Positions 1 through 64,000 of a DNA stretch of 64,000 nt are shown one piece after another; positions within the stretch are counted from its first letter, which is position 1, and the number at the start of each line of letters is the position of its first letter. The position numbers and the translations under genes were made by a program. The notes beneath the pieces are model-generated. The model was not told the DNA's origin and did no database searches. It was given only the letters and a program-made list of their open reading frames with translations. The stretch covers positions 30,921 to 94,920 of the forward strand of contig CADBCY010000003.1 in NCBI GenBank assembly GCA_902793325.1. The letters run 5' to 3'. Source of the DNA: an uncultured Eubacteriales bacterium. GTDB lineage: Bacteria > Bacillota > Clostridia > Christensenellales > Aristaeellaceae.

Positions 1-32
1 CGGAGGGGCGGTCGCCCAATGCCCTGCGGCTG

Positions 33-52
33 CCCGCGCGCCGTCGCGCGGG
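33..52 (-). terminator. GC hairpin after the DUF4298 gene
   Basis: Perfect 8-bp inverted repeat (CCCGCGCG / CGCGCGGG, 4-base loop) lying 2 bp past the stop of the minus-strand DUF4298 gene. There is no clear U tract in the part visible, so termination is only suggested. Confidence 0.4.
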
Positions 53-54
53 AT

Positions 55-351
55 TCAGATTCGGTTTTTCAGGATGTCGGTCGCGAGCTCCAGCATGTGG
101 AACGCGGCGTCCCGCACGGCGGTGATCTCGTCGTAGACGAGGTCCTCGGAGAGCACCCCGGCCTTCGTGCCTTCGGGCAGCTCCGCCGCCCGGTCCGCAT
201 ACCATGCCTCGCTGCCGTAATACCGGAACAGGGCGATCATGCGCTCCCGAAGGGCGTCCATGTCGTCCAGCCGCGCGTTCAGCGCCGCCGTCGCCTCGCG
301 GCACTCGTCCAGCGCGGCCTCCATTGCAATGATCCTTTCGATGTGCGTCAT
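55..351 (-). CDS. DUF4298 domain protein
   Basis: A 98-residue soluble, acidic, mostly helical protein beginning MTHIERIIAMEAALDECREA. The pattern with an aromatic Y-Y-G-S-E-x-W segment near residues 44-50 and a conserved E-D-L-V-Y-D segment near residue 69-74 matches DUF4298, a small family common in Firmicutes and of unknown role. The ATG at 351 follows a GGAAGGGGG stretch that can serve as a ribosome site. It is transcribed away from the MATE gene at 486, with a promoter in the shared gap. Function cannot be assigned from sequence. Confidence 0.75.
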   Translation of the reverse strand: MTHIERIIAMEAALDECREATAALNARLDDMDALRERMIALFRYYGSEAWYADRAAELPEGTKAGVLSEDLVYDEITAVRDAAFHMLELATDILKNRI

Positions 352-380
352 CCCCCTTCCGGGCGCGTGCGCCCGCCCCC

Positions 381-410
381 ATTATAATGCGGGATGCGCC
401 CGGCGGTCAA
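381..410 (-). promoter_or_regulatory. Sigma-A-like promoter for the DUF4298 gene
   Basis: Read on the minus strand: TTGACC (405-410), an 18-base spacer, then TATAAT (381-386), about 30 bp before the DUF4298 start. The -10 core ATTATAAT is palindromic and could also serve the plus strand, but no matching -35 for the MATE gene was seen. Confidence 0.55.
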
Positions 411-485
411 CTCCAATCTGCGCGCCGCGAAAGACACGGCCGGCCGGCGGATGCGCCCGGGACCGGTCGGGAAGGAGGAATCCCC

Positions 486-1841
486 ATGGCCAACGATACG
501 ATGATCCGCGATCTGACGCGGGGGCCCGTCGTGTCGCAGCTCTTCCGCTTCGCCATGCCCCTGTTCATCTCCAACGCCCTGCAGGCCGTGTACAACCTCG
601 TGGACATGGTCGTCGTGGGCAATTACATCGGCAAGGCGGGCATGTCCGCCGTGTCCATCGGCGGCGACATCCTCCACCTGCTGACCTTCGTCGCGATGGG
701 TTTCTCCTCCGCCGGGCAGGTCATCATCGCCCGCGCGGTCGGGGCCAACCGGCTGGACGACGTGAAAAAGACGATCGGCACCATGTTCAGCTTCCTGCTG
801 GGGGCGTCCGTATGCATCGCGCTGGGGTGCTTTGTGATCCGCCGCCAGGTGCTGCACTGGCTGAACACGCCGGACGCGGCCTGGGCGTACACGATGGACT
901 ACATGGTCACCTGCGTGTGCGGCCTGGTGTTCATCTACGGCTACAACATCGTCAGCGCCATCCTCCGCGGCATGGGGGACAGCCGGCGGCCGTTCGCGTT
1001 CATCGCCGTCGCGGCCGTGCTGAACACCGCGCTGGACGTGCTGTTCGTCAAGTACTGCGGGCTGGAGGTGTTCGGCGCGGCGCTCGCCACCGTGATCGGG
1101 CAGGGCGTGAGCTTCATCGCCTCGATCATCTACCTCTACCGCCATCGCGACAGCTTCGGCTTCGACTTCCGGCCCGCCAGCTTCCGCATCGACCCGCAGG
1201 CGTTCCGGCGGCTCCTGGCGCTCGGGATCCCCATGGCGATCCAGTCCGCCGCCGTCAGCTTCTCCAAGATCATACTGATGGCCTGGATCAACCTGTTCGA
1301 CGTGACGTATTCGGCGCTGGCGGGCATTTACAACAAGGTCAACATCATGGTCAACGTCATCGCCATGTCCTTCACCACCGCCGGCAGCACCATGGTCGGC
1401 CAGAACCTCGGCGCGCGAAAGCACGGCCGCGTCAATCGGACGCTGGCGACGGTGCTGGCAGTCGGCATGGCGATCGCCGCCGCGCTGCACGTCGTCATGG
1501 CGGTTTGCCCGGACGCCGTGTACGGCATCTTCACGCCCGACGCGGGGCTGCTCGCCGTCGCCGCCGTGCTCACGGTGCCGATCATACTGAACTTCTACGG
1601 CGCGGCCACCCGCAGCGCGGCGTTTTCCCTCATCAACGGCTCGGGGCGGTCCGGCCTGAACCTGGCGGTCGCCATCATCGACGGCGTGATCACGCGCATC
1701 GGCTTGGCCGCGCTGCTGGGCTTCGCGCTCCGGATGGACTGCTTCGGCTTCTGGATGGGCGACGCGCTGGCGGGCTTCATGCCCCTGCTGATCGGCGGCG
1801 CGTTCTACCTCTCCGGAAAGTGGAGGGAGGGCGCGGCCTGA
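486..1841 (+). CDS. MATE family multidrug/metabolite efflux transporter
   Basis: A 451-residue inner-membrane antiporter of the MATE (NorM/DinF) family, expected to export cationic drugs or metabolites using an ion gradient. Two six-helix halves are visible. The first opens with FRFAMPLFISNALQAVYNLV and the typical D-x-x-x-V-G motif; the second has IPMAIQSAAVSFSKII and the G-x-N-x-G-A segment (VGQNLGARK, around residues 301-309). The start at 486 is set by AAGGAGGAATCCCC just before ATG. Unlike the three other MATE-like genes in this window it has no C-terminal ATPase domain. It converges on the MATE-ATPase gene at 1866-3614 with a 24-bp gap. Substrate unknown. Confidence 0.85.
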   Translation: MANDTMIRDLTRGPVVSQLFRFAMPLFISNALQAVYNLVDMVVVGNYIGKAGMSAVSIGGDILHLLTFVAMGFSSAGQVIIARAVGANRLDDVKKTIGTMFSFLLGASVCIALGCFVIRRQVLHWLNTPDAAWAYTMDYMVTCVCGLVFIYGYNIVSAILRGMGDSRRPFAFIAVAAVLNTALDVLFVKYCGLEVFGAALATVIGQGVSFIASIIYLYRHRDSFGFDFRPASFRIDPQAFRRLLALGIPMAIQSAAVSFSKIILMAWINLFDVTYSALAGIYNKVNIMVNVIAMSFTTAGSTMVGQNLGARKHGRVNRTLATVLAVGMAIAAALHVVMAVCPDAVYGIFTPDAGLLAVAAVLTVPIILNFYGAATRSAAFSLINGSGRSGLNLAVAIIDGVITRIGLAALLGFALRMDCFGFWMGDALAGFMPLLIGGAFYLSGKWREGAA

Positions 1842-1865
1842 GCCGGGCGGGGAAGCCGGCGCGCG

Positions 1866-3614
1866 TCATGCATCCCGCGCGGGCCGGTACGCGCAGGTTA
1901 CGACCGTGGTGTTGAAGCCGACGATCTGGTGGTATTCGACGTTCGAGGCCAGCGCCCGTATGAGCGGGAGCCCGGTGACCATCCCGCCGTCCGTCATGTA
2001 CTCGGTGGGGTTGAAGATCCGGCCGCTGTCGCGCACCTTCAGCACCACGCTGTCGTCCAGTATGCGGAAGAACAGGTCGATCTGGTCGGCGGGCTTCAGC
2101 CCGGAGTACCGCGCGATGTTCACGCAGAGCTCCTCCGCGGAGACGCCCACCGCGCCCGCCAGCCCGGGCGGCAGGCCGTTGGCCCGGCAGAAATCCAGCA
2201 GCGCCTGGGACGCCTCCGTGGCCTCGCGCTCCGTGCAGCCGATGCTGGCCTCCCAGGTCCGGCTGATCTCCGACGGGCGCAGCATCAGGAAGCTGTCGCA
2301 GCCCTCCCGCTTCGCCCTGCGCCGCATGCGGCACGCGACGAAGGCCATGGACAGCGCCGCGGAGATGGCGAAAGCGGACGCCATCGGGAGGATGCCGACC
2401 CGGGACAATAAATAGAAAATCGGAATCATGAACACCGCCCCCTGGAGCACCGACAGCTCCGTGGCGGTGTTTTCGTGTCCCGTGGACTGGTAGAAGCAGC
2501 GCAGCACGTACAGCGGCGCGACCAGCGGAACGGCGAGGCAGTACACGCGCAGCCACGGGACCAGGATCGACAGCATCTGCGCGTCGTTCACGCCGTAGAT
2601 GCCGGCGAACGCCGCGGGGAACAGCTCCAGCCCCGCGAAGATGACCGCGCAGAGTCCCAGCACCAGTGCCAGCGCCGATTTCAGCACGTGCAGCATGCCG
2701 TTGCGGTCCCGCTCGCCGTACAGCGCGCCCACGACGCTGGCCATCGAGGTCGCCGCGCCCTCCGCCGCCATCGTCGCGTAGAGCATGCCGGCGTTGCATA
2801 CGGAGATGATCTGCCCGCCCGCGCTGCCCAGCATGCGCAGCATGGTGGCGTTGACGGTGTAGTTCCTGAGCATGTCGCAGGCGTCGATCAGCGATATGGG
2901 CAGGCCCACCCGCAGCACCTCGACCAGGCGGCCGAGGTCGCCGGCCCCGGGCCGCACGAAGCGCAGCGAGCGCGACCGGCTGCGCAGCCAGGGGATCAGC
3001 AGGCCCGCGGCCAGGGCGTAGCCCGTCACCGTCGCCCACCCCGCGCCGCGGATCCCCCAGCCGAACACGCGAATGTACAGTATGTCGCACAGCAGGTTGA
3101 TGACGTTCGCCACGATCGGGATCGACGCCGCCAGCCTGTGGCGGCTCTCCAGCCGCATGAAGGACGCCGAGCCGTTGCTCAGCACGGTGAACGGCGCCAG
3201 CGCCCACAGCGGCCGCAGGTAAGCCTCCACGCTCGCGCCCAGCGCGCCCGGCCCGGCCAGGAACCCGGCCAGCGCCGGCGCGGTCAGCATGCCCGCCGCC
3301 GCGAGCAGCGCGGAGAACAGCACGCCGCCGCCCAGGGCCAGCGTGAACACGCGGTTGCATTCCTCGAACCTGCGCGCGCCCATCCGCTGCGACACCAGCG
3401 TGCCGCCGCCCGAGATGAACAGGCAGAACGCGATGTTCTTCACGTACACCACCGGTATGGTCAGGTTTACCGCGGTGAACGCCTCCGGGCCGATCAGCTT
3501 GCCGACCAGTATGCCGTCCACGATGGTCGCCACGTAGATGGACAGCGTGAACGCCATCGTGGAACAGAGGTATTCCAAGTATTTTTTGCGCACCAGCACG
3601 CCGTTTCGCTTCAT
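1866..3614 (-). CDS. MATE transporter with C-terminal RsbW-like ATPase domain (copy A)
   Basis: A 582-residue protein in two parts. Residues 1-440 are a 12-helix MATE-type transporter (motifs such as ATIVDGILVGKLIG and SGGGTLVSQRMGARR). Residues about 455-582 match HATPase_c_2, the anti-sigma kinase fold of RsbW/SpoIIAB: N box E-x3-N in SAEELCVNIARYSG, G1 box VRDSGRIFNP, and a C-terminal GLPLIRALASNVEY segment. Membrane efflux coupled to a cytosolic nucleotide-binding or kinase module is inferred. It starts 15 bp after the NRPS stop on the same strand with GGGGAGGGACGGTT before ATG, so it is probably translated from the NRPS mRNA and may export the peptide. Two homologues lie at 41014-42751 and 57719-59515. 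Confidence 0.85.
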   Translation of the reverse strand: MKRNGVLVRKKYLEYLCSTMAFTLSIYVATIVDGILVGKLIGPEAFTAVNLTIPVVYVKNIAFCLFISGGGTLVSQRMGARRFEECNRVFTLALGGGVLFSALLAAAGMLTAPALAGFLAGPGALGASVEAYLRPLWALAPFTVLSNGSASFMRLESRHRLAASIPIVANVINLLCDILYIRVFGWGIRGAGWATVTGYALAAGLLIPWLRSRSRSLRFVRPGAGDLGRLVEVLRVGLPISLIDACDMLRNYTVNATMLRMLGSAGGQIISVCNAGMLYATMAAEGAATSMASVVGALYGERDRNGMLHVLKSALALVLGLCAVIFAGLELFPAAFAGIYGVNDAQMLSILVPWLRVYCLAVPLVAPLYVLRCFYQSTGHENTATELSVLQGAVFMIPIFYLLSRVGILPMASAFAISAALSMAFVACRMRRRAKREGCDSFLMLRPSEISRTWEASIGCTEREATEASQALLDFCRANGLPPGLAGAVGVSAEELCVNIARYSGLKPADQIDLFFRILDDSVVLKVRDSGRIFNPTEYMTDGGMVTGLPLIRALASNVEYHQIVGFNTTVVTCAYRPARDA

Positions 3615-3629
3615 AACCGTCCCTCCCCG

Positions 3630-6600
3630 TCAGACGTCAAAGAACCCGAAGCCCGCCATGGCCCGGATGGCCCGCTCGATGTACTCCGGCGTGATGACGG
3701 GCCACGAGAAGCCGAGGCGGTAGAGCGCCTTGACGGTATAGGCGTTGCTGACGTCCACGTAGCGGTGGACCTCGCCGCCGTTGGTCTGGTAGGATACCAG
3801 GCTGGAGACCTCCAGGCTGTGCGCCGGGTCCGTCAGCATTTCGTTGAGCCGCTGCCGGAACCGCCCGGCGGTGACCACGTTGAGCCGCATGCCGCAGTTG
3901 TCGAGCGCCTCGAGGATGTTGGCCATGTGCACCACGTGGCAGTTGTCCGCGTGGAACACCGTGTACCGATCCTGCGTGCCGGCGAGCAGCACCAGCGCCC
4001 GGGCGACGGAATCGACGGGGGAGAACTCCACCGGCGTATCCATGTCCTCCACCGGGAAGCAGCCCAGCGCCACGTAGGCCCGCAGCCGGTTCATGAAGCC
4101 GTTGGTGGTGAAGTTGATCTGGAACTCGCCGTCGCTGCGCCGGCTCATCAGGTTGCCCACGCGCATGATCTTGGCGCGCAGGCCGCGCTCCGTGATCGCG
4201 GAGAGGATCTCCCGCTCCGCCTGGAGCTTGGACCGGGTGTACTTCGTGCCCAGCGTCTGGCCGATGTCGAGGTCGCACTCGGTAAACCGCCGCCCCTCCG
4301 GCACGCTGCCGTCGACGGACTGCCCGGCCACGCTCTCGGTGGACACCTGCACGAGGCGCGCGCCCTTTTGGAGCGCGAGCTCGATCAGGTTCCGCGCGCC
4401 CTGCAGGTTGACGCGCTCGATGATGTCGTCCTGGGCGAAGTGCTTGACCACCGCCGCGCAGTTAAAGACGGTGTCGACGGGGAAACCGTCCAGCGCCTGC
4501 GCGAGGTCGTCGTCGGTGACGTCAGCCATGACGATGCGGATGCGCGCCTCGAACGCCGCGTCGAAGGTATCGTCGAAGTAGTACGCCAGCAGCGCCTTCA
4601 GCCGCTGCTCCGCCGACAGGCGCCGCTTCGGCCGCACCAGGCAGACGATGCGCTCCGCGCGATCCTGCCGCAGCAGCTCCCGCAGCACGTGGATCCCCAG
4701 GAAGCCCGTCGCGCCCGTCAGCAGCACGTTGCCGAGCGGCGCGGACGCGATGCCCTCCAGATGCGCCGCGGTATTGCAGGCCAGGGCCCCGCAGCCCGGC
4801 GGCGCGGCCTGCGGCTGCGGCGCGGGCGCCTGCTCCGGCGGGGCCTCGCGCTCCGGCGGGCGGCGGACGAAGGCGGCCAGCGCCCGCGGCGTGGTGTGGT
4901 CGAACACGTTCCGGTAGACCAGATCCCAGCCGCGGCCGACGGCGAAGGCCACCACCATCATGGCCGACAGCGACGTGCCGCCGATCTCGAAGAAGTCGTC
5001 CGTGGCGCCGACGCGCGGGCGCTTCAGGATCTCGGCGAAGCAATCGCAGAACGCCCGCTCCACGTCGTCGGCCGGGGGCTCGAAGGCGCTCGCGGCGCGC
5101 TCGAAGCCCACGTCGGGCAGGCGCTTGCCGTCGATCTTTCCGTTGGCGGTCAGGGGCATTTCGTCGAGCTGCGTCAGCACGTCCGGGATCATGTAGGCCG
5201 CCAGGCGCTCCCGCATGAAGCCGGCGAGCGCGTCGGCGGACACCCGTTCCCGCGCGGTGTAGAAGCCCGCGAGGTAGTCCTCGGAGCCGTTGTTGCGGAC
5301 GACGACCTTTGCCAGCTGGATCCCCGGCATGGCCAGCATGACGCTTTCGATCCCGTCCAGCTCCACCCGCAGGCCCCGCAGCTTCACCTGGTTGTCCCTG
5401 CGGCCGCGGAAATCGATCTCGCCGTCCGGCAGCAGCCGCGCCAGGTCGCCGCTCCGGTAGGCGGGGCGATCCCACAGGCGGAAGAAGCACTTCGCGGTCA
5501 GCTCGTCCCGGTTCCGGTAGCCGCGCCCCACGCCCTCGCCGAGAATCACCATCTCGCCCAGCGCGCCCAGCGGCAGCACGTGGCCGCCTGCGTCCGTCAT
5601 GACCACCTTCACGTTGCCGTTGGGCAGGCCGATGGTCACGCGCTCGCCGCCCGTCATCACCGCCATGGTGCAACTGATGGTGGCCTCGGTCGGGCCGTAG
5701 CCGTTCATGATGTACACGTCCCGGTTCCACGCGCGGATCTTGTCGTACAGCGCCGCCGGGAATGCCTCCGCGCCGACGTCGATGGCGGCGAGCCGCTCGA
5801 TCGCCGGGCGCATCGCGGGCACCTCCAGCAGGTTCGACAGCAGCGACGGCGTGCAGGTGAGCAGGTCCACGCCGTTGTCCAGGCACAGCGCCCGCAGGGC
5901 CCGGTAGTCGCGGCGCTCGTCGTCGTTGGCCATGACGACGGTCAGGCCGTGGGCCAACGGGATGAATTCCTCCATGACGGACACGTCGAACGATACGGAG
6001 GCCAGCGCCAGCGACACCCGGCCGCGCCGGATATAGCCCAGGATCTCCCGGTTCCTGGGGTTGTCGTCCACGAAATTCACCAGGTTGCGCTGCGTCAGCA
6101 GCACACCCTTGGGCCGGCCCGTGGAGCCGGAGGTGTAGATGGAATAGGCCAGCGCGTCGAAGGGCACGTCGAGGTTCAGGTCGTCGGCGGACAGCGAGGG
6201 ATCGGTTGCGTCCTCGACGAAGCAGACCTCCAGCCCGGGCCGCTCGAACAGCGCGCCGCGGGCGGCGAAGAGGTCCCGGGAGGTGACGATCTGCGCGCAG
6301 CCGGCGTCCTCCAGGATGAAGGAGATGCGGTCGTCCGGGTATTCCGGGTCGATGGGCAGGAACGCGCCGCCCGCCTTCAGTATGCCCTGCCGCGCCACGT
6401 AGACTTCCACGCCGCGGTTCAGCAGCACCGCGCAGAGCCTTTCCACGTCCAGGCCGCGGCGGCGCAGCAGCCGCCCCAGCCGGTTGGCCCGGGCGTTCAA
6501 TTCGGCGTAGGTCAGCCTTTCGCCGTTGGCGACGGCGGCCACGCGGTCGGGCCACTTCGCCGCGCTGTCCTGGAGCAGGCGGTAGGCGGGGCGCTCGGCC

Positions 6601-9600
6601 ACGGGCCAGTCGGTGTCGTGCAGCGCCCTCAGCGCGGCCTCCGTGGCGTCGGACGCCGGGCGCACCGCGCCCAGCACCTCCTTCGTCAGGAATTCCGCGG
6701 CCACCTGCGCCATGCAGTCCATGAACGAGCGCACGAAGGCCGCGCCGTAGACCTCCGGCCGGTGCTCGCACGCGAAGGCGATGCGGCCGCCCTCGACCGA
6801 AACGTCCACGGACAGCGCGGACTTGGCGGTGTCCGACGCCGGGCGGATGACCTCCGCGGGCGCGCCGCAGAAGATCGGCGCGATCTCCATATCGTCCTGC
6901 CAGGCCACCATCAGCTCCGCGCTGACGCCGTAGGCGCGGGCGATTTCCGCGAAGCCGAACGAATCGCTGTTCATGGAGCCGTCCAACTGGTCCCGCACCG
7001 CGGCCAGGTAATCCGCCACCCGCGTCTCGGGCGTCCACCGGCAGCGCACCGGCAGCGTCCGGACGAGCATGGTCACGGTGTTGAACGCGCGGCTGTCGCT
7101 GCGCCCGTCGTAGATGGTGGTGAACACGGCCTCGTCCGAGGCGGTGAACGCGCCCAGCGCGTAGCCGAACACGGCGTTGAAGAACGCGTTGCCGGTGACC
7201 CTGTGCGCCGCGCAGAAGTCGCGCACCGCGGCGGCGTCCAGCCCGGTCAACAGGCGCAGGGGGCCCGCGCCGCCCTCGCCGGGCAGCGGGAGCAGCTCGG
7301 TCATCCGGGCGTCAGAGAGCAGGGCGTCGTACCAGGCCTGCGCCTCGGCGTAGCGCGGCCCGCCGCGCCGTTCCGATTCCTCCAGCGCCGCCTCGTAGCC
7401 CGTGAAGCGCTCCGGCTCGGGGGCTTCGCCCGCGTAGGCGGCCTCGATGTCCCGCTGCAGCAGGGCGCGGGAACGGCCGTCCGCGGCGATGTGGTGCATG
7501 TCGAGGTAGAAGTAGTTCCCTCCGGGCGTACAGTGGATCTCCGCCCGGTACAGCGCGTCGTGCAGCAGGTCGTAGGGCCGCGCAAGGCGCTCCGGCGCGA
7601 TGGGGGCGTCGCTGCGGATCAGCTCGACCTGCGCCGGGGCGGCGTCGTCCCGCAGGGCGAAGATCTGCCCGTCCCGCTCCCGGAGCCGCGCCTTCATGTA
7701 GGGGTGCGCGTCGACGGCGGCGGCGACGGCCGCGCGCAGGCGCCCGAGGTCGATGCCGTCGTCCAGCTTCCACAGCACGGGGATATTGTAGATGGTGGTG
7801 CCGGGGTGGTTCAGGCACTCCACGTAGATGCCGTACTGGGCCTGCGTCAGCGGGTACTCCTCCCGGACCTCGTAGGCCCTGCCCGCCTCCGCGCGCTCCA
7901 GCCACGCCGCCAGCGCCTCGACGGTATCGTGGGCGCGCAGCGCGGCCAGCGTCACGTCCCGCCCGAAGGTTTCGCTGATCCTGAGCATCAGCGCCACCAG
8001 CGTCAGCGAGGTCAGGCCGATGTCCGCGAAGGCGGTGCGGATGCCGAAGGCGCGCGAGCCGACGATCGCCGCCACGATATCGAACACGCTTTGCTGCGCG
8101 TCCGTCTCCGGCGGCGTCGCGTCGTCGTCCGTCGCCTGCAGCTCCGGCACGGGCAGGGCCTTCAGGTCGGTCTTGCCGTTGGCGGTGACCGGGATGGCGT
8201 CCAGGCGCGTGATGGCCGCGGGCACCATGTAGCGGGGCAGGCGGGCCGCCAGCGCCGCCTTCAGCGCCGATTCGTCCAATGCCGCGTCGCCGGTCCAGTA
8301 CGCGCAGAGCTGCTCCTGCCCGCCGATCACCTTGATCGCCGCCACCGCGCGCTTCACGCCCGGCTGCGCGGCCAGCGCCGATTCGATCTCGCCCAGCTCG
8401 ATGCGCAGGCCGCGCAGCTTCACCTGGCCGTCCATGCGCCCGAGGATCAGCACGTTGCCGTCTGCGTCCCATTTCGCGTAGTCGCCCGAGCGGTAGAAGC
8501 GCCCGCCCCGGAAGTCCACGAACCGCTCCGCGGTCTGCGCCTCCAGGTTGCGATAGCCCTTCGCCACACCGGGGCCGCCGATGTACAGCTCCCCGGTGAC
8601 GCCCCGGGGGACCAGCTCGCCGTTCGCGTCCACGATGTACTCCCGCACGTTCAGCAGCGGCCGACCGACGGAGATGTGGTCTGCGCGCTCCAGCCGCGCC
8701 ATGTTGCTGGAGATGGTGCACTCGGTGGGGCCATAGGTATTGATGATACGGGGAATGCCCAATGCCCTCAGGCGCTCGAGCAGCGCCGCGGGATAGCCCT
8801 CGCCGCCCGCCATGACCAGTTTAAGCCCTGCCAGCGCCTGCTCGAAGGGCGGGTATTCGAGGTATTGCAGGTAGCGCGACGGGGTAGCGTTCATAGCGTC
8901 CACGCCGTTTTCCCGGATCAGCGCGGCGAGGGACCGGGGATCGTTCATGGCGTTCTCTGCGGCGAATACCACGACTCCGCCGTTGACCAGCATCCCCAGC
9001 GTATCCTTCAGGGACAGATCGAAGGACACCGTGGTCACCGCCAACATGCTGTGAATCTCCCGCGCCACCGTATCGTAGAGTATATTGGCCGGATGAACCC
9101 GGCAGAAATTGCAGATCCCCCTGTGCCGCAGCATCACGCCCTTGGGCGTGCCGGTGGAGCCGGAGGTGTAGATCATGTAGGCCAGGTCGTCCCCGGTCAG
9201 CGGTACGCCGGGGTTTTCGGTCCTCTTGCCCGCGAGCAGCGCTTCGATGTTCACCGCTGCCCCGGGGTGGTCGGCCATGTGCGCGTCGGTCGCGATGATG
9301 CACGCCGCCCCGGAATCGCCGAGGATGTGCCGGATGCGCTCGGCGGGATACTCCGGGTCGCAGGGGATGAACGCCGCACCCGCCTTCAACGCGCCGAACA
9401 GCGCCGAGAAGTAGAAGCTGCGGCGCGGCAGCAGTAGCGCGACGCGGTCGCCCGGCCGTATGCCCCTGTCGATCAGGCTCCAGGCCACGCGGTTCGCGTC
9501 GGCGTTCAATTCCGCATAGGTCAGCGTCCTGTCGCAGGCAACCAGCGCCGTCTGGTCCGGCTTCTGCGCCGCGACCCGCTCAAACACCCCGTGCAGCAGG

Positions 9601-10925
9601 GTTTCCGGGATTTCCGCCGTCGCGGCGACGGACAGCGCCTCCAGCTCCCTGGCCTGCCTTTCGGGCAGCGCGCCCACGTCGCCCACGGTGGCGCCGGGCG
9701 ACGCGCACATGGCCCCGAGCGTCGCGTCGAGCTGCTCCAGGAAGTTGTCGATCAGCGCGTCGTCGTACAGCCGGGACGAGTATTGCAGCGTGAACGCCGT
9801 CTCCGCCCCGCGGCGGCGAATGGTGACGCTCATGTCCCGCTTCATGCGCTGCAGCGGCACGCGCGGCTCGACGGAGATCGCGCCGTCCGTCGCGACCGGG
9901 GGCATGTACAGGTAATTCACGCTCACGTCGAAGATCGGGTTGCGCGAGGCGTCGTGCGCCGGGGCGAACGTCCGGACCACCTCGGCGAAGGGCAGCCAGT
10001 CGCCGTGCGTGGCGGCGCGGATGGCCGAGGCGACCTCGCGCAGGTAGTCCGCCAGCGGCTTGCGCGCCGCGGGCTTCACCCGCACCGGGGCCGTGTTGAC
10101 GAACATGCCGATCACGTCGCGGCTGCGCTCGTCCCGCGTGTTGGTGGGCACGCCCAGCACCACGTCCTCGCTGCCGCAATACCGGCTCAGCGCGATCGAC
10201 ACGGCGGCGAACAGGAACTGGAAGGTGGTGCATCCCGCGGCCTTCGCCGCGCGCCCGACGGACTCGATGCGCCCGGCGTCGATCGCCAGCGCCTTGCAGC
10301 GGTCCGTCGCCGGCATCGCCTGCGGCCGCGGCCCCCGGGTGGGCATTTCGGGGACGGGCACGCCGTCCGCGAACATCGCCCGATAGAGGGCGAGTCCCCG
10401 CTCCAGCCGGGCGGAGTGATCGTCGAGCGCCAGGTCGGACAGGTCCGTCGCCGCAATTCCGGGCGCCTCGCCCTTCAGCCGCGCCAGCAGCTCCCCGGTC
10501 AGCGCGGCGAGGCTGCCCCCGTCGATGGCGATGTGGTGGATGGCCAGGTCCACCAGCACGCCGCCCGTTTTGAGCGCGTAGCCCGTCGGGCGAAGCGGCA
10601 CGCCGGCGCGCAGGTCGAAGGGGGCGTCCCCGGAAAGGGCGATGTCCTCGGCCGCCTGCCGGTCATCGGCCTCGCGCCAGAGGATGTCCGGCGCCTCCTC
10701 CGTCATGATCCGCACGGGCACGCCGTCGACGTTGTCGTAGCGGGAATGAAACGCCTCGTGTGCGGCGAACACGTCCCGCAGCGCCGCGTCCACGGCTTCG
10801 CGCGTCGCGCCCTGAATGCAGTAAAGCAGATGAGTGTTGTACTCGGTGGAAGCCGGGTCGTTCATCTGCTCCAGGTACATGCCGCACTCGCAGGCCGTCA
10901 ATGGGAAGCACTTGTCGCGCATCAT
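3630..10925 (-). CDS. Two-module nonribosomal peptide synthetase, C-A-T-C-A-T-R
   Basis: A 2,431-residue NRPS. Domains by motif: C1 about 1-430 (HHIAIDG at 130-136), A1 about 445-920 (YTSGSTGTPKG near 588), T1 about 935-1005 (GLTSL near 972), C2 about 1020-1440 (HHIAADG near 1144), A2 about 1455-1930 (YTSGSTGRPKG near 1598), T2 about 1945-2020 (GGTSL), terminal thioester reductase about 2060-2431 (GATGFLG near 2072, later YTRSK as Y-x3-K). NADPH release as a dipeptide aldehyde, possibly N-acylated by C1, is expected; similar gut-clostridial NRPSs make peptide aldehydes or pyrazinones. By-eye binding-pocket residues, from GrsA alignment by memory, are about D-L-K-N-V-A-T-I-S for A1 and D-V-M-T-I-V-G-I-S for A2; they do not name the amino acids. 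No phosphopantetheinyl transferase is in the window. Start: GAGGT precedes ATG at 10925. Confidence 0.92.
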   Translation of the reverse strand: MMRDKCFPLTACECGMYLEQMNDPASTEYNTHLLYCIQGATREAVDAALRDVFAAHEAFHSRYDNVDGVPVRIMTEEAPDILWREADDRQAAEDIALSGDAPFDLRAGVPLRPTGYALKTGGVLVDLAIHHIAIDGGSLAALTGELLARLKGEAPGIAATDLSDLALDDHSARLERGLALYRAMFADGVPVPEMPTRGPRPQAMPATDRCKALAIDAGRIESVGRAAKAAGCTTFQFLFAAVSIALSRYCGSEDVVLGVPTNTRDERSRDVIGMFVNTAPVRVKPAARKPLADYLREVASAIRAATHGDWLPFAEVVRTFAPAHDASRNPIFDVSVNYLYMPPVATDGAISVEPRVPLQRMKRDMSVTIRRRGAETAFTLQYSSRLYDDALIDNFLEQLDATLGAMCASPGATVGDVGALPERQARELEALSVAATAEIPETLLHGVFERVAAQKPDQTALVACDRTLTYAELNADANRVAWSLIDRGIRPGDRVALLLPRRSFYFSALFGALKAGAAFIPCDPEYPAERIRHILGDSGAACIIATDAHMADHPGAAVNIEALLAGKRTENPGVPLTGDDLAYMIYTSGSTGTPKGVMLRHRGICNFCRVHPANILYDTVAREIHSMLAVTTVSFDLSLKDTLGMLVNGGVVVFAAENAMNDPRSLAALIRENGVDAMNATPSRYLQYLEYPPFEQALAGLKLVMAGGEGYPAALLERLRALGIPRIINTYGPTECTISSNMARLERADHISVGRPLLNVREYIVDANGELVPRGVTGELYIGGPGVAKGYRNLEAQTAERFVDFRGGRFYRSGDYAKWDADGNVLILGRMDGQVKLRGLRIELGEIESALAAQPGVKRAVAAIKVIGGQEQLCAYWTGDAALDESALKAALAARLPRYMVPAAITRLDAIPVTANGKTDLKALPVPELQATDDDATPPETDAQQSVFDIVAAIVGSRAFGIRTAFADIGLTSLTLVALMLRISETFGRDVTLAALRAHDTVEALAAWLERAEAGRAYEVREEYPLTQAQYGIYVECLNHPGTTIYNIPVLWKLDDGIDLGRLRAAVAAAVDAHPYMKARLRERDGQIFALRDDAAPAQVELIRSDAPIAPERLARPYDLLHDALYRAEIHCTPGGNYFYLDMHHIAADGRSRALLQRDIEAAYAGEAPEPERFTGYEAALEESERRGGPRYAEAQAWYDALLSDARMTELLPLPGEGGAGPLRLLTGLDAAAVRDFCAAHRVTGNAFFNAVFGYALGAFTASDEAVFTTIYDGRSDSRAFNTVTMLVRTLPVRCRWTPETRVADYLAAVRDQLDGSMNSDSFGFAEIARAYGVSAELMVAWQDDMEIAPIFCGAPAEVIRPASDTAKSALSVDVSVEGGRIAFACEHRPEVYGAAFVRSFMDCMAQVAAEFLTKEVLGAVRPASDATEAALRALHDTDWPVAERPAYRLLQDSAAKWPDRVAAVANGERLTYAELNARANRLGRLLRRRGLDVERLCAVLLNRGVEVYVARQGILKAGGAFLPIDPEYPDDRISFILEDAGCAQIVTSRDLFAARGALFERPGLEVCFVEDATDPSLSADDLNLDVPFDALAYSIYTSGSTGRPKGVLLTQRNLVNFVDDNPRNREILGYIRRGRVSLALASVSFDVSVMEEFIPLAHGLTVVMANDDERRDYRALRALCLDNGVDLLTCTPSLLSNLLEVPAMRPAIERLAAIDVGAEAFPAALYDKIRAWNRDVYIMNGYGPTEATISCTMAVMTGGERVTIGLPNGNVKVVMTDAGGHVLPLGALGEMVILGEGVGRGYRNRDELTAKCFFRLWDRPAYRSGDLARLLPDGEIDFRGRRDNQVKLRGLRVELDGIESVMLAMPGIQLAKVVVRNNGSEDYLAGFYTARERVSADALAGFMRERLAAYMIPDVLTQLDEMPLTANGKIDGKRLPDVGFERAASAFEPPADDVERAFCDCFAEILKRPRVGATDDFFEIGGTSLSAMMVVAFAVGRGWDLVYRNVFDHTTPRALAAFVRRPPEREAPPEQAPAPQPQAAPPGCGALACNTAAHLEGIASAPLGNVLLTGATGFLGIHVLRELLRQDRAERIVCLVRPKRRLSAEQRLKALLAYYFDDTFDAAFEARIRIVMADVTDDDLAQALDGFPVDTVFNCAAVVKHFAQDDIIERVNLQGARNLIELALQKGARLVQVSTESVAGQSVDGSVPEGRRFTECDLDIGQTLGTKYTRSKLQAEREILSAITERGLRAKIMRVGNLMSRRSDGEFQINFTTNGFMNRLRAYVALGCFPVEDMDTPVEFSPVDSVARALVLLAGTQDRYTVFHADNCHVVHMANILEALDNCGMRLNVVTAGRFRQRLNEMLTDPAHSLEVSSLVSYQTNGGEVHRYVDVSNAYTVKALYRLGFSWPVITPEYIERAIRAMAGFGFFDV

Positions 10926-11015
10926 GGGTTTACCTCACTTTCCGGGTCCACAGGCGTGTCGTTCGGTTTCAGCGACGCCGCGCGCCGCGGCGGGCGCTCC
11001 GGGGCGTATGCCGAT

Positions 11016-11063
11016 AAAAAGGGCGGGCGCCTGCGACGGAATGATCGATCGTCGGTGCCCGCC
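11016..11063 (-). terminator. Rho-independent terminator after the lipoprotein gene
   Basis: On the minus strand a 10-bp stem (GGCGGGCACC / GGCGCCCGCC, with a G-U pair) is followed by TTTTT. It lies 36 bp after the stop of the gene ending at 11099 and separates it from the NRPS gene that follows on the same strand. Confidence 0.75.
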
Positions 11064-11098
11064 GATGATGGTGATGCGATGATGGCGTCCGCGTTGGG

Positions 11099-11605
11099 TC
11101 AGCGGGCGAGGGCCAGGGTGTCGATGATGGCCTGCGCCTCGGCCTCGGCGGTCTCGCCGTCCAGCCAGAACGTGATCTCCACGTAGTCCCCGCCGTCCTC
11201 CAGCACGTAGGTCAGCGTGGTGTAGTCCGTGCCCTCGTAGTTCTCCACCGCGCGGTACCAGGCCGCCGCGATGCCGTTGATCTCGCCGTCCGTCACGATC
11301 TCCGTGGCGTTGTGTTCCGCCGCTTCCAGCGCGGCGCACTCGGCGAGCGCTTCGGGGTAGCCTTCCTTGCTGAACTGGTACACGTCGAAGTCCAGCAGCG
11401 TGTCAGGGCTGTACATGTAGGCCACCATGTCGTCCTTCACATCCTCATCGGTGCGCCCGCCTTCGGTGTAGCTCTCGAGGATCTCGATGGTGTAGCCGGA
11501 GGTGCCCAGCTGATAGGTCTTGGTCGCCGCCTCGGCCACGGCGCAGCCGACGCATGCCGCGAGCAGCGCGGCGCACAGGATCAGCACCATGATTTTACGG
11601 TTCAT
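11099..11605 (-). CDS. Small predicted lipoprotein, unknown function
   Basis: A 168-residue exported protein. Residues 1-27 are a signal sequence (MNRKIMVLILCAALLAAC) containing a usable lipobox L-A-A-C, followed by about 140 acidic residues ending WLDGETAEAEAQAIIDTLALAR. The mature part resembles small extracytoplasmic beta-rich proteins that read as a membrane-stress or DUF-type sensor, but no family is recognised. The open frame extends further upstream, but the signal peptide and the preceding small gene place the start at 11605. It lies 14 bp after the 56-residue membrane protein gene, so the two are probably co-transcribed, and it ends in a terminator at 11016-11063. Confidence 0.7.
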   Translation of the reverse strand: MNRKIMVLILCAALLAACVGCAVAEAATKTYQLGTSGYTIEILESYTEGGRTDEDVKDDMVAYMYSPDTLLDFDVYQFSKEGYPEALAECAALEAAEHNATEIVTDGEINGIAAAWYRAVENYEGTDYTTLTYVLEDGGDYVEITFWLDGETAEAEAQAIIDTLALAR

Positions 11606-11619
11606 GATTCCAGGCTCTT

Positions 11620-11790
11620 TCAGTCGTCCTTGCCGTTCTGCTTGCCCATGACGTTGAAGATCGTCATGATGATGCCGCCGACGAACACCGCCAGCCAGCT
11701 CTTGCTCCAGTCGTTCGTCACGGTGCTCCATACGATCATCACGCCGACCGAGACGATGGGGATGATGACGTTCAGTTTCTTCAGGTCCAT
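11620..11790 (-). CDS. 56-residue membrane protein
   Basis: A short reading frame beginning MDLKKLNVIIPIVSVGVMIV and ending GKQNGKDD. It has two hydrophobic segments (about residues 7-21 and 32-46) joined by a Trp-rich loop (WSTVTNDWSKSW). A GAGGGGAATGCGCGT stretch precedes ATG at 11790. It sits between the secreted Met-rich protein gene and the lipoprotein gene on the same strand. No family recognised. The composition and Shine-Dalgarno site argue that it is a real gene rather than chance. Confidence 0.65.
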   Translation of the reverse strand: MDLKKLNVIIPIVSVGVMIVWSTVTNDWSKSWLAVFVGGIIMTIFNVMGKQNGKDD

Positions 11791-11895
11791 ACGCGCATTC
11801 CCCTCTTTGGATCGGTGTCAGGAAACCTTCGAGACGGAGAGCCCCGCGGCGGCTGGGCCGCCGCGGGATTCCCGCAGGTCACGGTATGACGTCGG

Positions 11896-13173
11896 TCAGC
11901 CGGCCATCGCCGCGCCGCCCGAGAGCAGGCCCGCGACCTCGGGCACCTGCTCGGAGAGCGCGCCCATCAGCGTGCCCAGGCCGTTGCCCATGATGTCGCC
12001 GAACAGGCCCTGCGCCGCCTCGCTGTTCATATCCTGCATCAGCTCCTCGGCGGCCAGCACGGTCTTGCCTTCGGCGTCCATGCTCAGCGTGCGCTCGCCG
12101 CCCTCGGCGCTCTCCACGGTGACGGACACCAGCGGGGCGTCGGCGTTCAGGAAGTAGATGTCCATGGCGAACTGGTTCTCCGCGAAGCTCATGACCATCC
12201 CCATGTACATGCCGCTCATCTCGAAGGACATGGTCACGGTGCCGTCTTCCATGGCGAAGACGCAGGCCATCTCCTCGCCGTCCACGGTCATGGTGAAGTT
12301 CATCTTCATGTTCTCGCCGTTCATGGTCATGTCGAAGAACATGGTGCCCTCTTCAAGCTCCGGGGAAGCCGTCATGTAGAAGTCCTCGCTGCCGTCGCTG
12401 TGGGCGTAGAAGTCAACGGTCATCTCCGCGGGAATGTGCGCGATCCACTCTTCGAAGCCGGCCTTGAAGTCCGCCTCGAAGGTCTCCTCGTTGAATTCCT
12501 CGCCGGTGCTCTGGGACATGCCCTGCACGTAGCCCTTGATCATCCCCACCGCCGCCGGGTCGGCCATGATCTGGTCCATCATGTCCTTCGCGGCGGCCTT
12601 GATGGCGTCCACGTCGATCGTCACGGGCACGTAGGTGTCATAGACGACGCCGTCGAACTCGTATTCGCCGGTCACGGCCTCGCCGGGCTGGCCCGCGGAG
12701 GTGACCACTTCCATGAAGGGCTCGTAGTACTTGGCAAACATCTCCTGGAAGGCGGTCGCGTCGAAGCCGCCCTCGCCGGAGCCGCCGGCGGGCATGTTCG
12801 CCGCGAACTGCTCCATCATCTGGGTGATCGTCTCCTGGGAGATGGTCACGAGGTAGTTCGGGAACAGCGTGCTGGCGACGTTGATGCCCGCGTCGTCCGC
12901 CGCGAAGCCCAGGCTGAGGGCGTCCGTGCCGTTCAGGTCGAGATCGATCTGCGCGCCGTCGTCGACGGTGATCACCTTCACGCCCAGCGCGTTCACCAGC
13001 GCCGCGACGGGATCGACCATCGCCAACTGGTCGTCCTCCATGCCAAAGCCGGACAGGACGCCCTTGGCGACCTCGGGATCGATGCTCACCTTGGTGTACA
13101 CGGTGTCCGCGAGCGCGGACAGGCAGCTCAGCGCCATCAGCAGCGCCAGGATCAGGGCAAACAGTTTCTTCAT
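11896..13173 (-). CDS. Secreted acidic, Met-rich protein, unknown function
   Basis: A 425-residue protein with a clear signal peptide (MKKLFALILALLMALSCLSALAD, cleavage after A-L-A). The mature protein is very acidic and, between about residues 250 and 335, unusually rich in methionine (repeated F-x-M and M-x-M strings such as MFFDMTMNGENMKMNF), suggesting alternating beta strands. No family is recognised. It could be a surface or periplasmic binding protein. AAAGGAGATAAACCCC precedes ATG at 13173. It lies upstream of the 56-residue membrane protein and lipoprotein genes on the same strand. Methionine richness can indicate copper/silver binding, but no His/Cys clusters support that here. Confidence 0.65.
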   Translation of the reverse strand: MKKLFALILALLMALSCLSALADTVYTKVSIDPEVAKGVLSGFGMEDDQLAMVDPVAALVNALGVKVITVDDGAQIDLDLNGTDALSLGFAADDAGINVASTLFPNYLVTISQETITQMMEQFAANMPAGGSGEGGFDATAFQEMFAKYYEPFMEVVTSAGQPGEAVTGEYEFDGVVYDTYVPVTIDVDAIKAAAKDMMDQIMADPAAVGMIKGYVQGMSQSTGEEFNEETFEADFKAGFEEWIAHIPAEMTVDFYAHSDGSEDFYMTASPELEEGTMFFDMTMNGENMKMNFTMTVDGEEMACVFAMEDGTVTMSFEMSGMYMGMVMSFAENQFAMDIYFLNADAPLVSVTVESAEGGERTLSMDAEGKTVLAAEELMQDMNSEAAQGLFGDIMGNGLGTLMGALSEQVPEVAGLLSGGAAMAG

Positions 13174-13252
13174 GGGGTTTATCTCCTTTCAAACAGGTGC
13201 GTGATTGGGTCCCGCGGTGCGGGGGGAGAGGGGAAGGGGTTCCGTCGCGGCG

Positions 13253-13939
13253 TCAGTTCTTCTTGGGCAGCAGGCTGGCGATGAACGCGGCGAAGCCCGT
13301 AATCGGCATCGTCTGGATGACCACGCGGCCGGGGCCGGTGAGCAGCGTGTTGAACAGGCCCTCGCCGCCGAACAGCGCGTTCTTCACGCCCTTGACCTTC
13401 TGGATCTCCATTTTCACGGTGGCGTCCATCATCGCCACGTATCCCGTGTCCACCAGCATCTGCTGGCCGCGCTCCAGGTTGTACTCGATGGTCGAGCCGT
13501 CGATCTCGACGAACGCCATGCCGTCGCCCGACAGCTTCTGCATGACGAAGCCCTCGCCGCCGAACAGGCCGGTGGTGAACTTCTGCTGGAACGCGACGCT
13601 CATCTCGACCCCCTCCGTCGACGCCAGGAACGAGCCCTTCTGGCAGATCACCGGCGTCGAGCGCGTGATCTCCACCGCCCGGATGTCGCCGGGGAACTTC
13701 GACGCGAAGGCGATCATGCCCGCGCCGCGCCGCGCGGTATAGCGGTTCTGGAACATGCTCTCCCCGGAGAACATCCGGCCGAACATCTTTCCCGCGCCGC
13801 CGCCGGACGTTTCCATCTCCAGGTTCGGGCTCATCCAGCTCATCGCGCCGGATTCACACAGCACGGATTCACCCTCGTTCAGGTGGCAGATGACGACCGG
13901 CATCGGTTCGCCCTTGATTTGGTACTTCATGTCATTCAC
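13253..13939 (-). CDS. AIM24 / TIGR00266 family protein
   Basis: A 228-residue protein made of the AIM24-type beta fold: ESVLCESGAMSWMSPNLEME, the Gly-rich GGGAGKMFGRMFSGESMFQN, and FGGEGFVMQKLSGDGMAFVEIDG. Family members are widespread in bacteria; the yeast homologue affects mitochondrial inner-membrane organisation, and the bacterial role is not settled. There is no signal peptide. It reads divergently from the LytTR regulator, and the 278-bp gap between them holds the LytTR-type direct repeat, so it may be under that regulator. Length and start fit the family. Confidence 0.8.
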   Translation of the reverse strand: MNDMKYQIKGEPMPVVICHLNEGESVLCESGAMSWMSPNLEMETSGGGAGKMFGRMFSGESMFQNRYTARRGAGMIAFASKFPGDIRAVEITRSTPVICQKGSFLASTEGVEMSVAFQQKFTTGLFGGEGFVMQKLSGDGMAFVEIDGSTIEYNLERGQQMLVDTGYVAMMDATVKMEIQKVKGVKNALFGGEGLFNTLLTGPGRVVIQTMPITGFAAFIASLLPKKN

Positions 13940-14062
13940 CTCTCGTCATGTCGTTCAAGGTCGCCCGACCGCGTCCGTCGCGCGCCTCCTCTGATTGCGG
14001 GTTCAAATCCGCTATCATACTAAATTTAACACAATTTCAAAAGAAAATCAAGTGTTTTTGTT

Positions 14063-14092
14063 TAAACGGTTGATTTTGGTGTCTAAACGGTC
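14063..14092. promoter_or_regulatory. Candidate LytTR operator (direct repeats 21 bp apart)
   Basis: Two near-identical 9-bp direct repeats, TAAACGGTT at 14063-14071 and TAAACGGTC at 14084-14092, have starts exactly 21 bp apart (two helical turns). That is the known spacing of binding sites for LytTR-domain regulators. They lie in an AT-rich patch between the AIM24 gene and the LytTR gene, about 43 bp before the -35 box of the latter. Autoregulation or control of the divergent AIM24 gene is inferred. Confidence 0.55.
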
Positions 14093-14134
14093 AAAGCCGG
14101 CGGGATTTATCCCCAAAAACAGGCGCCGGGGCAT

Positions 14135-14163
14135 TTGCAACGCAGGCCGGGATATGATATAAT
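14135..14163 (+). promoter_or_regulatory. Sigma-A-like promoter for the LytTR-DUF3021 operon
   Basis: TTGCAA (14135-14140), 17-base spacer, TATAAT (14158-14163), followed by GCGAAAGGGAACGTT before the ATG at 14218. Confidence 0.75.
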
Positions 14164-14217
14164 AATACTGGGTTTCCACGGGCGCGGTGCGCCCATACCG
14201 GAGCGAAAGGGAACGTT

Positions 14218-14682
14218 ATGAGAGGCACGATCGACATCGACATACAGCTCGACGAGGCCTGCAGCGATCCGAAGATCATCATTCGGACGCGACGCAAGAC
14301 GCAGGAGATCGAGAATATCGTCAGCGCGATTGAGAACTGCATGGAGAACGGCTACCCCATGGTGCCGGCCTACGACGGCGACATCATGGTGCTGCTGAGC
14401 CAGCGGGAGATCTATCGCGCGTTCGTCGAGAAGCGGAAGCTGCTCGTCCAGGCGGAGCGGGGCGTGTTCGTCGTGCGCAAGACGCTGGCGGAGATGGAAT
14501 CGATCCTGAGCGGCAACCGTTTCCTGAGGATCAGCCGCAGCGAAATCATCAACCTGTACAAGGTCTCCAACTTTGATTTCAGCCTGTCGGGCACCATCCA
14601 CGTACACTTTGACGACGGCAGCAGCACCTGGGCGGCGCGACGCTACGTGCGGGCCATCCAGGAAATCCTGGGCCTGTTATAG
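14218..14682 (+). CDS. LytTR-domain transcriptional regulator
   Basis: A 154-residue DNA-binding protein. The first 55 residues are a short lead (MRGTIDIDIQLDEACSDPKI), and residues about 60-152 form a LytTR domain (FVVRKTLAEMESILSGNRFLRISRSEIINLYKV ... GTIHVHFDDGSSTWAARRYVRAIQE, the last part being the usual L/F-x-x-G-x-x-x-x-V-S-R-R-Y-like end). It has no receiver domain, so it is not a classical response regulator. Paired 12 bp upstream of a DUF3021 membrane protein, it forms the widespread LytTR/DUF3021 two-gene unit in which the membrane partner is thought to restrain the regulator. The direct repeat at 14063-14092 is its likely operator. Confidence 0.88.
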   Translation: MRGTIDIDIQLDEACSDPKIIIRTRRKTQEIENIVSAIENCMENGYPMVPAYDGDIMVLLSQREIYRAFVEKRKLLVQAERGVFVVRKTLAEMESILSGNRFLRISRSEIINLYKVSNFDFSLSGTIHVHFDDGSSTWAARRYVRAIQEILGLL

Positions 14683-14694
14683 GGGGGCGAATCC

Positions 14695-15138
14695 ATGAGC
14701 GAGTTTTGGAAGAAAACCCTGTTCTGGGGCGCCGTCGGTTTTGTGCTTGGGATGCTGGTGAGCCTGGGCTTCCTGCTTCCCATGGGCATTGCGCAATACT
14801 ACGCGCGGCACGGAAGCGGGCGCCTGGCGTTGCAGCTTCTGGCGGGCGGCGCGCTCGGCGCGATCAACATGGGCAGTACGTCGATCTATTCGCTGGAGCG
14901 CTGGAGCCTGCTGCGCTGCACGCTGACCCACTTCTGCATCGCCATGACGACGTATTTCACGGTGGGCTTCTCGATGGGCTGGATTCGCCTGGGCGACGCC
15001 TTCACCCTGTGGTTGTCGGCCATCATGGTGGTCGTGTACTTCATCATCTGGCTGATCATGTACCTGCAGGGCAAGCGGGACATCCGAAAGATCAACGAGG
15101 CGCTGAAGCGCTGGAAGGACGAGCAGGGCATCGAGTGA
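14695..15138 (+). CDS. DUF3021 membrane protein, partner of the LytTR regulator
   Basis: A 147-residue protein with four predicted membrane helices (about residues 8-30, 43-60, 76-97, 105-127) and a charged cytosolic tail ending KRDIRKINEALKRWKDEQGIE. This matches DUF3021 in length, topology and gene position. GGGGGGCGAATCC precedes ATG. In studied LytTR regulatory pairs the membrane protein acts as an inhibitor of the adjacent LytTR transcription factor; the same role is inferred here. A strong hairpin at 15200-15236 ends the operon. Confidence 0.82.
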   Translation: MSEFWKKTLFWGAVGFVLGMLVSLGFLLPMGIAQYYARHGSGRLALQLLAGGALGAINMGSTSIYSLERWSLLRCTLTHFCIAMTTYFTVGFSMGWIRLGDAFTLWLSAIMVVVYFIIWLIMYLQGKRDIRKINEALKRWKDEQGIE

Positions 15139-15199
15139 CGCCGGGCTGAAAGCGCTGCCTGCGTTTGTCAGCGTGCCGACAATATACCGACAATATGCC

Positions 15200-15236
15200 G
15201 AGGGGGATGCGCGCCGTACAGGCACGCATCCCCCTC
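15200..15236. terminator. 12-bp perfect hairpin between convergent genes
   Basis: GAGGGGGATGCG (15200-15211) and CGCATCCCCCTC (15225-15236) form a perfect stem with a 13-base loop, 62 bp after the DUF3021 stop and before the convergent EAL gene. The U tract is weak (AGAATGTTTA on the plus side). Confidence 0.6.
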
Positions 15237-15260
15237 AGAATGTTTACTGGGGCCGCAACC

Positions 15261-15304
15261 GCGGAGATTCCCCGAAAGACCGCTGGCGCGGAAGGAATCT
15301 CCGC
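15261..15304 (-). terminator. 11-bp inverted repeat after the EAL gene
   Basis: GCGGAGATTCC (15261-15271) and GGAATCTCCGC (15294-15304) pair perfectly. The repeat ends 9 bp beyond the EAL-gene stop, so it can cap that mRNA. No U tract follows on the minus strand; it may be an RNA-stabilising stem rather than a terminator. Confidence 0.45.
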
Positions 15305-15312
15305 TTGCCGCG

Positions 15313-18213
15313 TCACACTTTGCCGTCGAGGATCTTCCGCTCGAATTCCTTCGCCGGCAGCGCGGGCGAGAAGTAGTAGCCCTGCACCAGGTGGCAGCCC
15401 GCGTTCCGCAGCAGCGTCAGCTGCTTTTCCGTCTCCACGCCCTCGGCCACCACGGGCACCTTCAGGTATCTCGCAATGTCCACGATCAGCTCCACGAGGC
15501 GGAAGTCCTTCTCGTTGCGCTCGATGTGCTGGATGAAGGCGATGTCCATTTTCAGCACGTCGATCGGCATGGAGGAGAGCATGTTCAGCGACGAATAGCC
15601 GGAGCCGAAGTCGTCCATCTCGATCTGATAGCCCTTTCCGCGCAGCTCCCCGATGACCCGGATCAGGTGGTCGGCGTTCTCGGTGTAGGCGGACTCGGTC
15701 ACCTCCAGCTTGAGGTCGGCGCGGTCCAGCGCGTATTGGGCCACCAGGCCGTCCAGCGTCTCGATCAGCGTCGGGTCGAACACGTCCACGCGGGAGAGGT
15801 TCACCGACACCGGCAGCACCACGCCGCGCCTGTCGCGCCAGGCGGCGATCTGGCGGGCGGCCTCCGCCCAGACGTAGTTGTCCAGCGCGCTGATCTGGCC
15901 GCTCCGCTCGAACAGCGGGATGAAGTCGGTCGGGGAGATGATGCCCAGCTCCGGGTGCCGCCAGCGCACCAGCGCCTCGGCGCTGTTCAGCTTCGGCGGA
16001 TCGCACTGGATGTCGAACTTGGGCTGGTAGTACACCTCCAGCTCGCCGTGCTCCAGCGCGCGGCCGAGGTCGTTCAGGAGGCGCTGGTTGAGCGCGTCGT
16101 GGCGGCGCAGCTCCTCGTCGTACACCACGAGGCGGGACTTGTAGTCCCCGCGCGCCATGCTGCACGCCGACCACGCCCGGTCGAACATGTCCTCCGGCGG
16201 CATGCCCGGCTGCCAGGGCATGACGCCCATGCGCAGCCGGATGTCCGCGCTCTGGAACTCCGTGTTGACCAGGGACTGGAAGCGGTCGAGCAGCCTGACG
16301 TAGCTCTCCTGCTTGACGCAGTAGATGTTGAAGAAGTCGCCCTCCATGCGGGCGGCGATGCCATGCGTTTCGCGGAGGAAGTCCTCGATCCCGCCGCCCA
16401 GTCTGCGGAGCACCTCGTCGCCGAAGGCGCGCCCGTTCAGCGTGTTCAGCGCGTGGAAGTGCTCGATGTTCATGACGATGGCGTCCATGGGCTCGTCGGG
16501 ATGCCCGCGGTGGATCTGGTTGGCGTACACCATGAAGAAGCTCCGGTTGTACAGCTGCGTCAGGTTGTCGCGCTCCGCCTCGGAGATGATCTGCCGGCCC
16601 TTGCTCGCCTTGGTCTCCGCCCGCAGGCTCCACAGCAGCAGCAGCAGGATCACGGAGATGATGATGGCGATGGTGGCCACCACGTAACCCAGGTTGTCGC
16701 GAAGGTAGTCCCTGAAGGTGACCCTGTCGGCGCTGAAGGAGTAGTTGGTCAGCGACGAGTTGACCGCCGCTTCCGGCATGAGGCGGCTGATCTTGTTGAG
16801 GATCGAATACAGGCAGTCGTCCTCGCGCCGCACGGCGAAGGACAGGTCCATGCTCTCGCCGGTGGCGAGCGTGGAGAGCTTGTACTTCTCGCACAGGTCG
16901 CTCATGCGGTTGAGGCGGTAATTGCTCACCAGCACGCAGTCCGCATCGCCGGAGGCGACCGCCCGGGTGGCGGACAGGCTGTCCTCAAAGTACACCGGCT
17001 GCCAGTTGGGGAAGTAATCCATCAGGAAGGTCTCGGCGTTGGGGTTGCTCCGGTTGACGGCGACGACGAGCTCCCGGTCGGGGGAGATGCCCTGCTGATC
17101 GGCGGTCCGGACCGCCGCGTACATCTCCGTATTCACGAAGGGGTCCGTGACGATGACGCCCAGCTTCTCGCCGTCGTAGGCGCTGAGCGTTACCGGGAAC
17201 AGGCAGTCGATCTCGCCGTCGCCGAGGGCCTTCAGGGCGGCCTCGGTGGTATCGAAGGCGCGGGTCTCGAAGCTGAGCTCCGCGTTCTTCTCGCTCGTCT
17301 CCGCAAACGCCAGGATGTCCGACAGCGCGCCGGTGAGGGACTGCGTCGCCCCGTCCAGGCCGCAGAAGGGGAGGTAGTCGTCCCGGTAGCCCACGCGGAT
17401 CACGCCGTGGCCGGAGAGCCAGTTCTTTTCGTCCGGGGTGAGGAAGCTGTTGACCGCGACCGCCTTGTTGAACTTCTCCGTCATCTGCTGGTTGAAGTCC
17501 CGGTTGTCCTCCAGGATGCGGTTCATGGCGACGTCCAGGTCCTGCTTCAGGTCCGGGCGGTTTTTGTTGATGCCGAAGTAGGAATCCGCCGCGCCGACCT
17601 TGCACACGGGCACCACGTCGGCCTTTCGGCCGTAGGTGTCCAGGGTCACCAGCACGTCGATCTCGCCGCGCGCCAGCATTTCCAGCAGCTCGGGCGTCTT
17701 CTCCGTCAGCTCCACGACCTCCGGGTGCACGTCGTGGTTCTTCGCCCAGTCGATGAACATCTGCTCCTGGACGGTGTTCTTGTTGACGCCGACCCGCTTG
17801 CCGTTGAAGGTGGAGAAATCATCGGGGCTGATTTCGGTGTTGTCGGGCGAGATGAAGGCGTGGTAGTCCTCCGAGCCCATGGCTTCGGCGGAATACAGGA
17901 TCTTCTGCGCGCGCTCCTCGGTGTAGGATACGTCGCTGAGCAGGTCGATCTCCCCGGCCACCAGCTTCTCGAACAGCTCCGACCAGCTCCCCTCCACGTA
18001 CTCGTAGGTCCAGCCGGTGAAGGTGGCGACGCGCTGCTGGTACTCGTAGCCGTATCCCGAGCGCCTTCCGAACGCATCCGTCCGGTGGAAGGCCGATTCG
18101 TACCATCCGACGCGAACGGTCTTCTTCTCCCGCGTCGACGCCTGCGCGGCGAGCGATACTGCGAGCGCCGACACCAGCAGAAGACACAGCAGAATCGTCA
18201 TCAGCTTTTTCAT
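15313..18213 (-). CDS. Extracytoplasmic-sensor GGDEF-EAL protein (c-di-GMP phosphodiesterase)
   Basis: A 966-residue protein. Order: signal sequence/anchor (1-28), two tandem SBP_bac_3-type periplasmic binding domains (about 30-250, starting VRVGWYESAFH, and 265-500, starting IRVGYRDDYLPFC), a membrane helix (about 520-545), a GGDEF domain (about 565-705) and an EAL domain (about 720-955). The GGDEF signature is degenerate (MEGDFFNIY), so cyclase activity is unlikely. EAL motifs are intact (SAEALVRW, DDFGSGYSS, EVTES), so it should hydrolyse c-di-GMP in response to a small ligand such as an amino acid. GGAGGCTCCCC precedes ATG at 18213, chosen over an upstream in-frame start that would precede the signal peptide. 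A partner cyclase with intact GGEEF lies at 51986-53071. Confidence 0.9.
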   Translation of the reverse strand: MKKLMTILLCLLLVSALAVSLAAQASTREKKTVRVGWYESAFHRTDAFGRRSGYGYEYQQRVATFTGWTYEYVEGSWSELFEKLVAGEIDLLSDVSYTEERAQKILYSAEAMGSEDYHAFISPDNTEISPDDFSTFNGKRVGVNKNTVQEQMFIDWAKNHDVHPEVVELTEKTPELLEMLARGEIDVLVTLDTYGRKADVVPVCKVGAADSYFGINKNRPDLKQDLDVAMNRILEDNRDFNQQMTEKFNKAVAVNSFLTPDEKNWLSGHGVIRVGYRDDYLPFCGLDGATQSLTGALSDILAFAETSEKNAELSFETRAFDTTEAALKALGDGEIDCLFPVTLSAYDGEKLGVIVTDPFVNTEMYAAVRTADQQGISPDRELVVAVNRSNPNAETFLMDYFPNWQPVYFEDSLSATRAVASGDADCVLVSNYRLNRMSDLCEKYKLSTLATGESMDLSFAVRREDDCLYSILNKISRLMPEAAVNSSLTNYSFSADRVTFRDYLRDNLGYVVATIAIIISVILLLLLWSLRAETKASKGRQIISEAERDNLTQLYNRSFFMVYANQIHRGHPDEPMDAIVMNIEHFHALNTLNGRAFGDEVLRRLGGGIEDFLRETHGIAARMEGDFFNIYCVKQESYVRLLDRFQSLVNTEFQSADIRLRMGVMPWQPGMPPEDMFDRAWSACSMARGDYKSRLVVYDEELRRHDALNQRLLNDLGRALEHGELEVYYQPKFDIQCDPPKLNSAEALVRWRHPELGIISPTDFIPLFERSGQISALDNYVWAEAARQIAAWRDRRGVVLPVSVNLSRVDVFDPTLIETLDGLVAQYALDRADLKLEVTESAYTENADHLIRVIGELRGKGYQIEMDDFGSGYSSLNMLSSMPIDVLKMDIAFIQHIERNEKDFRLVELIVDIARYLKVPVVAEGVETEKQLTLLRNAGCHLVQGYYFSPALPAKEFERKILDGKV

Positions 18214-18266
18214 GGGGAGCCTCCTCGGAAGCGACTGCTTCGCGTAACAAGGAAATAACACAGCAT

Positions 18267-18295
18267 ATTATACCAGATACATGCAATTTTGTCTA
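18267..18295 (-). promoter_or_regulatory. Promoter for the GGDEF-EAL gene
   Basis: On the minus strand TAGACA (18290-18295), 17-base spacer, TATAAT (18267-18272), about 54 bp before the ATG at 18213, in a locally AT-rich stretch. Confidence 0.65.
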
Positions 18296-18400
18296 CCAAA
18301 ATTAATTCGATGGGCCAATATTGTTAAGGATGCGTTCCCTGCGGCGACGACGCGCGGCCCGGAAACCGCCCGCACGGGCGCGCGTGCCGGCGGCAAGGGC

Positions 18401-18428
18401 TTGCATTTTTCGCCGTTTTCGCTATAAT
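18401..18428 (+). promoter_or_regulatory. Promoter for the riboswitch-controlled importer
   Basis: TTGCAT (18401-18406), 16-base spacer, TATAAT (18423-18428), directly upstream of the cobalamin riboswitch. Confidence 0.65.
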
Positions 18429-18444
18429 TGAGAATGAAAACTGA

Positions 18445-18620
18445 ACAGGCCGACGCAAGAGGAAGACGGGTGAGAATCCCGCACAAGGGCGTTGCTGTAT
18501 TTGCGGAGCGAAGCTTCATGGTCGCATCGCGACCGGTCACTGGACGGGAAACCCTGCGCACGGGCGGCGCGGGGCGCGTCCGGGAAGGCGAGGCGGAGCG
18601 TCGAGGCATAAGTCAGAAAA
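18445..18620 (+). ncRNA. Cobalamin (B12) riboswitch
   Basis: The leader carries the expected ordered landmarks of the cobalamin aptamer: AAGAGGAAGACGGGTGAGAA with a pairing CCCG, a later CACTGG, then CCGGGAAGGCGAGGCGGAG and the closing AAGTCAGAA (ending near 18620). These correspond to the conserved core and B12-box region. About 80 bases separate it from the substrate-binding protein start and include GC inverted repeats that could form the expression platform. It should switch off the downstream ABC importer when cobalamin is abundant, which identifies the importer substrate as a corrinoid. Confidence 0.88.
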
Positions 18621-18702
18621 CAATTTGCGGCGGTCGTGCCGGCGACGGCACAGTTTTCCATTACAGTCGCCGCGCTTTCCGGCGAAGAAGGAGTGGTATC
18701 CC

Positions 18703-19671
18703 ATGAAGAAACTCGTATCCCTGTTGCTCGTCTGCCTGCTCGCCCTGTCGATGGCCGCCATGGCCGAAACGCAGTACCCCGTCGCCTGGTCCCAGAACCT
18801 CGACGGCAACGACTACGACTTCTCCGTCGACGCCGCGCCCGCGAAGGCCGTGTCGATGTCCCAGGCCACCACGGAAATGATGCTGGCCCTGGGCCTGGCC
18901 GACAGGATGGCCGGCACCGCGTTCCTGGAGGAGGAAATCTACGAGCCCCTCGCCGAGGCCTACGCCAGCGTGCCCGTGCTGGCCGAGAAGTGGCCCTCCT
19001 ACGAGGTGTTCATGGAGGCCGCGCCGGACTTCACCACCGGCTGGGCGGTGCCCTTCACCCAGCGCGCCATTCCCGCCGCGGACATCGTGGCCCAGAACGT
19101 GCCGATCTTCGTGCCGGAATCCATGCTGCGCACCGACGCCACGCTGGACACGCTGTTCGACGACCTGCTGATGTACGGCAGGATCTTCGACGCGCAGGAC
19201 GCCGCCGAGGCCTACGTCGCCGCCGAGAAGGAGAAGCTGGCCGCCGTGCAGGCGAAGCTGGAGGGCCTGCCGGAGGTGACCTGCTTCATCTATGACTCCA
19301 CCGACGAGGACGACCAGATCTACACCGCCTTCGAGGGCTACACCACCAACCTGCTCAAGCTCATCGGCGCGAACAACATCCTCTCCGGCAAGGGCGTGGA
19401 CAAGACCTGGGACTACGCCGGCTGGGAGACCGTGCTGGCCGAGAACCCGCAGTACATCATCATCTGCGACTACTCCACCTCCATCCGCAACACCGACGAC
19501 TTCGACGCCAAGGTGGAGAACCTCAAGTCCAACCCCGCGCTTCAGGACCTGGACGCCGTGAAGAACGGCAACTTCGTGCGCGTGCGGCTGTCCGAGATCT
19601 GCCCCGGCGTGCGCAGCGTGGACGCGCTGGTGCGGCTGGCCGAGGAGATCCACGGCGTGGAAATTGAATAA
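18703..19671 (+). CDS. btuF: Corrinoid ABC importer, substrate-binding protein
   Basis: A 322-residue class III (BtuF/FhuD/FepB-like) periplasmic binding protein: signal peptide 1-22 (MKKLVSLLLVCLLALSMAAMAE), N-terminal lobe with VSMSQATTEMMLALGLADRM, long linker helix, C-terminal lobe ending ICPGVRSVDALVRLAEEIHG. The riboswitch upstream points to cobalamin or another corrinoid; iron-siderophore binding is the alternative for this fold. Cleavage appears to be signal-peptidase-I type (A-M-A) with no lipobox, unusual for a monoderm binding protein. GAAGGAGTGGTATCCC precedes ATG. The permease follows after 52 bp. Confidence 0.8.
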   Translation: MKKLVSLLLVCLLALSMAAMAETQYPVAWSQNLDGNDYDFSVDAAPAKAVSMSQATTEMMLALGLADRMAGTAFLEEEIYEPLAEAYASVPVLAEKWPSYEVFMEAAPDFTTGWAVPFTQRAIPAADIVAQNVPIFVPESMLRTDATLDTLFDDLLMYGRIFDAQDAAEAYVAAEKEKLAAVQAKLEGLPEVTCFIYDSTDEDDQIYTAFEGYTTNLLKLIGANNILSGKGVDKTWDYAGWETVLAENPQYIIICDYSTSIRNTDDFDAKVENLKSNPALQDLDAVKNGNFVRVRLSEICPGVRSVDALVRLAEEIHGVEIE

Positions 19672-19723
19672 CCGACGGAAGTGATTTACGGCCTGCGGGG
19701 TCTCTCCCGCGGGCCGCTTTGCA

Positions 19724-20755
19724 ATGCCTATGCTGAGAAGATACTATCGTGGCCTGATTTGCCTGGGGCTGCTGGTCCTGCTGTGCGCCACGGCGTTCGG
19801 CTCGCTGTTCCGGGGCGCGGCGTCGCTGTCGCGCGGCGACGTGCTGGACGCGCTGCGGGCGCTGATTTCCGGGGTCGAAGCCGCGAACCGCAACCTCTAC
19901 AACCTGGTCGTGCAGGTCAGGCTGCCCCGGGTGTGCCTGTGCGTGCTGGCCGGGGCGGTGCTGAGCATCGTGGGCATACTGATGCAGACCCTCACCGGCA
20001 ACCCGCTGGCGGAGCCCTACGTGCTGGGCGTGTCCTCGGGGGCCAGCGCGGGCGCGGCGGGCGCCATCGTGTTCCGGTGGTTCGCCTTCCTGCCCGCCGG
20101 GCGGGTGGTGTTCTCGGCCTTCGTGGGCAGCTTCGTCGCCATCGCGCTGGTGGTGGCGCTGCAGGGGAAGAGCACCAGCCCCGTGCGGCTCGTGCTGACG
20201 GGCATGGGCGTGTCGGCCTTCTTCCAGGCGGCCACGACGCTCATCATCTATTCCTCGAACAACGAGGCCCAGGCGCGTTCGGCGCAGTACTGGCTGACGG
20301 GCTCGTTCTCCGGCAGCAACTGGTCGGACGTGCGGGTGACGCTGGCCGCGCTGGTGGTGCTGCTGGTCGCCTGCCGCCTGCTGGAGAAGGAGCTGGACCT
20401 CATGCTGCTGGGGCAGGACGCCGCGGCGCAGTCGGGCATGAACGTGCGGGCGATGCAGCTTGCGCTGATCCTGCTGTCGGCGCTGGCGGTGTCGGTGGTG
20501 GTGTCGGTGTCCGGCCTGGTGGGCTTCGTGGGGCTCATCATACCGCACATCATGCGCCGGGCGGTGGATACCGCCCATCGCCGGCTGGTGATCTCCTCGG
20601 CGCTGGCGGGCGGGTGCTTTCTGAACCTGGCGGATACCGTCGCGCGCACGGCCTTCGCGCCCCAGGAAATGCCCATCGGCGTGATGACCGCGTTCATCGG
20701 CGCGCCGGTGTTCATACTGATGATCCGGAGGATCTATCATGAGAATCGAGGTTGA
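19724..20755 (+). CDS. btuC: Corrinoid ABC importer, permease
   Basis: A 343-residue FecCD/BtuC-type permease with about ten membrane helices. Diagnostic segments are VRLPRVCLCVLAGAVLSIVG, QTLTGNPLAEPYVLGVSSGAS (the canonical N-P-L-A-x-P-x-x-L-G-x-x-x-G-A), and GFVGLIIPHIMRR near the C terminus, the coupling helix that contacts the ATPase. The start is either ATG at 19724 or 19730; neither has a strong ribosome site. The end overlaps the ATPase gene by 17 bp, implying translational coupling. With its neighbours it forms a BtuFCD-like importer under the B12 riboswitch. Confidence 0.88.
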   Translation: MPMLRRYYRGLICLGLLVLLCATAFGSLFRGAASLSRGDVLDALRALISGVEAANRNLYNLVVQVRLPRVCLCVLAGAVLSIVGILMQTLTGNPLAEPYVLGVSSGASAGAAGAIVFRWFAFLPAGRVVFSAFVGSFVAIALVVALQGKSTSPVRLVLTGMGVSAFFQAATTLIIYSSNNEAQARSAQYWLTGSFSGSNWSDVRVTLAALVVLLVACRLLEKELDLMLLGQDAAAQSGMNVRAMQLALILLSALAVSVVVSVSGLVGFVGLIIPHIMRRAVDTAHRRLVISSALAGGCFLNLADTVARTAFAPQEMPIGVMTAFIGAPVFILMIRRIYHENRG

Positions 20756-21488
20756 CGCGCTGTCCTTCTCCGCGGGGAGGAAGCGCATACTGAACGGCGT
20801 CAGCGCCCGGTTCGGGGACCGCGGGATCCACGGCATCATCGGGCCCAACGGCAGCGGCAAGACAACGCTGCTCCGGCACCTGTACCGGCAGTACCCCGCG
20901 AACGGACACATCCGCGTCGACGGCGCGCCCATCGAACAGATCCCCCGGCGGCAGTATGCGCGCCGGGTCGCCGTGATGATGCAGCTGCAGAGCTTCGCGG
21001 AGTCCGAGCTGCGGGTGGCGGAGGTGGTGCGGACCGGCCGCTACCCCTACAAGAAGATCATGCTGCCCTACGACCGCGAGGACGAGGCGCTGCTCGACCG
21101 GGCGCTCCGCGAGACCGCCATGGACGCGCTGCGGGACCGGCGCGTGTGCACCCTCAGCGGCGGCGAGCTGCAGCGGGTGATGTTCGCCCGGTGCCTGGTC
21201 CAGCAGCCGGAGGTGATCCTGCTGGACGAGCCGACGAACCACCTGGATATCCAGTACCGCGTGGAGCTGATGAAGCGCCTGCGCCGGTTCGACGGCATGG
21301 CGATCCTGACGCTGCACGATTTGAACCTGGCCGCGCGCTACTGCGACGACATCCTGCTGATGAAGGACGGCGCGATCCTCGCCGCGGGGACGCCGGGCGA
21401 GATCCTCACGCCCGCGCGCATCGAGCGCGCGTTCGGCATCCGCGTCGATGTCTTTGAGGCGGAGGGAAGGATCTGCGTCGGCGTGTGA
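20739..21488 (+). CDS. btuD: Corrinoid ABC importer, ATP-binding protein
   Basis: A 249-residue ABC ATPase: Walker A GPNGSGKTT (35-43), Q-loop at MMQLQSFAES, signature LSGGELQRVMFA (about 138-149), Walker B VILLDEPTNHLD (about 158-169) and switch H in LTLHDLN. The family is BtuD/FhuC/FecE. It drives uptake through the adjacent permease. The ATG at 20739 lies inside the end of the permease gene. The only other large features downstream are a promoter and leader for the purine operon, so the importer operon ends here. Confidence 0.9.
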   Translation: MRIEVDALSFSAGRKRILNGVSARFGDRGIHGIIGPNGSGKTTLLRHLYRQYPANGHIRVDGAPIEQIPRRQYARRVAVMMQLQSFAESELRVAEVVRTGRYPYKKIMLPYDREDEALLDRALRETAMDALRDRRVCTLSGGELQRVMFARCLVQQPEVILLDEPTNHLDIQYRVELMKRLRRFDGMAILTLHDLNLAARYCDDILLMKDGAILAAGTPGEILTPARIERAFGIRVDVFEAEGRICVGV

Positions 21489-21549
21489 CGCGGGGCCGAA
21501 GCGGCGGCAGACATACGCGATCCCGGGCGCTCCCGATGTAAAATATACG

Positions 21550-21578
21550 TTGCAAAAGGGGGCGTCTTTTGTTATAAT
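21550..21578 (+). promoter_or_regulatory. Promoter of the purine-catabolism gene run
   Basis: TTGCAA (21550-21555), 17-base spacer, TATAAT (21573-21578). It is the only convincing promoter seen before guanine deaminase, and the gaps between most downstream genes are short. It may therefore drive much of 21,769-40,901. Confidence 0.7.
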
Positions 21579-21584
21579 GCTTAT

Positions 21585-21768
21585 AGGCTTTCAGGGTGCG
21601 GCGCGCGGCGTCGAAGGGCGGGGAACGCTTCGTTCCCGGCGGCTTCGAGGGCCCGGACGGCCGCGCCTGTCTTGCGAAAGGCTTCCCTGCCCGCGCCGGC
21701 AGAGGGGCCTCTCGTTTCCGGCGGTTTGACGCCTGCCGGAGGGCAGCGGCGGCGAAAGGAACGGCATA
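21585..21768 (+). promoter_or_regulatory. Long structured leader before guanine deaminase
   Basis: About 185 bases lie between the promoter and the TTG start. The leader contains a nested hairpin: outer TCGAAG / CTTCGA arms enclose GGGAACG-CTT-CGTTCCC. A second GC-rich region follows near CCTGCCGGAGGGCAG. It does not match the purine, xanthine (NMT1) or molybdenum-cofactor aptamers as I know them. A regulatory leader or an undescribed aptamer are both possible; GC-rich spacer DNA is the null explanation. Confidence 0.4.
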
Positions 21769-23067
21769 TTGGACAGGAACTTTGCAATCAGGGGAATCAT
21801 CTGCTACACGCCCGGGGCGGACGGGCTGGTCGTCCGCGAGAACGCTTACGCCGTGTGCGAGGAAGGCGTCTGCCGGGGCGTGTTTGACGCGCTTCCGGAG
21901 CGCTTCGGGGCGCTGGAGGTCGTCGACTGCACCGACAGGCTGGTGCTGCCCGGGCTGGTGGACCTGCACATCCATGCGCCTCAGTACGCCTACTGCGGCA
22001 CGGGGATGGACTACGAGCTGATGGAATGGCTGGACAGGGTCGCCTTCCCCGAGGAGATGCGGTACGCGGACGCGGACTACGCCGCGAGGGCCTACGGGCT
22101 CTTTGCGCGGAGCCTGAAGCAAAGCGCCACCACGCGTGCGGTCGTGTTCGGCACCCTTCACGTTCAGGCCACGCTCCTGCTGATGGACTGCATGGAGCAG
22201 AGCGGGCTGGTCAGCTATGTGGGCAAGGTGAACATGGACCGGGACGCGCCGCCGGAGCTGACGGAGGAGAGCGCCGAGCGCTCCGCGGCGGACACCCGGC
22301 GGTTCATCCTGGAGAGCGCGCGGCGCAACTACCGCAGGACGAAGCCCATCCTCACGCCCCGGTTCGTGCCCAGTTGCACCGACGCGCTGATGGCGGCGCT
22401 GGGCGGGATCCGCCGGGAGTACGGCCTGCCGGTACAGTCGCACCTCTCGGAGAACCCCGACGAGGTGGCGCTGGTCGGGCGGCTGCAGCCGGAGGCGGCG
22501 TTCTACGGCGACGCCTACGACCGCTTCGGGCTGTTCGGCGACGCCGGCGGGTCCGCGCCCGGCTTGAACACCGTCATGGCGCACTGCGTCTACTCGACGC
22601 CGGAGGAGGTTCAGCGGCTCCTGGACAACGGCGTGTGGGTGGCCCACTGCCCGTCCTCCAACATGAACCTCGGCTCCGGCATCGCGCCGGTGCGCAGGTA
22701 CCTGGAGCGCGGGCTTCGCGTCGGCCTCGGCTCGGACGTGGCCGGCGGGACCACGGAATCCATGTTCCGCGCGGTGACGGACGCCATACAGGTGTCGAAG
22801 CTGTACTGGCGGTACATCGACCGGGAGGCGAAGCCGCTGACGTTCCCGGAGAGCCTCTACCTGGCCACCAAGGGCGGCGGGGCGTTCTTCGGGAAGGTGG
22901 GGAGCTTCGAGGACGGCTATGCCTTCGACGCCGTGGTGCTGGACGATTCCGTCGAGCCGCAGGCGCGCAGGCTGCCGGCCGCGAGCAGGCTCGAGCGGGC
23001 CTTCTACCGGGAGCTCGACAAAAACGGCATCGCGATGAAGTTCGCGGACGGCGAACGGATCCTGTGA
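21769..23067 (+). CDS. guaD: Guanine deaminase
   Basis: A 432-residue amidohydrolase that converts guanine to xanthine and ammonia. Metal-binding HxH is in PGLVDLHIHAPQYAYCGTGMD (H67, H69), the guanine-deaminase form; SQSHLSENPDE-like (VQSHLSENPDEV), MAHCVYST and GLGSDVAGG supply the later His and Asp ligands. The start is a TTG at 21769, chosen because GAAAGGAACGGCATA precedes it and the protein N terminus fits the family. It is the first gene of the purine run and feeds xanthine to the xdh genes that follow 100 bp later. Confidence 0.9.
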   Translation: MDRNFAIRGIICYTPGADGLVVRENAYAVCEEGVCRGVFDALPERFGALEVVDCTDRLVLPGLVDLHIHAPQYAYCGTGMDYELMEWLDRVAFPEEMRYADADYAARAYGLFARSLKQSATTRAVVFGTLHVQATLLLMDCMEQSGLVSYVGKVNMDRDAPPELTEESAERSAADTRRFILESARRNYRRTKPILTPRFVPSCTDALMAALGGIRREYGLPVQSHLSENPDEVALVGRLQPEAAFYGDAYDRFGLFGDAGGSAPGLNTVMAHCVYSTPEEVQRLLDNGVWVAHCPSSNMNLGSGIAPVRRYLERGLRVGLGSDVAGGTTESMFRAVTDAIQVSKLYWRYIDREAKPLTFPESLYLATKGGGAFFGKVGSFEDGYAFDAVVLDDSVEPQARRLPAASRLERAFYRELDKNGIAMKFADGERIL

Positions 23068-23075
23068 CAGACCCG

Positions 23076-23113
23076 CCGCGCAACGGCCGACCCCGGGGGA
23101 GGCCGTTGCGCGG
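23076..23113 (+). repeat. 13-bp perfect inverted repeat between guaD and xdhA
   Basis: CCGCGCAACGGCC (23076-23088) pairs perfectly with GGCCGTTGCGCGG (23101-23113) across a 12-base loop, 9 bp after the guaD stop. No U tract follows, so it may be an mRNA-processing or stabilising stem or a partial terminator that lowers expression of downstream genes. Confidence 0.6.
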
Positions 23114-23167
23114 GGCGCCGGACGCCCGCGGGGGACCGGCGACGACAGAGAAAGGGAGGGACGGCCC

Positions 23168-25483
23168 GTGTATGCGGGACAGAGCGTAAAGCGCGTGGAC
23201 GCCTTTGACAAGGCGACCGGGCGCGCCAGGTATACGGACGACCTGTGCGACAGGAGGGCCTACGTCGCCCGGGTGCTGCATTCCACCATCGCCAACGGCA
23301 GGGTCGTTTCCATCGATACGTCGGAGGCCGGGAAGCTGCCCGGCGTGGTCAAGATACTGACCTGCTTCGACCTGAAGGAAAAGCACTACTTCCCCACGGC
23401 GGGGCATCCGTGGTCCACGGACCCGTCCCACCAGGACGTGGCCGACCGGCTGGTGCTGACGGACCGGGTGCGCTTCTGGGGGGACGACATCGCGGCGGTG
23501 GTGGCGGAGGACGAGGTCGCCGCCGCGCAGGCGCTGCGGCTGATCCGCGTGGAGTACGAGGAGTATCCGTTCGTGCTGGACGTGCAGAAGGCCATGGAGG
23601 ACGGCGCGCCGCAGTTGCACGAGGAATTCCCGAACAACATCCTGAAGCACACGCAAATTCGCATCGGCGACTATCAGAGGGCCATCCTGGAGCCCGGCCT
23701 CACGAAGGTGGAGGGCTGGTACGAAACGCCGGTGGTGCAGCACTGCCACATCGAGAACTTCATCTGCACCGCCGAGGTGGAGGGGAAGCGGATCAAGGTG
23801 GTCAGCTCCACCCAGATCCCCCACATCGTGCGGCGCATCGTCGGGCAGGCGCTGGGCGTGGAGTGGGGCAGGGTGCGGGTGATCAAACCCTACATCGGCG
23901 GCGGCTTCGGCAACAAGCAGGACATACTGTACGAGCCGCTGTGCGCCTGGCTGAGCCTGCAGGTGGGCGGCCACCTGGTGAAGCTGGACGTGCCCCGGGA
24001 GGAGACCTTCATCTGCAACCGCACGCGCCATTCGATCCGCAACCACATCGTCTCCTGGGTCCGCCCGGACGGCACCTACGCGGCACGGAAGCTGGAGAGC
24101 TTCTCGGACCAGGGCGCGTATGCGTCCCACGGGCACTCGATCTGCGCCAAGGGCGCCGGCGCCTTCCCGCAGCTCTACCCCTGCGACAACGTGGAGGTGG
24201 ACGCCTACACCGTGTTCACCAACAAGCCGGTGGCGGGCGCCATGCGCGGCTACGGCATCCCGCAGGCCATGTGGGCCGTGGAGTCCCACACCGAGGACGT
24301 GTGCGCCGCCATCGGCGCGGACCCGCTGGCGTTCCGCCGGAAAAACCTGATGCCGGTGGGCTACGTGGACGGCTTCTCGAAGAACGAGATGTACTTCGAT
24401 TCCTTCAACCAGTGCCTCGACAAGGCCATGGCCGCCATCGACTACGAGCGCAAGTACAGGGCGTATCAGAACCAGACCGGGGACGTGCGCCGGGGCATCG
24501 GCGTCGCCGTTTTCTGGTACAACACCGCGGTGTGGCCGATCTCGCTGGAGTCCTCCTCCTGCCGCATGGTGCTCAACCAGGACGGCTCCTTCCAGCTCCA
24601 GCTGGGCGAGACGGAGATCGGCCAGGGCGCGGACACGGCCTTTGCCCAGATGGCGGCCGACGTGGTGGGCGTGCCCCTGGAGAAGGTGCACGTGATCTCC
24701 TGCCAGGATACGGACGTCACGCCCTTCGGCACCAGCGCCTACGCCTCGCGGCAGACCTACGTGGCGGGCTTCTCCATCCGCCAGACCGGCCTTATGCTGA
24801 AGGAGCGGATCCTGAACTACGCGCACGAGCTGACCCGCATGCCGGCGTTCAACCTGGACATCGTCGACGGGAACATCGTGCGCGTCACGGACGGGCGGGT
24901 GCTGATGAGCCTGGGCGAGCTCGCGGAGGAGGCGCTCTACAGCCTGACGGACAGCCGCCACATCACGGCGGAGAGTACCTACCAGATCAAGTCCAACGCC
25001 TATTCCTTCGGGTGCACCATCGCCGAGGTGGAGGTGGACATCCCGATGTGCAAGGTGAAGCTGCTGAACATCGTGAACTGCCACGACGCGGGCCGGCTGA
25101 TCAACCCCGCCCTGGCGGAGGCGCAGGTGCACGGCGGCATGAGCATGGGCATCGGCTTCGGCATGTCGGAGAAGCTGATGTTCGACGAAAAGACCGGCCG
25201 CCCGCTCAACAACAACCTGCTGGACTACAAGCTGCCCACCATGCTGGACCATCCGCGGCTCATGGCGGAATTCGTGGAAAACTACGAGCCCACCAGCGCC
25301 TTCGGCACGAAGAGCCTGGGCGAGCCGCCCGCCTGCTCGGCGGCGCCGGCGATCCGCAACGCGATCTACCACGCCACCGGCGTGGCGGTGAACAACGCGC
25401 CGGCGAATCCCCACAACCTGTTCCGCGCCTTCACCGAGGCCGGGCTTATTCACGACGAAAGTCAGGGTGATCGCAATGTATGA
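23168..25483 (+). CDS. xdhA: Xanthine dehydrogenase, molybdenum-binding subunit
   Basis: A 771-residue molybdenum hydroxylase large subunit like E. coli XdhA. The N-terminal a/b hammerhead domain starts KRVDAFDKATGRARYTDD. The Mo-binding domain has IGGGFGNKQD, the AMRGYGIPQA segment, GETEIGQGADTAFAQ, and AFGTKSLGEPPACSAAPAIRNA near the end with the catalytic Glu (GEPP). It holds molybdopterin cytosine dinucleotide and hydroxylates hypoxanthine/xanthine, or may run uric acid reduction in reverse. GTG at 23168 follows AAAGGGAGGGACGGCCC. The end overlaps xdhB by 8 bp. Confidence 0.92.
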   Translation: MYAGQSVKRVDAFDKATGRARYTDDLCDRRAYVARVLHSTIANGRVVSIDTSEAGKLPGVVKILTCFDLKEKHYFPTAGHPWSTDPSHQDVADRLVLTDRVRFWGDDIAAVVAEDEVAAAQALRLIRVEYEEYPFVLDVQKAMEDGAPQLHEEFPNNILKHTQIRIGDYQRAILEPGLTKVEGWYETPVVQHCHIENFICTAEVEGKRIKVVSSTQIPHIVRRIVGQALGVEWGRVRVIKPYIGGGFGNKQDILYEPLCAWLSLQVGGHLVKLDVPREETFICNRTRHSIRNHIVSWVRPDGTYAARKLESFSDQGAYASHGHSICAKGAGAFPQLYPCDNVEVDAYTVFTNKPVAGAMRGYGIPQAMWAVESHTEDVCAAIGADPLAFRRKNLMPVGYVDGFSKNEMYFDSFNQCLDKAMAAIDYERKYRAYQNQTGDVRRGIGVAVFWYNTAVWPISLESSSCRMVLNQDGSFQLQLGETEIGQGADTAFAQMAADVVGVPLEKVHVISCQDTDVTPFGTSAYASRQTYVAGFSIRQTGLMLKERILNYAHELTRMPAFNLDIVDGNIVRVTDGRVLMSLGELAEEALYSLTDSRHITAESTYQIKSNAYSFGCTIAEVEVDIPMCKVKLLNIVNCHDAGRLINPALAEAQVHGGMSMGIGFGMSEKLMFDEKTGRPLNNNLLDYKLPTMLDHPRLMAEFVENYEPTSAFGTKSLGEPPACSAAPAIRNAIYHATGVAVNNAPANPHNLFRAFTEAGLIHDESQGDRNV

Positions 25484-26363
25484 CATCAAGGCGCTGTACG
25501 AGGCCCGGAGCGTGGCGGACGCCATCCGCCTGCTGCAGGAGCACCCCCGGGCGCAGATCATCGCCGGCGGCAGCGACGTGCTGGTGCAGATCCGCGAGGG
25601 CCGGCGGGCCGGGGTCGAGCTGGTGAGCATCTTCGGCATCGACGCGATGCGGGGCGTGGGCTACGACGACGAGGGCGGCATCCGCATCGGCTCGCTGACG
25701 TCCTTCTCCCACATCGCAGCGTCCCCCGTCATCAAGGATAAGATCCCGGTGCTGGGCGAGGCGGTGAGCCTGGTGGGCGGGCCGCAGATCCGCAACATCG
25801 GCACCATCGGCGGCAACACCTGCAACGGCGTGACCAGCGCCGATTCCGCGTCCACGCTGCTGGCCTGGGACGCCGTCGTGGAGCTGACCGGCCCGGAGGG
25901 CGTCCGCCGGCTGCCCATCAGGGACTTCTATATCAAGGCCGGCGTCGTCGACCTGAAGCCCGCGGAGCTGCAGACCGCCATCATCATACCGAAGGTATCC
26001 TACGAGGGCTACTTCGGCCACTACATCAAGTACGCCATGCGCGAGGCCATGGACATCGCCAACCTGGGCTGTTCGGTGAACGTCGCGCTGACGGACGACA
26101 AAAAGGCGATCCGGGACGCGCGCATCGCCTACGGCGTGGCCGGGCCGGTGCCCATGCGCGCGCCGTCGGCGGAGGCCGCGGCGAAGGGCCGGGCCGTGTG
26201 CCGGGAGACCGTCGACGCCTTCGCGCGGGCGGTGCTTTGCGACATCCATCCCCGGGACAGCTGGCGCGCGGCCAAGGCGTTCCGCGAGCACATCGCGGTG
26301 GAGATGGCCCGGCGCGCGCTGACGGAATCCATCCGCCTGGCGGGAGGTGTGATCGATGAGTAA
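25476..26363 (+). CDS. xdhB: Xanthine dehydrogenase, FAD-binding subunit
   Basis: A 295-residue FAD subunit like E. coli XdhB: the FAD-binding loop AGGSDVLVQIREG (about 34-46), GGPQIRNIGTIGGNTCNGVTSADSA (second FAD contact), and a CO-dehydrogenase flavoprotein C-terminal domain. The start at 25476 (MYDIKALYEA) matches the XdhB N terminus and overlaps the xdhA stop. It passes electrons from the 2Fe-2S subunit to NAD(P) or another carrier. It overlaps the next gene by 8 bp, giving a tightly coupled ABC unit. Confidence 0.92.
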   Translation: MYDIKALYEARSVADAIRLLQEHPRAQIIAGGSDVLVQIREGRRAGVELVSIFGIDAMRGVGYDDEGGIRIGSLTSFSHIAASPVIKDKIPVLGEAVSLVGGPQIRNIGTIGGNTCNGVTSADSASTLLAWDAVVELTGPEGVRRLPIRDFYIKAGVVDLKPAELQTAIIIPKVSYEGYFGHYIKYAMREAMDIANLGCSVNVALTDDKKAIRDARIAYGVAGPVPMRAPSAEAAAKGRAVCRETVDAFARAVLCDIHPRDSWRAAKAFREHIAVEMARRALTESIRLAGGVIDE

Positions 26364-26853
26364 ACAGTACAAGCTGATTCACTGTACCATCAACGGCAAG
26401 CCGCGGGAGGTCATGGTGGACGTGCGCGCCTCGCTGACGGACCTGCTGCGCAATGACTTCCGCCTGACCAGCGTGAAGAAGGGCTGCGAGGTCGGCGAGT
26501 GCGGCGCCTGCAACGTGCTGATCGACGGCGAGTGCTTCAATTCCTGCATCTACCTGGCCGTCTGGGCGGACGGGAAGGACATCCTGACGCTCGAGGGCCT
26601 GGAGGGGCCCAACGGCGAGATCTCCGACATCCAGCAGGCGTTCATCGACGAGGCGGCGGTGCAGTGCGGCTTCTGCACGCCCGGGGCCATCATGAGCGCG
26701 GTGGAGATCCTGAACGAGGGCCGCGAGCTGTCCGACGAGGAAATCCGCATCCGCATGTCCGGCCATCTCTGCCGCTGCACCGGGTACGAGAACATCTTCC
26801 GCGCGGTGAAGAAGACCATGCTGAAGCGACTAGAGGCGAAAAAGGCCCAATGA
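26356..26853 (+). CDS. xdhC: Xanthine dehydrogenase, 2Fe-2S subunit
   Basis: A 165-residue ferredoxin-like subunit. Plant-type 2Fe-2S motif GCEVGECGACNVLIDGECFNSC and the second cluster QCGFCTPG ... LCRCTGYENI are complete. Equivalent to E. coli XdhC (2Fe-2S), not to the XdhC maturation factor at 48258. GGAGGTGTGATCG precedes ATG at 26356, inside the end of xdhB. It links the Mo and FAD subunits electronically. Confidence 0.93.
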   Translation: MSKQYKLIHCTINGKPREVMVDVRASLTDLLRNDFRLTSVKKGCEVGECGACNVLIDGECFNSCIYLAVWADGKDILTLEGLEGPNGEISDIQQAFIDEAAVQCGFCTPGAIMSAVEILNEGRELSDEEIRIRMSGHLCRCTGYENIFRAVKKTMLKRLEAKKAQ

Positions 26854-26862
26854 GGTGACGGT

Positions 26863-28203
26863 ATGTTGCTGATCGGAAACGGCAGGGTGCTGACCCGCGA
26901 CCCGGATCACCCCTATTGGCCGGACGGCGCGGTGGCCGTCGAGGGCGAGGTCATCGCCGAGGTCGGCGAGCGCGGGGCGCTTCGCGCGAAGTACCCGGAC
27001 GCCGAATGGATCGACGCCCGCGGCGGCATCGTCATGCCGGGGCTCATCAACGCCCACACCCACATCTATTCGGGCCTGGCCCGGGGGCTGGCCATCGAGG
27101 GGAACAATCCCACCAACTTCCTGGAGATCCTGGAGGGCACGTGGTGGAACATCGACCGGCACCTGACGCTGCCCATGACCCGCGCCAGCGCCTACGCCAC
27201 CCTGCTGGAGTGCATCCGGGACGGCGTGACCACGATCTTCGACCACCACGCCTCGTTCTGTGAGATCCCCGGCTCGCTGTTCGCCATCCGGGACGCGGCG
27301 AAGGAGCTGGGCGTGCGCGCCTGCCTGTGCTACGAGGTGTCGGAGCGGGACGGCGCGGAGAAGTGCGACGAGGCCATCCGCGAGAACGCCGAGTTCGCCC
27401 GCTGGGCCGTGCGGGAGGACGACGACATGATCCGCGCCATGTTCGGCGGGCACGCGCTGTTCACCCTCTCCGACAGGACCTTTGAAAAGATGGTCAGGGC
27501 CAACGACGGCATGACCGGCTTCCACATCCACGTGGCGGAGGGCATGAACGACGTCTACGACAGCCTGCGCAACTACGGCTGCCGCCCGGTGAACCGGCTG
27601 CTGTACAACGGCATCCTCGGCGAGAGGACGCTGCTGGGCCACTGTATCCACGTTAGCCCCGCCGAAATGGACATCCTGCGCGAGACGGGGACCATGTGCG
27701 TCAACAACCCCGAATCCAACATGGGCAACGCCGTGGGCTGCGCGCCGGCGCTGCAAATGCTGCAAAGGGGCGTCACCGTGGGCCTCGGCACCGACGCCTA
27801 CACCCACGACATGCTGGAGAGCCTGAAGGTGTTCCTCCTGATCCAGCGGCACAACGCCGCGCTGCCCAACGTGGGCTGGGGCGAGGCGATGACCATGCTG
27901 TTCGAGAACAACGCGAAGATCGCCGCGAGGTACTTCAAAAAGCCGCTGGGGGTGTTGAAGCCCGGCGCCGCGGCGGACGTGATCGTCATGGATTACCCGA
28001 CCTTCACGCCCCTGTCCGGCGAGAACGCGGACGGCCACATCCTCTTCGGCATGATGGGCCGGAGCTGCCGCACCACGATCGTCAACGGGCGGGTGCTCTA
28101 TCGGGACCGGCAATTCGTAGACATCGACGAGGCGCGCCTCAACGCCTGGACGCTGGAGCAGAGCAGGAAGCTCTGGGGCGAGCTGAACCACAGGGCCTAC
28201 TAG
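26863..28203 (+). CDS. ssnA: SsnA-type aminohydrolase
   Basis: A 446-residue amidohydrolase closely matching E. coli SsnA in length and motifs: MPGLINAHTHIYSGLARG (H65, H67), TGFHIHVAEG, LLGHCIHVSP, GLGTDAYTHDM and the C-terminal VNGRVLYRDRQFVDID. SsnA belongs to the conserved anaerobic purine/uric-acid gene set; deamination of an N-containing ring or open-ring intermediate is inferred, the exact substrate unknown. AGGTGACGGT precedes ATG. It starts 9 bp after xdhC. Confidence 0.9.
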   Translation: MLLIGNGRVLTRDPDHPYWPDGAVAVEGEVIAEVGERGALRAKYPDAEWIDARGGIVMPGLINAHTHIYSGLARGLAIEGNNPTNFLEILEGTWWNIDRHLTLPMTRASAYATLLECIRDGVTTIFDHHASFCEIPGSLFAIRDAAKELGVRACLCYEVSERDGAEKCDEAIRENAEFARWAVREDDDMIRAMFGGHALFTLSDRTFEKMVRANDGMTGFHIHVAEGMNDVYDSLRNYGCRPVNRLLYNGILGERTLLGHCIHVSPAEMDILRETGTMCVNNPESNMGNAVGCAPALQMLQRGVTVGLGTDAYTHDMLESLKVFLLIQRHNAALPNVGWGEAMTMLFENNAKIAARYFKKPLGVLKPGAAADVIVMDYPTFTPLSGENADGHILFGMMGRSCRTTIVNGRVLYRDRQFVDIDEARLNAWTLEQSRKLWGELNHRAY

Positions 28204-28282
28204 AAGGATACATCCGGTTTCCGCGGGCCGCGCGCCGTCGCCCGGTAGGGCGGGGCGATCCCGCGGAGAGAAAGGAGCGACC

Positions 28283-29962
28283 ATGAGCGACAGAATGCAC
28301 CCCATTCCCTTCGAGGCGCTGCTGGACTGGGTGCTCGGGGAGCTGCGCGCGGAGGGCAGCGTCTTTGGTATAAAGAAGTTCTACCGCGCGCCCGAGGGCG
28401 CGGGACAGCCCTGGATGGGGCGGCGCCCGGAGACCGCCGTCGGCCCCGCCGCCGGGCCGCACACGCAGCTCGCGCAGAACATCGTCGCGGGCTATCTCTG
28501 CGGCGCGAGGGTGTTCGAGCTGAAGACGGTGCAGATCCTCGACGGCGAGGACCTGACGGTATCGAAGCCCTGCATACTGGCCGAGGACGAGGGCTACAAC
28601 TGCGAGTGGTCCACGGAGCTGACCGTGCCGCAGGCCCGGGACGAGTACGTCAAGGCCTGGTTCCTGCTGCACGTGCTGGCGAAGGAGCTGGGCCTGGGCC
28701 GGGCGGACGGATTCGCGTTCAACATGAGCGTGGGCTACGACCTGGCGGGCATCCAGAGCCCGAAGGTCGACGGCTTCCTGGAGGACATGAAAAACGCCGC
28801 CCGCACGGAGCAGTTCCGGGAATGCGCGGAGGTCCTGCGCCGCCGCCTGGGCGATTTCACCCGCTTCGGCCCGGAGGACCTGGCGGCGATCTCCCCCAAC
28901 ATCTGCAACAGCGTGACCATCTCCACCATGCACGGCTGTCCCCCGTCCGAGACGGAGGGGATCGCCCTGTACCTGCTGGAGCAGAAGCGGCTGAACCTGC
29001 TGCTCAAGTGCAACCCCACGCTGGTGGGCTACGACGACGCGCGGCGCATCCTGGACGCGCTGGGCTTTACCTACCTCCGGTTCGAGCGGGAGTCCTTCGA
29101 CCACGACCTGCAATACGCCGACGCCATACCGATGCTGCGCCGGATCCGGGGGCGCGCGGCGGAGCTGGGGCTGTACTTCGGCGTCAAGCTGACCAACACC
29201 TTCCACGTGAAGGCCGACCGCGGCGAGCTGCCCGACGAGAACATCTACATGAGCGGGCGGCCGCTGCTGCCGCTGAGCCTGCGGGTGGCGGCGCGGATCG
29301 GCCGGGATTTCGGCGGCGCGCTGCCCATGTCCTACTGCGGCGGCGCGGACGCGAAGAACATCGCGGCGCTGCGCGGGGCGGGGCTGTTCCCCGTCACGGT
29401 CTGCACGGAGCTTCTGAAGCCCGGCGGCTACGGCAAGCTGACCGCCATGGCGGCGGCGCTGGAGGGGCTGGAGACCGCCGGCACGGCCCCGGACGCCGAC
29501 GCGCTGGACGCGCTGTCGAAATCGCTCTGCGGCCCCGCCCGGGACGATCCCGCCGTGCGCCGCGCGCCGCGCCCTGAAGCGCCGGACGTCCGGGCCGACT
29601 GCCGCGTCGTGTGCGGCGTCTGCGCGTCGGTGTGCTCGAACCGGGCGAACGCGGTCATCACGGTTGAAGGCAGGAAGCGGATGCTGCACCTCGACGGCCT
29701 GTGCAACGAGTGCGGCAACTGCGCGTCCTTCTGCGCGGAGAAGCGCGCGCCGTACCTGGAGAAGCTGACGGTGTTTACGAGCGCGGAGGCGCTGAACGAC
29801 AGCCGCAACGCCGGCTTCGCCCCCCTGCCCGGCGGGCGCTTCCTGCTGCGCTGGGACGGCGCGGTGCGCGAGGCGGGCCCGGAGGACGCCGACGTGCCCG
29901 TGGAGGTGCGCGCCGCGATGGTCGCCGTGCGGGACCGGTACCCGTGGCTGCTGTACGACTGA
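28283..29962 (+). CDS. ygfK: Short YgfK-type iron-sulfur oxidoreductase lacking the central flavin/NAD(P) module
   Basis: A 559-residue protein homologous to both ends of E. coli YgfK (about 1,030 residues). Residues 1-410 match the N-terminal barrel-like part (VGPAAGPHTQLAQNIV, FELKTVQILDGED, ISTMHGCPPSETEGIALYLL, FGVKLTNTFHVKADRGELP, MSGRPLLPLSLRVAA, LLKPGGYGKL). Residues about 450-559 match the C-terminal ferredoxin part (CGVCASVCSNRANAV, CNECGNCASFC). The roughly 440-residue GltD-like middle of E. coli YgfK is absent, without frameshift. It may depend on another flavoprotein, perhaps XdhB. AAAGGAGCGACC precedes ATG. YgfK is one of the genes tied to anaerobic purine catabolism. Confidence 0.88.
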   Translation: MSDRMHPIPFEALLDWVLGELRAEGSVFGIKKFYRAPEGAGQPWMGRRPETAVGPAAGPHTQLAQNIVAGYLCGARVFELKTVQILDGEDLTVSKPCILAEDEGYNCEWSTELTVPQARDEYVKAWFLLHVLAKELGLGRADGFAFNMSVGYDLAGIQSPKVDGFLEDMKNAARTEQFRECAEVLRRRLGDFTRFGPEDLAAISPNICNSVTISTMHGCPPSETEGIALYLLEQKRLNLLLKCNPTLVGYDDARRILDALGFTYLRFERESFDHDLQYADAIPMLRRIRGRAAELGLYFGVKLTNTFHVKADRGELPDENIYMSGRPLLPLSLRVAARIGRDFGGALPMSYCGGADAKNIAALRGAGLFPVTVCTELLKPGGYGKLTAMAAALEGLETAGTAPDADALDALSKSLCGPARDDPAVRRAPRPEAPDVRADCRVVCGVCASVCSNRANAVITVEGRKRMLHLDGLCNECGNCASFCAEKRAPYLEKLTVFTSAEALNDSRNAGFAPLPGGRFLLRWDGAVREAGPEDADVPVEVRAAMVAVRDRYPWLLYD

Positions 29963-29984
29963 GATTGGCAAGGAGGAGACGATC

Positions 29985-31049
29985 ATGGCTGCTAGGCGAA
30001 AATCGGGCGGGAACCGCTCCTTTGTCGGAGAGCTGATCTTCTGGATCGTGCTGCTGGGGGCGGACCTGGCGCTGTTTTACATGACCCACCGGTCCTTCGG
30101 AAGGCCCTGGAACTACAGGGACACCATGCCGATCATGCTGCCGGTGTTCGTTTTCGTGCCGCTCGCCGCCGTCGTGCTGCGCTACTTTCCCCGGAAGAAG
30201 TCGACCCGGGCGATCGGGTGCGCGGTCTGCGTCCCCGTGGCGATCCTGATCGGCATGGCGGCGCTGCACGCCCTGTACGGCGAGGGCGCGCCGCTGGACC
30301 GGTTCCTGTACGGGGAGCCGTATCCGGGCGCGACCGTCGGGGAGTTGGAAAGCGTGACGCTGAGCGAATACGCGGACGGCGCCCTGCTGGGCGAGCCGCT
30401 GACGGTGGGGGAAGACTACGCGCGCGGCAACGACGACTTCCGCCGCTGCAAGCGGGAGGTGCCCGTGCCGGACACCTACATGCTGCTGACCTTTACCGGC
30501 GCGAACGGGGAGACGCAGGACGTTCGGATGTTCGACGACGGGAAGTACGACTACATCTCCGCCGAGGGCCTGGGCCAGTTCCGGCGCAAGCTGGACCGGA
30601 ATACCATGACCAACCGCAAAAGGTTCCGGGATGTCTACAAGGACGGCACCTTCTACCGGGCCTTCAACGACCATATGGCGGATAAAAGCTTCGCCCTGGC
30701 GAAGGGCTACGACGGCGCGGACAAGGCCGTATGGCTGGAGGATTCGGAGGACGCCACCGTCTGGTGGACGCGGTTCATCCCGGAGGGCTTCGAGCCGGAG
30801 CGCGTGGAGGACGTGCGCTTCGTATTCCTGTGCGAGGTCGCGTCCAAGACCTACCAGGGCTACTGGTACGTTCAGGGCACGGGGCAGAAGCTGGGCGATT
30901 CCTACGACATCACCTATAAGATGACCGCGTATGACCTCGTGGAAGGGGATACGAGGGTGCTCGTGGAGAACACCGGCGACATCTTCGACGCGAGGGAGCT
31001 CGTGGAGAACTACCTGGAGGAAAAGACCGGCCGGAAGGCGAGCGAATAA
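29985..31049 (+). CDS. Membrane-anchored protein of unknown function inside the purine operon
   Basis: A 354-residue protein. Three hydrophobic segments lie in the first 95 residues (about 13-32, 47-65, 72-92), then about 255 soluble residues with many aromatic and acidic positions ([36 protein letters not shown]). AAGGAGGAGACGATC precedes ATG, 22 bp after ygfK and 11 bp before ygeX, so it is co-transcribed with the pathway. No family recognised; overall layout resembles DUF3592-like sensor/quality-control membrane proteins but the match is weak. A sensor, a transporter helper or a passenger are all possible. Confidence 0.75.
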
Positions 31050-31060
31050 AGGAGGCTGTC

Positions 31061-32278
31061 ATGGAACGAATCAAATGGATCCTCAACGAAATGCCGAAGA
31101 GCGACGACCGGAACCTGCCGATCATGTCCGAGGCCAATGTATCCCAGGCCCGGGCCTTCCACAGGAGCTTCCCGCAGTATGCCGTCACGCCGCTGGCGAA
31201 GCTGGACGGCATGGCCGGGCGGCTGGGGCTGGGCGGCCTGTTCGTCAAGGACGAGAGCTACCGCTTCGGGCTGAACGCCTTCAAGGTGCTGGGCGGCTCG
31301 TTTGCCATGGCGCGCTACATCGCGGGCGAGACGGGCCGGGCGATCGGGGAGACGACCTACGACTACCTGACCGGCGATCAGCTCCGCAGCGATTTCGGCC
31401 AGGCCACCTTCTTCACCGCCACCGACGGCAACCACGGCCGCGGCGTGGCGTGGGCGGCCCGGCAGCTCGGCCAGAAGGCCGTGGTCTACATGCCCAAGGG
31501 CAGCGTGAAGATCCGCTTCGACAACATCGCCAGGGAGGGCGCGAAGGTCAGCATCGAGGAATTCAACTACGACGACTGCGTGCGGCTCGCCGCGGCGGAG
31601 GCCGCCAAGACCGAGCACGGCGTGGTGATGCAGGACACCGCCTGGGAGGGCTACGAGCGCATCCCGTCCTGGATCATGCAGGGCTACGGCACCATGGCCC
31701 AGGAGGCGGTGGAGCAGTTGCGCGCGCTCGAGGTCAACCGCCCGACGCACGTGTTCGTGCAGGCCGGGGTGGGCTGCATGGCCTCGGCGGTGGTGGGGTT
31801 CTTCGCGAACCTGTTCCCGACGGACCCGCCGAAGTTTGTGGTCATCGAGGCGGAATCGGCGGCGTGCCTGTACAAGGGCGCCTGCCGGAAGGACGGCAGC
31901 CCCGCCGTCGTGGGCGGCGACATGCCCACCATCATGGCCGGCCTGGCCTGCGGCGAGCCGAACACCATCGGCTGGGATATCCTGCGCAACCACGCCGACG
32001 CCTTCCTGGCCTGCCCGGACTGGGTCAGCGCCCGGGGCATGCGGATGCTGGCCGCGCCGCTGAAGGGCGACCCCGCGGTCGTGAGCGGCGAGTCGGGCGC
32101 CGTGGGCATGGGCGTCGTCGAGGCGCTGATGCTGGACCCCGCCTGCGCGGAGCTGAAGGCGGCGCTGGGGCTCGATGGGAACAGCAACGTGCTGCTGTTC
32201 TCCACGGAGGGCGATACCGACCCCGAGAACTATCGAAACATCGTGTGGGGCGGAGCGTACCCCACGGTGGAGGATTGA
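31061..32278 (+). CDS. ygeX: 2,3-diaminopropionate ammonia-lyase
   Basis: A 405-residue PLP enzyme (fold type II) matching E. coli YgeX. It cleaves 2,3-diaminopropionate to pyruvate and two ammonia. PLP lysine K75 is in [15 protein letters not shown]; the substrate/PLP phosphate loop is in [15 protein letters not shown] and [12 protein letters not shown], with [10 protein letters not shown] near the C terminus. AAAGGAGGCTGTC precedes ATG. Next to ygeY and ygeW it forms the terminal steps of the anaerobic purine-ring catabolic route. Confidence 0.93.
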
Positions 32279-32292
32279 GAGGAGCGTTCATC

Positions 32293-33672
32293 ATGACACT
32301 GGATTGTTCTGCGATCAGGGCGGCGGCCGAGGGCTACCGGGCGGACATGGTCCGCTTTCTGCGGGAAATGATCTCCCACCCCAGCGAGAGCTGCGAGGAG
32401 AAGGAGGTCGTGGCGTGCATAAAGGCTGAGATGGAAAAGCTCGGCTACGACAGGGTGGAGGTGGACGGCCTCGGCAACGTCATCGGCTGGATGGGCGAGG
32501 GCGAGAAGATCATCGCCATCGACGCCCACGTCGATACCGTCGGCATCGGCAACCGCGACAACTGGACCGCCGACCCCTACGAGGGCTACGAGACGGACGA
32601 GATCATCTACGGCCGCGGCGGCTCCGACCAGGAGGGCGGCATGGCCAGCGCGGTCTACGGCGTGCGCATCATGAAGGACCTGGGGCTGATCCCCGAGGGG
32701 TATAAAATCATGGTCGTGGGCTCCGTGCAGGAGGAGGACTGCGACGGCATGTGCTGGCAGTACATCGTCAACAAGGACGGCATCCGCCCCGAGTTCGTCA
32801 TCTCCACCGAGCCCACCGACGGCGGCATCTACCGCGGCCAGCGCGGGCGCATGGAGATCCGCGTGGACGTGCGGGGCGTCTCCTGCCACGGCAGCGCGCC
32901 CGAGCGCGGCGACAACGCCATCTACAAGATGGCCGACATCCTCCGGGACATCCGCGCGCTCAACAACAACGGCTGCGACGATTCCACCGCCATCCGCGGC
33001 CTGGTCAGGATGCTGGACCCGAAGTACAACCCGGAGCACTGGGAGGACGCCCGCTTCCTGGGCCGCGGCACCTGCACGGTGTCGCAGATCTACTTCACCT
33101 CCCCGAGCCGCTGCGCCGTGGCCGATTCCTGCGCCATATCCGTCGACCGCCGCATGACCGCGGGCGAGACGTGGGAGAGCTGCCTGGACGAGATCCGCAA
33201 CCTGCCCGCCGTGAAGAAGTACGGCGAGGACGTGCAGGTGTCCATGTACATGTACGACCGGCCCTCCTGGACCGGCGAGGTCTACGAGACGGAGGCCTAC
33301 TTCCCGACGTGGATCAACCGGGAATCCGCCGCGCACGTCAAGGCGCTGGTGGACGCGCACGTGGCGCTGTTCGGCGAGAAGCGCATCGGCGCGCCCAGCT
33401 CGATGTCCACCCGCGAGGGGCGGCCGCTGACGGACAAGTGGACCTTCTCCACCAACGGCGTGGCCATCCAGGGCCGCTACGGCATCCCCTGCGTGGGCTT
33501 CGGCCCCGGCGCGGAGAGCCAGGCGCACGCGCCCAACGAGATCACCTGGAAGCAGGATCTCGTGACCTGCGCGGCGCTGTACGCGGCGGCGATCCACCTC
33601 TATCCCGAAGAAGAGCAGACCGGCGACGCGACCCAGTTCCGCGCGGGCAGGACGAACAACGACATCAAGTGA
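32293..33672 (+). CDS. ygeY: YgeY-type M20 metallohydrolase
   Basis: A 459-residue M20-family hydrolase. Zinc ligands and catalytic residues are recognisable: [11 protein letters not shown] (first His and Asp), [13 protein letters not shown] (bridging Asp), [12 protein letters not shown] (catalytic E and metal E), [16 protein letters not shown], and a C-terminal SQAHAPNE His. Start MTLDCSAI at 32293 follows GAGAGGAGCGTTC. Longer than E. coli YgeY (about 400). Within this gene set it is inferred to release diaminopropionate from an N-substituted precursor; substrate unproven. Confidence 0.9.
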
Positions 33673-33688
33673 CAGGAGGGGCGATACG

Positions 33689-34888
33689 ATGGATTCCAAG
33701 CTGCAGGCCTATATCGACAAACTGAACCGCCTGGATTTCAAGGCGATGTATGAGGGCGACTTCTTCCTGACCTGGGAAAAGACCGACGAGGAGCTGGCGG
33801 CCGTGTTCACCGTGGCCGACGCGCTGCGCCACATGCGGGAGAACAACATCTCGACGAAGGTATTCGACTCCGGGCTGGGCATCTCCCTGTTCCGCGACAA
33901 CTCCACCCGCACCCGCTTCTCCTTCGCCGCCGCCTGCAACCTGCTGGGGCTGGAGGTGCAGGACCTGGACGAGGGTAAGAGCCAGATCGCCCACGGCGAG
34001 ACGGTGCGCGAGACGGCGAACATGGTGTCCTTCATGGCGGACGTCATCGGCATCCGCGACGACATGTACATCGGCAAGGGCAACAGGTACATGCACGACG
34101 TGGTAGACGCCGTGACCGAGGGCCACGCGCAGGGCGTATTGGAGCAGAAGCCCACGCTGGTCAACCTGCAATGCGACATCGACCACCCGACCCAGTGCAT
34201 GGCGGACCTGCTGCACGTCATCCACACCTTCGGCGGCGTGGAGAACCTGAAGGGCAAGAAGGTCGCCATGACCTGGGCCTATTCCCCCAGCTACGGAAAG
34301 CCCCTCTCCGTGCCGCAGGGCGTCATCGGCCTGATGACCCGCTTCGGCATGGACGTGGTGCTTGCCCACCCCGAGGGCTACGAGGTCATGCCCGAGGTGG
34401 AGGCCGTGGCCCGCGCCAACGCGGAGAAGAGCGGCGGCAGCTTTGCCAAGACCAATTCCATGGCCGAGGCGTTCAGGGACGCGGACATCGTGTACCCCAA
34501 GAGCTGGGCGCCCTTCGCCGCCATGGAGAAGCGCACCAACCTGTACGCGGAGGGCGATACCGAGGGCATCAAAGCGCTGGAGAAGGAGCTGCTCGCGCAG
34601 AACGCGGAGCACAAAGACTGGTGCTGCACCGAGGAACTGATGAAGACCACCCGCGACGGCAAAGCGCTGTACCTGCACTGCCTGCCCGCCGACATCAACG
34701 GCGTGAGCTGCGTGGACGGCGAGGTGGAGGCCTCGGTGTTCGACCGCTACCGCACGCCGCTGTACAGGCAGGCCAGCTTCAAGCCCTACATCATCGCGGC
34801 CATGATCTTCCTGGCGAAGGTGAAGGATCCCCAGGCGACCCTGAGGGCACTGGCGGAGCGCAGCGTTCCCCGCTTCTTCCAGGCGTAA
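33689..34888 (+). CDS. ygeW: YgeW-type carbamoyltransferase
   Basis: A 399-residue member of the aspartate/ornithine carbamoyltransferase family, matching E. coli YgeW. The carbamoyl-phosphate loop is STRTR (72-76, in FRDNSTRTRFSFAAA), with HPTQCMADLLHVIH (family H-P-x-Q), and a C-terminal LHCLPADINGVSC. In this pathway it probably works in the phosphorolytic direction, releasing carbamoyl phosphate from an ureido intermediate for the carbamate kinase encoded 12 bp downstream. CAGGAGGGGCGATACG precedes ATG. Confidence 0.92.
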   Translation: MDSKLQAYIDKLNRLDFKAMYEGDFFLTWEKTDEELAAVFTVADALRHMRENNISTKVFDSGLGISLFRDNSTRTRFSFAAACNLLGLEVQDLDEGKSQIAHGETVRETANMVSFMADVIGIRDDMYIGKGNRYMHDVVDAVTEGHAQGVLEQKPTLVNLQCDIDHPTQCMADLLHVIHTFGGVENLKGKKVAMTWAYSPSYGKPLSVPQGVIGLMTRFGMDVVLAHPEGYEVMPEVEAVARANAEKSGGSFAKTNSMAEAFRDADIVYPKSWAPFAAMEKRTNLYAEGDTEGIKALEKELLAQNAEHKDWCCTEELMKTTRDGKALYLHCLPADINGVSCVDGEVEASVFDRYRTPLYRQASFKPYIIAAMIFLAKVKDPQATLRALAERSVPRFFQA

Positions 34889-34900
34889 GGGGATGGCGGC

Positions 34901-35842
34901 ATGGGCAAGAGAATCGTGATCGCCCTCGGTGGGAACGCCCTGGGCAACAACCTGCCGGAGCAGATGAAGGCGGTGAAGATCACGGCGGGGGCCATCGTGA
35001 ACCTCATCGAGGACGGCAACGAGGTCGTGATCTGCCACGGCAACGGCCCCCAGGTGGGCATGATCCAGAACGCCATGACGGAGCTGGTGCGGTCCGACCC
35101 GGAGAAGTACATCCCCTGCCCGCTGTCGGTGTGCGTGGCGATGAGCCAGGGCTACATCGGCTACGATCTGCAGAACGCCCTGCGGGAGGAGATGCTGAAC
35201 CGCGGCATCGACAAGGGCGCGGCCACCGTGCTGACCCAGGTGGAGGTGGACCCGGACGATCCGGCCTTCCAGACCCCCACCAAGCCCATCGGTTCCTTCA
35301 TGACCGAGGAGGAGGCCCGCAGGCTGGAGAGGGAACGGGACTACCACGTGGTCGAGGACGCCGGGCGCGGCTGGCGGCGCGTGGTGGCCAGCCCCGAGCC
35401 GAAGGGCATCGTGGAGATCGACACCATACGCTCGCTGGTGGAGTCCGATCACATCGTCGTGGCCTGCGGCGGCGGCGGCATCCCGGTGTTCAAAACCGAG
35501 GGAAACCACCTCAAGGGCGCGGCGGCCGTGATCGACAAGGACTTCGCCGCCGCCGTGCTGGCCAAACAGCTCGACGCCGACCTGCTCGTCATACTCACCG
35601 CCGTTGAAAAGGTGGCGATCCGCTTCGGCAAGCCGGACCAGCAGTGGCTGGACCGCCTGACGCCCGAGACCGCCCGGCAGTACATCGCGGACGGCGAATT
35701 CGCCCCCGGCTCCATGCTGCCGAAGGTGCAGGCGGCGCTGTCCTTCGCGGAATCCAGGCCCGGAAGGCAGGCGCTGATCACGCTGCTGGAAAAGGCGCGG
35801 GACGGCATCGCGGGCAAGACCGGCACGCTGGTGTGCGGGTAA
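34901..35842 (+). CDS. arcC: Carbamate kinase
   Basis: A 313-residue amino-acid-kinase-fold enzyme: MGKRIVIALGGNALGNN, CHGNGPQVGMIQNAM, ACGGGGIPVF and GSMLPKVQAALSF are carbamate kinase signatures. It makes ATP from carbamoyl phosphate and ADP, giving carbamate (then CO2 and ammonia). It lies directly after ygeW, matching the E. coli yqeA-like kinase of the purine cluster, so this is the substrate-level phosphorylation step. AAGGGGATGGCGGC precedes ATG. Confidence 0.93.
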   Translation: MGKRIVIALGGNALGNNLPEQMKAVKITAGAIVNLIEDGNEVVICHGNGPQVGMIQNAMTELVRSDPEKYIPCPLSVCVAMSQGYIGYDLQNALREEMLNRGIDKGAATVLTQVEVDPDDPAFQTPTKPIGSFMTEEEARRLERERDYHVVEDAGRGWRRVVASPEPKGIVEIDTIRSLVESDHIVVACGGGGIPVFKTEGNHLKGAAAVIDKDFAAAVLAKQLDADLLVILTAVEKVAIRFGKPDQQWLDRLTPETARQYIADGEFAPGSMLPKVQAALSFAESRPGRQALITLLEKARDGIAGKTGTLVCG

Positions 35843-35872
35843 CGAAGGCTTTTATAATCATCGGAGGCGACC

Positions 35873-36283
35873 ATGAGGTTAGACGGATTTGGCCTGCTCG
35901 TCCATGACATGGCAAAAATGATACGCTTTTACAGGGATGTCCTCGGCTTTGAGATCCGGGAAGCCGAGGATACGGAGAACGTGTATCTGGTCAAGGACGG
36001 GACGCTGTTTCTGCTGTACGGCAGGAGCGACTTCGAGAAGATGACCCATCGTCGGTACGAATACCTCAAGGGCCTGAACGGTCATTTTGAGATCGCGCTC
36101 TATGTCGACACGTTTGAGGAAGTGGACGCCGCGTTCCAAGGCGCCGTCGAAAAAGGCGCGACGCCGGTGCTGGAGCCCACGACGGAGCCTTGGGGCCAGA
36201 GGACCTGCTATATCGCCGATCCCGAGGGCAACCTGGTCGAGATCGGCTCATGGAACCGGCCCTACGAAGAGAAGGATTTATAG
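35873..36283 (+). CDS. VOC (glyoxalase/dioxygenase fold) protein
   Basis: A 136-residue vicinal-oxygen-chelate protein with two beta-alpha-beta3 modules: MIRFYRDVLGFEIREAED (first) and EEVDAAFQGAVEKGATPVLEP ... YIADPEGNLVEIGSW (second). The C-terminal Glu metal ligand (LVEIG) is present. The usual N-terminal ligand His near residue 5 is replaced by Gly (MRLDGFGLLV), so metal binding may be altered. TCGGAGGCGACC precedes ATG. Placed between carbamate kinase and the selenium-type hydroxylase in the same direction, it may act on a purine-ring intermediate; this is inference only. Confidence 0.82.
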   Translation: MRLDGFGLLVHDMAKMIRFYRDVLGFEIREAEDTENVYLVKDGTLFLLYGRSDFEKMTHRRYEYLKGLNGHFEIALYVDTFEEVDAAFQGAVEKGATPVLEPTTEPWGQRTCYIADPEGNLVEIGSWNRPYEEKDL

Positions 36284-36330
36284 GAAAATCGGACACAATG
36301 CCCCTGTCAGTCGGGAAAGGAGGGCCCTTC

Positions 36331-38913
36331 GTGCCTGAAACCTACCGTTTTACCGTCAACGGGACGCCCTGCGAGACGGCGGAAGTCAAGCCGTTGCTGC
36401 GCTATCTCCGGGACGACCTGCACCTGTACTCCGTCAAGGACGGCTGCAGCGAGGGCGCCTGCGGCACCTGCACCGTCATCGTCGACGGCAAGGCGGTCAA
36501 GTCGTGTGTGCTGAGCACCCAGAAGGCGGCGGGCAAGAGCATCCAGACGGTGGAGGGCCTGACGGACTTCGAGAAGGAGGCGTTCGTCTACGCCTTCGGG
36601 GTCTCGGGCTCGGTTCAGTGCGGCTTCTGCACGCCGGGCATGGTCATGGCGGGCAAGGCGCTGATCGACGGGAACCCCGACCCCACGGAAGATGAAATCA
36701 AGGCGGCCATCCGCGGGAACCTGTGCCGCTGCACCGGTTACCGCAAGGTCATCGACGGCATCCGGCTGGCGGCGGCCATCCTCCGCGGCGACGCGCAGAT
36801 CGACCCGGCGGAGGAGCAGGGCGACAACTACGGCGTGGGCCGGCGGGCGTTCCGCGTGGACGTGCGGAAGAAGGTGCTCGGAACCGGCAAGTACCCGGAC
36901 GACGTCGACATGGAGGGCATGCTGCACCTGTCCGCCGTGCGCTCGAAGTACGCCCGCGCGCGCGTAAAGTCCATCGACGCCTCGGCGGCGCTCGCCCTCG
37001 ACGGCGTGGTGGGCGTGCTGACGGCGGAGGACGTGCCCCACAACAAGGTCGGCCACATCCAGCAGGACTGGGACGTGATGATCGCCGTGGGCGACGTGAC
37101 GCGGTGCGTGGGCGACGCCGTCTGCCTGGTGGTCGCGGAGACGGAGGACATCCTCAGAAAGGCCAAGGCGCTGGTGAAAATCGAATACGAGGTGTTGAAG
37201 CCGGTCACCTCCATCGCCGAGGCCATGGCCCCGGACGCGCCGAAGGTGCACAGCGGCGGCAACCTCTGCCAGACCCGGCACGTCACCCGCGGCGACGCGA
37301 AGGCCGCGCTGGCGGCGTCGGCCTACACGGTGACGAAGTCCTTCTCCACCCCCTTCACCGAGCATGCCTTCCTGGAGCCGGAGTGCGCGGTGGCCTTCCC
37401 CTATAGGGACGGCGTGAAGATCCTGAGCACCGACCAGGGCGCCTACGATACCCGCAAGGAGACCGCCATCATGTTCGGCTGGGACCCGGAGCGCGTCGTG
37501 GTGGAGAACCTGCTGGTCGGCGGCGGCTTCGGTGGCAAGGAGGACGTGACCGTGCAGCACATCGCCGCGCTGGCGGCGTGGAAGTTCAGGCGGCCGGTCA
37601 AGGCGAAGTTCAGCCGGCAGGAGTCCATCCGGTTCCACCCGAAGCGCCACGCCATGGAGGGGACGTTCACCCTCGGCTGCGACGGAAACGGCATCTTCAC
37701 CGCGCTCGACTGCGACATCTACATGGACACGGGGGCCTATGCCTCGCTGTGCGGGCCGGTGCTGGAGCGCGCCTGCACGCATTCCGTGGGGCCGTACTGC
37801 TACCAGAACACGGACATCCGCGGCTATGGCTACTACACCAACAACCCGCCCGCCGGGGCGTTCCGGGGGTTTGGGGTCAGCCAGAGCGAGTTCGCGCTGG
37901 AGAGCATGATCAACCTGCTGGCCGAGCAGGTGGGGATTTCCCCGTGGGAGATCCGCTACCGAAACGCCATCGAGCCGGGCAGGGTGCTGCCCAACGGCCA
38001 GATCGCCGACTGCTCCACGGCCTTGAAGGAAACGCTGCTGGCGGTGAAGGACGTGTACGAGGCCAACCGCGGCCGTGCGGGCATCGCCTGCGCGATGAAG
38101 AACTCCGGCGTGGGCGTGGGCCTGCCGGACAAGGGCCGCGCGCGGCTGGCCATCGAGGGCGGGGTGTGCGTCATCTACTGCGCCGCGTCGGACATCGGGC
38201 AGGGGTGTCTCACGGTATTCTGCCAGGACGTGGCCGAGGCCACGGGCCTGCCGCTGTCGAAGATCCGAAACGGCAGCGCCAGCACCGAGGTCGCCCCGGA
38301 TTCCGGCACCACGTCCGGCTCCCGCCAGACGCTGCTCTCGGGCGAGGCCGTGCGGATGGCGGCGCTTCAACTGAAGCAGGCGCTGGACGAGGCCAAAGGG
38401 GATCTCGACGCGCTGAACGGCCGGTCCTTCTTCTACGAGTACTTCGAGTCCACCGACAAACTCGGCGCGGACGTGCCCAACCCCAAGAGCCACATCGCCT
38501 ACGGCTACGCCACCCACGTGGTCCTGCTGGACGACGACGGGCGGGTGAAGGAGGTCTACGCGGCGCACGACTCCGGCAGGGTGGTCAACCCCACCGCCAT
38601 ACAGGGGCAGATCGAGGGCGGCGTGCTGATGGGCATGGGCTACGCGCTGACCGAGGACTTCCCGCTGGCGGACGGCGTGCCGCAGGCGAAGCTCGGCACG
38701 CTGGGGCTGCTGCGGGCAAATCAGATCCCCGACATCCACGCCATCTACGTGGAGAAGGAGGCGCTGCTGCCGGTGGCCTACGGCGCGAAGGGCATCGGCG
38801 AGATCGCCGCCATCCCCACGGCGCCTGCCGTGCAGGGAGCGTACTACGCGCTGGACGGCGTGTTCCGCACGAAGCTCCCGCTGGAGAACACCTGGTATCG
38901 TAAGGGGGGGTAA
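36331..38913 (+). CDS. xdhD: Selenium-dependent-type xanthine dehydrogenase (2Fe-2S + Mo domains)
   Basis: An 860-residue fused molybdenum hydroxylase. Residues 1-160 hold two 2Fe-2S clusters (GCSEGACGTCTVIVDGKAVKSC; QCGFCTPGMVMA ... LCRCTGYRKV). There is no FAD domain. Residues about 175-860 are the Mo domain (VGGGFGGKED, GAFRGFGVSQSEF, ASDIGQGCLTVFCQ, AYGAKGIGEIAAIP with the catalytic Glu). This layout and its neighbours fit the family annotated as selenium-dependent xanthine dehydrogenase, where labile selenium is a Mo ligand. GTG at 36331 follows AAAGGAGGGCCCTTC. It differs from E. coli XdhD by intact 2Fe-2S cysteines. Substrate could be xanthine/uric acid. Confidence 0.88.
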   Translation: MPETYRFTVNGTPCETAEVKPLLRYLRDDLHLYSVKDGCSEGACGTCTVIVDGKAVKSCVLSTQKAAGKSIQTVEGLTDFEKEAFVYAFGVSGSVQCGFCTPGMVMAGKALIDGNPDPTEDEIKAAIRGNLCRCTGYRKVIDGIRLAAAILRGDAQIDPAEEQGDNYGVGRRAFRVDVRKKVLGTGKYPDDVDMEGMLHLSAVRSKYARARVKSIDASAALALDGVVGVLTAEDVPHNKVGHIQQDWDVMIAVGDVTRCVGDAVCLVVAETEDILRKAKALVKIEYEVLKPVTSIAEAMAPDAPKVHSGGNLCQTRHVTRGDAKAALAASAYTVTKSFSTPFTEHAFLEPECAVAFPYRDGVKILSTDQGAYDTRKETAIMFGWDPERVVVENLLVGGGFGGKEDVTVQHIAALAAWKFRRPVKAKFSRQESIRFHPKRHAMEGTFTLGCDGNGIFTALDCDIYMDTGAYASLCGPVLERACTHSVGPYCYQNTDIRGYGYYTNNPPAGAFRGFGVSQSEFALESMINLLAEQVGISPWEIRYRNAIEPGRVLPNGQIADCSTALKETLLAVKDVYEANRGRAGIACAMKNSGVGVGLPDKGRARLAIEGGVCVIYCAASDIGQGCLTVFCQDVAEATGLPLSKIRNGSASTEVAPDSGTTSGSRQTLLSGEAVRMAALQLKQALDEAKGDLDALNGRSFFYEYFESTDKLGADVPNPKSHIAYGYATHVVLLDDDGRVKEVYAAHDSGRVVNPTAIQGQIEGGVLMGMGYALTEDFPLADGVPQAKLGTLGLLRANQIPDIHAIYVEKEALLPVAYGAKGIGEIAAIPTAPAVQGAYYALDGVFRTKLPLENTWYRKGG

Positions 38914-38916
38914 GAA

Positions 38917-40296
38917 ATGACGACGCTGATTCGCGGCGGTACGATCGTGACCGAAGATAAGGTGTTTCAGGGCGATCTCCTCATCCGCGACGGAAAAATC
39001 GAAGGCTTCCCGGCGCAGGCCGACACCGACGAGGTGATCGACGCTACAGGGAAGCTCGTGCTGCCCGGCGCGGTGGACGTCCACACCCACATGGACCTGG
39101 ACGTGGGCATCGCGCGGGCGATCGACGACTTCTACACCGGCACGGTGGCGGCGGCCTGCGGCGGCACGACGACCATCGTGGACCACATGGCCTTCGGCCC
39201 GAAGGGCTGCAGCCCGTGGCATCAGGTGAAGGAATACCACCGGCTGGCGGACGGCAACGCCGTGGTGGACTACGGCTTCCACGGCGTGCTGCAGCACGTC
39301 GACGATTCCGTGCTGGACGACATGGCGCAGATCGCCGCCGACGAGGGAATCACCAGCTTCAAGATCTACATGACCTACGATTACCGGCTGGACGACCTCG
39401 ACCTGATGAAGGTGCTGACCCGCGCCGCCGACGAGGGCATACTGATCGCCGCGCACTGCGAGAACCACGGCATGGTGACCTACTACCGGGAGCGGTTTGT
39501 CCGGGAGGGCAGGACGCAGGCGAGGTGGCACCCCGTCAGCCGCCCCGCCGAAGCCGAGGCCGAGGCGGTCAGCCGCCTGCTGTATCTGGCAAGGGCCGCG
39601 GGGGAGGCGCCGGTGTACGTGGTGCACCTGTCCACCCGCGCGGGGCTGGAGGAGATTCGCAGGGCCCGGGCCGCGGGGCAGCGGCGCTTCGGGGCGGAGA
39701 CCTGCCCGCAGTACCTGCTGCTGGACGAGGCGCTCTATGCCGACCCGCGGGAGGGATTGAAGGCGATCATGGCCCCGCCGCTGCGGCGACAGGCCGACCG
39801 CGACGCGCTGTGGGCGGCGCTGGCGGCGGGCGAGCTCGACACGGTCGCCACCGACCACTGCCCGTTCACGTTTGCCCGGCAGAAGCAGCAGGGCGCGCAG
39901 GACTTCACGAAGTGCCCCAGCGGCGCGCCGGGCGTGGAGGAGCGGCTCGCGCTCCTCTATTCGGAGGGCGTCGCGAAGGGCAGGATCACGCTGCCGCAAC
40001 TGGTGAAGTACGCCTGCGCGAATCCCGCCCGCGTGGCCGGGCTCTACCCGAGGAAGGGCGCGATCGAGGCCGGCGCGGACGCCGACCTGGTGATCCTGGA
40101 CCCCGAAAAGACCTGGACGCTGACCGCACAGCGGATGCACGGGAATTCGGACTACACCTGCTACGAGGGCATGCCGATCAAAGGCATGGTGGAGCGCGTG
40201 CTGCTCCGGGGCAGGACCATCGTATGCGACGGCAGCTTTATCGGCGCGCGGGGCGACGGGCGGTACCTGCGCCGGGGAAAGAGCGCTCTGGCATGA
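38917..40296 (+). CDS. hyuA: D-hydantoinase / dihydropyrimidinase-type cyclic amidohydrolase
   Basis: A 459-residue amidohydrolase matching HyuA/YgeZ of the purine cluster. Ligands: LPGAVDVHTHMDLDVG (two His), carboxylated Lys in ITSFKIYMTYDYR, IAAHCENHGM, YVVHLSTRAG, and Asp in VATDHCPF. It opens a cyclic diamide such as a hydantoin or dihydropyrimidine-like ring. GGGGGGTAAGAA precedes ATG, 3 bp after the Se-type hydroxylase stop. Its TGA overlaps the mocA ATG (ATGA), so the two are translationally coupled. Confidence 0.92.
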   Translation: MTTLIRGGTIVTEDKVFQGDLLIRDGKIEGFPAQADTDEVIDATGKLVLPGAVDVHTHMDLDVGIARAIDDFYTGTVAAACGGTTTIVDHMAFGPKGCSPWHQVKEYHRLADGNAVVDYGFHGVLQHVDDSVLDDMAQIAADEGITSFKIYMTYDYRLDDLDLMKVLTRAADEGILIAAHCENHGMVTYYRERFVREGRTQARWHPVSRPAEAEAEAVSRLLYLARAAGEAPVYVVHLSTRAGLEEIRRARAAGQRRFGAETCPQYLLLDEALYADPREGLKAIMAPPLRRQADRDALWAALAAGELDTVATDHCPFTFARQKQQGAQDFTKCPSGAPGVEERLALLYSEGVAKGRITLPQLVKYACANPARVAGLYPRKGAIEAGADADLVILDPEKTWTLTAQRMHGNSDYTCYEGMPIKGMVERVLLRGRTIVCDGSFIGARGDGRYLRRGKSALA

Positions 40297-40901
40297 GGGA
40301 GGCGGCGTTTGATAGCATCGGCTGCATCGTCATGGCCTCCGGGTTGTCCGAGCGGTACAGGCGAGACAAGCTGCTGGAAACGCTGGACGGGAAAACCATA
40401 TTGCAGCACACCGTCGGCAGCCTGACGGCGGCGGGACTGAAACCGCTGGTGGTGACCCGGAGCCCGGACATCCAGGCGCTGGCGGCGCGGGCGGGAATCG
40501 CCTGCGTCCGCCACGACGGCCCGCGCAAGTGCGATACCATGCGCGTCGGCCTCGAAAACCTGCCCGCGGACGCGGCGGGCTACCTGTTCATGCCCGCCGA
40601 CCAGCCGCTGGTGCTGCCGGACTCGCTCAGGCGGATGGCCGATCAATTCCTGAGTTGCCCCGGGCGGGCCGTCCGGCTGGCGTTCGGGGACGCGGCGGGC
40701 AGCCCCGTGCTGTTTCCCGCCGCGTGCCGGGGCGCGCTGCTGGCCTACGCGGGCGACCGCGGCGGCGCGGACGTGCTGAAGGCGCGCCAGATCCCCTGCG
40801 ACGCGGTGCGGGCGAGCTACGCCTGGGAGCTGTGGGACGTGGACACGCCCGGGCAGATGGAGCGCGTCAGGGAGGCGTACCGCGGCTACTTTGGGCGTTA
40901 G
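40293..40901 (+). CDS. mocA: MocA-type molybdenum cofactor cytidylyltransferase
   Basis: A 202-residue nucleotidyltransferase (GT-A fold): VMASGLSERYRRDKLLETLDGKTILQ is the nucleotide-binding loop, FMPADQPLV the metal-binding Asp region. The family makes molybdopterin cytosine dinucleotide, the cofactor of xanthine-dehydrogenase-type enzymes; E. coli YgfJ/MocA is the reference. Position directly after the hydroxylase and hydantoinase genes, overlapping the latter by 4 bp, supports a dedicated role in cofactor supply here. The purine run ends with this gene. Confidence 0.87.
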   Translation: MREAAFDSIGCIVMASGLSERYRRDKLLETLDGKTILQHTVGSLTAAGLKPLVVTRSPDIQALAARAGIACVRHDGPRKCDTMRVGLENLPADAAGYLFMPADQPLVLPDSLRRMADQFLSCPGRAVRLAFGDAAGSPVLFPAACRGALLAYAGDRGGADVLKARQIPCDAVRASYAWELWDVDTPGQMERVREAYRGYFGR

Positions 40902-41013
40902 CGCCGCGCAATCCGCATTTGACATCGACCGGCCGCGCGCATTCGGCGGGGACAGGACCGCAATCGAAGGGACCGAAGGCACAGAGGCCGACCTCGCCCG
41001 GGGAGGACGCAGC

Positions 41014-42751
41014 ATGCAGCAGACGAAGCCGCTCTTCATCATCAAAAATACAGGTCGCTCCTGCGGGCCACGACCATCGTGGAGGCGGTATGCTATATCG
41101 TATCGCTCACCGACAGCGTCGTGGCCGGCAACGCGCTCGGCGGCGAGGCGCTGGCGGCCATCGGCCTGATCGCGCCGTTCATGTCCTTTTCCGTGTTTAT
41201 CTCGGGCATCCTCAGCTCCGGCACGGTCACGAAGTTTTCTACCACGTCGGCTGCTTTGATACGCGGCGCGCGCTGGAGTTCTTCAGCCAGGGCGTCTATC
41301 TCGCCCTCGTCGCGGGCGCGGTCTACGCCGGCGCGCTGATGATTTCCCGGGACGCCATCCTCTCCTGCATCGCGCCGCCCGGCGGGATCGAGCGGTATGC
41401 GCGGGAATACTACGACATCATGCTGCTCTACTTCCTGCTGAACCTGCTGATGTACGTGCTGGCGGCGACGCTGGTCGCGGATGGCGGCGAGAAGCTGGCG
41501 GCCGTCGCCAACGTCACCTCGGTCGCGCTCAACGTGGCGCTGTCCATACTGTTCGTCGGCCCGTGGGGGATCCGGGGCATCGCGATCGCCACGGTCCTGA
41601 GCCGGCTGGTGTTCCTGCTGCTCGTCAGCATCCACTTCTTCGGGAAGAAGAACACGCTGCGGCTGTGCCGCCACTGGAAGTGGGCGGACGGCGTCGCCAT
41701 CGTCAAGAACGGCGTCGTGCTGGCGTCGACGTATGCGCTGGAGGCGCTGACGATCTTCGCCATCCACCTGTTCGCGGTGCTCCGCTTTGACAACGATACG
41801 CGGATCCTGCTCGTCATGCTGGAGAAATTCCTGGGGATACTGGCCATGTTCCTCGGCATGGCGCTGGGCGCGCAGCCGCTGATCGGCACCCTGAACGGCG
41901 AGAAGAACAAAAAGGTGCTGCGCTACCTGATAAAAGTGGTCTGCCACGACCTGACGGCGGTCAGCCTGGCGCTCACGCTGCTCACGTTCGCCTTTGCGCC
42001 GTTCCTCGTCCGGGCCTTCGGCATCGGCGACGCGGCGCTGCTGGGGCAGGGGACCGTCGCGCTGCGGATCGTGTGCGCCACGCTGGTCTCTCAGACCGTG
42101 CTGGTGTGCTTCTTCGCCCTCTATTACATGCTCGAGCTGGAGCTGCTGGCGTTCACGGTCAGCGTGTTCAGGAGCCTGATCAGCCCGCTCATGCTGGCGG
42201 TCGCGCTCTCCCTCTCGACGGGGTCGCCGACCGGCATATACGTCGGCCTGGCCGCCGCGCCCGTCGTTTCGATACTGGCCTGCACCCTGGGCATCTGCCG
42301 CAGGTACGGGCGGGATCGGTACCTGTTCGTCATCTCCCGGGACATGGACGACAACACCTTCATCTACGATTTCGAGATCAGCCCGGAGAACGCCGCGGCC
42401 ATGTCGCACACGGCGAACGAGGTGCTTCGGGCGTTTTCGGTGTCCGAGCGGGTGCGCATGCTGGTGGGGGTCTTCATCGAGGACACGCTGCTGCTCGTCC
42501 TCGAGAAGAACGCCGGCCGGGCGAAGCTGGACGCCGAGTGCACGATCATCGTCGAGGACGGCGGCGTGCGGCTGATCCTGCGCGACTCCGGCGTCATCTT
42601 CAACATCACCGACGGGGATGCGCCGGCGGACTCCTTCCGCCAGTACGTGGTGGCGAACATGATGGTGAAGCTGGAGAGAAAGGCCAATATCACGACGATC
42701 GGCTACAACCGCAACGAATTGTTCTTCGACGATCCCAGGACCGGCGCGTGA
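41014..42751 (+). pseudogene. MATE transporter with C-terminal RsbW-like domain (copy B), frame disrupted twice
   Basis: The gene encodes a fusion homologous to copies A and C but needs three frames. ATG at 41014 (after GGGAGGACGCAGC) reads MQQTKPLFIIK. The frame shifts in an A5 run at 41044-41048, where A6 would continue as KYRSLLRATTIVEAVCYIV, and again at TTTT (41235-41238), where T5 would continue as FFYHVGCFDTRRALEFF. Each needs one extra base, restoring about 579 residues. The rest is intact: MATE part, then the ATPase-like domain (about 455-579) with LRDSGVIFNITD, but the N-box Asn is lost (IEDTLLLVLEKN). Homopolymer sequencing error, real decay or programmed slippage are possible; error seems most likely. 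Confidence 0.8.
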
Positions 42752-42782
42752 CCTGCCCGGCGCTTCCCGCCGCGGGCCGCGC

Positions 42783-42811
42783 TTGACAACGCGGAATGAC
42801 CATAGTAAAAT
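42783..42811 (+). promoter_or_regulatory. Promoter of the ModE-like/selenium operon
   Basis: TTGACA (42783-42788), 17-base spacer, TAAAAT (42806-42811), about 64 bp before the GTG start of the ModE-like gene. The -10 box lies inside the palindrome at 42799-42820. Confidence 0.75.
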
Positions 42812-42829
42812 GACTATGGTTATTTTTTT
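42796..42829 (+). promoter_or_regulatory. Palindromic operator over the -10 box, also terminator-like
   Basis: ACCATAGT (42799-42806) and ACTATGGT (42813-42820) are perfect inverted arms around six bases, extendable to 11-bp arms with one mismatch (AATGACCATAG / CTATGGTTATT). The centre sits on the -10 element, where a dimeric repressor would block RNA polymerase; autoregulation by the ModE-like protein is inferred. The same hairpin followed by TTTTTTT (42823-42829) can also terminate transcripts arriving from the MATE gene. Confidence 0.6.
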
Positions 42830-42874
42830 GGAAACATAACGACGCCCGGGCGTCCGGCGAGGGGGGAGCGAATC

Positions 42875-43300
42875 GTGAGACAGGAGCAGGCGCCGCCCGT
42901 CGTGGCGAAGGTCAAGCTGACGCTGTATGCCGGGGAGCGCTTCTTTGGCCCCGGGATCTGCGAGCTGCTCGAGAGGATCCGGGAGAGCGGCTCCATCCAG
43001 GCCGCGGCGGCGCAGATGAACATGTCCTACACCAAGGCGTGGAGGATCCTGAACCGCGCCGAGGGCGAGATGGGGGTCTGCCTGATCACCCGCGTGAGCG
43101 GGGGCAGGCGCGGCGGAAGCTCGACCCTGACCGCGGCGGGGGAGGAAGCGGTCGCCGCCTTCCGGGAGATGGAGGCGAAGCTGGCCGGGCTCGCGGGCGA
43201 CCTCCTGGCGGCGCGCCGCGACGCTTTCCGGCCGCAGGCACCCGCGGACGGGCCGGACGGCGAGGCATGCGGCGCGCGCGCAGCGGGGGAGATGCGATGA
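42875..43300 (+). CDS. ModE-like winged-helix transcriptional regulator without molybdate-binding domain
   Basis: A 141-residue protein. Residues about 10-95 match the N-terminal ModE/LysR-type winged helix: AKVKLTLYAGERFFGPGICELLERI, helix-turn-helix GSIQAAAAQMNMSYTKAWRILN (39-60), then LITRVSGGRRGGSSTLTAAG. The tail (96-141) is low-complexity. No Mop/TOBE domain is present, so it cannot bind molybdate in the way ModE does. GTG follows GGGGGGAGCGAATC. It is the first gene of the selenium-maturation operon and overlaps the next start (ATGA), so it probably controls this operon and perhaps the hydroxylase genes. Confidence 0.85.
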   Translation: MRQEQAPPVVAKVKLTLYAGERFFGPGICELLERIRESGSIQAAAAQMNMSYTKAWRILNRAEGEMGVCLITRVSGGRRGGSSTLTAAGEEAVAAFREMEAKLAGLAGDLLAARRDAFRPQAPADGPDGEACGARAAGEMR

Positions 43301-44442
43301 TTTATCTGGACAACGCCGCGACGACGATGCAGAAGCCGCCCTGCGTCGCCCGGGCGGTGGCGGAGGCGCTCACGAGCCTTGGCAACGCCTCGAGGGGCGC
43401 CCACGAGGGCGCGCTGAATTCAAACCGCCTGCTGTACAGGACGCGCGGCAAGCTGGCGGATTTCTTCGGCTGTCCGAAGTCGGAGCAGGTCATCTTCACG
43501 AACAACGCCACGGAGGCGCTCAATATCGCTCTGAACGGCACGATCCGGGCGGGCGACCACGTGATCATGACGGCGCTGGAGCACAATTCCGTGCTCCGCC
43601 CGCTGTACCGGCTGCGCGAGGAACGGGGGGCGGAGCTCTCCCTCGTCCCGGCGGACGGTCGGGGATGCGTCGACTACGCGGCGTTTGAGCGGCTGATCCG
43701 GCCGAACACCCGCGCCATCGTCTGCACCCACGCCTCCAACCTGACGGGCAACATGCTGGACATCGCCCGGATCGGCGGGCTCGCGGCGGCGCGCGGCCTG
43801 CTGCTGATCGTGGACGCCTCCCAGACGGCCGGGGCCGTGCCCATCGACATGGCGCGGTCGGGCATATCGATACTCTGCTTCACGGGGCACAAGTCCATGA
43901 TGGGGCCGCAGGGGACGGGCGGGCTGTGCATCAACGGCGACATCGAGGTCGAGCCCCTCAAGGTCGGCGGCACCGGTGTGCAGTCGTTCCGGACGGCGCA
44001 GCCGCGGGAATACCCGACGCGCCTGGAGGCCGGGACGCTGAACGGGCACGGCATCGCCGGGCTCGCGGCGGCGCTGGACTTCATACGGAGCACCGGCGTG
44101 GAGGCCATCCGCGCCCATGAGCTCGCCCTCGCCCGGCGGTTTTACGAGGCGGTCGTCGGTATCCCGGGGGTGCGGGTGTACGGCGACTTCTCGACCTGGG
44201 ACAGGAGCCCGATCGTCGCGCTGAACATCGGGGAGCTGGATTCGGCGTGGGTCTGCGACGAGCTCGCCCGCGGCTACGGCATCGCCACGAGGGCGGGCGC
44301 GCACTGCGCGCCGCTGATGCACCGGGCGCTGGGCACCGAAGAACAGGGAGCCGTGCGCTTCAGCTTCGGCTACTTCAACACGAACGACGACGCCGACGCG
44401 GCGGCGGAAGCCGTCGGGGCGATCGCCGGCGGCAACGAATAA
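43297..44442 (+). CDS. Cysteine desulfurase-like class V aminotransferase (EF2568 type)
   Basis: A 381-residue PLP enzyme. MIYLDNAATTMQKPP at the N terminus, PLP lysine K199 in CFTGHKSMMGPQGTGG, and active-site Cys C337 in RAGAHCAPLMH are the desulfurase/selenocysteine-lyase signatures. The subfamily typified by Enterococcus EF2568 is known to co-occur with orphan SelD and selenium-dependent molybdenum hydroxylases. Likely role: mobilising Se or S from (seleno)cysteine for selenophosphate synthesis or cofactor insertion. ATG at 43297 overlaps the ModE-like stop; yedF follows after 15 bp. Confidence 0.87.
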   Translation: MIYLDNAATTMQKPPCVARAVAEALTSLGNASRGAHEGALNSNRLLYRTRGKLADFFGCPKSEQVIFTNNATEALNIALNGTIRAGDHVIMTALEHNSVLRPLYRLREERGAELSLVPADGRGCVDYAAFERLIRPNTRAIVCTHASNLTGNMLDIARIGGLAAARGLLLIVDASQTAGAVPIDMARSGISILCFTGHKSMMGPQGTGGLCINGDIEVEPLKVGGTGVQSFRTAQPREYPTRLEAGTLNGHGIAGLAAALDFIRSTGVEAIRAHELALARRFYEAVVGIPGVRVYGDFSTWDRSPIVALNIGELDSAWVCDELARGYGIATRAGAHCAPLMHRALGTEEQGAVRFSFGYFNTNDDADAAAEAVGAIAGGNE

Positions 44443-44457
44443 CGGAAAGGAAGAGGG

Positions 44458-45075
44458 ATGACAATGGAGAGAACGATCGACTGCATGGGCATGGCCTGCC
44501 CGCTGCCCGTGATCAACGCGAAGAAGGCCATCGAGGCGTTTGCGGAGGACGGCCTGCTGCACGTAAAGGTGGACAACGACACGGCGGTCCAGAACCTGAC
44601 GCGGCTGGGCGAGCACAACGGCTTCACCGTCACCTCCGCGCAGGACGGCCCGGGCGCGTATACGGTGACCATGCAGGTCCGGGCCGGGGCGGCGGCCAGC
44701 GTGCCGGCGGAGGCCGTCAGCTGCGCGGCACCCGCGAGGGGCGGCAAGGTGGTGGTGCTCTCCGCGGACACCATGGGCAGCGGCGACGAGCGGCTCGGCA
44801 AGAAGCTGATGAAGGCCTTCGTATTCGCGCTGACCAGCCAGGACGAGGTGCCGGACAAGGTGATCTGCTACAACACGGGTGCCTACCTGACCACGAGGGA
44901 CCCGGATACCGTGAAGGACTTGCGTCGCCTCGCGGAAGCCGGCGCCACCGTCATGACCTGCGGGACCTGCCTGGACTTCTACGGCCTGAAGGAGGAGCTG
45001 CAGGTGGGCATCGTGTCCAACATGTACGACATCGTGGAAGCGCAGATGAACGCCTCCCTCGTCATCCGGCCGTAG
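44458..45075 (+). CDS. yedF: Selenium metabolism protein YedF (TusA-DsrE fusion)
   Basis: A 205-residue protein. Residues 1-75 are a TusA/SirA domain with the C-P-x-P motif (DCMGMACPLPVINAKKA, C14); residues 95-205 are a DsrE-like domain with the conserved MTCGTCLDFYGL and VGIVSNMYDIVE. This fusion is the selenium-metabolism form of YedF found beside selD. It probably relays persulfide or perselenide from the upstream desulfurase. AAAGGAAGAGGG precedes ATG; DUF3343 follows after 17 bp. Confidence 0.9.
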   Translation: MTMERTIDCMGMACPLPVINAKKAIEAFAEDGLLHVKVDNDTAVQNLTRLGEHNGFTVTSAQDGPGAYTVTMQVRAGAAASVPAEAVSCAAPARGGKVVVLSADTMGSGDERLGKKLMKAFVFALTSQDEVPDKVICYNTGAYLTTRDPDTVKDLRRLAEAGATVMTCGTCLDFYGLKEELQVGIVSNMYDIVEAQMNASLVIRP

Positions 45076-45092
45076 CGGCCGGGCGCAGGGCC

Positions 45093-45329
45093 ATGAGGAA
45101 GAAGGAGCGGCGGCTGATCGTCGCCTTCCACACGACGCACGACGCCATGGCGTTTGAGGACTTCTGCGGCGCGCGCGGGGCCGAAGGGCGGCTGATCCCC
45201 CTTCCGAGGGAGATCAGCGCCGGCTGCGGCCTCGCGTGGAGCGCGCCGCCCGGCGATGCGGACGGGCTTCGGGCATTGCTCCGGGAAGCCGGGATCGTGC
45301 CGCAGCACGTGCGGGCGCTGGAGATCTGA
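45093..45329 (+). CDS. DUF3343 putative Se/S carrier protein
   Basis: A 78-residue protein: LIVAFHTTHDAMAFEDFC at the start and the signature PREISAGCGLAW (single conserved Cys) in the middle. DUF3343 proteins are small putative Se/S carriers next to YedF and SelD. The start at 45093 is the first Met that gives the family length; a preceding GGGCGCAGGG is only a weak ribosome site, so coupling to yedF translation is likely. selD begins 25 bp downstream. Confidence 0.82.
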   Translation: MRKKERRLIVAFHTTHDAMAFEDFCGARGAEGRLIPLPREISAGCGLAWSAPPGDADGLRALLREAGIVPQHVRALEI

Positions 45330-45354
45330 TATAACCCGACCACCGGAGGATCGA

Positions 45355-46395
45355 ATGGAAACGAAGGCAAGGCTGACGCGGCTGGCTTCCTGTGCCGGCT
45401 GCGGCGCAAAACTGGGCGCGGGAACGCTCGCGTCCCTGCTGCAGGATTTCAGGACGCACACCGACCCGCGGCTGATCGTGGGGTTTGACAAGAGCGACGA
45501 CGCCAGCGTCTACGCGATCGACGGGAACACGGCGCTGATCCAGACCGTGGATTTCTTCCCGCCCATCGTGGACGACCCCTACCTGTTCGGCCAGATCGCC
45601 GCCGCGAACGCCATCTCGGACGTCTACGCCATGGGCGGGGAGCCGCACCTGGCGCTGAACGTGCTGTGCGTGACGGAGAACATGGAGCAGGCGTGGATCC
45701 GGGAGATCCTCCGCGGCGGCTACGACAAGGCCTATGAGGCCGGGGTGATCATCTCCGGCGGGCACACCATCCGCGGCGGCGAACCGCTGTACGGGCTGTC
45801 GGTCACGGGCTTCGCGAAGCCGGATCAAATCTGGCGGAACGACGCGGCCAGGCCGGGGGACGTGCTGATACTGACCAAGCCGCTGGGCGTCGGCGTGCTG
45901 ACGACGGCGGCCAAGGCCGGCATGGCGGACGCGGCGCTGATGGAAAAGGTCCATCGCCAGATGACACAGTTGAACCGGGACGCCTGCCGCGTGATGCGGG
46001 AGTATCGGATCCACGGCTGCACGGACGTGACCGGGTTCGGGCTGATGGGCCACAGCTGCGAAATGGCGCAGGGCAGCGGCTGTACGCTCCACGTGCAGGT
46101 CGGGAAGGTGCCGTTCCACGCGGAGGCGCTGGAGCTGGCGGACATGGGGCTGGTTCCCGCCGGGGCCTACCGCAACCGGGATTTCGCCGAGGGCGCGGTG
46201 GCGCTGCGCGGCGCGGTGTCCCGGGCCATGCAGGACATCCTGAACGACCCCCAGACCAGCGGCGGGCTGCTGGCCGCCGTGGACGAGCGGGATGCCGGGC
46301 CGCTGCTGCGGGCGCTTCGCTCCGCCATCCCCGCCGCGGCCGCGATCGGCTACGTGACCGAAGCGGAGGAGAAGGCCGTGGTGCTGGAGGCGTAG
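45355..46395 (+). CDS. selD: Selenide, water dikinase (selenophosphate synthase)
   Basis: A 346-residue PurM/AIRS-fold enzyme that makes selenophosphate from selenide and ATP. The N-terminal catalytic segment is SCAGCGAKLGAGTL with Cys16 and Lys19; the catalytic position is Cys, not selenocysteine. Also visible: QTVDFFPPIVDDPYLFGQIAAANAISDVYAMGG, SGGHTIRGGEPLYGL and a C-terminal NDPQTSGGLL. With no selA/selB/selC in the window and all SDMH maturation genes around it, it probably serves the labile-selenium cofactor of the Mo hydroxylase. GGAGGATCGA precedes ATG. Confidence 0.94.
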   Translation: METKARLTRLASCAGCGAKLGAGTLASLLQDFRTHTDPRLIVGFDKSDDASVYAIDGNTALIQTVDFFPPIVDDPYLFGQIAAANAISDVYAMGGEPHLALNVLCVTENMEQAWIREILRGGYDKAYEAGVIISGGHTIRGGEPLYGLSVTGFAKPDQIWRNDAARPGDVLILTKPLGVGVLTTAAKAGMADAALMEKVHRQMTQLNRDACRVMREYRIHGCTDVTGFGLMGHSCEMAQGSGCTLHVQVGKVPFHAEALELADMGLVPAGAYRNRDFAEGAVALRGAVSRAMQDILNDPQTSGGLLAAVDERDAGPLLRALRSAIPAAAAIGYVTEAEEKAVVLEA

Positions 46396-46431
46396 CCGCG
46401 GCGGAGGACAGGACGGGAAGGGAGCGAGGAT

Positions 46432-47253
46432 ATGGCAGGCCAGGCCCCTCTGATCATCGTGCGCGGGGCGGGCGACATCAGCACGGGCACCATCCACCGG
46501 CTCACGCGCGCCGGGTTCCCGGTGCTGGCGCTGGAGACGGATCGCCCGTCCGCCATCCGCAGGAAGGTGGCCTTTTCCGAAGCCGTCTACGACGGTACGG
46601 CGACGGTGGAGGGCCTCACGGCGGTGCGGATCGCGGACGCCGGGGACGCGGGCGCGATCCTGGCGCAGGGCGCGGTGCCGCTGCTGGTGGACCCCGCAGG
46701 GGCGAGCATCCGGCGGCTCGCGCCGGCTGTGGTGGTGGACGCCATACTGGCCAAGCGCAACCTCGGCACCGCCATGGACATGGCCAGGCTGACCATCGCG
46801 CTGGGGCCGGGCTTTGAGGCCGGGCGGGACGTGCACTACGTGATCGAGACGATGCGCGGGCACGATCTGGGGCGGATCATCGCCGCGGGCCGCGCCGCCC
46901 CCAACACCGGCGTCCCCGGCATCATCGGCGGGCACGGCGCCGACCGGGTGATCCACGCGCCCTGCGCCGGCACGTTCCGCATGCGCAGGGACATCGGCAG
47001 CACGGTGGACGCGGGGGAGATCATCGGGACCGTCGAATCCGGCGACGGCGAAGCGCCGGTGCGGACCGCGATCGCGGGCATCCTGCGCGGGGTCATCCGG
47101 GACGGCTATCCCGTCGCGCGGGGCTTCAAGCTGGCCGACGTGGATCCCCGGCTCGAGGAGCGGAAGAACTGCTTTACCATATCCGACAAGGCGCGGTGTA
47201 TCGCCGGGAGCGTGCTGGAGCTGGTCAGCGGTTTCGCCGCGGCCTCGCGGTAG
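46432..47253 (+). CDS. yqeB: Selenium-dependent molybdenum hydroxylase maturation protein YqeB (EF2563 family)
   Basis: A 273-residue protein beginning LIIVRGAGDISTGTIHRLTRAGFPVLALE, a Rossmann-like dinucleotide loop, with VVVDAILAKRNLGTAMDMA, TGVPGIIGGHGADRVIHAPCAGTF, and a C-terminal RGVIRDGYPVARGFKLADVDPR. These are hallmarks of the EF2563/YqeB family known only from genomes with selenium-dependent molybdenum hydroxylases. Exact chemistry unknown. GGGAGCGAGGAT precedes ATG. It is the last gene of the operon, closed by the terminator at 47321-47355. Confidence 0.9.
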   Translation: MAGQAPLIIVRGAGDISTGTIHRLTRAGFPVLALETDRPSAIRRKVAFSEAVYDGTATVEGLTAVRIADAGDAGAILAQGAVPLLVDPAGASIRRLAPAVVVDAILAKRNLGTAMDMARLTIALGPGFEAGRDVHYVIETMRGHDLGRIIAAGRAAPNTGVPGIIGGHGADRVIHAPCAGTFRMRRDIGSTVDAGEIIGTVESGDGEAPVRTAIAGILRGVIRDGYPVARGFKLADVDPRLEERKNCFTISDKARCIAGSVLELVSGFAAASR

Positions 47254-47320
47254 CGGGGCGCGGGCGACGCCCCTGCCCGCGGCCTGCGGCGCCCCGAAGC
47301 GGACAACCGTGGCCGGAATA

Positions 47321-47355
47321 AAAAAAGCCTCCCGCCCCGAGGGGAGGGAGGTTTT
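47321..47355. terminator. Bidirectional terminator between yqeB and yqeC
   Basis: AAAAAA, then a hairpin GCCTCCCGCCCC-GAG-GGGAGGGAGG (one mismatch/bulge), then TTTT. Both strands have a U tract after the stem, suiting the convergent yqeB and yqeC genes. Confidence 0.8.
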
Positions 47356-47411
47356 GCCCGCGGGCGCCGGACCGCCGCGGCCACCGGACCGTCGCGGTCA
47401 CCGTGCCGAAC

Positions 47412-48113
47412 CTAGCGATCCCGGGGCATTCCGGCCCCGAGCGCGCAGGGGAAGGCGTCCCCGTCGATCAGGTCGCACAGCCGCCGGGCGCGTTCCGGGT
47501 CGGCGCAGGCGTCGATCTGGTTGACGAGACAGCAGTCCGCCAGGTTCTCCCGGTTCAGGACCGCCGCGATGTGCGCCTCCAGAACGGGCTGGTCGGGGGA
47601 CGTGCCGGCCAGGGCGCAGAACAGCTCGGGACAGTGGCAGGCGCGGGCGGCGGGCATCCCGATCCCGGACGCCCCCACCACGCAGACGGTCATGCCCGAG
47701 CAGGCCGGGATCACCGGCTCCCAGGGGCGGTGCGCCTTGAGCGGGCGACCGGCGGCGCCGTCCGCCTCCACCAGCACGTGCGTTGCCTCGGCGGCGAGGT
47801 CCTCGAACGGAAGCGCCGGGGCGGGTGCGGTCAGCTTGCCGGAGGGGAGCCGGCGGCCCACGCAGACGACGCGGCTGCGGGCCAGGGCGGCACGCAGCGC
47901 GTCGACGGCGCGCGCCCGGTCTGCGGGCGTTTCTCCCGCGCCAATCTCCACCAGCGGCATGCCCGGGAAGGGGTATATGTGCGTCGAGGTCGTCAGTATG
48001 ACGGTTCCGGGCAGGCGCTCGGACAGCCAGCGCAGCAGCGTGGTCTTGCCCCCGCTGCCGATCACGGAGATCACCCCGGCGGCGGGGCGGAAGGCTTCAA
48101 AGGGCCGGTACAT
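47412..48113 (-). CDS. yqeC: Selenium-dependent hydroxylase accessory protein YqeC
   Basis: A 233-residue P-loop-like protein: ISVIGSGGKTTLLRWLSE (GSGGKTT at 19-25), TTSTHIYP, HVLVEADGAAGRPLKAH (D-G-A-x-G-R/K), VVGASGIG and LVNQIDA (nucleotide-specificity N-x-x-D). This is the YqeC family of SDMH accessory NTPases. The start at 48113 (MYRPFEAFRP) is chosen from family length and an AAGGGAGGA site; the frame stays open far upstream without meaning. It is transcribed toward yqeB and divergently from the xdhC-family gene. Confidence 0.87.
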   Translation of the reverse strand: MYRPFEAFRPAAGVISVIGSGGKTTLLRWLSERLPGTVILTTSTHIYPFPGMPLVEIGAGETPADRARAVDALRAALARSRVVCVGRRLPSGKLTAPAPALPFEDLAAEATHVLVEADGAAGRPLKAHRPWEPVIPACSGMTVCVVGASGIGMPAARACHCPELFCALAGTSPDQPVLEAHIAAVLNRENLADCCLVNQIDACADPERARRLCDLIDGDAFPCALGAGMPRDR

Positions 48114-48257
48114 CTCGGCGGGCGTCCTCCCTTCTGTGCGGGGCGGGGTCGATCGAACGGGAATGCGAATGCGGCGTCGGGACCAGGATGTTTTGCCCGA
48201 CGCCGACGATGCGGGCGGCGAGGATGCGTCCGCGTTTGCGGAAGGAGCGAACGGTAC

Positions 48258-49286
48258 ATGACGGGGTTTTTTGAATCGATTGCGCGCATGCAGGCGGACG
48301 GGCCGCTGCTGGCGGCCTGGGCCGTCGACGGCGGGGCCGCCGGGGCGAGGGCGCTGTTCGCCCGGACGGGCGACGGCTATGCGCCGGTGTGCCGGGCGGG
48401 CGGCTTCCCGGAGGCGCTCGCCGCGGAGATCTGCGTACGCGCCGCGGGGCGCGAGGGCGTGGTGGAATGCGGCGGCGCGCGCGTGTTCCTGGAACAGATT
48501 TCGGCGGGAAAGAAGCTCGTGCTCTGCGGGGCCGGGCATGTCGCGCTGTCCGTAATTCGCCTCGGCGCGGCGCTCGGCTATGAGGTGACGGCGATCGAGG
48601 ACCGGGAAGCGTTCGCCGAAAAGGCCCGGGCGGCCGGCGCGCACCGTGTGGTCTGCAGGCCCTTCGGGGAGGCGCTGGACGATCTTCCCGGGGACGCCGC
48701 GACGGCCTTCGTGGTCATGACCCGCGAGCACGCCCACGACGTGGAGTGCCTGCGCCGGATCCTGCGCAAGCCCTGCGCCTACGCGGGCATGATGGGGAGC
48801 CATACCCGGGCCGGGCGGGTCCGCGAACAGCTGCTGGCGGAGGGGTACGACGCCCGCGCCGTGGAGCGGCTGCACATGCCCATCGGCCTGCCCATCGGCG
48901 CCAGGACGCCCGGGGAAATCGCCGTGTCCGTCGCGGCGGAGCTGATCTCGGTGATGAACGCGCGCTGCGCCGGCGAGGGCTTCCCGCCGGGCATGCTCGA
49001 GGAGCTGGCGCGACTCGAGCGGGCGGAGGCGCCGTCGGGCGTGCTGTCCGTGATCGTGGAGAAGCGCGGCGAAGCGCCCCGTCGCCCCGGGACCAAGATG
49101 CTGGTCCGGGGCGACGGGAGCTTCCTGGGCACCGTGGGCGGCGGGTACGCCGAAGCCGTGATCCTGGAGGCCGCGGCGCAGATGCTCCGGGAAGGGCGCC
49201 GGGAGAGCCGCCTGATCCGGGTGAGCATGAAGAAGGGGATCATGCAGTGCGGCGGGGAGATCGAGGTCCTGCTGCTGCCGGTGTAA
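48258..49286 (+). CDS. XdhC-family Mo hydroxylase maturation factor, Rossmann domain first
   Basis: A 342-residue XdhC/CoxI-family protein. XdhC proteins load sulfur onto the Mo cofactor before insertion; a selenium role is plausible here. Domain order is notable: a short N-terminal part, the Rossmann XdhC_C-like domain (KKLVLCGAGHVALSVIRLGAALGYEVTAIEDRE; PCAYAGMMGSHTRAG) at about 82-230, and the XdhC_CoxI-like segment (SVIVEKRGEAPRRPGTKMLV ... GTVGGGYAEAVIL) at the C terminus, reversed from the textbook order. GAAGGAGCGAACGGTAC precedes ATG. It is divergent from yqeC and convergent with adenine deaminase. Confidence 0.88.
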   Translation: MTGFFESIARMQADGPLLAAWAVDGGAAGARALFARTGDGYAPVCRAGGFPEALAAEICVRAAGREGVVECGGARVFLEQISAGKKLVLCGAGHVALSVIRLGAALGYEVTAIEDREAFAEKARAAGAHRVVCRPFGEALDDLPGDAATAFVVMTREHAHDVECLRRILRKPCAYAGMMGSHTRAGRVREQLLAEGYDARAVERLHMPIGLPIGARTPGEIAVSVAAELISVMNARCAGEGFPPGMLEELARLERAEAPSGVLSVIVEKRGEAPRRPGTKMLVRGDGSFLGTVGGGYAEAVILEAAAQMLREGRRESRLIRVSMKKGIMQCGGEIEVLLLPV

Positions 49287-49314
49287 CGGGCCGGGCGTCT
49301 GAAGGCCGCGGCCG

Positions 49315-51045
49315 CTACACGTAGCGCTGGTTGGTGACGTCGAACACGCCGCGGGTCGTGAGGCGGAGCGTCGGGATCACCGAGAGCGCCGTGAAGGACA
49401 GCGTCATGAACGGGTCCACGTCGCGGTTGACGCCCAGCGCGAAGGCCGCCTCCTTGGCCGCCTCCAGCTTTTCGTTCACCGTCGTCAGCGGCTCGCGGCT
49501 CATGATGCCCGCCACCTGTAGCTGCAGCTCGCGCTTCACCGCGTCGCCCTCCCACACGACGAGGCCGCCGTTCAGCTCGACCACGCGGTTGACCGCCGCG
49601 GCGATCTCCGCCTCGCTGGCGCCCACGGCGATGATGTTGTGGCTGTCGTGGGAGATGGAGGTCGCGACCGCGCCGCGCTTCAGCCCGTAGCCCCGGATGT
49701 AGCCGATGCCGACGTGGTGCGTGTTGTTGTACCGCTCGGCGACGATGATCTTCAGCGTGTCGCTCTCCACGTCGATCCCCTCCGCGTAGCCCGCGTCCAA
49801 GGTGACGATCTCGCCGGGCACCAACCCGAGCACGCCGCGCGGCCGCGCTTCGACGAGCGCTTCCTCCGTCAGGCGGTCCATGTTGAAGGTGTTGAGCGCG
49901 CGTCGGACGAGCTCGGGATCGATCTCCGGCTCGTTGATTTCGCACACCTTCTCGCCGTCGAACACCTGCGCGCCCTTCCTGTACACGGAGCGGATGTTGA
50001 AGTCTTCGAAGCTGTCGATCACGACGAAATCGGCCAGGTATCCCGGGGCGATCGCGCCGCGGTTGTTGAGCTTGAAGTAGCGCGCGGGCTGGAGGGTGGC
50101 GCACTTGACCGCGATGATGGGGTCGACGCCGGCGCGGATGGCGCGCCGCATGATGTGGTCGATGTCGCCCTTGGCGAGCATGTCGCTGGGGTGGATGTCG
50201 TCGGTGCAGAACATGCAGTTGGCGCTGTACTTCGGCTGGAGCAGCGGCAGCAGCGCGTCCAGGTTGCGGGCGGCGGTCCCCTCCCGGATCATGATGTGCT
50301 GGCCGCGCGCCATCTTTTCGAGCGCCTCATGCACGTCGGAGCACTCGTGGTCGGAATAGATGCCGGCGGAGACGTAGGCGTCGAGCGTCCGCCCGGCGAT
50401 GCCCGGCGCGTGGCCGTCGATGATCTTGTGGTGGCTCTGGGCGGCGATGATCTTCTCCAGCACCAGGCTGTCCGCGTTGACCACGCCGGGGTAATTCATC
50501 ATCTCGGCGAGGCCCAGCACGCGCGGGTGCTCGTAGAAGGAATCGATGGCCCGGTAATCCAGCGTCGCGCCGGACTCGTCCAGCGGCGTCGCCGGCACGC
50601 AGGAGGGCAGCATGACGCGCACGTCCACCGGCAGGCCCTCCGTGGCCTGCAGGATGTACTCGATCCCGTCGGTGCCCATGACGTTGGCGATCTCATGGGG
50701 ATCGGTGACGACCGTGGTGGTGCCGTGCGGCAGGACCGCCTTCACGAATTCCGCGGGCGCGACGAGGGAGCTCTCCAGGTGGATGTGCGCGTCGATCAGC
50801 CCGGGCAGCACCAGCATGCCGCCCACGTCGACCTCCGTTTCGCCGCGGTACCCCTCGCCCATGCCGGCGATGAGCCCGTTTGCCACGGCGATGTCGCCAT
50901 GGCCCAGTTCGTTGCAGAACACGTTGACGTAGGTCGCGTTCCGGAGCACGAGATCCGCCCTGCGGCGCCCCGCGGCGACCTCCAGCATGTGTTGCTTTCG
51001 GATCAGCTTGCGATTGATTCGACCCGTGTAGGTTTCGGTCTTCAT
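49315..51045 (-). CDS. ade: Adenine deaminase
   Basis: A 576-residue AdeC-type amidohydrolase making hypoxanthine and ammonia from adenine. Motifs: PGLIDAHIHLESSLV, HGTTTVVTDPHEIANVMG, IDGHAPGIAG, SAGIYSDHEC, FCTDDIHPSDM, and the C-terminal SISHDSHNIIAVG typical of the family. Length is normal (about 575). ATG at 51045 is preceded by TTGAAGGGAGGCACGGC. It reads toward the maturation genes; its product enters the xanthine dehydrogenase route, so it completes purine-base input beside guaD. Confidence 0.94.
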   Translation of the reverse strand: MKTETYTGRINRKLIRKQHMLEVAAGRRRADLVLRNATYVNVFCNELGHGDIAVANGLIAGMGEGYRGETEVDVGGMLVLPGLIDAHIHLESSLVAPAEFVKAVLPHGTTTVVTDPHEIANVMGTDGIEYILQATEGLPVDVRVMLPSCVPATPLDESGATLDYRAIDSFYEHPRVLGLAEMMNYPGVVNADSLVLEKIIAAQSHHKIIDGHAPGIAGRTLDAYVSAGIYSDHECSDVHEALEKMARGQHIMIREGTAARNLDALLPLLQPKYSANCMFCTDDIHPSDMLAKGDIDHIMRRAIRAGVDPIIAVKCATLQPARYFKLNNRGAIAPGYLADFVVIDSFEDFNIRSVYRKGAQVFDGEKVCEINEPEIDPELVRRALNTFNMDRLTEEALVEARPRGVLGLVPGEIVTLDAGYAEGIDVESDTLKIIVAERYNNTHHVGIGYIRGYGLKRGAVATSISHDSHNIIAVGASEAEIAAAVNRVVELNGGLVVWEGDAVKRELQLQVAGIMSREPLTTVNEKLEAAKEAAFALGVNRDVDPFMTLSFTALSVIPTLRLTTRGVFDVTNQRYV

Positions 51046-51103
51046 GCCGTGCCTCCCTTCAAGTCGCGGTTCCCGCCGCTTTCGCCCACGCGCGTTTCCC
51101 GTA

Positions 51104-51907
51104 TTATCCCTTCACATAGTAATGCCTTGCGAGCCACCTCGACAGGCCGTCCAGCCCGGGGTACACGATTCGCTCGCTGATGTTCAGCTGGTCCAGCAGG
51201 TCGCGCACCTGCCAGCGCAGCTCCTTCCGGATCACAAAGCGCACCGTCTTCTCGGTGTGGGCGTCTAGGAAATCGATCACGTCCTCCATCCCCATGGGGA
51301 CGATGGAGAAAAAGGAATACTGGTTGATGATCCGCTGCTCGATCGACGGCGGCTCCACGATGAGCATCGCGTTGCCCCGCATGTCCGCGTCGTATTCCTC
51401 CGGGCTCGAGCAGGCCTCGTGCAGCATCTTCAGCGAGAACACGGTCGTCTGCGACCTCTCCATGACCCGCTGGTACTTCTCCGGGAGCAGCTTGTGCAGC
51501 TCGTCGACGTCGATCCGCCACACCACGCAGTCGTGCTTGTCCATGTCGTCCAGGTTGTTCTCGCTGAGGGCGAAGTGCAGGCTCGTCAGCGGCGAGAACG
51601 ACCAGTCCAGCAGCCGCGTGGGCAGGCCGTGGTGCTGCCCCAGGATCATCTGCCGCCATACGCTGCTCTCGATGGACGGGTCCTCGAGCGCGGCGTACTT
51701 GGTGAAGTTCGACAGTATGACGGGCTCCAGCCGCCGGCGCTTGTCCTTGCAGACGCGGCGGAGGGAGGTCACGAGCCTGAAGTCGGTGTTCGGCATGCCG
51801 CGGTACACGTGCAGCGAGCGGTAGCGATCCAGGTCGCTGCGGTACCGCTGCTCCATCAGAAGCTGGGAGATGCCGAAGATATCGTCGATGACGTAGGTCT
51901 TGACCAT
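51104..51907 (-). CDS. FRG-domain protein
   Basis: A 267-residue protein with an FRG domain: VYRGMPNTDFRLVTSLRR (about 34-51), the long conserved QHHGLPTRLLDWSFSPLTSLHFAL (about 92-115) and IEQRIINQYSFFSIV (about 193-207). FRG domains (named for F/Y-R-G) are of unknown biochemistry and are frequent in defence or stress loci. The C-terminal 60 residues (RFVIRKELRWQVRDLLDQL ... ARHYYVKG) are helical. GGGAGGGAGCGAAC precedes ATG. The stop lies 58 bp before adenine deaminase on the same strand. A distant relative is in the island at 60689-61816. Confidence 0.85.
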   Translation of the reverse strand: MVKTYVIDDIFGISQLLMEQRYRSDLDRYRSLHVYRGMPNTDFRLVTSLRRVCKDKRRRLEPVILSNFTKYAALEDPSIESSVWRQMILGQHHGLPTRLLDWSFSPLTSLHFALSENNLDDMDKHDCVVWRIDVDELHKLLPEKYQRVMERSQTTVFSLKMLHEACSSPEEYDADMRGNAMLIVEPPSIEQRIINQYSFFSIVPMGMEDVIDFLDAHTEKTVRFVIRKELRWQVRDLLDQLNISERIVYPGLDGLSRWLARHYYVKG

Positions 51908-51985
51908 GTTCGCTCCCTCCCGTCGGGTTGGCTTTTGCAGGGGGTTCGCGCCGCCGGGGCGCGGGGTCGTTGCCGGGAAGGGGGA

Positions 51986-53071
51986 TCAGATCACCACCTG
52001 GTCGCGCCCGTGCACCTTGCCCAGGTAGAGCTTTCGGTCGGCCCGATCCAGTATGGCGTCCGTCGGCGACTTGAAGTCGTACTCCTCCACGCCGATGGTA
52101 ACCGTGATCGAGAAATCCTCGTCGCCGAAGTGCAGCGGGAGCTTGCGTATCGTCGAGTGCAGCTGCTGCATGGTCACCCCGGCCTGATCGAGGTTCATCT
52201 CCGGCATGAAGAAGCAGAATTCCTCGCCGCCCCAGCGGCAGACCATGTACTTGCCCTCGCCCTCGGCCAGGAACAGCCTGGACAGCTCCACCAGCGTGTA
52301 GTCGCCGCAGTTGTGGCCGTAGGTGTCGTTCACCTTCTTGAAGAAATCGATGTCCGCGATGGCGATGCCGAACTGGGCGGAGGGGTTGTTGGCCCGGTAC
52401 TGCTCGATGACGTCCAGCATCGCGCGGCGGTTGGGCAGTTGGGTGAGCGGGTCGGTGCCGGCTTCCTTGTGGAGCTCCTGGTTGTTGATGGTCAACTGGC
52501 GCTCGCTCGCCTGGATGCTGGAGCTGAAGAGGATGTAGTTGATCGAAAGGATCACCAGCGGGATGACGCTGTTGATGACCTGGAAGAAGAGGCTGACGGT
52601 ATGGTTCAGCGCGCCAGTGGGCGCGTGATGCAGCGAGTAGGCGAACAGGACCACGCGGAAGCCGATCAGCCCCAGGCAGTAGGCGATCTTGCCCCGCGGC
52701 GGTTCGTAGATGTTGAAGAAGGCGAGGGAGAGGACCGGCACGAGGATGTTCGGGCTGCCGGCGGACCAGCCGAAGGTGTGCACGAACCACGTCAGCCATG
52801 CGCCGATGATCGTCGCCACGCAGGCCAGGTTCGCCCGCGCGCTCATCTTGTCCATGAGCCACAGGCACGCGGCCGTCGCGAGGATGACGGCGATGGGCAC
52901 CAAGGCCGGCGCGCCGGTCGCCAGCGCGGACAGTACCGTGCCCGCCAGGAAGTAGCTGGCGAGGATCGCTTCGCTGATGAACAGCGCCGTGCGATAGTAC
53001 GTGGGCATGCCCCGGCCCGACCTGGGCACCTCCTGATGGAGGAAATTGTACAGAAACTGCGTCTTACCCAT
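51986..53071 (-). CDS. Membrane diguanylate cyclase
   Basis: A 361-residue protein: six or so membrane helices in residues 25-190, a short linker, then a GGDEF domain (about 200-361). Motifs: DPLTQLPNRRAML, IADIDFFKKVNDTYGHNCGD and an intact active loop CRWGGEEFCFF. Diguanylate cyclase activity is expected; there is no R-x-x-D inhibitory site five residues before GGEEF. It can act opposite to the EAL protein at 15313-18213. Start ATG at 53071; GGAATGAGATGAAACGCC is the weak upstream region. Confidence 0.9.
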   Translation of the reverse strand: MGKTQFLYNFLHQEVPRSGRGMPTYYRTALFISEAILASYFLAGTVLSALATGAPALVPIAVILATAACLWLMDKMSARANLACVATIIGAWLTWFVHTFGWSAGSPNILVPVLSLAFFNIYEPPRGKIAYCLGLIGFRVVLFAYSLHHAPTGALNHTVSLFFQVINSVIPLVILSINYILFSSSIQASERQLTINNQELHKEAGTDPLTQLPNRRAMLDVIEQYRANNPSAQFGIAIADIDFFKKVNDTYGHNCGDYTLVELSRLFLAEGEGKYMVCRWGGEEFCFFMPEMNLDQAGVTMQQLHSTIRKLPLHFGDEDFSITVTIGVEEYDFKSPTDAILDRADRKLYLGKVHGRDQVVI

Positions 53072-53249
53072 GGCGTTTCATCTCATTCCATTGTCCGGCG
53101 ACGGTGATCTCCCCCGGCGCGGGCGGCGGGGAGGACGGGGGAAGGAGGGGGAAGAGCCCTTCCTTTCCTTATTTTAACACAAGGGGCCGGTCGCTGTCCA
53201 CAGGCTTTTTTCGATTCGCGCGGTTTTTGGCCCCGGCGCGGCGCCCGGT

Positions 53250-53633
53250 TCACTCGGCGGCATTGCGCGCCCCGGCTTCGGACGCCCCGCGGAGGCCGTC
53301 CCGCAGCGCGTCCGCGAGCTTGTACCACCGCTGCACGGTGTTTTCGAGGAAGAAGTAGTGCCAGAAATAGAAGAGCAGCAGCACGGCCAGCACGAGCACC
53401 ATGGCCGCGGCCAGGGGGTTCGTCTCCGGGTGGAGCGCCGCGAGATCCACCGCGAACAGCTCCGCGAACACGGTCATGACCAGCACGATCAGGTGCGCGA
53501 GCCGCTCGTGCTGCAGCCAGCGCAGCTTCTCGAGGTGCGCTTCCAGCACGGCCCGCGACGGCGGCCGCGACGCGAGGTCGGCCTCGTGGTCCCGGCAGTA
53601 CCGCTTGATGTTGATGCCGAATCGATCCTTCAT
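53250..53633 (-). CDS. Small two-helix membrane protein, unknown function
   Basis: A 127-residue protein with two hydrophobic helices (about 46-63 and 72-95), a basic/acidic N-terminal region beginning MKDRFGINIKRYCRDHEADL and an amphipathic C-terminal tail ending GARNAAE. The start at 53633 follows GGGAGGGAGCGGCGCAC; an upstream in-frame start lacks support. It has its own promoter (53747-53775) and lies 178 bp before the diguanylate cyclase on the same strand. No family recognised. Confidence 0.7.
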   Translation of the reverse strand: MKDRFGINIKRYCRDHEADLASRPPSRAVLEAHLEKLRWLQHERLAHLIVLVMTVFAELFAVDLAALHPETNPLAAAMVLVLAVLLLFYFWHYFFLENTVQRWYKLADALRDGLRGASEAGARNAAE

Positions 53634-53746
53634 GTGCGCCGCTCCCTCCCGGCCGGGCGTCCGCCGCGGGCATTCGGATTTGCTGAGCCGCATGCGCCCC
53701 GCGCGGGATGACCGCGGGCGGAATGCGGACTGGAACGCTTGCGGAT

Positions 53747-53775
53747 ATTGTACCGGATGGCCCCGGAAATGTCAA
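53747..53775 (-). promoter_or_regulatory. Strong promoter for the small membrane protein gene
   Basis: On the minus strand TTGACA (53770-53775), 17-base spacer, TACAAT (53747-53752). The gap 53634-53945 (312 bp) holds this and the divergent plus-strand promoter and nothing else recognised. Confidence 0.75.
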
Positions 53776-53829
53776 ACCGGAATCGCGGGCGGAGCGGCCC
53801 AAAACCCCCGGAATCGCGCCCCTGTGCGG

Positions 53830-53858
53830 TTGCCGGGCGGAGGATTCTATGCTACAAT
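53830..53858 (+). promoter_or_regulatory. Promoter for the PHP phosphoesterase gene
   Basis: TTGCCG (53830-53835), 17-base spacer, TACAAT (53853-53858), about 88 bp before the ATG at 53946. Confidence 0.65.
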
Positions 53859-53945
53859 GATCTCACGGAAAGCGCGCGCCGACAGGACCGGCCGATGGAC
53901 GCCGGGGCGGGAACGCGAGACTCGGCGCGCCGCGGGGAGAGCGAT

Positions 53946-54743
53946 ATGGGGTATATCTATGAAACCCACCTGCACACCAGCCAGGCCAGCGCCTGCGGGA
54001 AGTCGCCCGGGCGGGATTATATCCAGAGGTACATCGACGCCGGCTATGCGGGCGTCATCGTCACCGACCACTTCTACCGGGGCAACTGCGCCGTGGACCG
54101 CGGCCTGCCCTGGCGCGAGTTCGTCAACCGGTTTTGCGCGGGCTACGAGGATGCCCGCAACGAGGGCGAGAAGCGGGGCCTGCCCGTGTTCTTCGGCTGG
54201 GAGGAGAACTTCGACGGGGACGAGTACCTGATCTACGGCCCGGACAGGGAGTGGATGCTGGCGCACCCGGACATGCCCACCTGGACGCGCAGGCAGCAGT
54301 ATGAAAGGGTGCGCGCCGCCGGCGGCTGCGTGGTGCAGGCGCACCCGTTTCGCGCCAGGAGCTACAACCACACGATCTACCTGTCGCACGCGCTGTGCGA
54401 CGCGGTGGAGGGCTTCAACGCCGGCAACGAGCCGCGCTGGGACAGCCTCGCCATGCGCTACGCCGAGGTCGTCGGCCTGCCGGTCACCGCGGGGTCGGAC
54501 AACCACTGCGCCGAGGCGATGTGCCCGGAGAAGCTGGCCGGGGTGGTGTTCGACCGGCCGCTCGCCGGCGCGGGCGACTACGCGGCCGCGATCCTTAAGC
54601 GGCGGCCCTTCGGGCTGTACAGCCGCCGCGAAACGCCGCGGTGGACGGAGGCCATCGCGCCGGACCTGCCCTGCAGGTGGCTGGACAGCGAGGGCCGCGA
54701 CACCGGCGCGGATGTGATGGAGCAGCTCGGGCGCGGCCGGTGA
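53946..54743 (+). CDS. PHP-domain metal-dependent phosphoesterase
   Basis: A 265-residue PHP-fold protein. Metal-binding motifs in order: ETHLHTSQASACG (HxH), VTDHFY (D-H), EENFDGDEYL (E), VVQAHPFRAR (H), and GSDNHCAEA (D-x-H). Family members hydrolyse phosphoesters such as nucleoside or histidinol phosphates; the substrate here is unknown. The start at 53946 follows GGGGAGAGCGAT and makes the HxH motif lie near the N terminus as in the family; the frame remains open upstream. It has its own promoter and is followed after 64 bp by the permease promoter. Confidence 0.85.
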   Translation: MGYIYETHLHTSQASACGKSPGRDYIQRYIDAGYAGVIVTDHFYRGNCAVDRGLPWREFVNRFCAGYEDARNEGEKRGLPVFFGWEENFDGDEYLIYGPDREWMLAHPDMPTWTRRQQYERVRAAGGCVVQAHPFRARSYNHTIYLSHALCDAVEGFNAGNEPRWDSLAMRYAEVVGLPVTAGSDNHCAEAMCPEKLAGVVFDRPLAGAGDYAAAILKRRPFGLYSRRETPRWTEAIAPDLPCRWLDSEGRDTGADVMEQLGRGR

Positions 54744-54807
54744 AGCGGCGCGCGGCGCCGGGGCCGCCGGAATAACGAACGGAAGCGAAGATTCCGCACT
54801 TTTTCAG

Positions 54808-54836
54808 TTGATCGGACGCCGCGTTTTTGCTATAAT
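54808..54836 (+). promoter_or_regulatory. Promoter for the APC permease gene
   Basis: TTGATC (54808-54813), 17-base spacer, TATAAT (54831-54836), followed by a 130-base untranslated leader. Confidence 0.75.
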
Positions 54837-54965
54837 AGAAAATGGATGGGTGTTTCCGGGGATCATGACGGCCGGGAGGGTCGTCCCGCGGCGCGTTCCC
54901 GATCCGATCGACACCGACACAGCGGCATGCCGCGCGACGGCAGAACACGATTCGGAGGCATGTAT

Positions 54966-56648
54966 ATGGAGGACAACAGAATCTACAACGAGTACGACAG
55001 ATACCTGTCGCCCCTGGATGTCTTGGCCATCGCTTTCGGCTGTACGATCGGCTGGGGCGCCTTCGTAATGCCCGGCACCACGTTCCTGCCCGTGGCCGGC
55101 CCGCTCGGCACGCTGATCGCCATGGCCATCGGCGTGGTCGTGATGCTGGTCATCGGCGCGAACTTCGCCTTCCTGATGCGGCACAGGCCCGGCACGGGCG
55201 GCGTGTACACCTACACGAAGGGCGCGCTGGGCCGGGATCACGCATTCCTGTGCGCCTGGTTCCTCTGCCTGTCCTACCTCACGATCGTATTCCTGAACGC
55301 GACCTCGCTGTTCATCGTCATCCGCGCGGTGTTCGGCAGCCGCCTCCAGGTCGGCTTCAATTACTACAACATCGGCGGGAACGTCATCTTCATGGGCGAG
55401 GTCGGCGCCTCGATCGTCGCGCTGGCGATCGTGGGCCTGCTGTTCATCAACGCCAAGCCGCTGCTGCAGCGCCTGCAGACCGTGCTGGTGGTGATCCTGC
55501 TGGCCTGCGTGCTGATCGTCACGGCGATGTGCCTGCCGCACCTGCGCCTGGACGCGCTGCGCGGCGCGTTCGGCGTCCAGGGGGGCAATAAGGCCCACGC
55601 GGTGTTCTCCATCGTGATGCTGACGCCCTGGGCGTTCGTGGGCTTCGAGGTCATCTCGCTGGAGACGGCGCACTTCGATTTTGAGACCCGCAGCTCGCGC
55701 TGGATCATATTCGCGTCGATCCTGCTGAGCGGCCTCGTCTACGCCTGCCTGACGCTCGTCAGCGTCAGCGCGGCGCCGGACGGATACGCCTCGTGGCAGG
55801 CGTACATCGCGGATCTGGGCGAGCTGAGCGGGATCGCCGCGATCCCCACCTTCTATGCGGCGAGGGCGGTCATCGGCGCGCCGGGCCTCCTGATGATGGC
55901 CGTCGCCGCCGTCGCCGCCATACTGACGGGCATGATCGCGGCGTACCGCGCCACCGCACGCATACTCTCGACGATGGCGGAGGACCGCATCCTGTCGGAG
56001 AAGTTCGCGGAGACGACCTACAGCATACTGTTCATCATGCTGATCTCCATCGGCGTCTCCATGTTCGGGCGAAACGCGTTGCAGTGCTTCATGGAGCTGA
56101 CCGCCTTCGGGGCGATCATCGCCTTCGGCTACACCTCGGTCTCCGCCCTGAAGCTGGCGCGCGAGGCCCGCAACCGCGCCGTCATGGTCACGGGCGCGCT
56201 GGGCACGGCGGCGTCCGTGGTGTTCGCCGTCACGCAGCTGATTCCGAGGATCTCGGTGCTGGAGACCATGGACGCCAATGCGTTCCAGATGCTGGCGCTG
56301 TGGTGCCTGCTGGGCTTCCTGTTCTACCTGCGGATCGTATCCCGCTCCAGCGCGTCGGACTACAGCGGCACCTCCGCCTCCGGCACGGTGATGTTCGCGC
56401 TGCTGCTCTACTCGGTGCTGATGTGGCTCGGCAAGCAGCTGATGGCGGCGGAAACGGTGCAGGTCGTGCGCGAGACGCTGCGGTTTGAGGGCTCGCTGAT
56501 GCTCGGCGTGATCTTCATCGGGCTGTGCATCATGCTGTACATCCAGCGGCTGTTCCGCAAAAAGCACGAGGCGCTGGAGCGCGAACTGAGCCTCGCGGCG
56601 CGGCACGACGACGAAGCGGAGCCGTCGGACCCCGACGCCGAGCCCTGA
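54966..56648 (+). CDS. APC superfamily amino acid/amine permease
   Basis: A 560-residue transporter with 12 or more membrane helices: AIAFGCTIGWGAFVMPGTTF is the helix-1 unwound G-x-G-type segment, PGTGGVYTYTKGALG follows helix 2-3, and TPWAFVGFEVISLETAHFDFETR is helix 6. A charged 40-residue tail ends the protein. Of two closely spaced ATGs (54960, 54966) the second is chosen because CGGAGG is 7 bases before it but only 1 base before the first. Substrate cannot be told; amino acid uptake or exchange is usual. A perfect hairpin terminator follows. Confidence 0.85.
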   Translation: MEDNRIYNEYDRYLSPLDVLAIAFGCTIGWGAFVMPGTTFLPVAGPLGTLIAMAIGVVVMLVIGANFAFLMRHRPGTGGVYTYTKGALGRDHAFLCAWFLCLSYLTIVFLNATSLFIVIRAVFGSRLQVGFNYYNIGGNVIFMGEVGASIVALAIVGLLFINAKPLLQRLQTVLVVILLACVLIVTAMCLPHLRLDALRGAFGVQGGNKAHAVFSIVMLTPWAFVGFEVISLETAHFDFETRSSRWIIFASILLSGLVYACLTLVSVSAAPDGYASWQAYIADLGELSGIAAIPTFYAARAVIGAPGLLMMAVAAVAAILTGMIAAYRATARILSTMAEDRILSEKFAETTYSILFIMLISIGVSMFGRNALQCFMELTAFGAIIAFGYTSVSALKLAREARNRAVMVTGALGTAASVVFAVTQLIPRISVLETMDANAFQMLALWCLLGFLFYLRIVSRSSASDYSGTSASGTVMFALLLYSVLMWLGKQLMAAETVQVVRETLRFEGSLMLGVIFIGLCIMLYIQRLFRKKHEALERELSLAARHDDEAEPSDPDAEP

Positions 56649-56662
56649 CGCCGCCCCTCCCC

Positions 56663-56692
56663 GCGCCGGGCCCTGCGACAGCGGCCCGGCGC
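56663..56692 (+). terminator. Hairpin terminator after the APC permease
   Basis: GCGCCGGGCC (56663-56672) pairs perfectly with GGCCCGGCGC (56683-56692), 10-base loop, followed by GACATTCCTTCTT. It lies 15 bp past the permease stop. Confidence 0.65.
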
Positions 56693-56703
56693 GACATTCC
56701 TTC

Positions 56704-56732
56704 TTGCATATAATAGCTTAATATGTTATACT
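56704..56732 (+). promoter_or_regulatory. Promoter of the HD / MATE-ATPase operon
   Basis: TTGCAT (56704-56709), 17-base spacer, TATACT (56727-56732) in an AT-rich island within GC-rich DNA. Confidence 0.7.
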
Positions 56733-56827
56733 GTTAACACGATGAAAACCTCGGGACGCGGGGGAAAGGCTGTGCGGAACCGACGGATGCGGCGCGGCCC
56801 GAAGGGCGTGCGGAGGGAGTTGAGCGG

Positions 56828-57703
56828 ATGGCGGACGACAGCGATTTTGCCATGGAGCGCCGGCTCATGCGGCTCGACCCGGAGCTGCACAGGCGCTTTA
56901 CCGACGCGGTGTTCGCGTTGCAGCACAACCTCTCCAAATACAAGCTGCTCTTTCCCGAGTTCACGGATCATACGAACCTGCATTCCATGACGGTCATCGA
57001 TTTCTGCAATCAGTTGATCGGCAGCCAGATCGACCGGCTCAACGCGGACGAGCTGTACGCGCTGCTGATGGGCTGCTATTTGCACGACACCGGCATGGGC
57101 ATCACCATGCAGGACTACGAGCTGTTCTCCGCGGAGATCGACTTCGGGCGCTACTTCGATACCCACAGCCGCGATGACCTGCCGACGATCATCCGGGATT
57201 TCCACCACGAATTCTCCGGGCAGTTCATTCGCAAATACGCCGAGCTGTTCGAGATCCCGTCGGAGGCGCACCGCTGGGCGATCATCCAGATCGCGCGCGG
57301 CCATCGCAAGACCGACCTGGCGGACGAGCGCGAATACCCCGCGGCGCTGCCCGTGCCGGGCGGGAACGCGATCTGCCTGCCCTACCTGGCGGCGCTGATC
57401 CGCCTGGCGGATGAAATCGACGCCACCTCGGCGCGCAATCCGATCCTGCTGTACGACCTCGAATCCATGACGAGGGAATACGATATCCTGTGGTACAAGA
57501 CGCTGCGGGCCATCCGGACGCTCGAGGTGACGGAGGATGCGTTCACGCTGCACGTCGAGGAAGCGGACGGCCCGACGCTGGCGCACATCCGGCATGTGGC
57601 GGAGAAGATGCAGAAGACGCTGGACTACTGCCGGGCCGTCGTGTCGGATCGCACGCCCTACGCCATCACGCAGCAGCGGGTGATCGTCGAACAGACCGCC
57701 TGA
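56828..57703 (+). CDS. HD-domain metal-dependent phosphohydrolase
   Basis: A 291-residue HD-superfamily protein. Ligand pattern: FTDHTNLHS (H48, H52), YLHDTGMG (H86-D87), RDFHHEFSGQF (H126-H127), IARGHRKTDL (H159) and LIRLADEIDAT (D195, D198). This spacing resembles the HD-CE type, which is often fused to GHKL/HSP90-like ATPases in conflict systems. Here the neighbour 15 bp downstream is a transporter ending in a GHKL-type ATPase domain, an equivalent pairing in separate chains. Nucleotide or modified-nucleotide hydrolysis is expected. GGAGGGAGTTGAGCGG precedes ATG. Confidence 0.83.
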   Translation: MADDSDFAMERRLMRLDPELHRRFTDAVFALQHNLSKYKLLFPEFTDHTNLHSMTVIDFCNQLIGSQIDRLNADELYALLMGCYLHDTGMGITMQDYELFSAEIDFGRYFDTHSRDDLPTIIRDFHHEFSGQFIRKYAELFEIPSEAHRWAIIQIARGHRKTDLADEREYPAALPVPGGNAICLPYLAALIRLADEIDATSARNPILLYDLESMTREYDILWYKTLRAIRTLEVTEDAFTLHVEEADGPTLAHIRHVAEKMQKTLDYCRAVVSDRTPYAITQQRVIVEQTA

Positions 57704-57718
57704 AACGGGGGCCATACC

Positions 57719-59515
57719 ATGAAACACGGCATACTTCGCGGCAAAGACCCAATGCTTGTAAACCTGTTCTTCAGGTTGCTGCCCGTGCAGGTGGCGATCG
57801 TCGCCATGGGGTCGATCAACACCATCGTGGACGGCGTCATCGCGGCGCGCTTCATCGACCTGACCACGGTGGGCGTGGTCGGCCTGTATTTTTCGATGCT
57901 GCGCGTGCTGGAGGCTGCGGGCGCCATACTGCTGGGCGGCGTATCGGTGCTGAGCGGCCGCAGCCTCGGCGCCGGCAAGATCGACAGGACCCGCGGCGTC
58001 TGTTCGCTGGGCATCGTCACGGCGCTGGCGATCGGCGCGCTCCTGACGGCGGCCAGCTTCGTCGCACCGGGCGCCATCGCGGACATCCTCGGCGCCAACG
58101 CGGAGCTCCGGGGCGCGCTTATGGTCTACGTGAAGGGCTATGCCTTCGGCATCATCCCGCAGCTCGTGGGGCAGCAGTTCGCCGCCAGCCTGCAGCTCGA
58201 GCGCCAGGAGAAGCTGGGCCACATGGGCATCGTCGTCATGATAACGGTCAACGTGGTGCTGGACATCCTGTTCGTGGCCGTCTGGGGCATGGGCGTGTGG
58301 GGGCTGGCGCTTTCGACCGCCATCGCCAACTGGGCGTACTTCCTGGTGATCGTGCAGTTCTACTTCACGAAGCGGGCGCAGCTCAAGCCCAGCGTGCGGT
58401 TGATCGACTGGCGCGAGCTCCTTCCGGTCGTCAGGATCGGCTTCCCGAACGCCCTGCTGGTGGCCTGCCTCGCGGCGCGCGGCCTCGTCATCAACCGCAT
58501 ACTGCTCGCCTGTTCCGGCAGCGACGCCCTGACCGCGCTGTCCTCGTTCAACATGGTCAACGGCCTCATACTGGCCGTCGCGCTGGGCACGGGCTCGCTG
58601 GTGCGCATGCTCTCCAGCGTGTTTATCGGCGAGGAAAACCGGGAGGGCCTGCTGTCCCTGATCTGCATTGTCTCCTCCTACGTCATGGCCATGATGCTGG
58701 GGCTGGCGGTCGCCGTATTCCTGCTGTCGCCGGCGCTGGCCATGATCTTCTTCCCGGACATGGGCACCGAGGTGTTCCGCATGACCCGGCAGTTGTTTGC
58801 CATATACGCCGGCTGCATCCCGCCGATCCTGGTCTGCATTGCCTATTCCAACTACTGCCAGGCGGCCGGACATCACCTGTTCGTGAACCTGGTTTCCCTG
58901 ATCGACGGCTTCTTCAGCATGGTGATCCCCGCGCTGCTGCTCGCGCCGAGGCTCGGCGCGCTGGGCGTGTGGCTGGCTTTCCCCATCGGCATCGGCATTA
59001 CCATCGTCGTCTCCATACTCCACGCCGTCGTCCGCAGCCGGCGCTGGCCGCGCACCCTGGACGAGTGGCTGCTGCTGCCCGCCGACTTCGGCACGGGCGA
59101 GCGGCTGGTGCTGAACCTGCGCGACATGCGGGACGTCACGCAGACGGCCGAGCGGGTGCAGGCGTTCTGCGACGAGCACGGCATCGCGCGCAGGACCGGC
59201 ACGCACGCGGGCCTGTGCCTGGAGGAGATGGCGGGCAACATCGTGCGCCACGGCTTCCGGGCGGACCGGAAGAAGCACATCGTCGAGGTTCGCGTGGTGC
59301 TCCGCGAGGACGGCGTCGTGCTGCGCATCAAGGACGACTGCATCGCGTTCAACCCCCAGGAGTGGTACGAGATGACGGCCGGTGAGGACCCCATCGCCAA
59401 CGTCGGCATACGGCTGGTCTTCCGCCTGGCCGAGGAAGTGAACTACCAGAACCTCCTCGGCATGAACGTGCTGACGATCCGCCTGGCGGACGCTTCCCCC
59501 GCCCCCGGCGCGTGA
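57719..59515 (+). CDS. MATE transporter with C-terminal RsbW-like ATPase domain (copy C)
   Basis: A 598-residue protein with the same layout as copy A. Residues 1-445 are the MATE-type transporter (MGSINTIVDGVIAARFIDLTT; GGVSVLSGRSLGAGKIDRT). Residues about 460-598 match HATPase_c_2: N box LCLEEMAGNIVRHGF (E-x3-N intact), G1-like IKDDCIAFNPQEW (Gly replaced by Cys), and NVGIRLVFRLAEEVNYQNLLGMN. The G1 change may impair ATP hydrolysis or transfer while keeping nucleotide binding. Translation is probably coupled to the HD gene; AACGGGGGCCATACC precedes ATG. Substrate unknown. It is the last host gene before the tRNA junction. Confidence 0.86.
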   Translation: MKHGILRGKDPMLVNLFFRLLPVQVAIVAMGSINTIVDGVIAARFIDLTTVGVVGLYFSMLRVLEAAGAILLGGVSVLSGRSLGAGKIDRTRGVCSLGIVTALAIGALLTAASFVAPGAIADILGANAELRGALMVYVKGYAFGIIPQLVGQQFAASLQLERQEKLGHMGIVVMITVNVVLDILFVAVWGMGVWGLALSTAIANWAYFLVIVQFYFTKRAQLKPSVRLIDWRELLPVVRIGFPNALLVACLAARGLVINRILLACSGSDALTALSSFNMVNGLILAVALGTGSLVRMLSSVFIGEENREGLLSLICIVSSYVMAMMLGLAVAVFLLSPALAMIFFPDMGTEVFRMTRQLFAIYAGCIPPILVCIAYSNYCQAAGHHLFVNLVSLIDGFFSMVIPALLLAPRLGALGVWLAFPIGIGITIVVSILHAVVRSRRWPRTLDEWLLLPADFGTGERLVLNLRDMRDVTQTAERVQAFCDEHGIARRTGTHAGLCLEEMAGNIVRHGFRADRKKHIVEVRVVLREDGVVLRIKDDCIAFNPQEWYEMTAGEDPIANVGIRLVFRLAEEVNYQNLLGMNVLTIRLADASPAPGA

Positions 59516-59630
59516 CCCGGCTTCCCGCCCGCAGGCCGTGCGCGCTCCGGCGCTATCCCGGCCCGGGCGATGGGGTCGCCTGGGACGCCCGCCATCGGGG
59601 CCCCGCGACCGGCGCGCGCCCATAAGCGCA

Positions 59631-59668
59631 CAAAAACAATCCGTGAGGTTTTCGCAAACCTCACGGAT
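59631..59668 (-). terminator. Terminator of the displaced tRNA-Met gene (bidirectional)
   Basis: ATCCGTGAGGTTT (59639-59651) and AAACCTCACGGAT (59656-59668) form a perfect 13-bp stem with a TCGC loop. On the minus strand it is followed by TGTTTTTG and stands 5 bp past the tRNA CCA end, as expected for the tRNA terminator. Plus-strand TTTT lets it also end the MATE gene mRNA. Confidence 0.8.
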
Positions 59669-59673
59669 TTTCA

Positions 59674-59718
59674 TGGTACCGGCGATCGGATTCGAACCAA
59701 TGACACTCCGGGTATGAA
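59674..59718 (-). tRNA. 3' half of an elongator tRNA-Met(CAU): integration remnant
   Basis: Minus-strand sequence from the anticodon loop to CCA: loop TTCATAC (59712-59718, anticodon CAT), anticodon-stem 3' strand CCGGA, variable loop GTGTC, T arm ATTGG-TTCGAAT-CCGAT pairing fully, then acceptor 3' strand CGCCGGT, A, CCA. The 5' half is missing: upstream GGTAT cannot pair with CCGGA and no ACCGGCG acceptor partner occurs. The break falls in the anticodon loop, a known crossover site for tyrosine integrases, so this is an att half-site rather than a functional tRNA. Confidence 0.75.
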
Positions 59719-59722
59719 ATAC

Positions 59723-59745
59723 CAAATTTGGGGGCAAATTTTGGG
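59723..59745 (+). repeat. Tandem CAAATTTGGG repeats beside the att half-site
   Basis: CAAATTTGGG (59723-59732) and CAAATTTTGGG (59735-59745) start 12 bp apart immediately inside the island. They could be integrase or excisionase arm sites. The rest of 59746-59981 shows only small inverted repeats (for example GCAGCAT / ATGCTGC at 59922-59940) and no gene. Confidence 0.35.
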
Positions 59746-59981
59746 AAACTATCCTATTATATAACACACGATTTCAATGGCATCTGCTCCATTATGTGCA
59801 CCAAAATCTGCACGGAGTACTTTTTCGGGCAAAATGGAGTGTTAAACGGCTCTGAAAATGGGATATAGGACGGAAAAAGCGAGTTGCAGGAATAATCCTG
59901 CATCCTGCAAAATGAATTTACGCAGCATTCTTGATGCTGCGGCGCATTTGTGCCAGATCTGATTTCGGGTGGAAATTACCG

Positions 59982-60010
59982 TTGAATTTTGGGTGAAATT
60001 CTGGTATAAT
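59982..60010 (+). promoter_or_regulatory. Promoter of the toxin-antitoxin operon
   Basis: TTGAAT (59982-59987), 17-base spacer, TATAAT (60005-60010), 84 bp before the antitoxin start. Confidence 0.75.
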
Positions 60011-60094
60011 GCTGATCGGGGAAACGGAACGTTTTCCAGGGCGTCGGCTCCCACAGGGAAGACGACGACAATCGAATGGAGGGAGTTGAGCTTC

Positions 60095-60340
60095 ATGCCG
60101 AGCATTATACCGGTGTCCGATCTGAAAAACTATGGCGAGGTATTGGGCCATTGCGACGACGGCTCGCCGGTGTACCTCACCAAGAATGGCCGTGGGAAAT
60201 ATGTCGTCCAGAGCATCGCGGACTACGAAAAGCAGCTTGCGACGATCCGCCTGTTGACCGAGCTTTCCAGGGGCGTGGAATCCCTGCGCAGGGAAGGCGG
60301 CCTGACCATCGACGAGGCCTTCGAAGGGCTGGGTGTGTAA
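60095..60340 (+). CDS. Phd/YefM-type antitoxin
   Basis: An 81-residue protein: MPSIIPVSDLKNYGEVLGHCDDGSPVYLTKNGRGKYVVQSIADYEKQ is the Phd/YefM DNA-binding fold (V-x-D-L-x-x, K-N-G-x-x-x-x-V), and residues 48-81 form the toxin-binding tail. It neutralises the toxin encoded 3 bp downstream and represses its own promoter. The start at 60095 follows GGAGGGAGTTGAGCTTC; the longer upstream frame would run into the promoter. Confidence 0.88.
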   Translation: MPSIIPVSDLKNYGEVLGHCDDGSPVYLTKNGRGKYVVQSIADYEKQLATIRLLTELSRGVESLRREGGLTIDEAFEGLGV

Positions 60341-60342
60341 GC

Positions 60343-60654
60343 ATGGCAAACGTGATCGTTTCCCCGGCGGCGCGAAGGGATTTGATCGGCATCCGCGATT
60401 ACATCAGCGATGAACTGGCGAATCCCGACGCCGCCTTGCGCATCCTCAAGCTGCTCCGCACCAGCATCGAAAGCCTCCGGGACATGCCGGAGCGTGGAAA
60501 GCCGCTGGATGCCGTGCTCTCCGTCCATACCGATTTTCGATTCCTGGTATGCGAGAATTATCGGATTTTCTATCTGTGCGAGGGAGATCAGGTGGAGATC
60601 ATCAGAGTGTTGCACACCTTGCAGGATTATATGAGAGCACTATTCCTTGATTGA
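60343..60654 (+). CDS. RelE/ParE-family toxin
   Basis: A 103-residue type II toxin: VIVSPAARRDLIGIRDYISDELANP (helical hairpin), then the beta sheet RFLVCENYRIFYLCEGDQVEIIRVLHTLQDYM. This is the ParE/RelE fold: gyrase poison or mRNA interferase, not distinguishable here. It starts 3 bp after the antitoxin stop. A second, damaged copy lies at 63462-63744, 3,095 bp downstream. Confidence 0.88.
   Translation: MANVIVSPAARRDLIGIRDYISDELANPDAALRILKLLRTSIESLRDMPERGKPLDAVLSVHTDFRFLVCENYRIFYLCEGDQVEIIRVLHTLQDYMRALFLD
60370..60649 (+). repeat. Left copy of a ~280-bp direct repeat (toxin gene)
   Basis: Bases from the codon for toxin residue 10 to just before the stop align without gaps, at a constant offset of 3,095 bp, to 63465-63744. 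Identity is high but imperfect by eye. The pair brackets the FRG and HEPN genes. Confidence 0.75.
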
Positions 60655-60688
60655 CGACAAATGATGTATTAGTGATATGGAGAATACA

Positions 60689-61816
60689 ATGAATAGGGTA
60701 ACATTTGCTCAATTGGTCGAGAAAAGGGTTGCAAAGGATTTTGACATAGTTAAACAAGATGAGCAGTATTATGTACATCCAACATTTTGTATTAGCAATC
60801 TGTCTGATTATATTCGAATAATTACAATGATCTCTTCAGCAAACAAAGATGGCATAGAATGGGAAACAGTGATCTATCGGGGTATGGTTGATGAAAACTA
60901 TAATCTGCTTCCTGGATTGGCCAGGATTGAAAAACCAGTCCCTGATATGGAAATGGATTTAATCAATGATTTTCTTACCCGTCGTCCTGATGCGTTTAGT
61001 GGTCTTACAGATTTTGATACTCTTGCGAAGATGCAGCATTATGGGTTGCCGACCAGGTTGCTCGATTTTTCACTAAACCCACTTGTGGCACTTTACTTTG
61101 CGTGCGAGTCGAAACCGTCGAAGAATGGGCGGATTCTTTGCCATGGCACAGAACTGAAAAATGATTCATCTGTATATGTTAACGCAATATGCTCTGCTGC
61201 TATCAAGAAACCTTTTGATGACAATTACACTATTGATGAGTATTTATGTGATGAGAAGATGCCCTTGAAAAAATATATGGCAGAGTGCTATATCTATAAT
61301 ACCACGACAGTAGTGAGACCCAAATACTGGAATCAGAGGATTGCCAACCAAGCTGGCGTTTTCATGGTTTTTCCTAATAACTTGCGTGATAGATATTATT
61401 ATGTTTTGAAACATTTAGAAGAACTTGGAATTAATGACGCAATCAAAGAGTATGGACGAGGAAAGATTGATGAAAAGAAGCTTCAGGAAGCGATGAGAAT
61501 AGAACCCAAAGATAACAAAGGGCTGGATGCGACATCAATACTTTCAGATACATATTTCAGAAGAGTTTATGATTCATATAAAGTAGAGTATGAATATGAC
61601 AAATTTTGGGATCAAATGAGCAATAGATTTTTAATGACGGAAGGATTAAAGGAACTCAGTAGCACAATAATACAAGACGCCTTTTGCAGCATTATCATTG
61701 AGGCGAAGAATAAAAAGCGGATTCTTAAGGACTTATCGAATATAGGAATAGGTGCGGATTATATCTACCCTGAGCTTGAATATACAGCTAAGGAAATCAG
61801 AAGGAAATATGAATAA
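60689..61816 (+). CDS. FRG-domain protein in the island
   Basis: A 375-residue protein with an FRG domain: VIYRGMVDENYNLLPGLAR (about 58-76), MQHYGLPTRLLDFSLNPLVALYFAC (about 113-137) and YWNQRIANQAGVFMVFP (about 210-226). The C-terminal third is charged and helical, ending PELEYTAKEIRRKYE. Biochemistry of FRG is unknown; such genes are common in phage-defence islands. ATG at 60689 is chosen because GGAG lies 6 bases before it; a frame start at 60677 has no ribosome site. Codon use is AT-rich, unlike the core genes. The HEPN gene follows after 77 bp. Confidence 0.87.
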   Translation: MNRVTFAQLVEKRVAKDFDIVKQDEQYYVHPTFCISNLSDYIRIITMISSANKDGIEWETVIYRGMVDENYNLLPGLARIEKPVPDMEMDLINDFLTRRPDAFSGLTDFDTLAKMQHYGLPTRLLDFSLNPLVALYFACESKPSKNGRILCHGTELKNDSSVYVNAICSAAIKKPFDDNYTIDEYLCDEKMPLKKYMAECYIYNTTTVVRPKYWNQRIANQAGVFMVFPNNLRDRYYYVLKHLEELGINDAIKEYGRGKIDEKKLQEAMRIEPKDNKGLDATSILSDTYFRRVYDSYKVEYEYDKFWDQMSNRFLMTEGLKELSSTIIQDAFCSIIIEAKNKKRILKDLSNIGIGADYIYPELEYTAKEIRRKYE

Positions 61817-61893
61817 CACTTGGGGTGATGACAAACTCACTTCTTATGGTAATTCGACACTTTCCCTGGACAATTTAGAAAGGGTGTTATTTA

Positions 61894-63363
61894 GTGGACT
61901 CCATTAAAGGCTTTCTTAATTACAATGAAATACTGTATCCATTCTACTATGAAGATGAATGCTTATCGCTTTTCCCACCGGATGAAAGAGTATTGCTTAA
62001 GGACAAGCCTTCGATAGGAGATCTTTTTCATAATGGTCTTATGAATAACGAAAAACGTGAGTTCATTAATCATATAAACCTGACTGGAACTACAAGCAAG
62101 GGACAGGATATTATTTTTAATGTGGTTAACAATCCTTCTAATGATAATGGCTTTCTGTCATTTGAAGTATACTCCATCTTTGAGTATAATAAGACAACCA
62201 CTATGTATGTAAAAGATGCCGGCTCTGCACCTAAAGCAACAGAAGGCAAAAGGACACCATTATTAGAATCCCGCGAAAACTCAATACGAGGGTTTTATAT
62301 CCAGGGTGATGAAATAAACTATTTTCTTGAAGCGTCACATGCTTTTTCTAGTACACTTGAGTTTGACGATACTAAAAAGGGAATCGAGTCGGTATCGGTT
62401 GAAACCAAGCGAGAGAAAGAATATCCTTGTGGAAACATACGAATAGGAGATGTTGAAATTGACATATTTGGACAACGATATGCATCTTACAAAAATGATA
62501 CAATACAGCCTTTAACGGCGAAGAGCAGACTGATATTTGCTTTTTCAAAAGAAGGGAATGTTGATATTATACAAGACCTTCTTTATAGCATTAGAAAGTG
62601 CTTCTATTTCCTCTGCAATCGTAAAACTATGCGATTAAATGAGGCTGAAGTGTTTTCTGTGTATCAAGAAGGAAAAAGAAATACTTATGGGAAATACGCT
62701 ATAATTGATAGAGGCAATGAAGAACAAAACCAAGAACTGAAAAAGAGAATAATACCATGCTCAGTTTTAGGAGAGAGACTGGGGCATCTCTTGCAAGACT
62801 GTGTTGATGATAAAGTTTATACCACTCATATTCCAGATTCTTATGCCAAAAGGAATACATACGAACCCGACCGGATGATATTTGATTGTGTTGCCTTCGA
62901 GAAAGAGTATAGGCGCTTATTCCCTGAAGATAAAATCCGGTCAAAGGCATATCTTGAAGCAAAATCAGATGTATTAAGAAAAGTAGATGAATTAATTGCG
63001 CAATACTCAGGCAAGAAAAAAAACAAAGCAAAAAGCATTAAGAAAAGTATAGAAAAACTGGATACCAGCTTCGGTGATCGAGTAATAAATGCAGTAAAAC
63101 TACACAGTATAATAATGGATGAGTTTATTGTTCGAGAATATGGCAAGAACACTCCTTCAATAGTAAAGAAATGTGGAGAGAGACTAAATGCATTAAGAAA
63201 TGCCTTTGCCCATGGAAACATGGATTATGAAATTATACCTGAGCATTTATCTGATCTGAAAATCATAGAAATCCTGTTTTATGCAATGCAATTGAGGTCC
63301 ATAGGAATGGAGGATCAAGAAGCTAAAAAAGCAATTTGTGGATTGTTCGGTATACATATTTAA
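61894..63363 (+). CDS. HEPN-domain protein, ApeA-like candidate anti-phage effector
   Basis: A 489-residue protein. The C-terminal helical domain has the HEPN RNase motif R-x4-H in NALRNAFAHGN (R435, H440), preceded by a Lys/Ser-rich helical region (KKKNKAKSIKKSIEK) and followed by LKIIEILFYAMQLRSIGM, the pattern of the ApeA-type HEPN group. The N-terminal 300 residues are beta-rich and could be an ApeA-type recognition domain, but that match is weak. RNA cleavage on phage infection is the inferred role. GTG at 61894 follows AAAGGGTGTTATTTA. Together with the FRG gene it may form a two-gene defence unit. Confidence 0.65.
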   Translation: MDSIKGFLNYNEILYPFYYEDECLSLFPPDERVLLKDKPSIGDLFHNGLMNNEKREFINHINLTGTTSKGQDIIFNVVNNPSNDNGFLSFEVYSIFEYNKTTTMYVKDAGSAPKATEGKRTPLLESRENSIRGFYIQGDEINYFLEASHAFSSTLEFDDTKKGIESVSVETKREKEYPCGNIRIGDVEIDIFGQRYASYKNDTIQPLTAKSRLIFAFSKEGNVDIIQDLLYSIRKCFYFLCNRKTMRLNEAEVFSVYQEGKRNTYGKYAIIDRGNEEQNQELKKRIIPCSVLGERLGHLLQDCVDDKVYTTHIPDSYAKRNTYEPDRMIFDCVAFEKEYRRLFPEDKIRSKAYLEAKSDVLRKVDELIAQYSGKKKNKAKSIKKSIEKLDTSFGDRVINAVKLHSIIMDEFIVREYGKNTPSIVKKCGERLNALRNAFAHGNMDYEIIPEHLSDLKIIEILFYAMQLRSIGMEDQEAKKAICGLFGIHI

Positions 63364-63461
63364 GCAGCGTTTATGCATGACAAGACGTTATAATTCAGCT
63401 CGGATTAATCGCGGGATGAAAAAAGGCGGGATATCCGGTTAGGGTTGGATATTCATTCGGG

Positions 63462-63744
63462 GTGGCGCGAAGAGATTTGATCAGCATCCGTGATTATATC
63501 AGTGATGAGCTAGCCAATCCAGACGCTACCCTGCACATTCTCAAGCTGCTCCGGACAAGTATCGAAAACCTACGGAACATGCCTGAGAGAGGCATGCCAT
63601 TGGACGATGTCCTCTCTATCCATACCGATTATCGGGTCCTGAACTGCGAGAATTATCGGATATTCTACCTTTGCGAGGGAGATCAAGTGGAGATAATCAG
63701 AGTGTTGCACACCTTGTAGGATTATATGAGAGCTCTATTCCTCT
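63462..63744 (+). pseudogene. Decayed second copy of the RelE/ParE toxin
   Basis: Reading from GTG 63462, ARRDLISIRDYISDELANP and the following residues match the toxin at 60343 almost throughout, but the first eight residues and the antitoxin are missing. The codon for Gln94 is TAG (63717-63719), removing the last ten residues; homologous bases continue to about 63744. No ribosome site precedes it. It is a remnant, though an 85-residue product is formally possible. Confidence 0.8.
63465..63744 (+). repeat. Right copy of the ~280-bp direct repeat
   Basis: Partner of 60370-60649; see that entry for the alignment offset. Recombination between the copies would delete the FRG and HEPN genes and leave one toxin gene. 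Confidence 0.75.
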
Positions 63745-63753
63745 GAATATACT

Positions 63754-63801
63754 CAGCCCGAACAGGTATGTCGTTGAAGACAACCTGTTCGGGCTGTTTT
63801 T
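63754..63801 (+). terminator. Strong terminator after the toxin remnant
   Basis: CAGCCCGAACAGGT (63754-63767) pairs perfectly with ACCTGTTCGGGCTG (63783-63796), followed by TTTTT (63797-63801). Confidence 0.85.
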
Positions 63802-64000
63802 GTTATGGCTGCTGGGCGGCGATACCATTTGCTTCAGACCTTTGAAGGTATCATGGATCTGAAACCTCGATATCATTTACTGTGCTCACACGACTGTTGT
63901 GAGTAAGCGTCAAAAACAACTACGTCTGTGCTAAAGCAATTTCTTGTGATAAGCTAACCTTCTAGGATTAGAGATAGTTTAGTTTTTTCGACACAGGATT
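63802..64000. other. AT-rich tail with no recognised feature
   Basis: About 200 bases to the window end. No convincing gene, promoter with a downstream gene, or repeat was seen; a 63-residue open frame across the terminator region has no ribosome site and no family features. Confidence 0.5.

Follow-up and report, generated by a model that had tools for sequence, protein, structure and literature searches.

A group of MATE transporters, present in many bacteria of the rumen and gut including cultured Butyrivibrio strains, was found in our computational analysis to carry a C-terminal domain (tail) related to the anti-sigma kinases RsbW and SpoIIAB. In several of these bacteria the genes of tailed MATEs adjoin those of the phosphorylation switch by which sigma factors are normally controlled, an arrangement suggesting that export may be governed by it in some bacteria. 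If this is true, a switch known for transcription control would turn out to act on an exporter at the level of the protein. Literature searches aimed at the family gave no description of it, in agreement with the first-pass annotation of this DNA, which knew of no characterised system of this kind.

Tailed MATE transporters in the window and its genome

The window, i.e., the whole stretch of 64,000 nucleotides that was analysed, had been annotated as containing three MATE transporters fused to an RsbW-like domain (copies A, B, and C). Gene maps of this GC-rich window were based on stop-to-stop frames, a homemade gene caller having performed poorly. The features are:

1866..3614, minus strand: copy A, MATE transporter with RsbW-type tail, NRPS-linked subclade (Pfam MatE 9.5e-22, HATPase_c_2 3.4e-12)
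1866..2267, minus strand: tail of A, with E-x3-N, G1 as D-S-G and a short lid of 11 residues (HATPase_c_2 1.2e-13, tail alone)
3630..10925, minus strand: NRPS ending in a reductase-type domain, with two stretches each of the condensation, adenylation and carrier kinds (Pfam)
41014..42751, plus strand: copy B, tailed MATE with its start split over three frames (open piece 41252-42751, MatE 1e-12; tree placement)
42365..42751, plus strand: tail of B, of a divergent type lacking the N-box Asn (E 7.6e-4 with the family tail profile; alignable to the L179 tail)
56828..57703, plus strand: HD-CE protein (PF24391 1.6e-33), stopping 15 bases before C
57719..59515, plus strand: copy C, MATE transporter with RsbW-type tail, HD-CE-linked type (Pfam MatE 5.5e-14, HATPase_c_2 4.1e-13)
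59105..59515, plus strand: tail of C, with E-x3-N, G1 as D-D-C (the common form) and one glycine retained at the G2 place (HATPase_c_2 1.7e-14, tail alone)

The claim of three fusions holds for A and C, which are intact single frames and whose tails matched the Pfam profile HATPase_c_2 with 46.9 and 49.9 bits, respectively (cut-off 27.4). Copy B does not qualify as an intact third copy. Its span of 1738 bases is not divisible by three: the start was read at 41014, a second frame covers about 41049-41235, and a third, beginning near 41252, extends to the stop. The tail of B gave no match to Pfam or NCBIfam up to E 1 and a weak match (20.3 bits) to the family-specific tail profile. In the tree, B is placed by its MATE part within the tailed set, and nearly the whole readable B, including the tail, aligns at 26% identity over 491 columns with L179, a tailed MATE without the N-box Asn. 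A fourth, divergent tailed MATE (copy D) is encoded elsewhere in the genome (contig C12, frame 5590-7380). Its tail has no Pfam match, yet is matched by the family tail profile at E 9.1e-13; D and L178, both lacking the N-box Asn, share 46% identity across 571 columns including the tail. Neither B, in which G1 reads D-S-G, nor D possesses the full set of catalytic Glu, N-box Asn and G1 Asp. MatE was found above the Pfam cut-off in A, the open piece of B, C, and D.

An AlphaFold model of C (mean pLDDT 85.2, pTM 0.84) was assigned a MATE fold by Foldseek (best E 4.4e-13, TM-score by target 0.82); with whole models the tail fold was not brought out, the best 50 matches listed being MATE and related flippases. 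Recent duplication of A, B, and C was rejected because identity is low (22% between A and C, 24% between A and D) and the three copies occupy separate regions of the tree. Of the neighbours named at first pass, the NRPS at A was recovered, and the HD protein at C proved to be of the HD-CE type. The genes tested beside B (D-hydantoinase, a cysteine-desulfurase family protein, YedF, SelD, and YqeB) differ from the purine operon proposed there.

Extent and grouping of the tailed MATE family

The tail was fused to a MATE in 79 of the 80 named tail matches, which according to record titles come mostly from rumen and gut Bacillota. In a tree computed from the MATE columns only, the tailed rows tested, 50 in number, group together with one contig-truncated exception. 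The tailed proteins resemble MATE exporters (DinF-like, NorM; PF01554) in their Pfam MatE domain and predicted fold, whereas the plain MATEs sampled lack a tail and fall outside the tailed group, except for one contig-truncated row. A HATPase_c_2 frame of 600-720 residues need not be a MATE fusion: of 37 such frames fetched, 8 were SpoIIE or STAS-APH proteins that carry this domain. The genome also encodes many plain MATEs, one of them inside the window at 387-1838.

Kinship and conserved residues of the tail

The earlier description of the tail as RsbW-like was confirmed by its best solved relatives, RsbW (6m36) and SpoIIAB (1tid/1th8). The tail profile A2 matched RsbW at 2.6e-7, followed by SpoIIAB (1.7e-4) and the sensor kinase VraS (1.8e-4) at nearly equal values; the NCBIfam RsbW model gave 17.2 bits at most (cut-off 145). 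An ordinary histidine-kinase end was rejected on the Pfam search, and up to E 1 neither A nor C matched HisKA or another dimerisation domain.

Residues were counted in 123 distinct tails (130 before six double cores and one wrongly cut sequence were removed). Of these, 116 retain E-x3-N together with the G1 Asp, and seven have lost the N-box Asn. As annotated, the N-box is present in A and C and absent from B, and G1 reads D-S-G in A and B and D-D-C in C. The view of D-D-C as a departure was not upheld, because Cys replaces the G1 Gly in 108/123 tails; this Cys is invariant in alignment A4 (48 proteins), while A retains Gly. Decay of the motif in C was likewise rejected, Cys being the common form in the family. 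At the first G2 glycine place Asn is commonest (80/123). Both glycines are retained in all 13 RsbW-type domains not located on a MATE, and the lid of the tails is shorter than that of RsbW-type domains (median 16 versus 20 residues). Judged by its sequence, the tail appears to be a derived RsbW/SpoIIAB-type GHKL domain, which may bind a nucleotide. It shares E-x3-N and the G1 Asp with RsbW/SpoIIAB, and STAS and SpoIIE genes adjoin many class-wide relatives; it differs from these kinases in its fusion to a MATE, in the usual Cys at G1, the reduced G2 and the shorter lid, and in that no SigF-type sigma gene was met in the loci searched.

The tail might instead be the remnant of an ancient fusion that now merely stabilises the protein. 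In favour of this, the N-box Asn is lost in some types, as seen in B and L179, in D and L178 and in 7/123 counted tails. We consider this reading very improbable, since the C-like type is strongly conserved from Clostridia to Spirochaetes and the types without the Asn are conserved as well, as the pair D and L178 illustrates over its full alignment, tail included.

Partner-switch genes adjoin many tailed MATEs elsewhere in the class

Among the class-wide fusion loci that were fetched (27, from 19 genomes and 11 genera, near copies included), 18 contain a STAS, SpoIIE or RsbW frame at a distance of up to 8 kb; near copies occur among these 18 as well. Some loci combine a STAS protein bearing the serine motif, a PPM phosphatase and a GHKL partner. 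Switch genes are present in 16 of the 20 loci L151-L170 and in two of the seven loci L174-L179 and L182. In 11 of the former 20, the switch gene is the immediate next gene on the same strand; a separate RsbW-type domain is also present in 11. In five of these genomes, chosen after the linkage had been seen, STAS or SpoIIE lay within 8 kb of 6/6 tailed and 3/45 plain MATE genes (Fisher 4.7e-6); one of these three plain MATEs is the contig-truncated row placed inside the tailed group. The motif Y-[IVL]-S-S-A-G-L-R occurs in 13/13 STAS sequences from the gene maps of L151-L170 and in the STAS protein on contig C22 of the window's own genome. This is presumably the phospho-serine site, as in SpoIIAA/RsbV.

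In the window's own lineage the linkage is sparse. No switch gene was found beside A, B, C or D, and one was present in only 2 of 29 fetched fusion loci of its genus and family (L100 and L090), the flanks of which are often short. Counted within the available flank, 14 of the 80 named loci, mostly C-like, contain one. The STAS, SpoIIE and RsbW-type genes of the genome itself are located on contigs other than that of the window, and therefore a partnership there would be in trans.

The proposal of a regulated-export module that is reused gains support from the grouping of the tailed MATEs and from their setting in relatives, where an NRPS, an HD-CE protein or partner-switch genes are found alongside. 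The best, as yet unproven, reading is an exporter gated by a partner switch, to which we give even chances. Its computational basis consists of the fusion, the grouping of the tailed MATEs, the kinship with RsbW, the conserved residues, the HD-CE fusion and the linkage of genes in relatives; STAS binding, gating, nucleotide binding and cargo are inferred. The protein would be an ion-coupled MATE exporter that uses its cytosolic GHKL domain for docking and gating. In this reading it is the tail, rather than the separate kinase, to which a STAS protein would attach while the conserved serine of STAS is unphosphorylated, to be released upon phosphorylation, or the reverse, and an RsbW-type kinase and a SpoIIE-type phosphatase would set its phosphorylation state in answer to outside signals. 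The exporter would thus occupy the place that the sigma factor holds in classical partner switching. In favour of this, when 96 neighbour proteins drawn from 14 of the loci L151-L170 were grouped into families, those common to at least two proteins included no sigma family among the 25 of 148 families listed. More tentatively, and in our judgement somewhat short of an even chance, partner switching may act directly on a secondary transporter without sigma factors, with the tail as the lock of the exporter and STAS as the key, and the NRPS-linked type may couple product release to a serine-phosphorylation signal.

Alternatively, the MATE might sense a compound or an ion gradient and the tail might be a functional kinase or anti-sigma module with a STAS or sigma protein as its target for phosphorylation or sequestration; the output would then be expression of genes instead of export. 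Fusions of a transporter to a kinase are known, e.g., CbrA/CrbS, and the catalytic Glu, Asn and Asp are retained in 116/123 tails. However, the G1 and first G2 glycines, kept in RsbW-type domains off a MATE, are mostly replaced in the tails, a separate RsbW-type domain already accompanies 11 of the loci L151-L170, and one SigF query met no SigF-type gene in the loci searched save its own spoIIA locus, a search that ECF factors would escape. Such a sensor is therefore considered unlikely.

Regulation of transporters by sigma-switch components has precedents in SulP/SLC26 and in MlaB, which acts on the ABC ATPase MlaF (PMC7367683). The predicted action on tailed MATEs would be similar, but in those systems the transporter carries the STAS domain, whereas the tailed MATEs carry its GHKL partner instead.

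The HD-CE-linked type

In the 80 named loci, HD-CE is fused behind the tail in ten (five of these fusions were confirmed by Pfam) and adjacent in five. Searches for HD-CE among solved structures and in the literature gave no lead. In a three-domain model (pTM 0.64), domain packing was left out of account. In the type of C this phosphohydrolase-like domain, adjacent or fused, would constitute a further part of the unit.

The same linkage could indicate that the GHKL pocket, with its Cys at G1 and altered G2, has been refitted for a nucleotide or alarmone that gates the exporter and is destroyed or bound by HD-CE, the STAS/SpoIIE linkage being secondary. HD-CE at 15/80 named loci and in the window, together with the invariant Cys of A4, is consistent with this. 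Among the loci searched, however, HD-CE was found with the C-like type only, and the STAS and SpoIIE neighbours of the other types would be left unexplained, which makes such a tail rather improbable.

The NRPS-linked type

The NRPS gene immediately precedes A on the same strand, with 15 bases between the two. Copy A belongs to a set of ten rows (SH-aLRT 98), seven of which are adjoined by an NRPS frame. A reductase-ended NRPS is likewise present in L162 and L174-L177, and the one beside L176 shares 38% identity with that beside A and is alignable along most of its length. In the NRPS-linked loci L174-L177 no switch gene was found within the stretch fetched. Under the gated-exporter reading, the cargo of this type would be the product of the adjoining NRPS. 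Dipeptide-aldehyde NRPSs of the gut consist of two modules and a reductase end. The clusters at A, L162 and L174-L177 resemble, as NRPSs of gut bacteria, those that according to the account cited make dipeptide aldehydes such as ruminopeptin (PMC12327764). If the reading is true, it would supply reductase-ended NRPS clusters of gut Clostridia with candidates for both the exporter and the signal input.

MATE-tail fusions in the window and in the genome

The first-pass annotation had described three MATE transporters in the window as fusions with a C-terminal RsbW/HATPase_c_2-like (GHKL) domain, here called the tail. This description is borne out by Pfam for copies A and C and does not hold for copy B, whose start is split over reading frames and whose tail goes unrecognized by Pfam. 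The observation points to a real, conserved family and is good for two of the three copies.

MATE genes of the window
1866-3614, minus strand: copy A, MATE with tail; single open frame, MatE and HATPase_c_2 above the Pfam cut-offs
57719-59515, plus strand: copy C, MATE with tail; single open frame, MatE and HATPase_c_2 above the Pfam cut-offs
41014-42751: copy B, MATE with tail; first 240 bases split across three reading frames
387-1838: MATE without tail (plain MATE), MatE match

Most of the MATE domain and the tail of copy B lie within an open piece starting at 41252. Its tail was recognized by neither Pfam nor NCBIfam and matched a profile built from 29 other tails with an E-value of 7.6e-4. 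Searches of the window's own genome with HATPase_c_2 and MatE (38 MatE matches, usually two per gene) led to a further fusion on contig C12, copy D, the fourth in this genome; its tail had no Pfam match and matched the family tail profile at 9.1e-13. Beside copy B, a cysteine-desulfurase/selenocysteine-lyase family protein, YedF, SelD and YqeB are encoded consecutively (43039-47250), forming together with a D-hydantoinase (38917-40293) a selenium and molybdenum-hydroxylase block.

Distribution and phylogeny of tailed MATEs

Among 60 listed relatives, 37 longer HATPase_c_2-matching frames were retrieved from the genus, family and order. MATE fusions accounted for 29 of them and came without exception from the genus and family of the window; the remaining eight were SpoIIE or STAS-APH proteins with a HATPase_c_2-type domain. 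The tail profile matched in 27 of 28 genomes of the genus, the weaker matches including separate RsbW-type proteins, and in 72 genomes of a class-wide draw of 291, likewise mixed with such proteins. For named genomes, the best 80 of 305 confirmed places were kept, a few being doubles or cut at contig ends; MATE and tail shared one frame in 79 and lay in overlapping frames in one (L203). Carriers include Butyrivibrio hungatei DSM 14810, B. proteoclasticus P6B7 and Oribacterium sp. NK2B42, as well as MAGs named Erysipelotrichaceae, Oscillospiraceae, Spirochaetes and, once, Coriobacteriaceae. Types other than that of copy C are under-represented in this set because the query was built from C-like tails.

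An unrooted tree was computed by a "quick" search from the MATE columns only, for a chosen sample of 50 tailed and 33 plain rows. All 50 tailed rows grouped in one set (SH-aLRT 98) together with a single "plain" row, L271. This frame runs off the contig start just past a linker similar to the one in L179, a tailed protein, which makes it probable that L271 is tailed as well. The tailed/plain label changed twice on the tree versus 26 times with shuffled labels, and none of 500 shuffles was as low. Owing to the quick search, the lack of a root, the chosen sample and some long branches, B and D can be positioned only approximately. The literature searched, in which subscription journals are sparsely represented, yielded no description of a MATE carrying an RsbW-type tail; "undescribed" therefore refers to that literature, and the architecture may be listed uncommented in domain databases.

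Sequence and fold of the tail

Among solved structures, the tail profile A2 had its best match in RsbW (6m36; 2.6e-7), followed by SpoIIAB entries (about 2e-4) and, nearly equal to these, the sensor kinase VraS (1.8e-4). Residues were counted in 123 tails, after removal of six same-core duplicates and with B, D and L174-L179 outside the set. The N-box E-x3-N and the G1 aspartate were retained in 116 of these, and the G1 glycine place was occupied by Cys in 108 and by Gly in 11; a complete D-D-C occurred in 101. In G2, the first glycine place was mostly Asn (80) and the second was Gly in 120; the lid had a median of 16 residues. Gly stood at the G1/G2 places in all 13 RsbW-type domains found outside MATE proteins (nine encoded at MATE-tail loci, three at further loci of relatives, one in the own genome), and their lids had 20 residues. 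Cys at G1 is thus a mark of the common tail type, and the D-D-C of copy C, previously noted as a changed G1, is typical rather than a defect. The copy A type retains Gly at G1, as do L174-L177. Copy B shares the same kind of N-box loss with its relative L179, and D with L178 (46% identity over 571 columns), so that in both the loss looks inherited.

The predicted structure of copy C (mean pLDDT 85.2, pTM 0.84) consists of helices until about residue 440, followed by a domain that runs strand-helix-helix-strand-strand and continues with a pair of short helices and a further pair of strands. Foldseek with the whole model retrieved MATE structures (best E-value 4.4e-13).

Partner-switch genes near tailed MATEs

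The best-supported mechanism is a proposed control of the exporter by a partner switch. A STAS, SpoIIE (phosphatase) or RsbW (kinase) frame was present within 8 kb in 18 of 27 class-wide fusion loci (16/20 and 2/7), which came from 19 genomes and 11 genera and include some near copies; none was found within this distance in the other nine (L152, L156, L161, L163, L174-L177, L182). In L151-L170, a switch gene was the immediate same-strand neighbor of the fusion in 11 of 20 loci.

Gene orders at three fusion loci
L157: STAS, SpoIIE, MATE-tail, STAS-APH-RsbW, consecutively
L162: NRPS, MATE-tail, STAS, SpoIIE-RsbW
L168: STAS, GH3-family protein, MATE-tail, SpoIIE, RsbW

In five of the genomes with class-wide fusion loci, STAS or SpoIIE lay within 8 kb of 6/6 tailed versus 3/45 plain MATE genes; since the genomes were picked once the linkage had been seen, 4.7e-6 cannot be read as an unbiased p-value. 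All 13 STAS sequences from the gene maps carried an S-S-A-G motif. A search of the loci with one SigF query found no sigma factor besides that of the query's own locus.

Linkage was rare in the window's genus and family (2/29 fusion loci), and a switch gene occurred in the available flank of 14 of the best 80 named loci. No switch genes adjoin the window's own copies. The own genome encodes STAS on contig C22, SpoIIE-type phosphatases on C12, C55 and C10, an RsbW-type protein on C44 and a spoIIA locus on C11; a partner acting in trans is therefore possible.

STAS-APH-RsbW proteins (L151:7142-8701, L155:11705-13309, L157:8452-10038, L242:5968-7605) join a partner-switch substrate and kinase with a small-molecule-kinase-like domain, the APH-like part in L242 matching TIGR02172 under the cut-off. 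SpoIIE-type phosphatases directly adjoin the tailed MATE at L188:9449-11242 and L100:4510-6663, the latter carrying Cache and HAMP sensor domains as a possible signal input.

Copy A and NRPS genes

Copy A is preceded by an NRPS gene with two stretches each for condensation, adenylation and carrier domains, ending in a reductase-type domain. NRPS frames with matches to its condensation (C), adenylation (A) and reductase (R) parts sit immediately upstream of a tailed MATE in L162 and in L174-L177, the latter four all from one genus; in L087 and L107, A-domain frames lie downstream, close to contig ends. In the copy A subclade (SH-aLRT 98), seven of ten members are NRPS-linked, yet L087 is NRPS-linked and falls outside it. 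The window NRPS shares 38% identity with that of L176 over some 2400 columns, and the MATE-tail proteins of copy A and L175 share 26%. Dipeptide aldehydes such as ruminopeptin have been described as products of gut NRPSs (PMC12327764), and the window NRPS may yield a product of this kind. At L104:2-9664, a reductase-ended NRPS is followed directly by STAS and SpoIIE-RsbW, which associates a partner switch with an NRPS; the stretch examined contains no tailed MATE.

Copy C and HD-CE proteins

An HD-CE (PF24391) gene lies upstream of copy C, with 15 bases between, and had no solved relative by sequence search. Among the best 80 named loci, HD-CE follows the tail within one frame of about 870-910 residues in ten cases, five of them Pfam-checked. 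A model built from these ten frames and the window's HD-CE protein detected five separate neighboring HD-CE frames (L189-L192, L194; L189 and L190 are near copies). The fusions make for a firmer link between HD-CE and the C-type exporter than gene order would by itself. A 364-residue frame at L183:7545-8636 (the same in L116) joins an HD-CE front to the last MATE helix and the tail and was read as an internal deletion or assembly join. Past copy C, at 60076-61813, the window encodes a 192-residue ParE-family toxin-like protein and, after it, a protein with an FRG domain.
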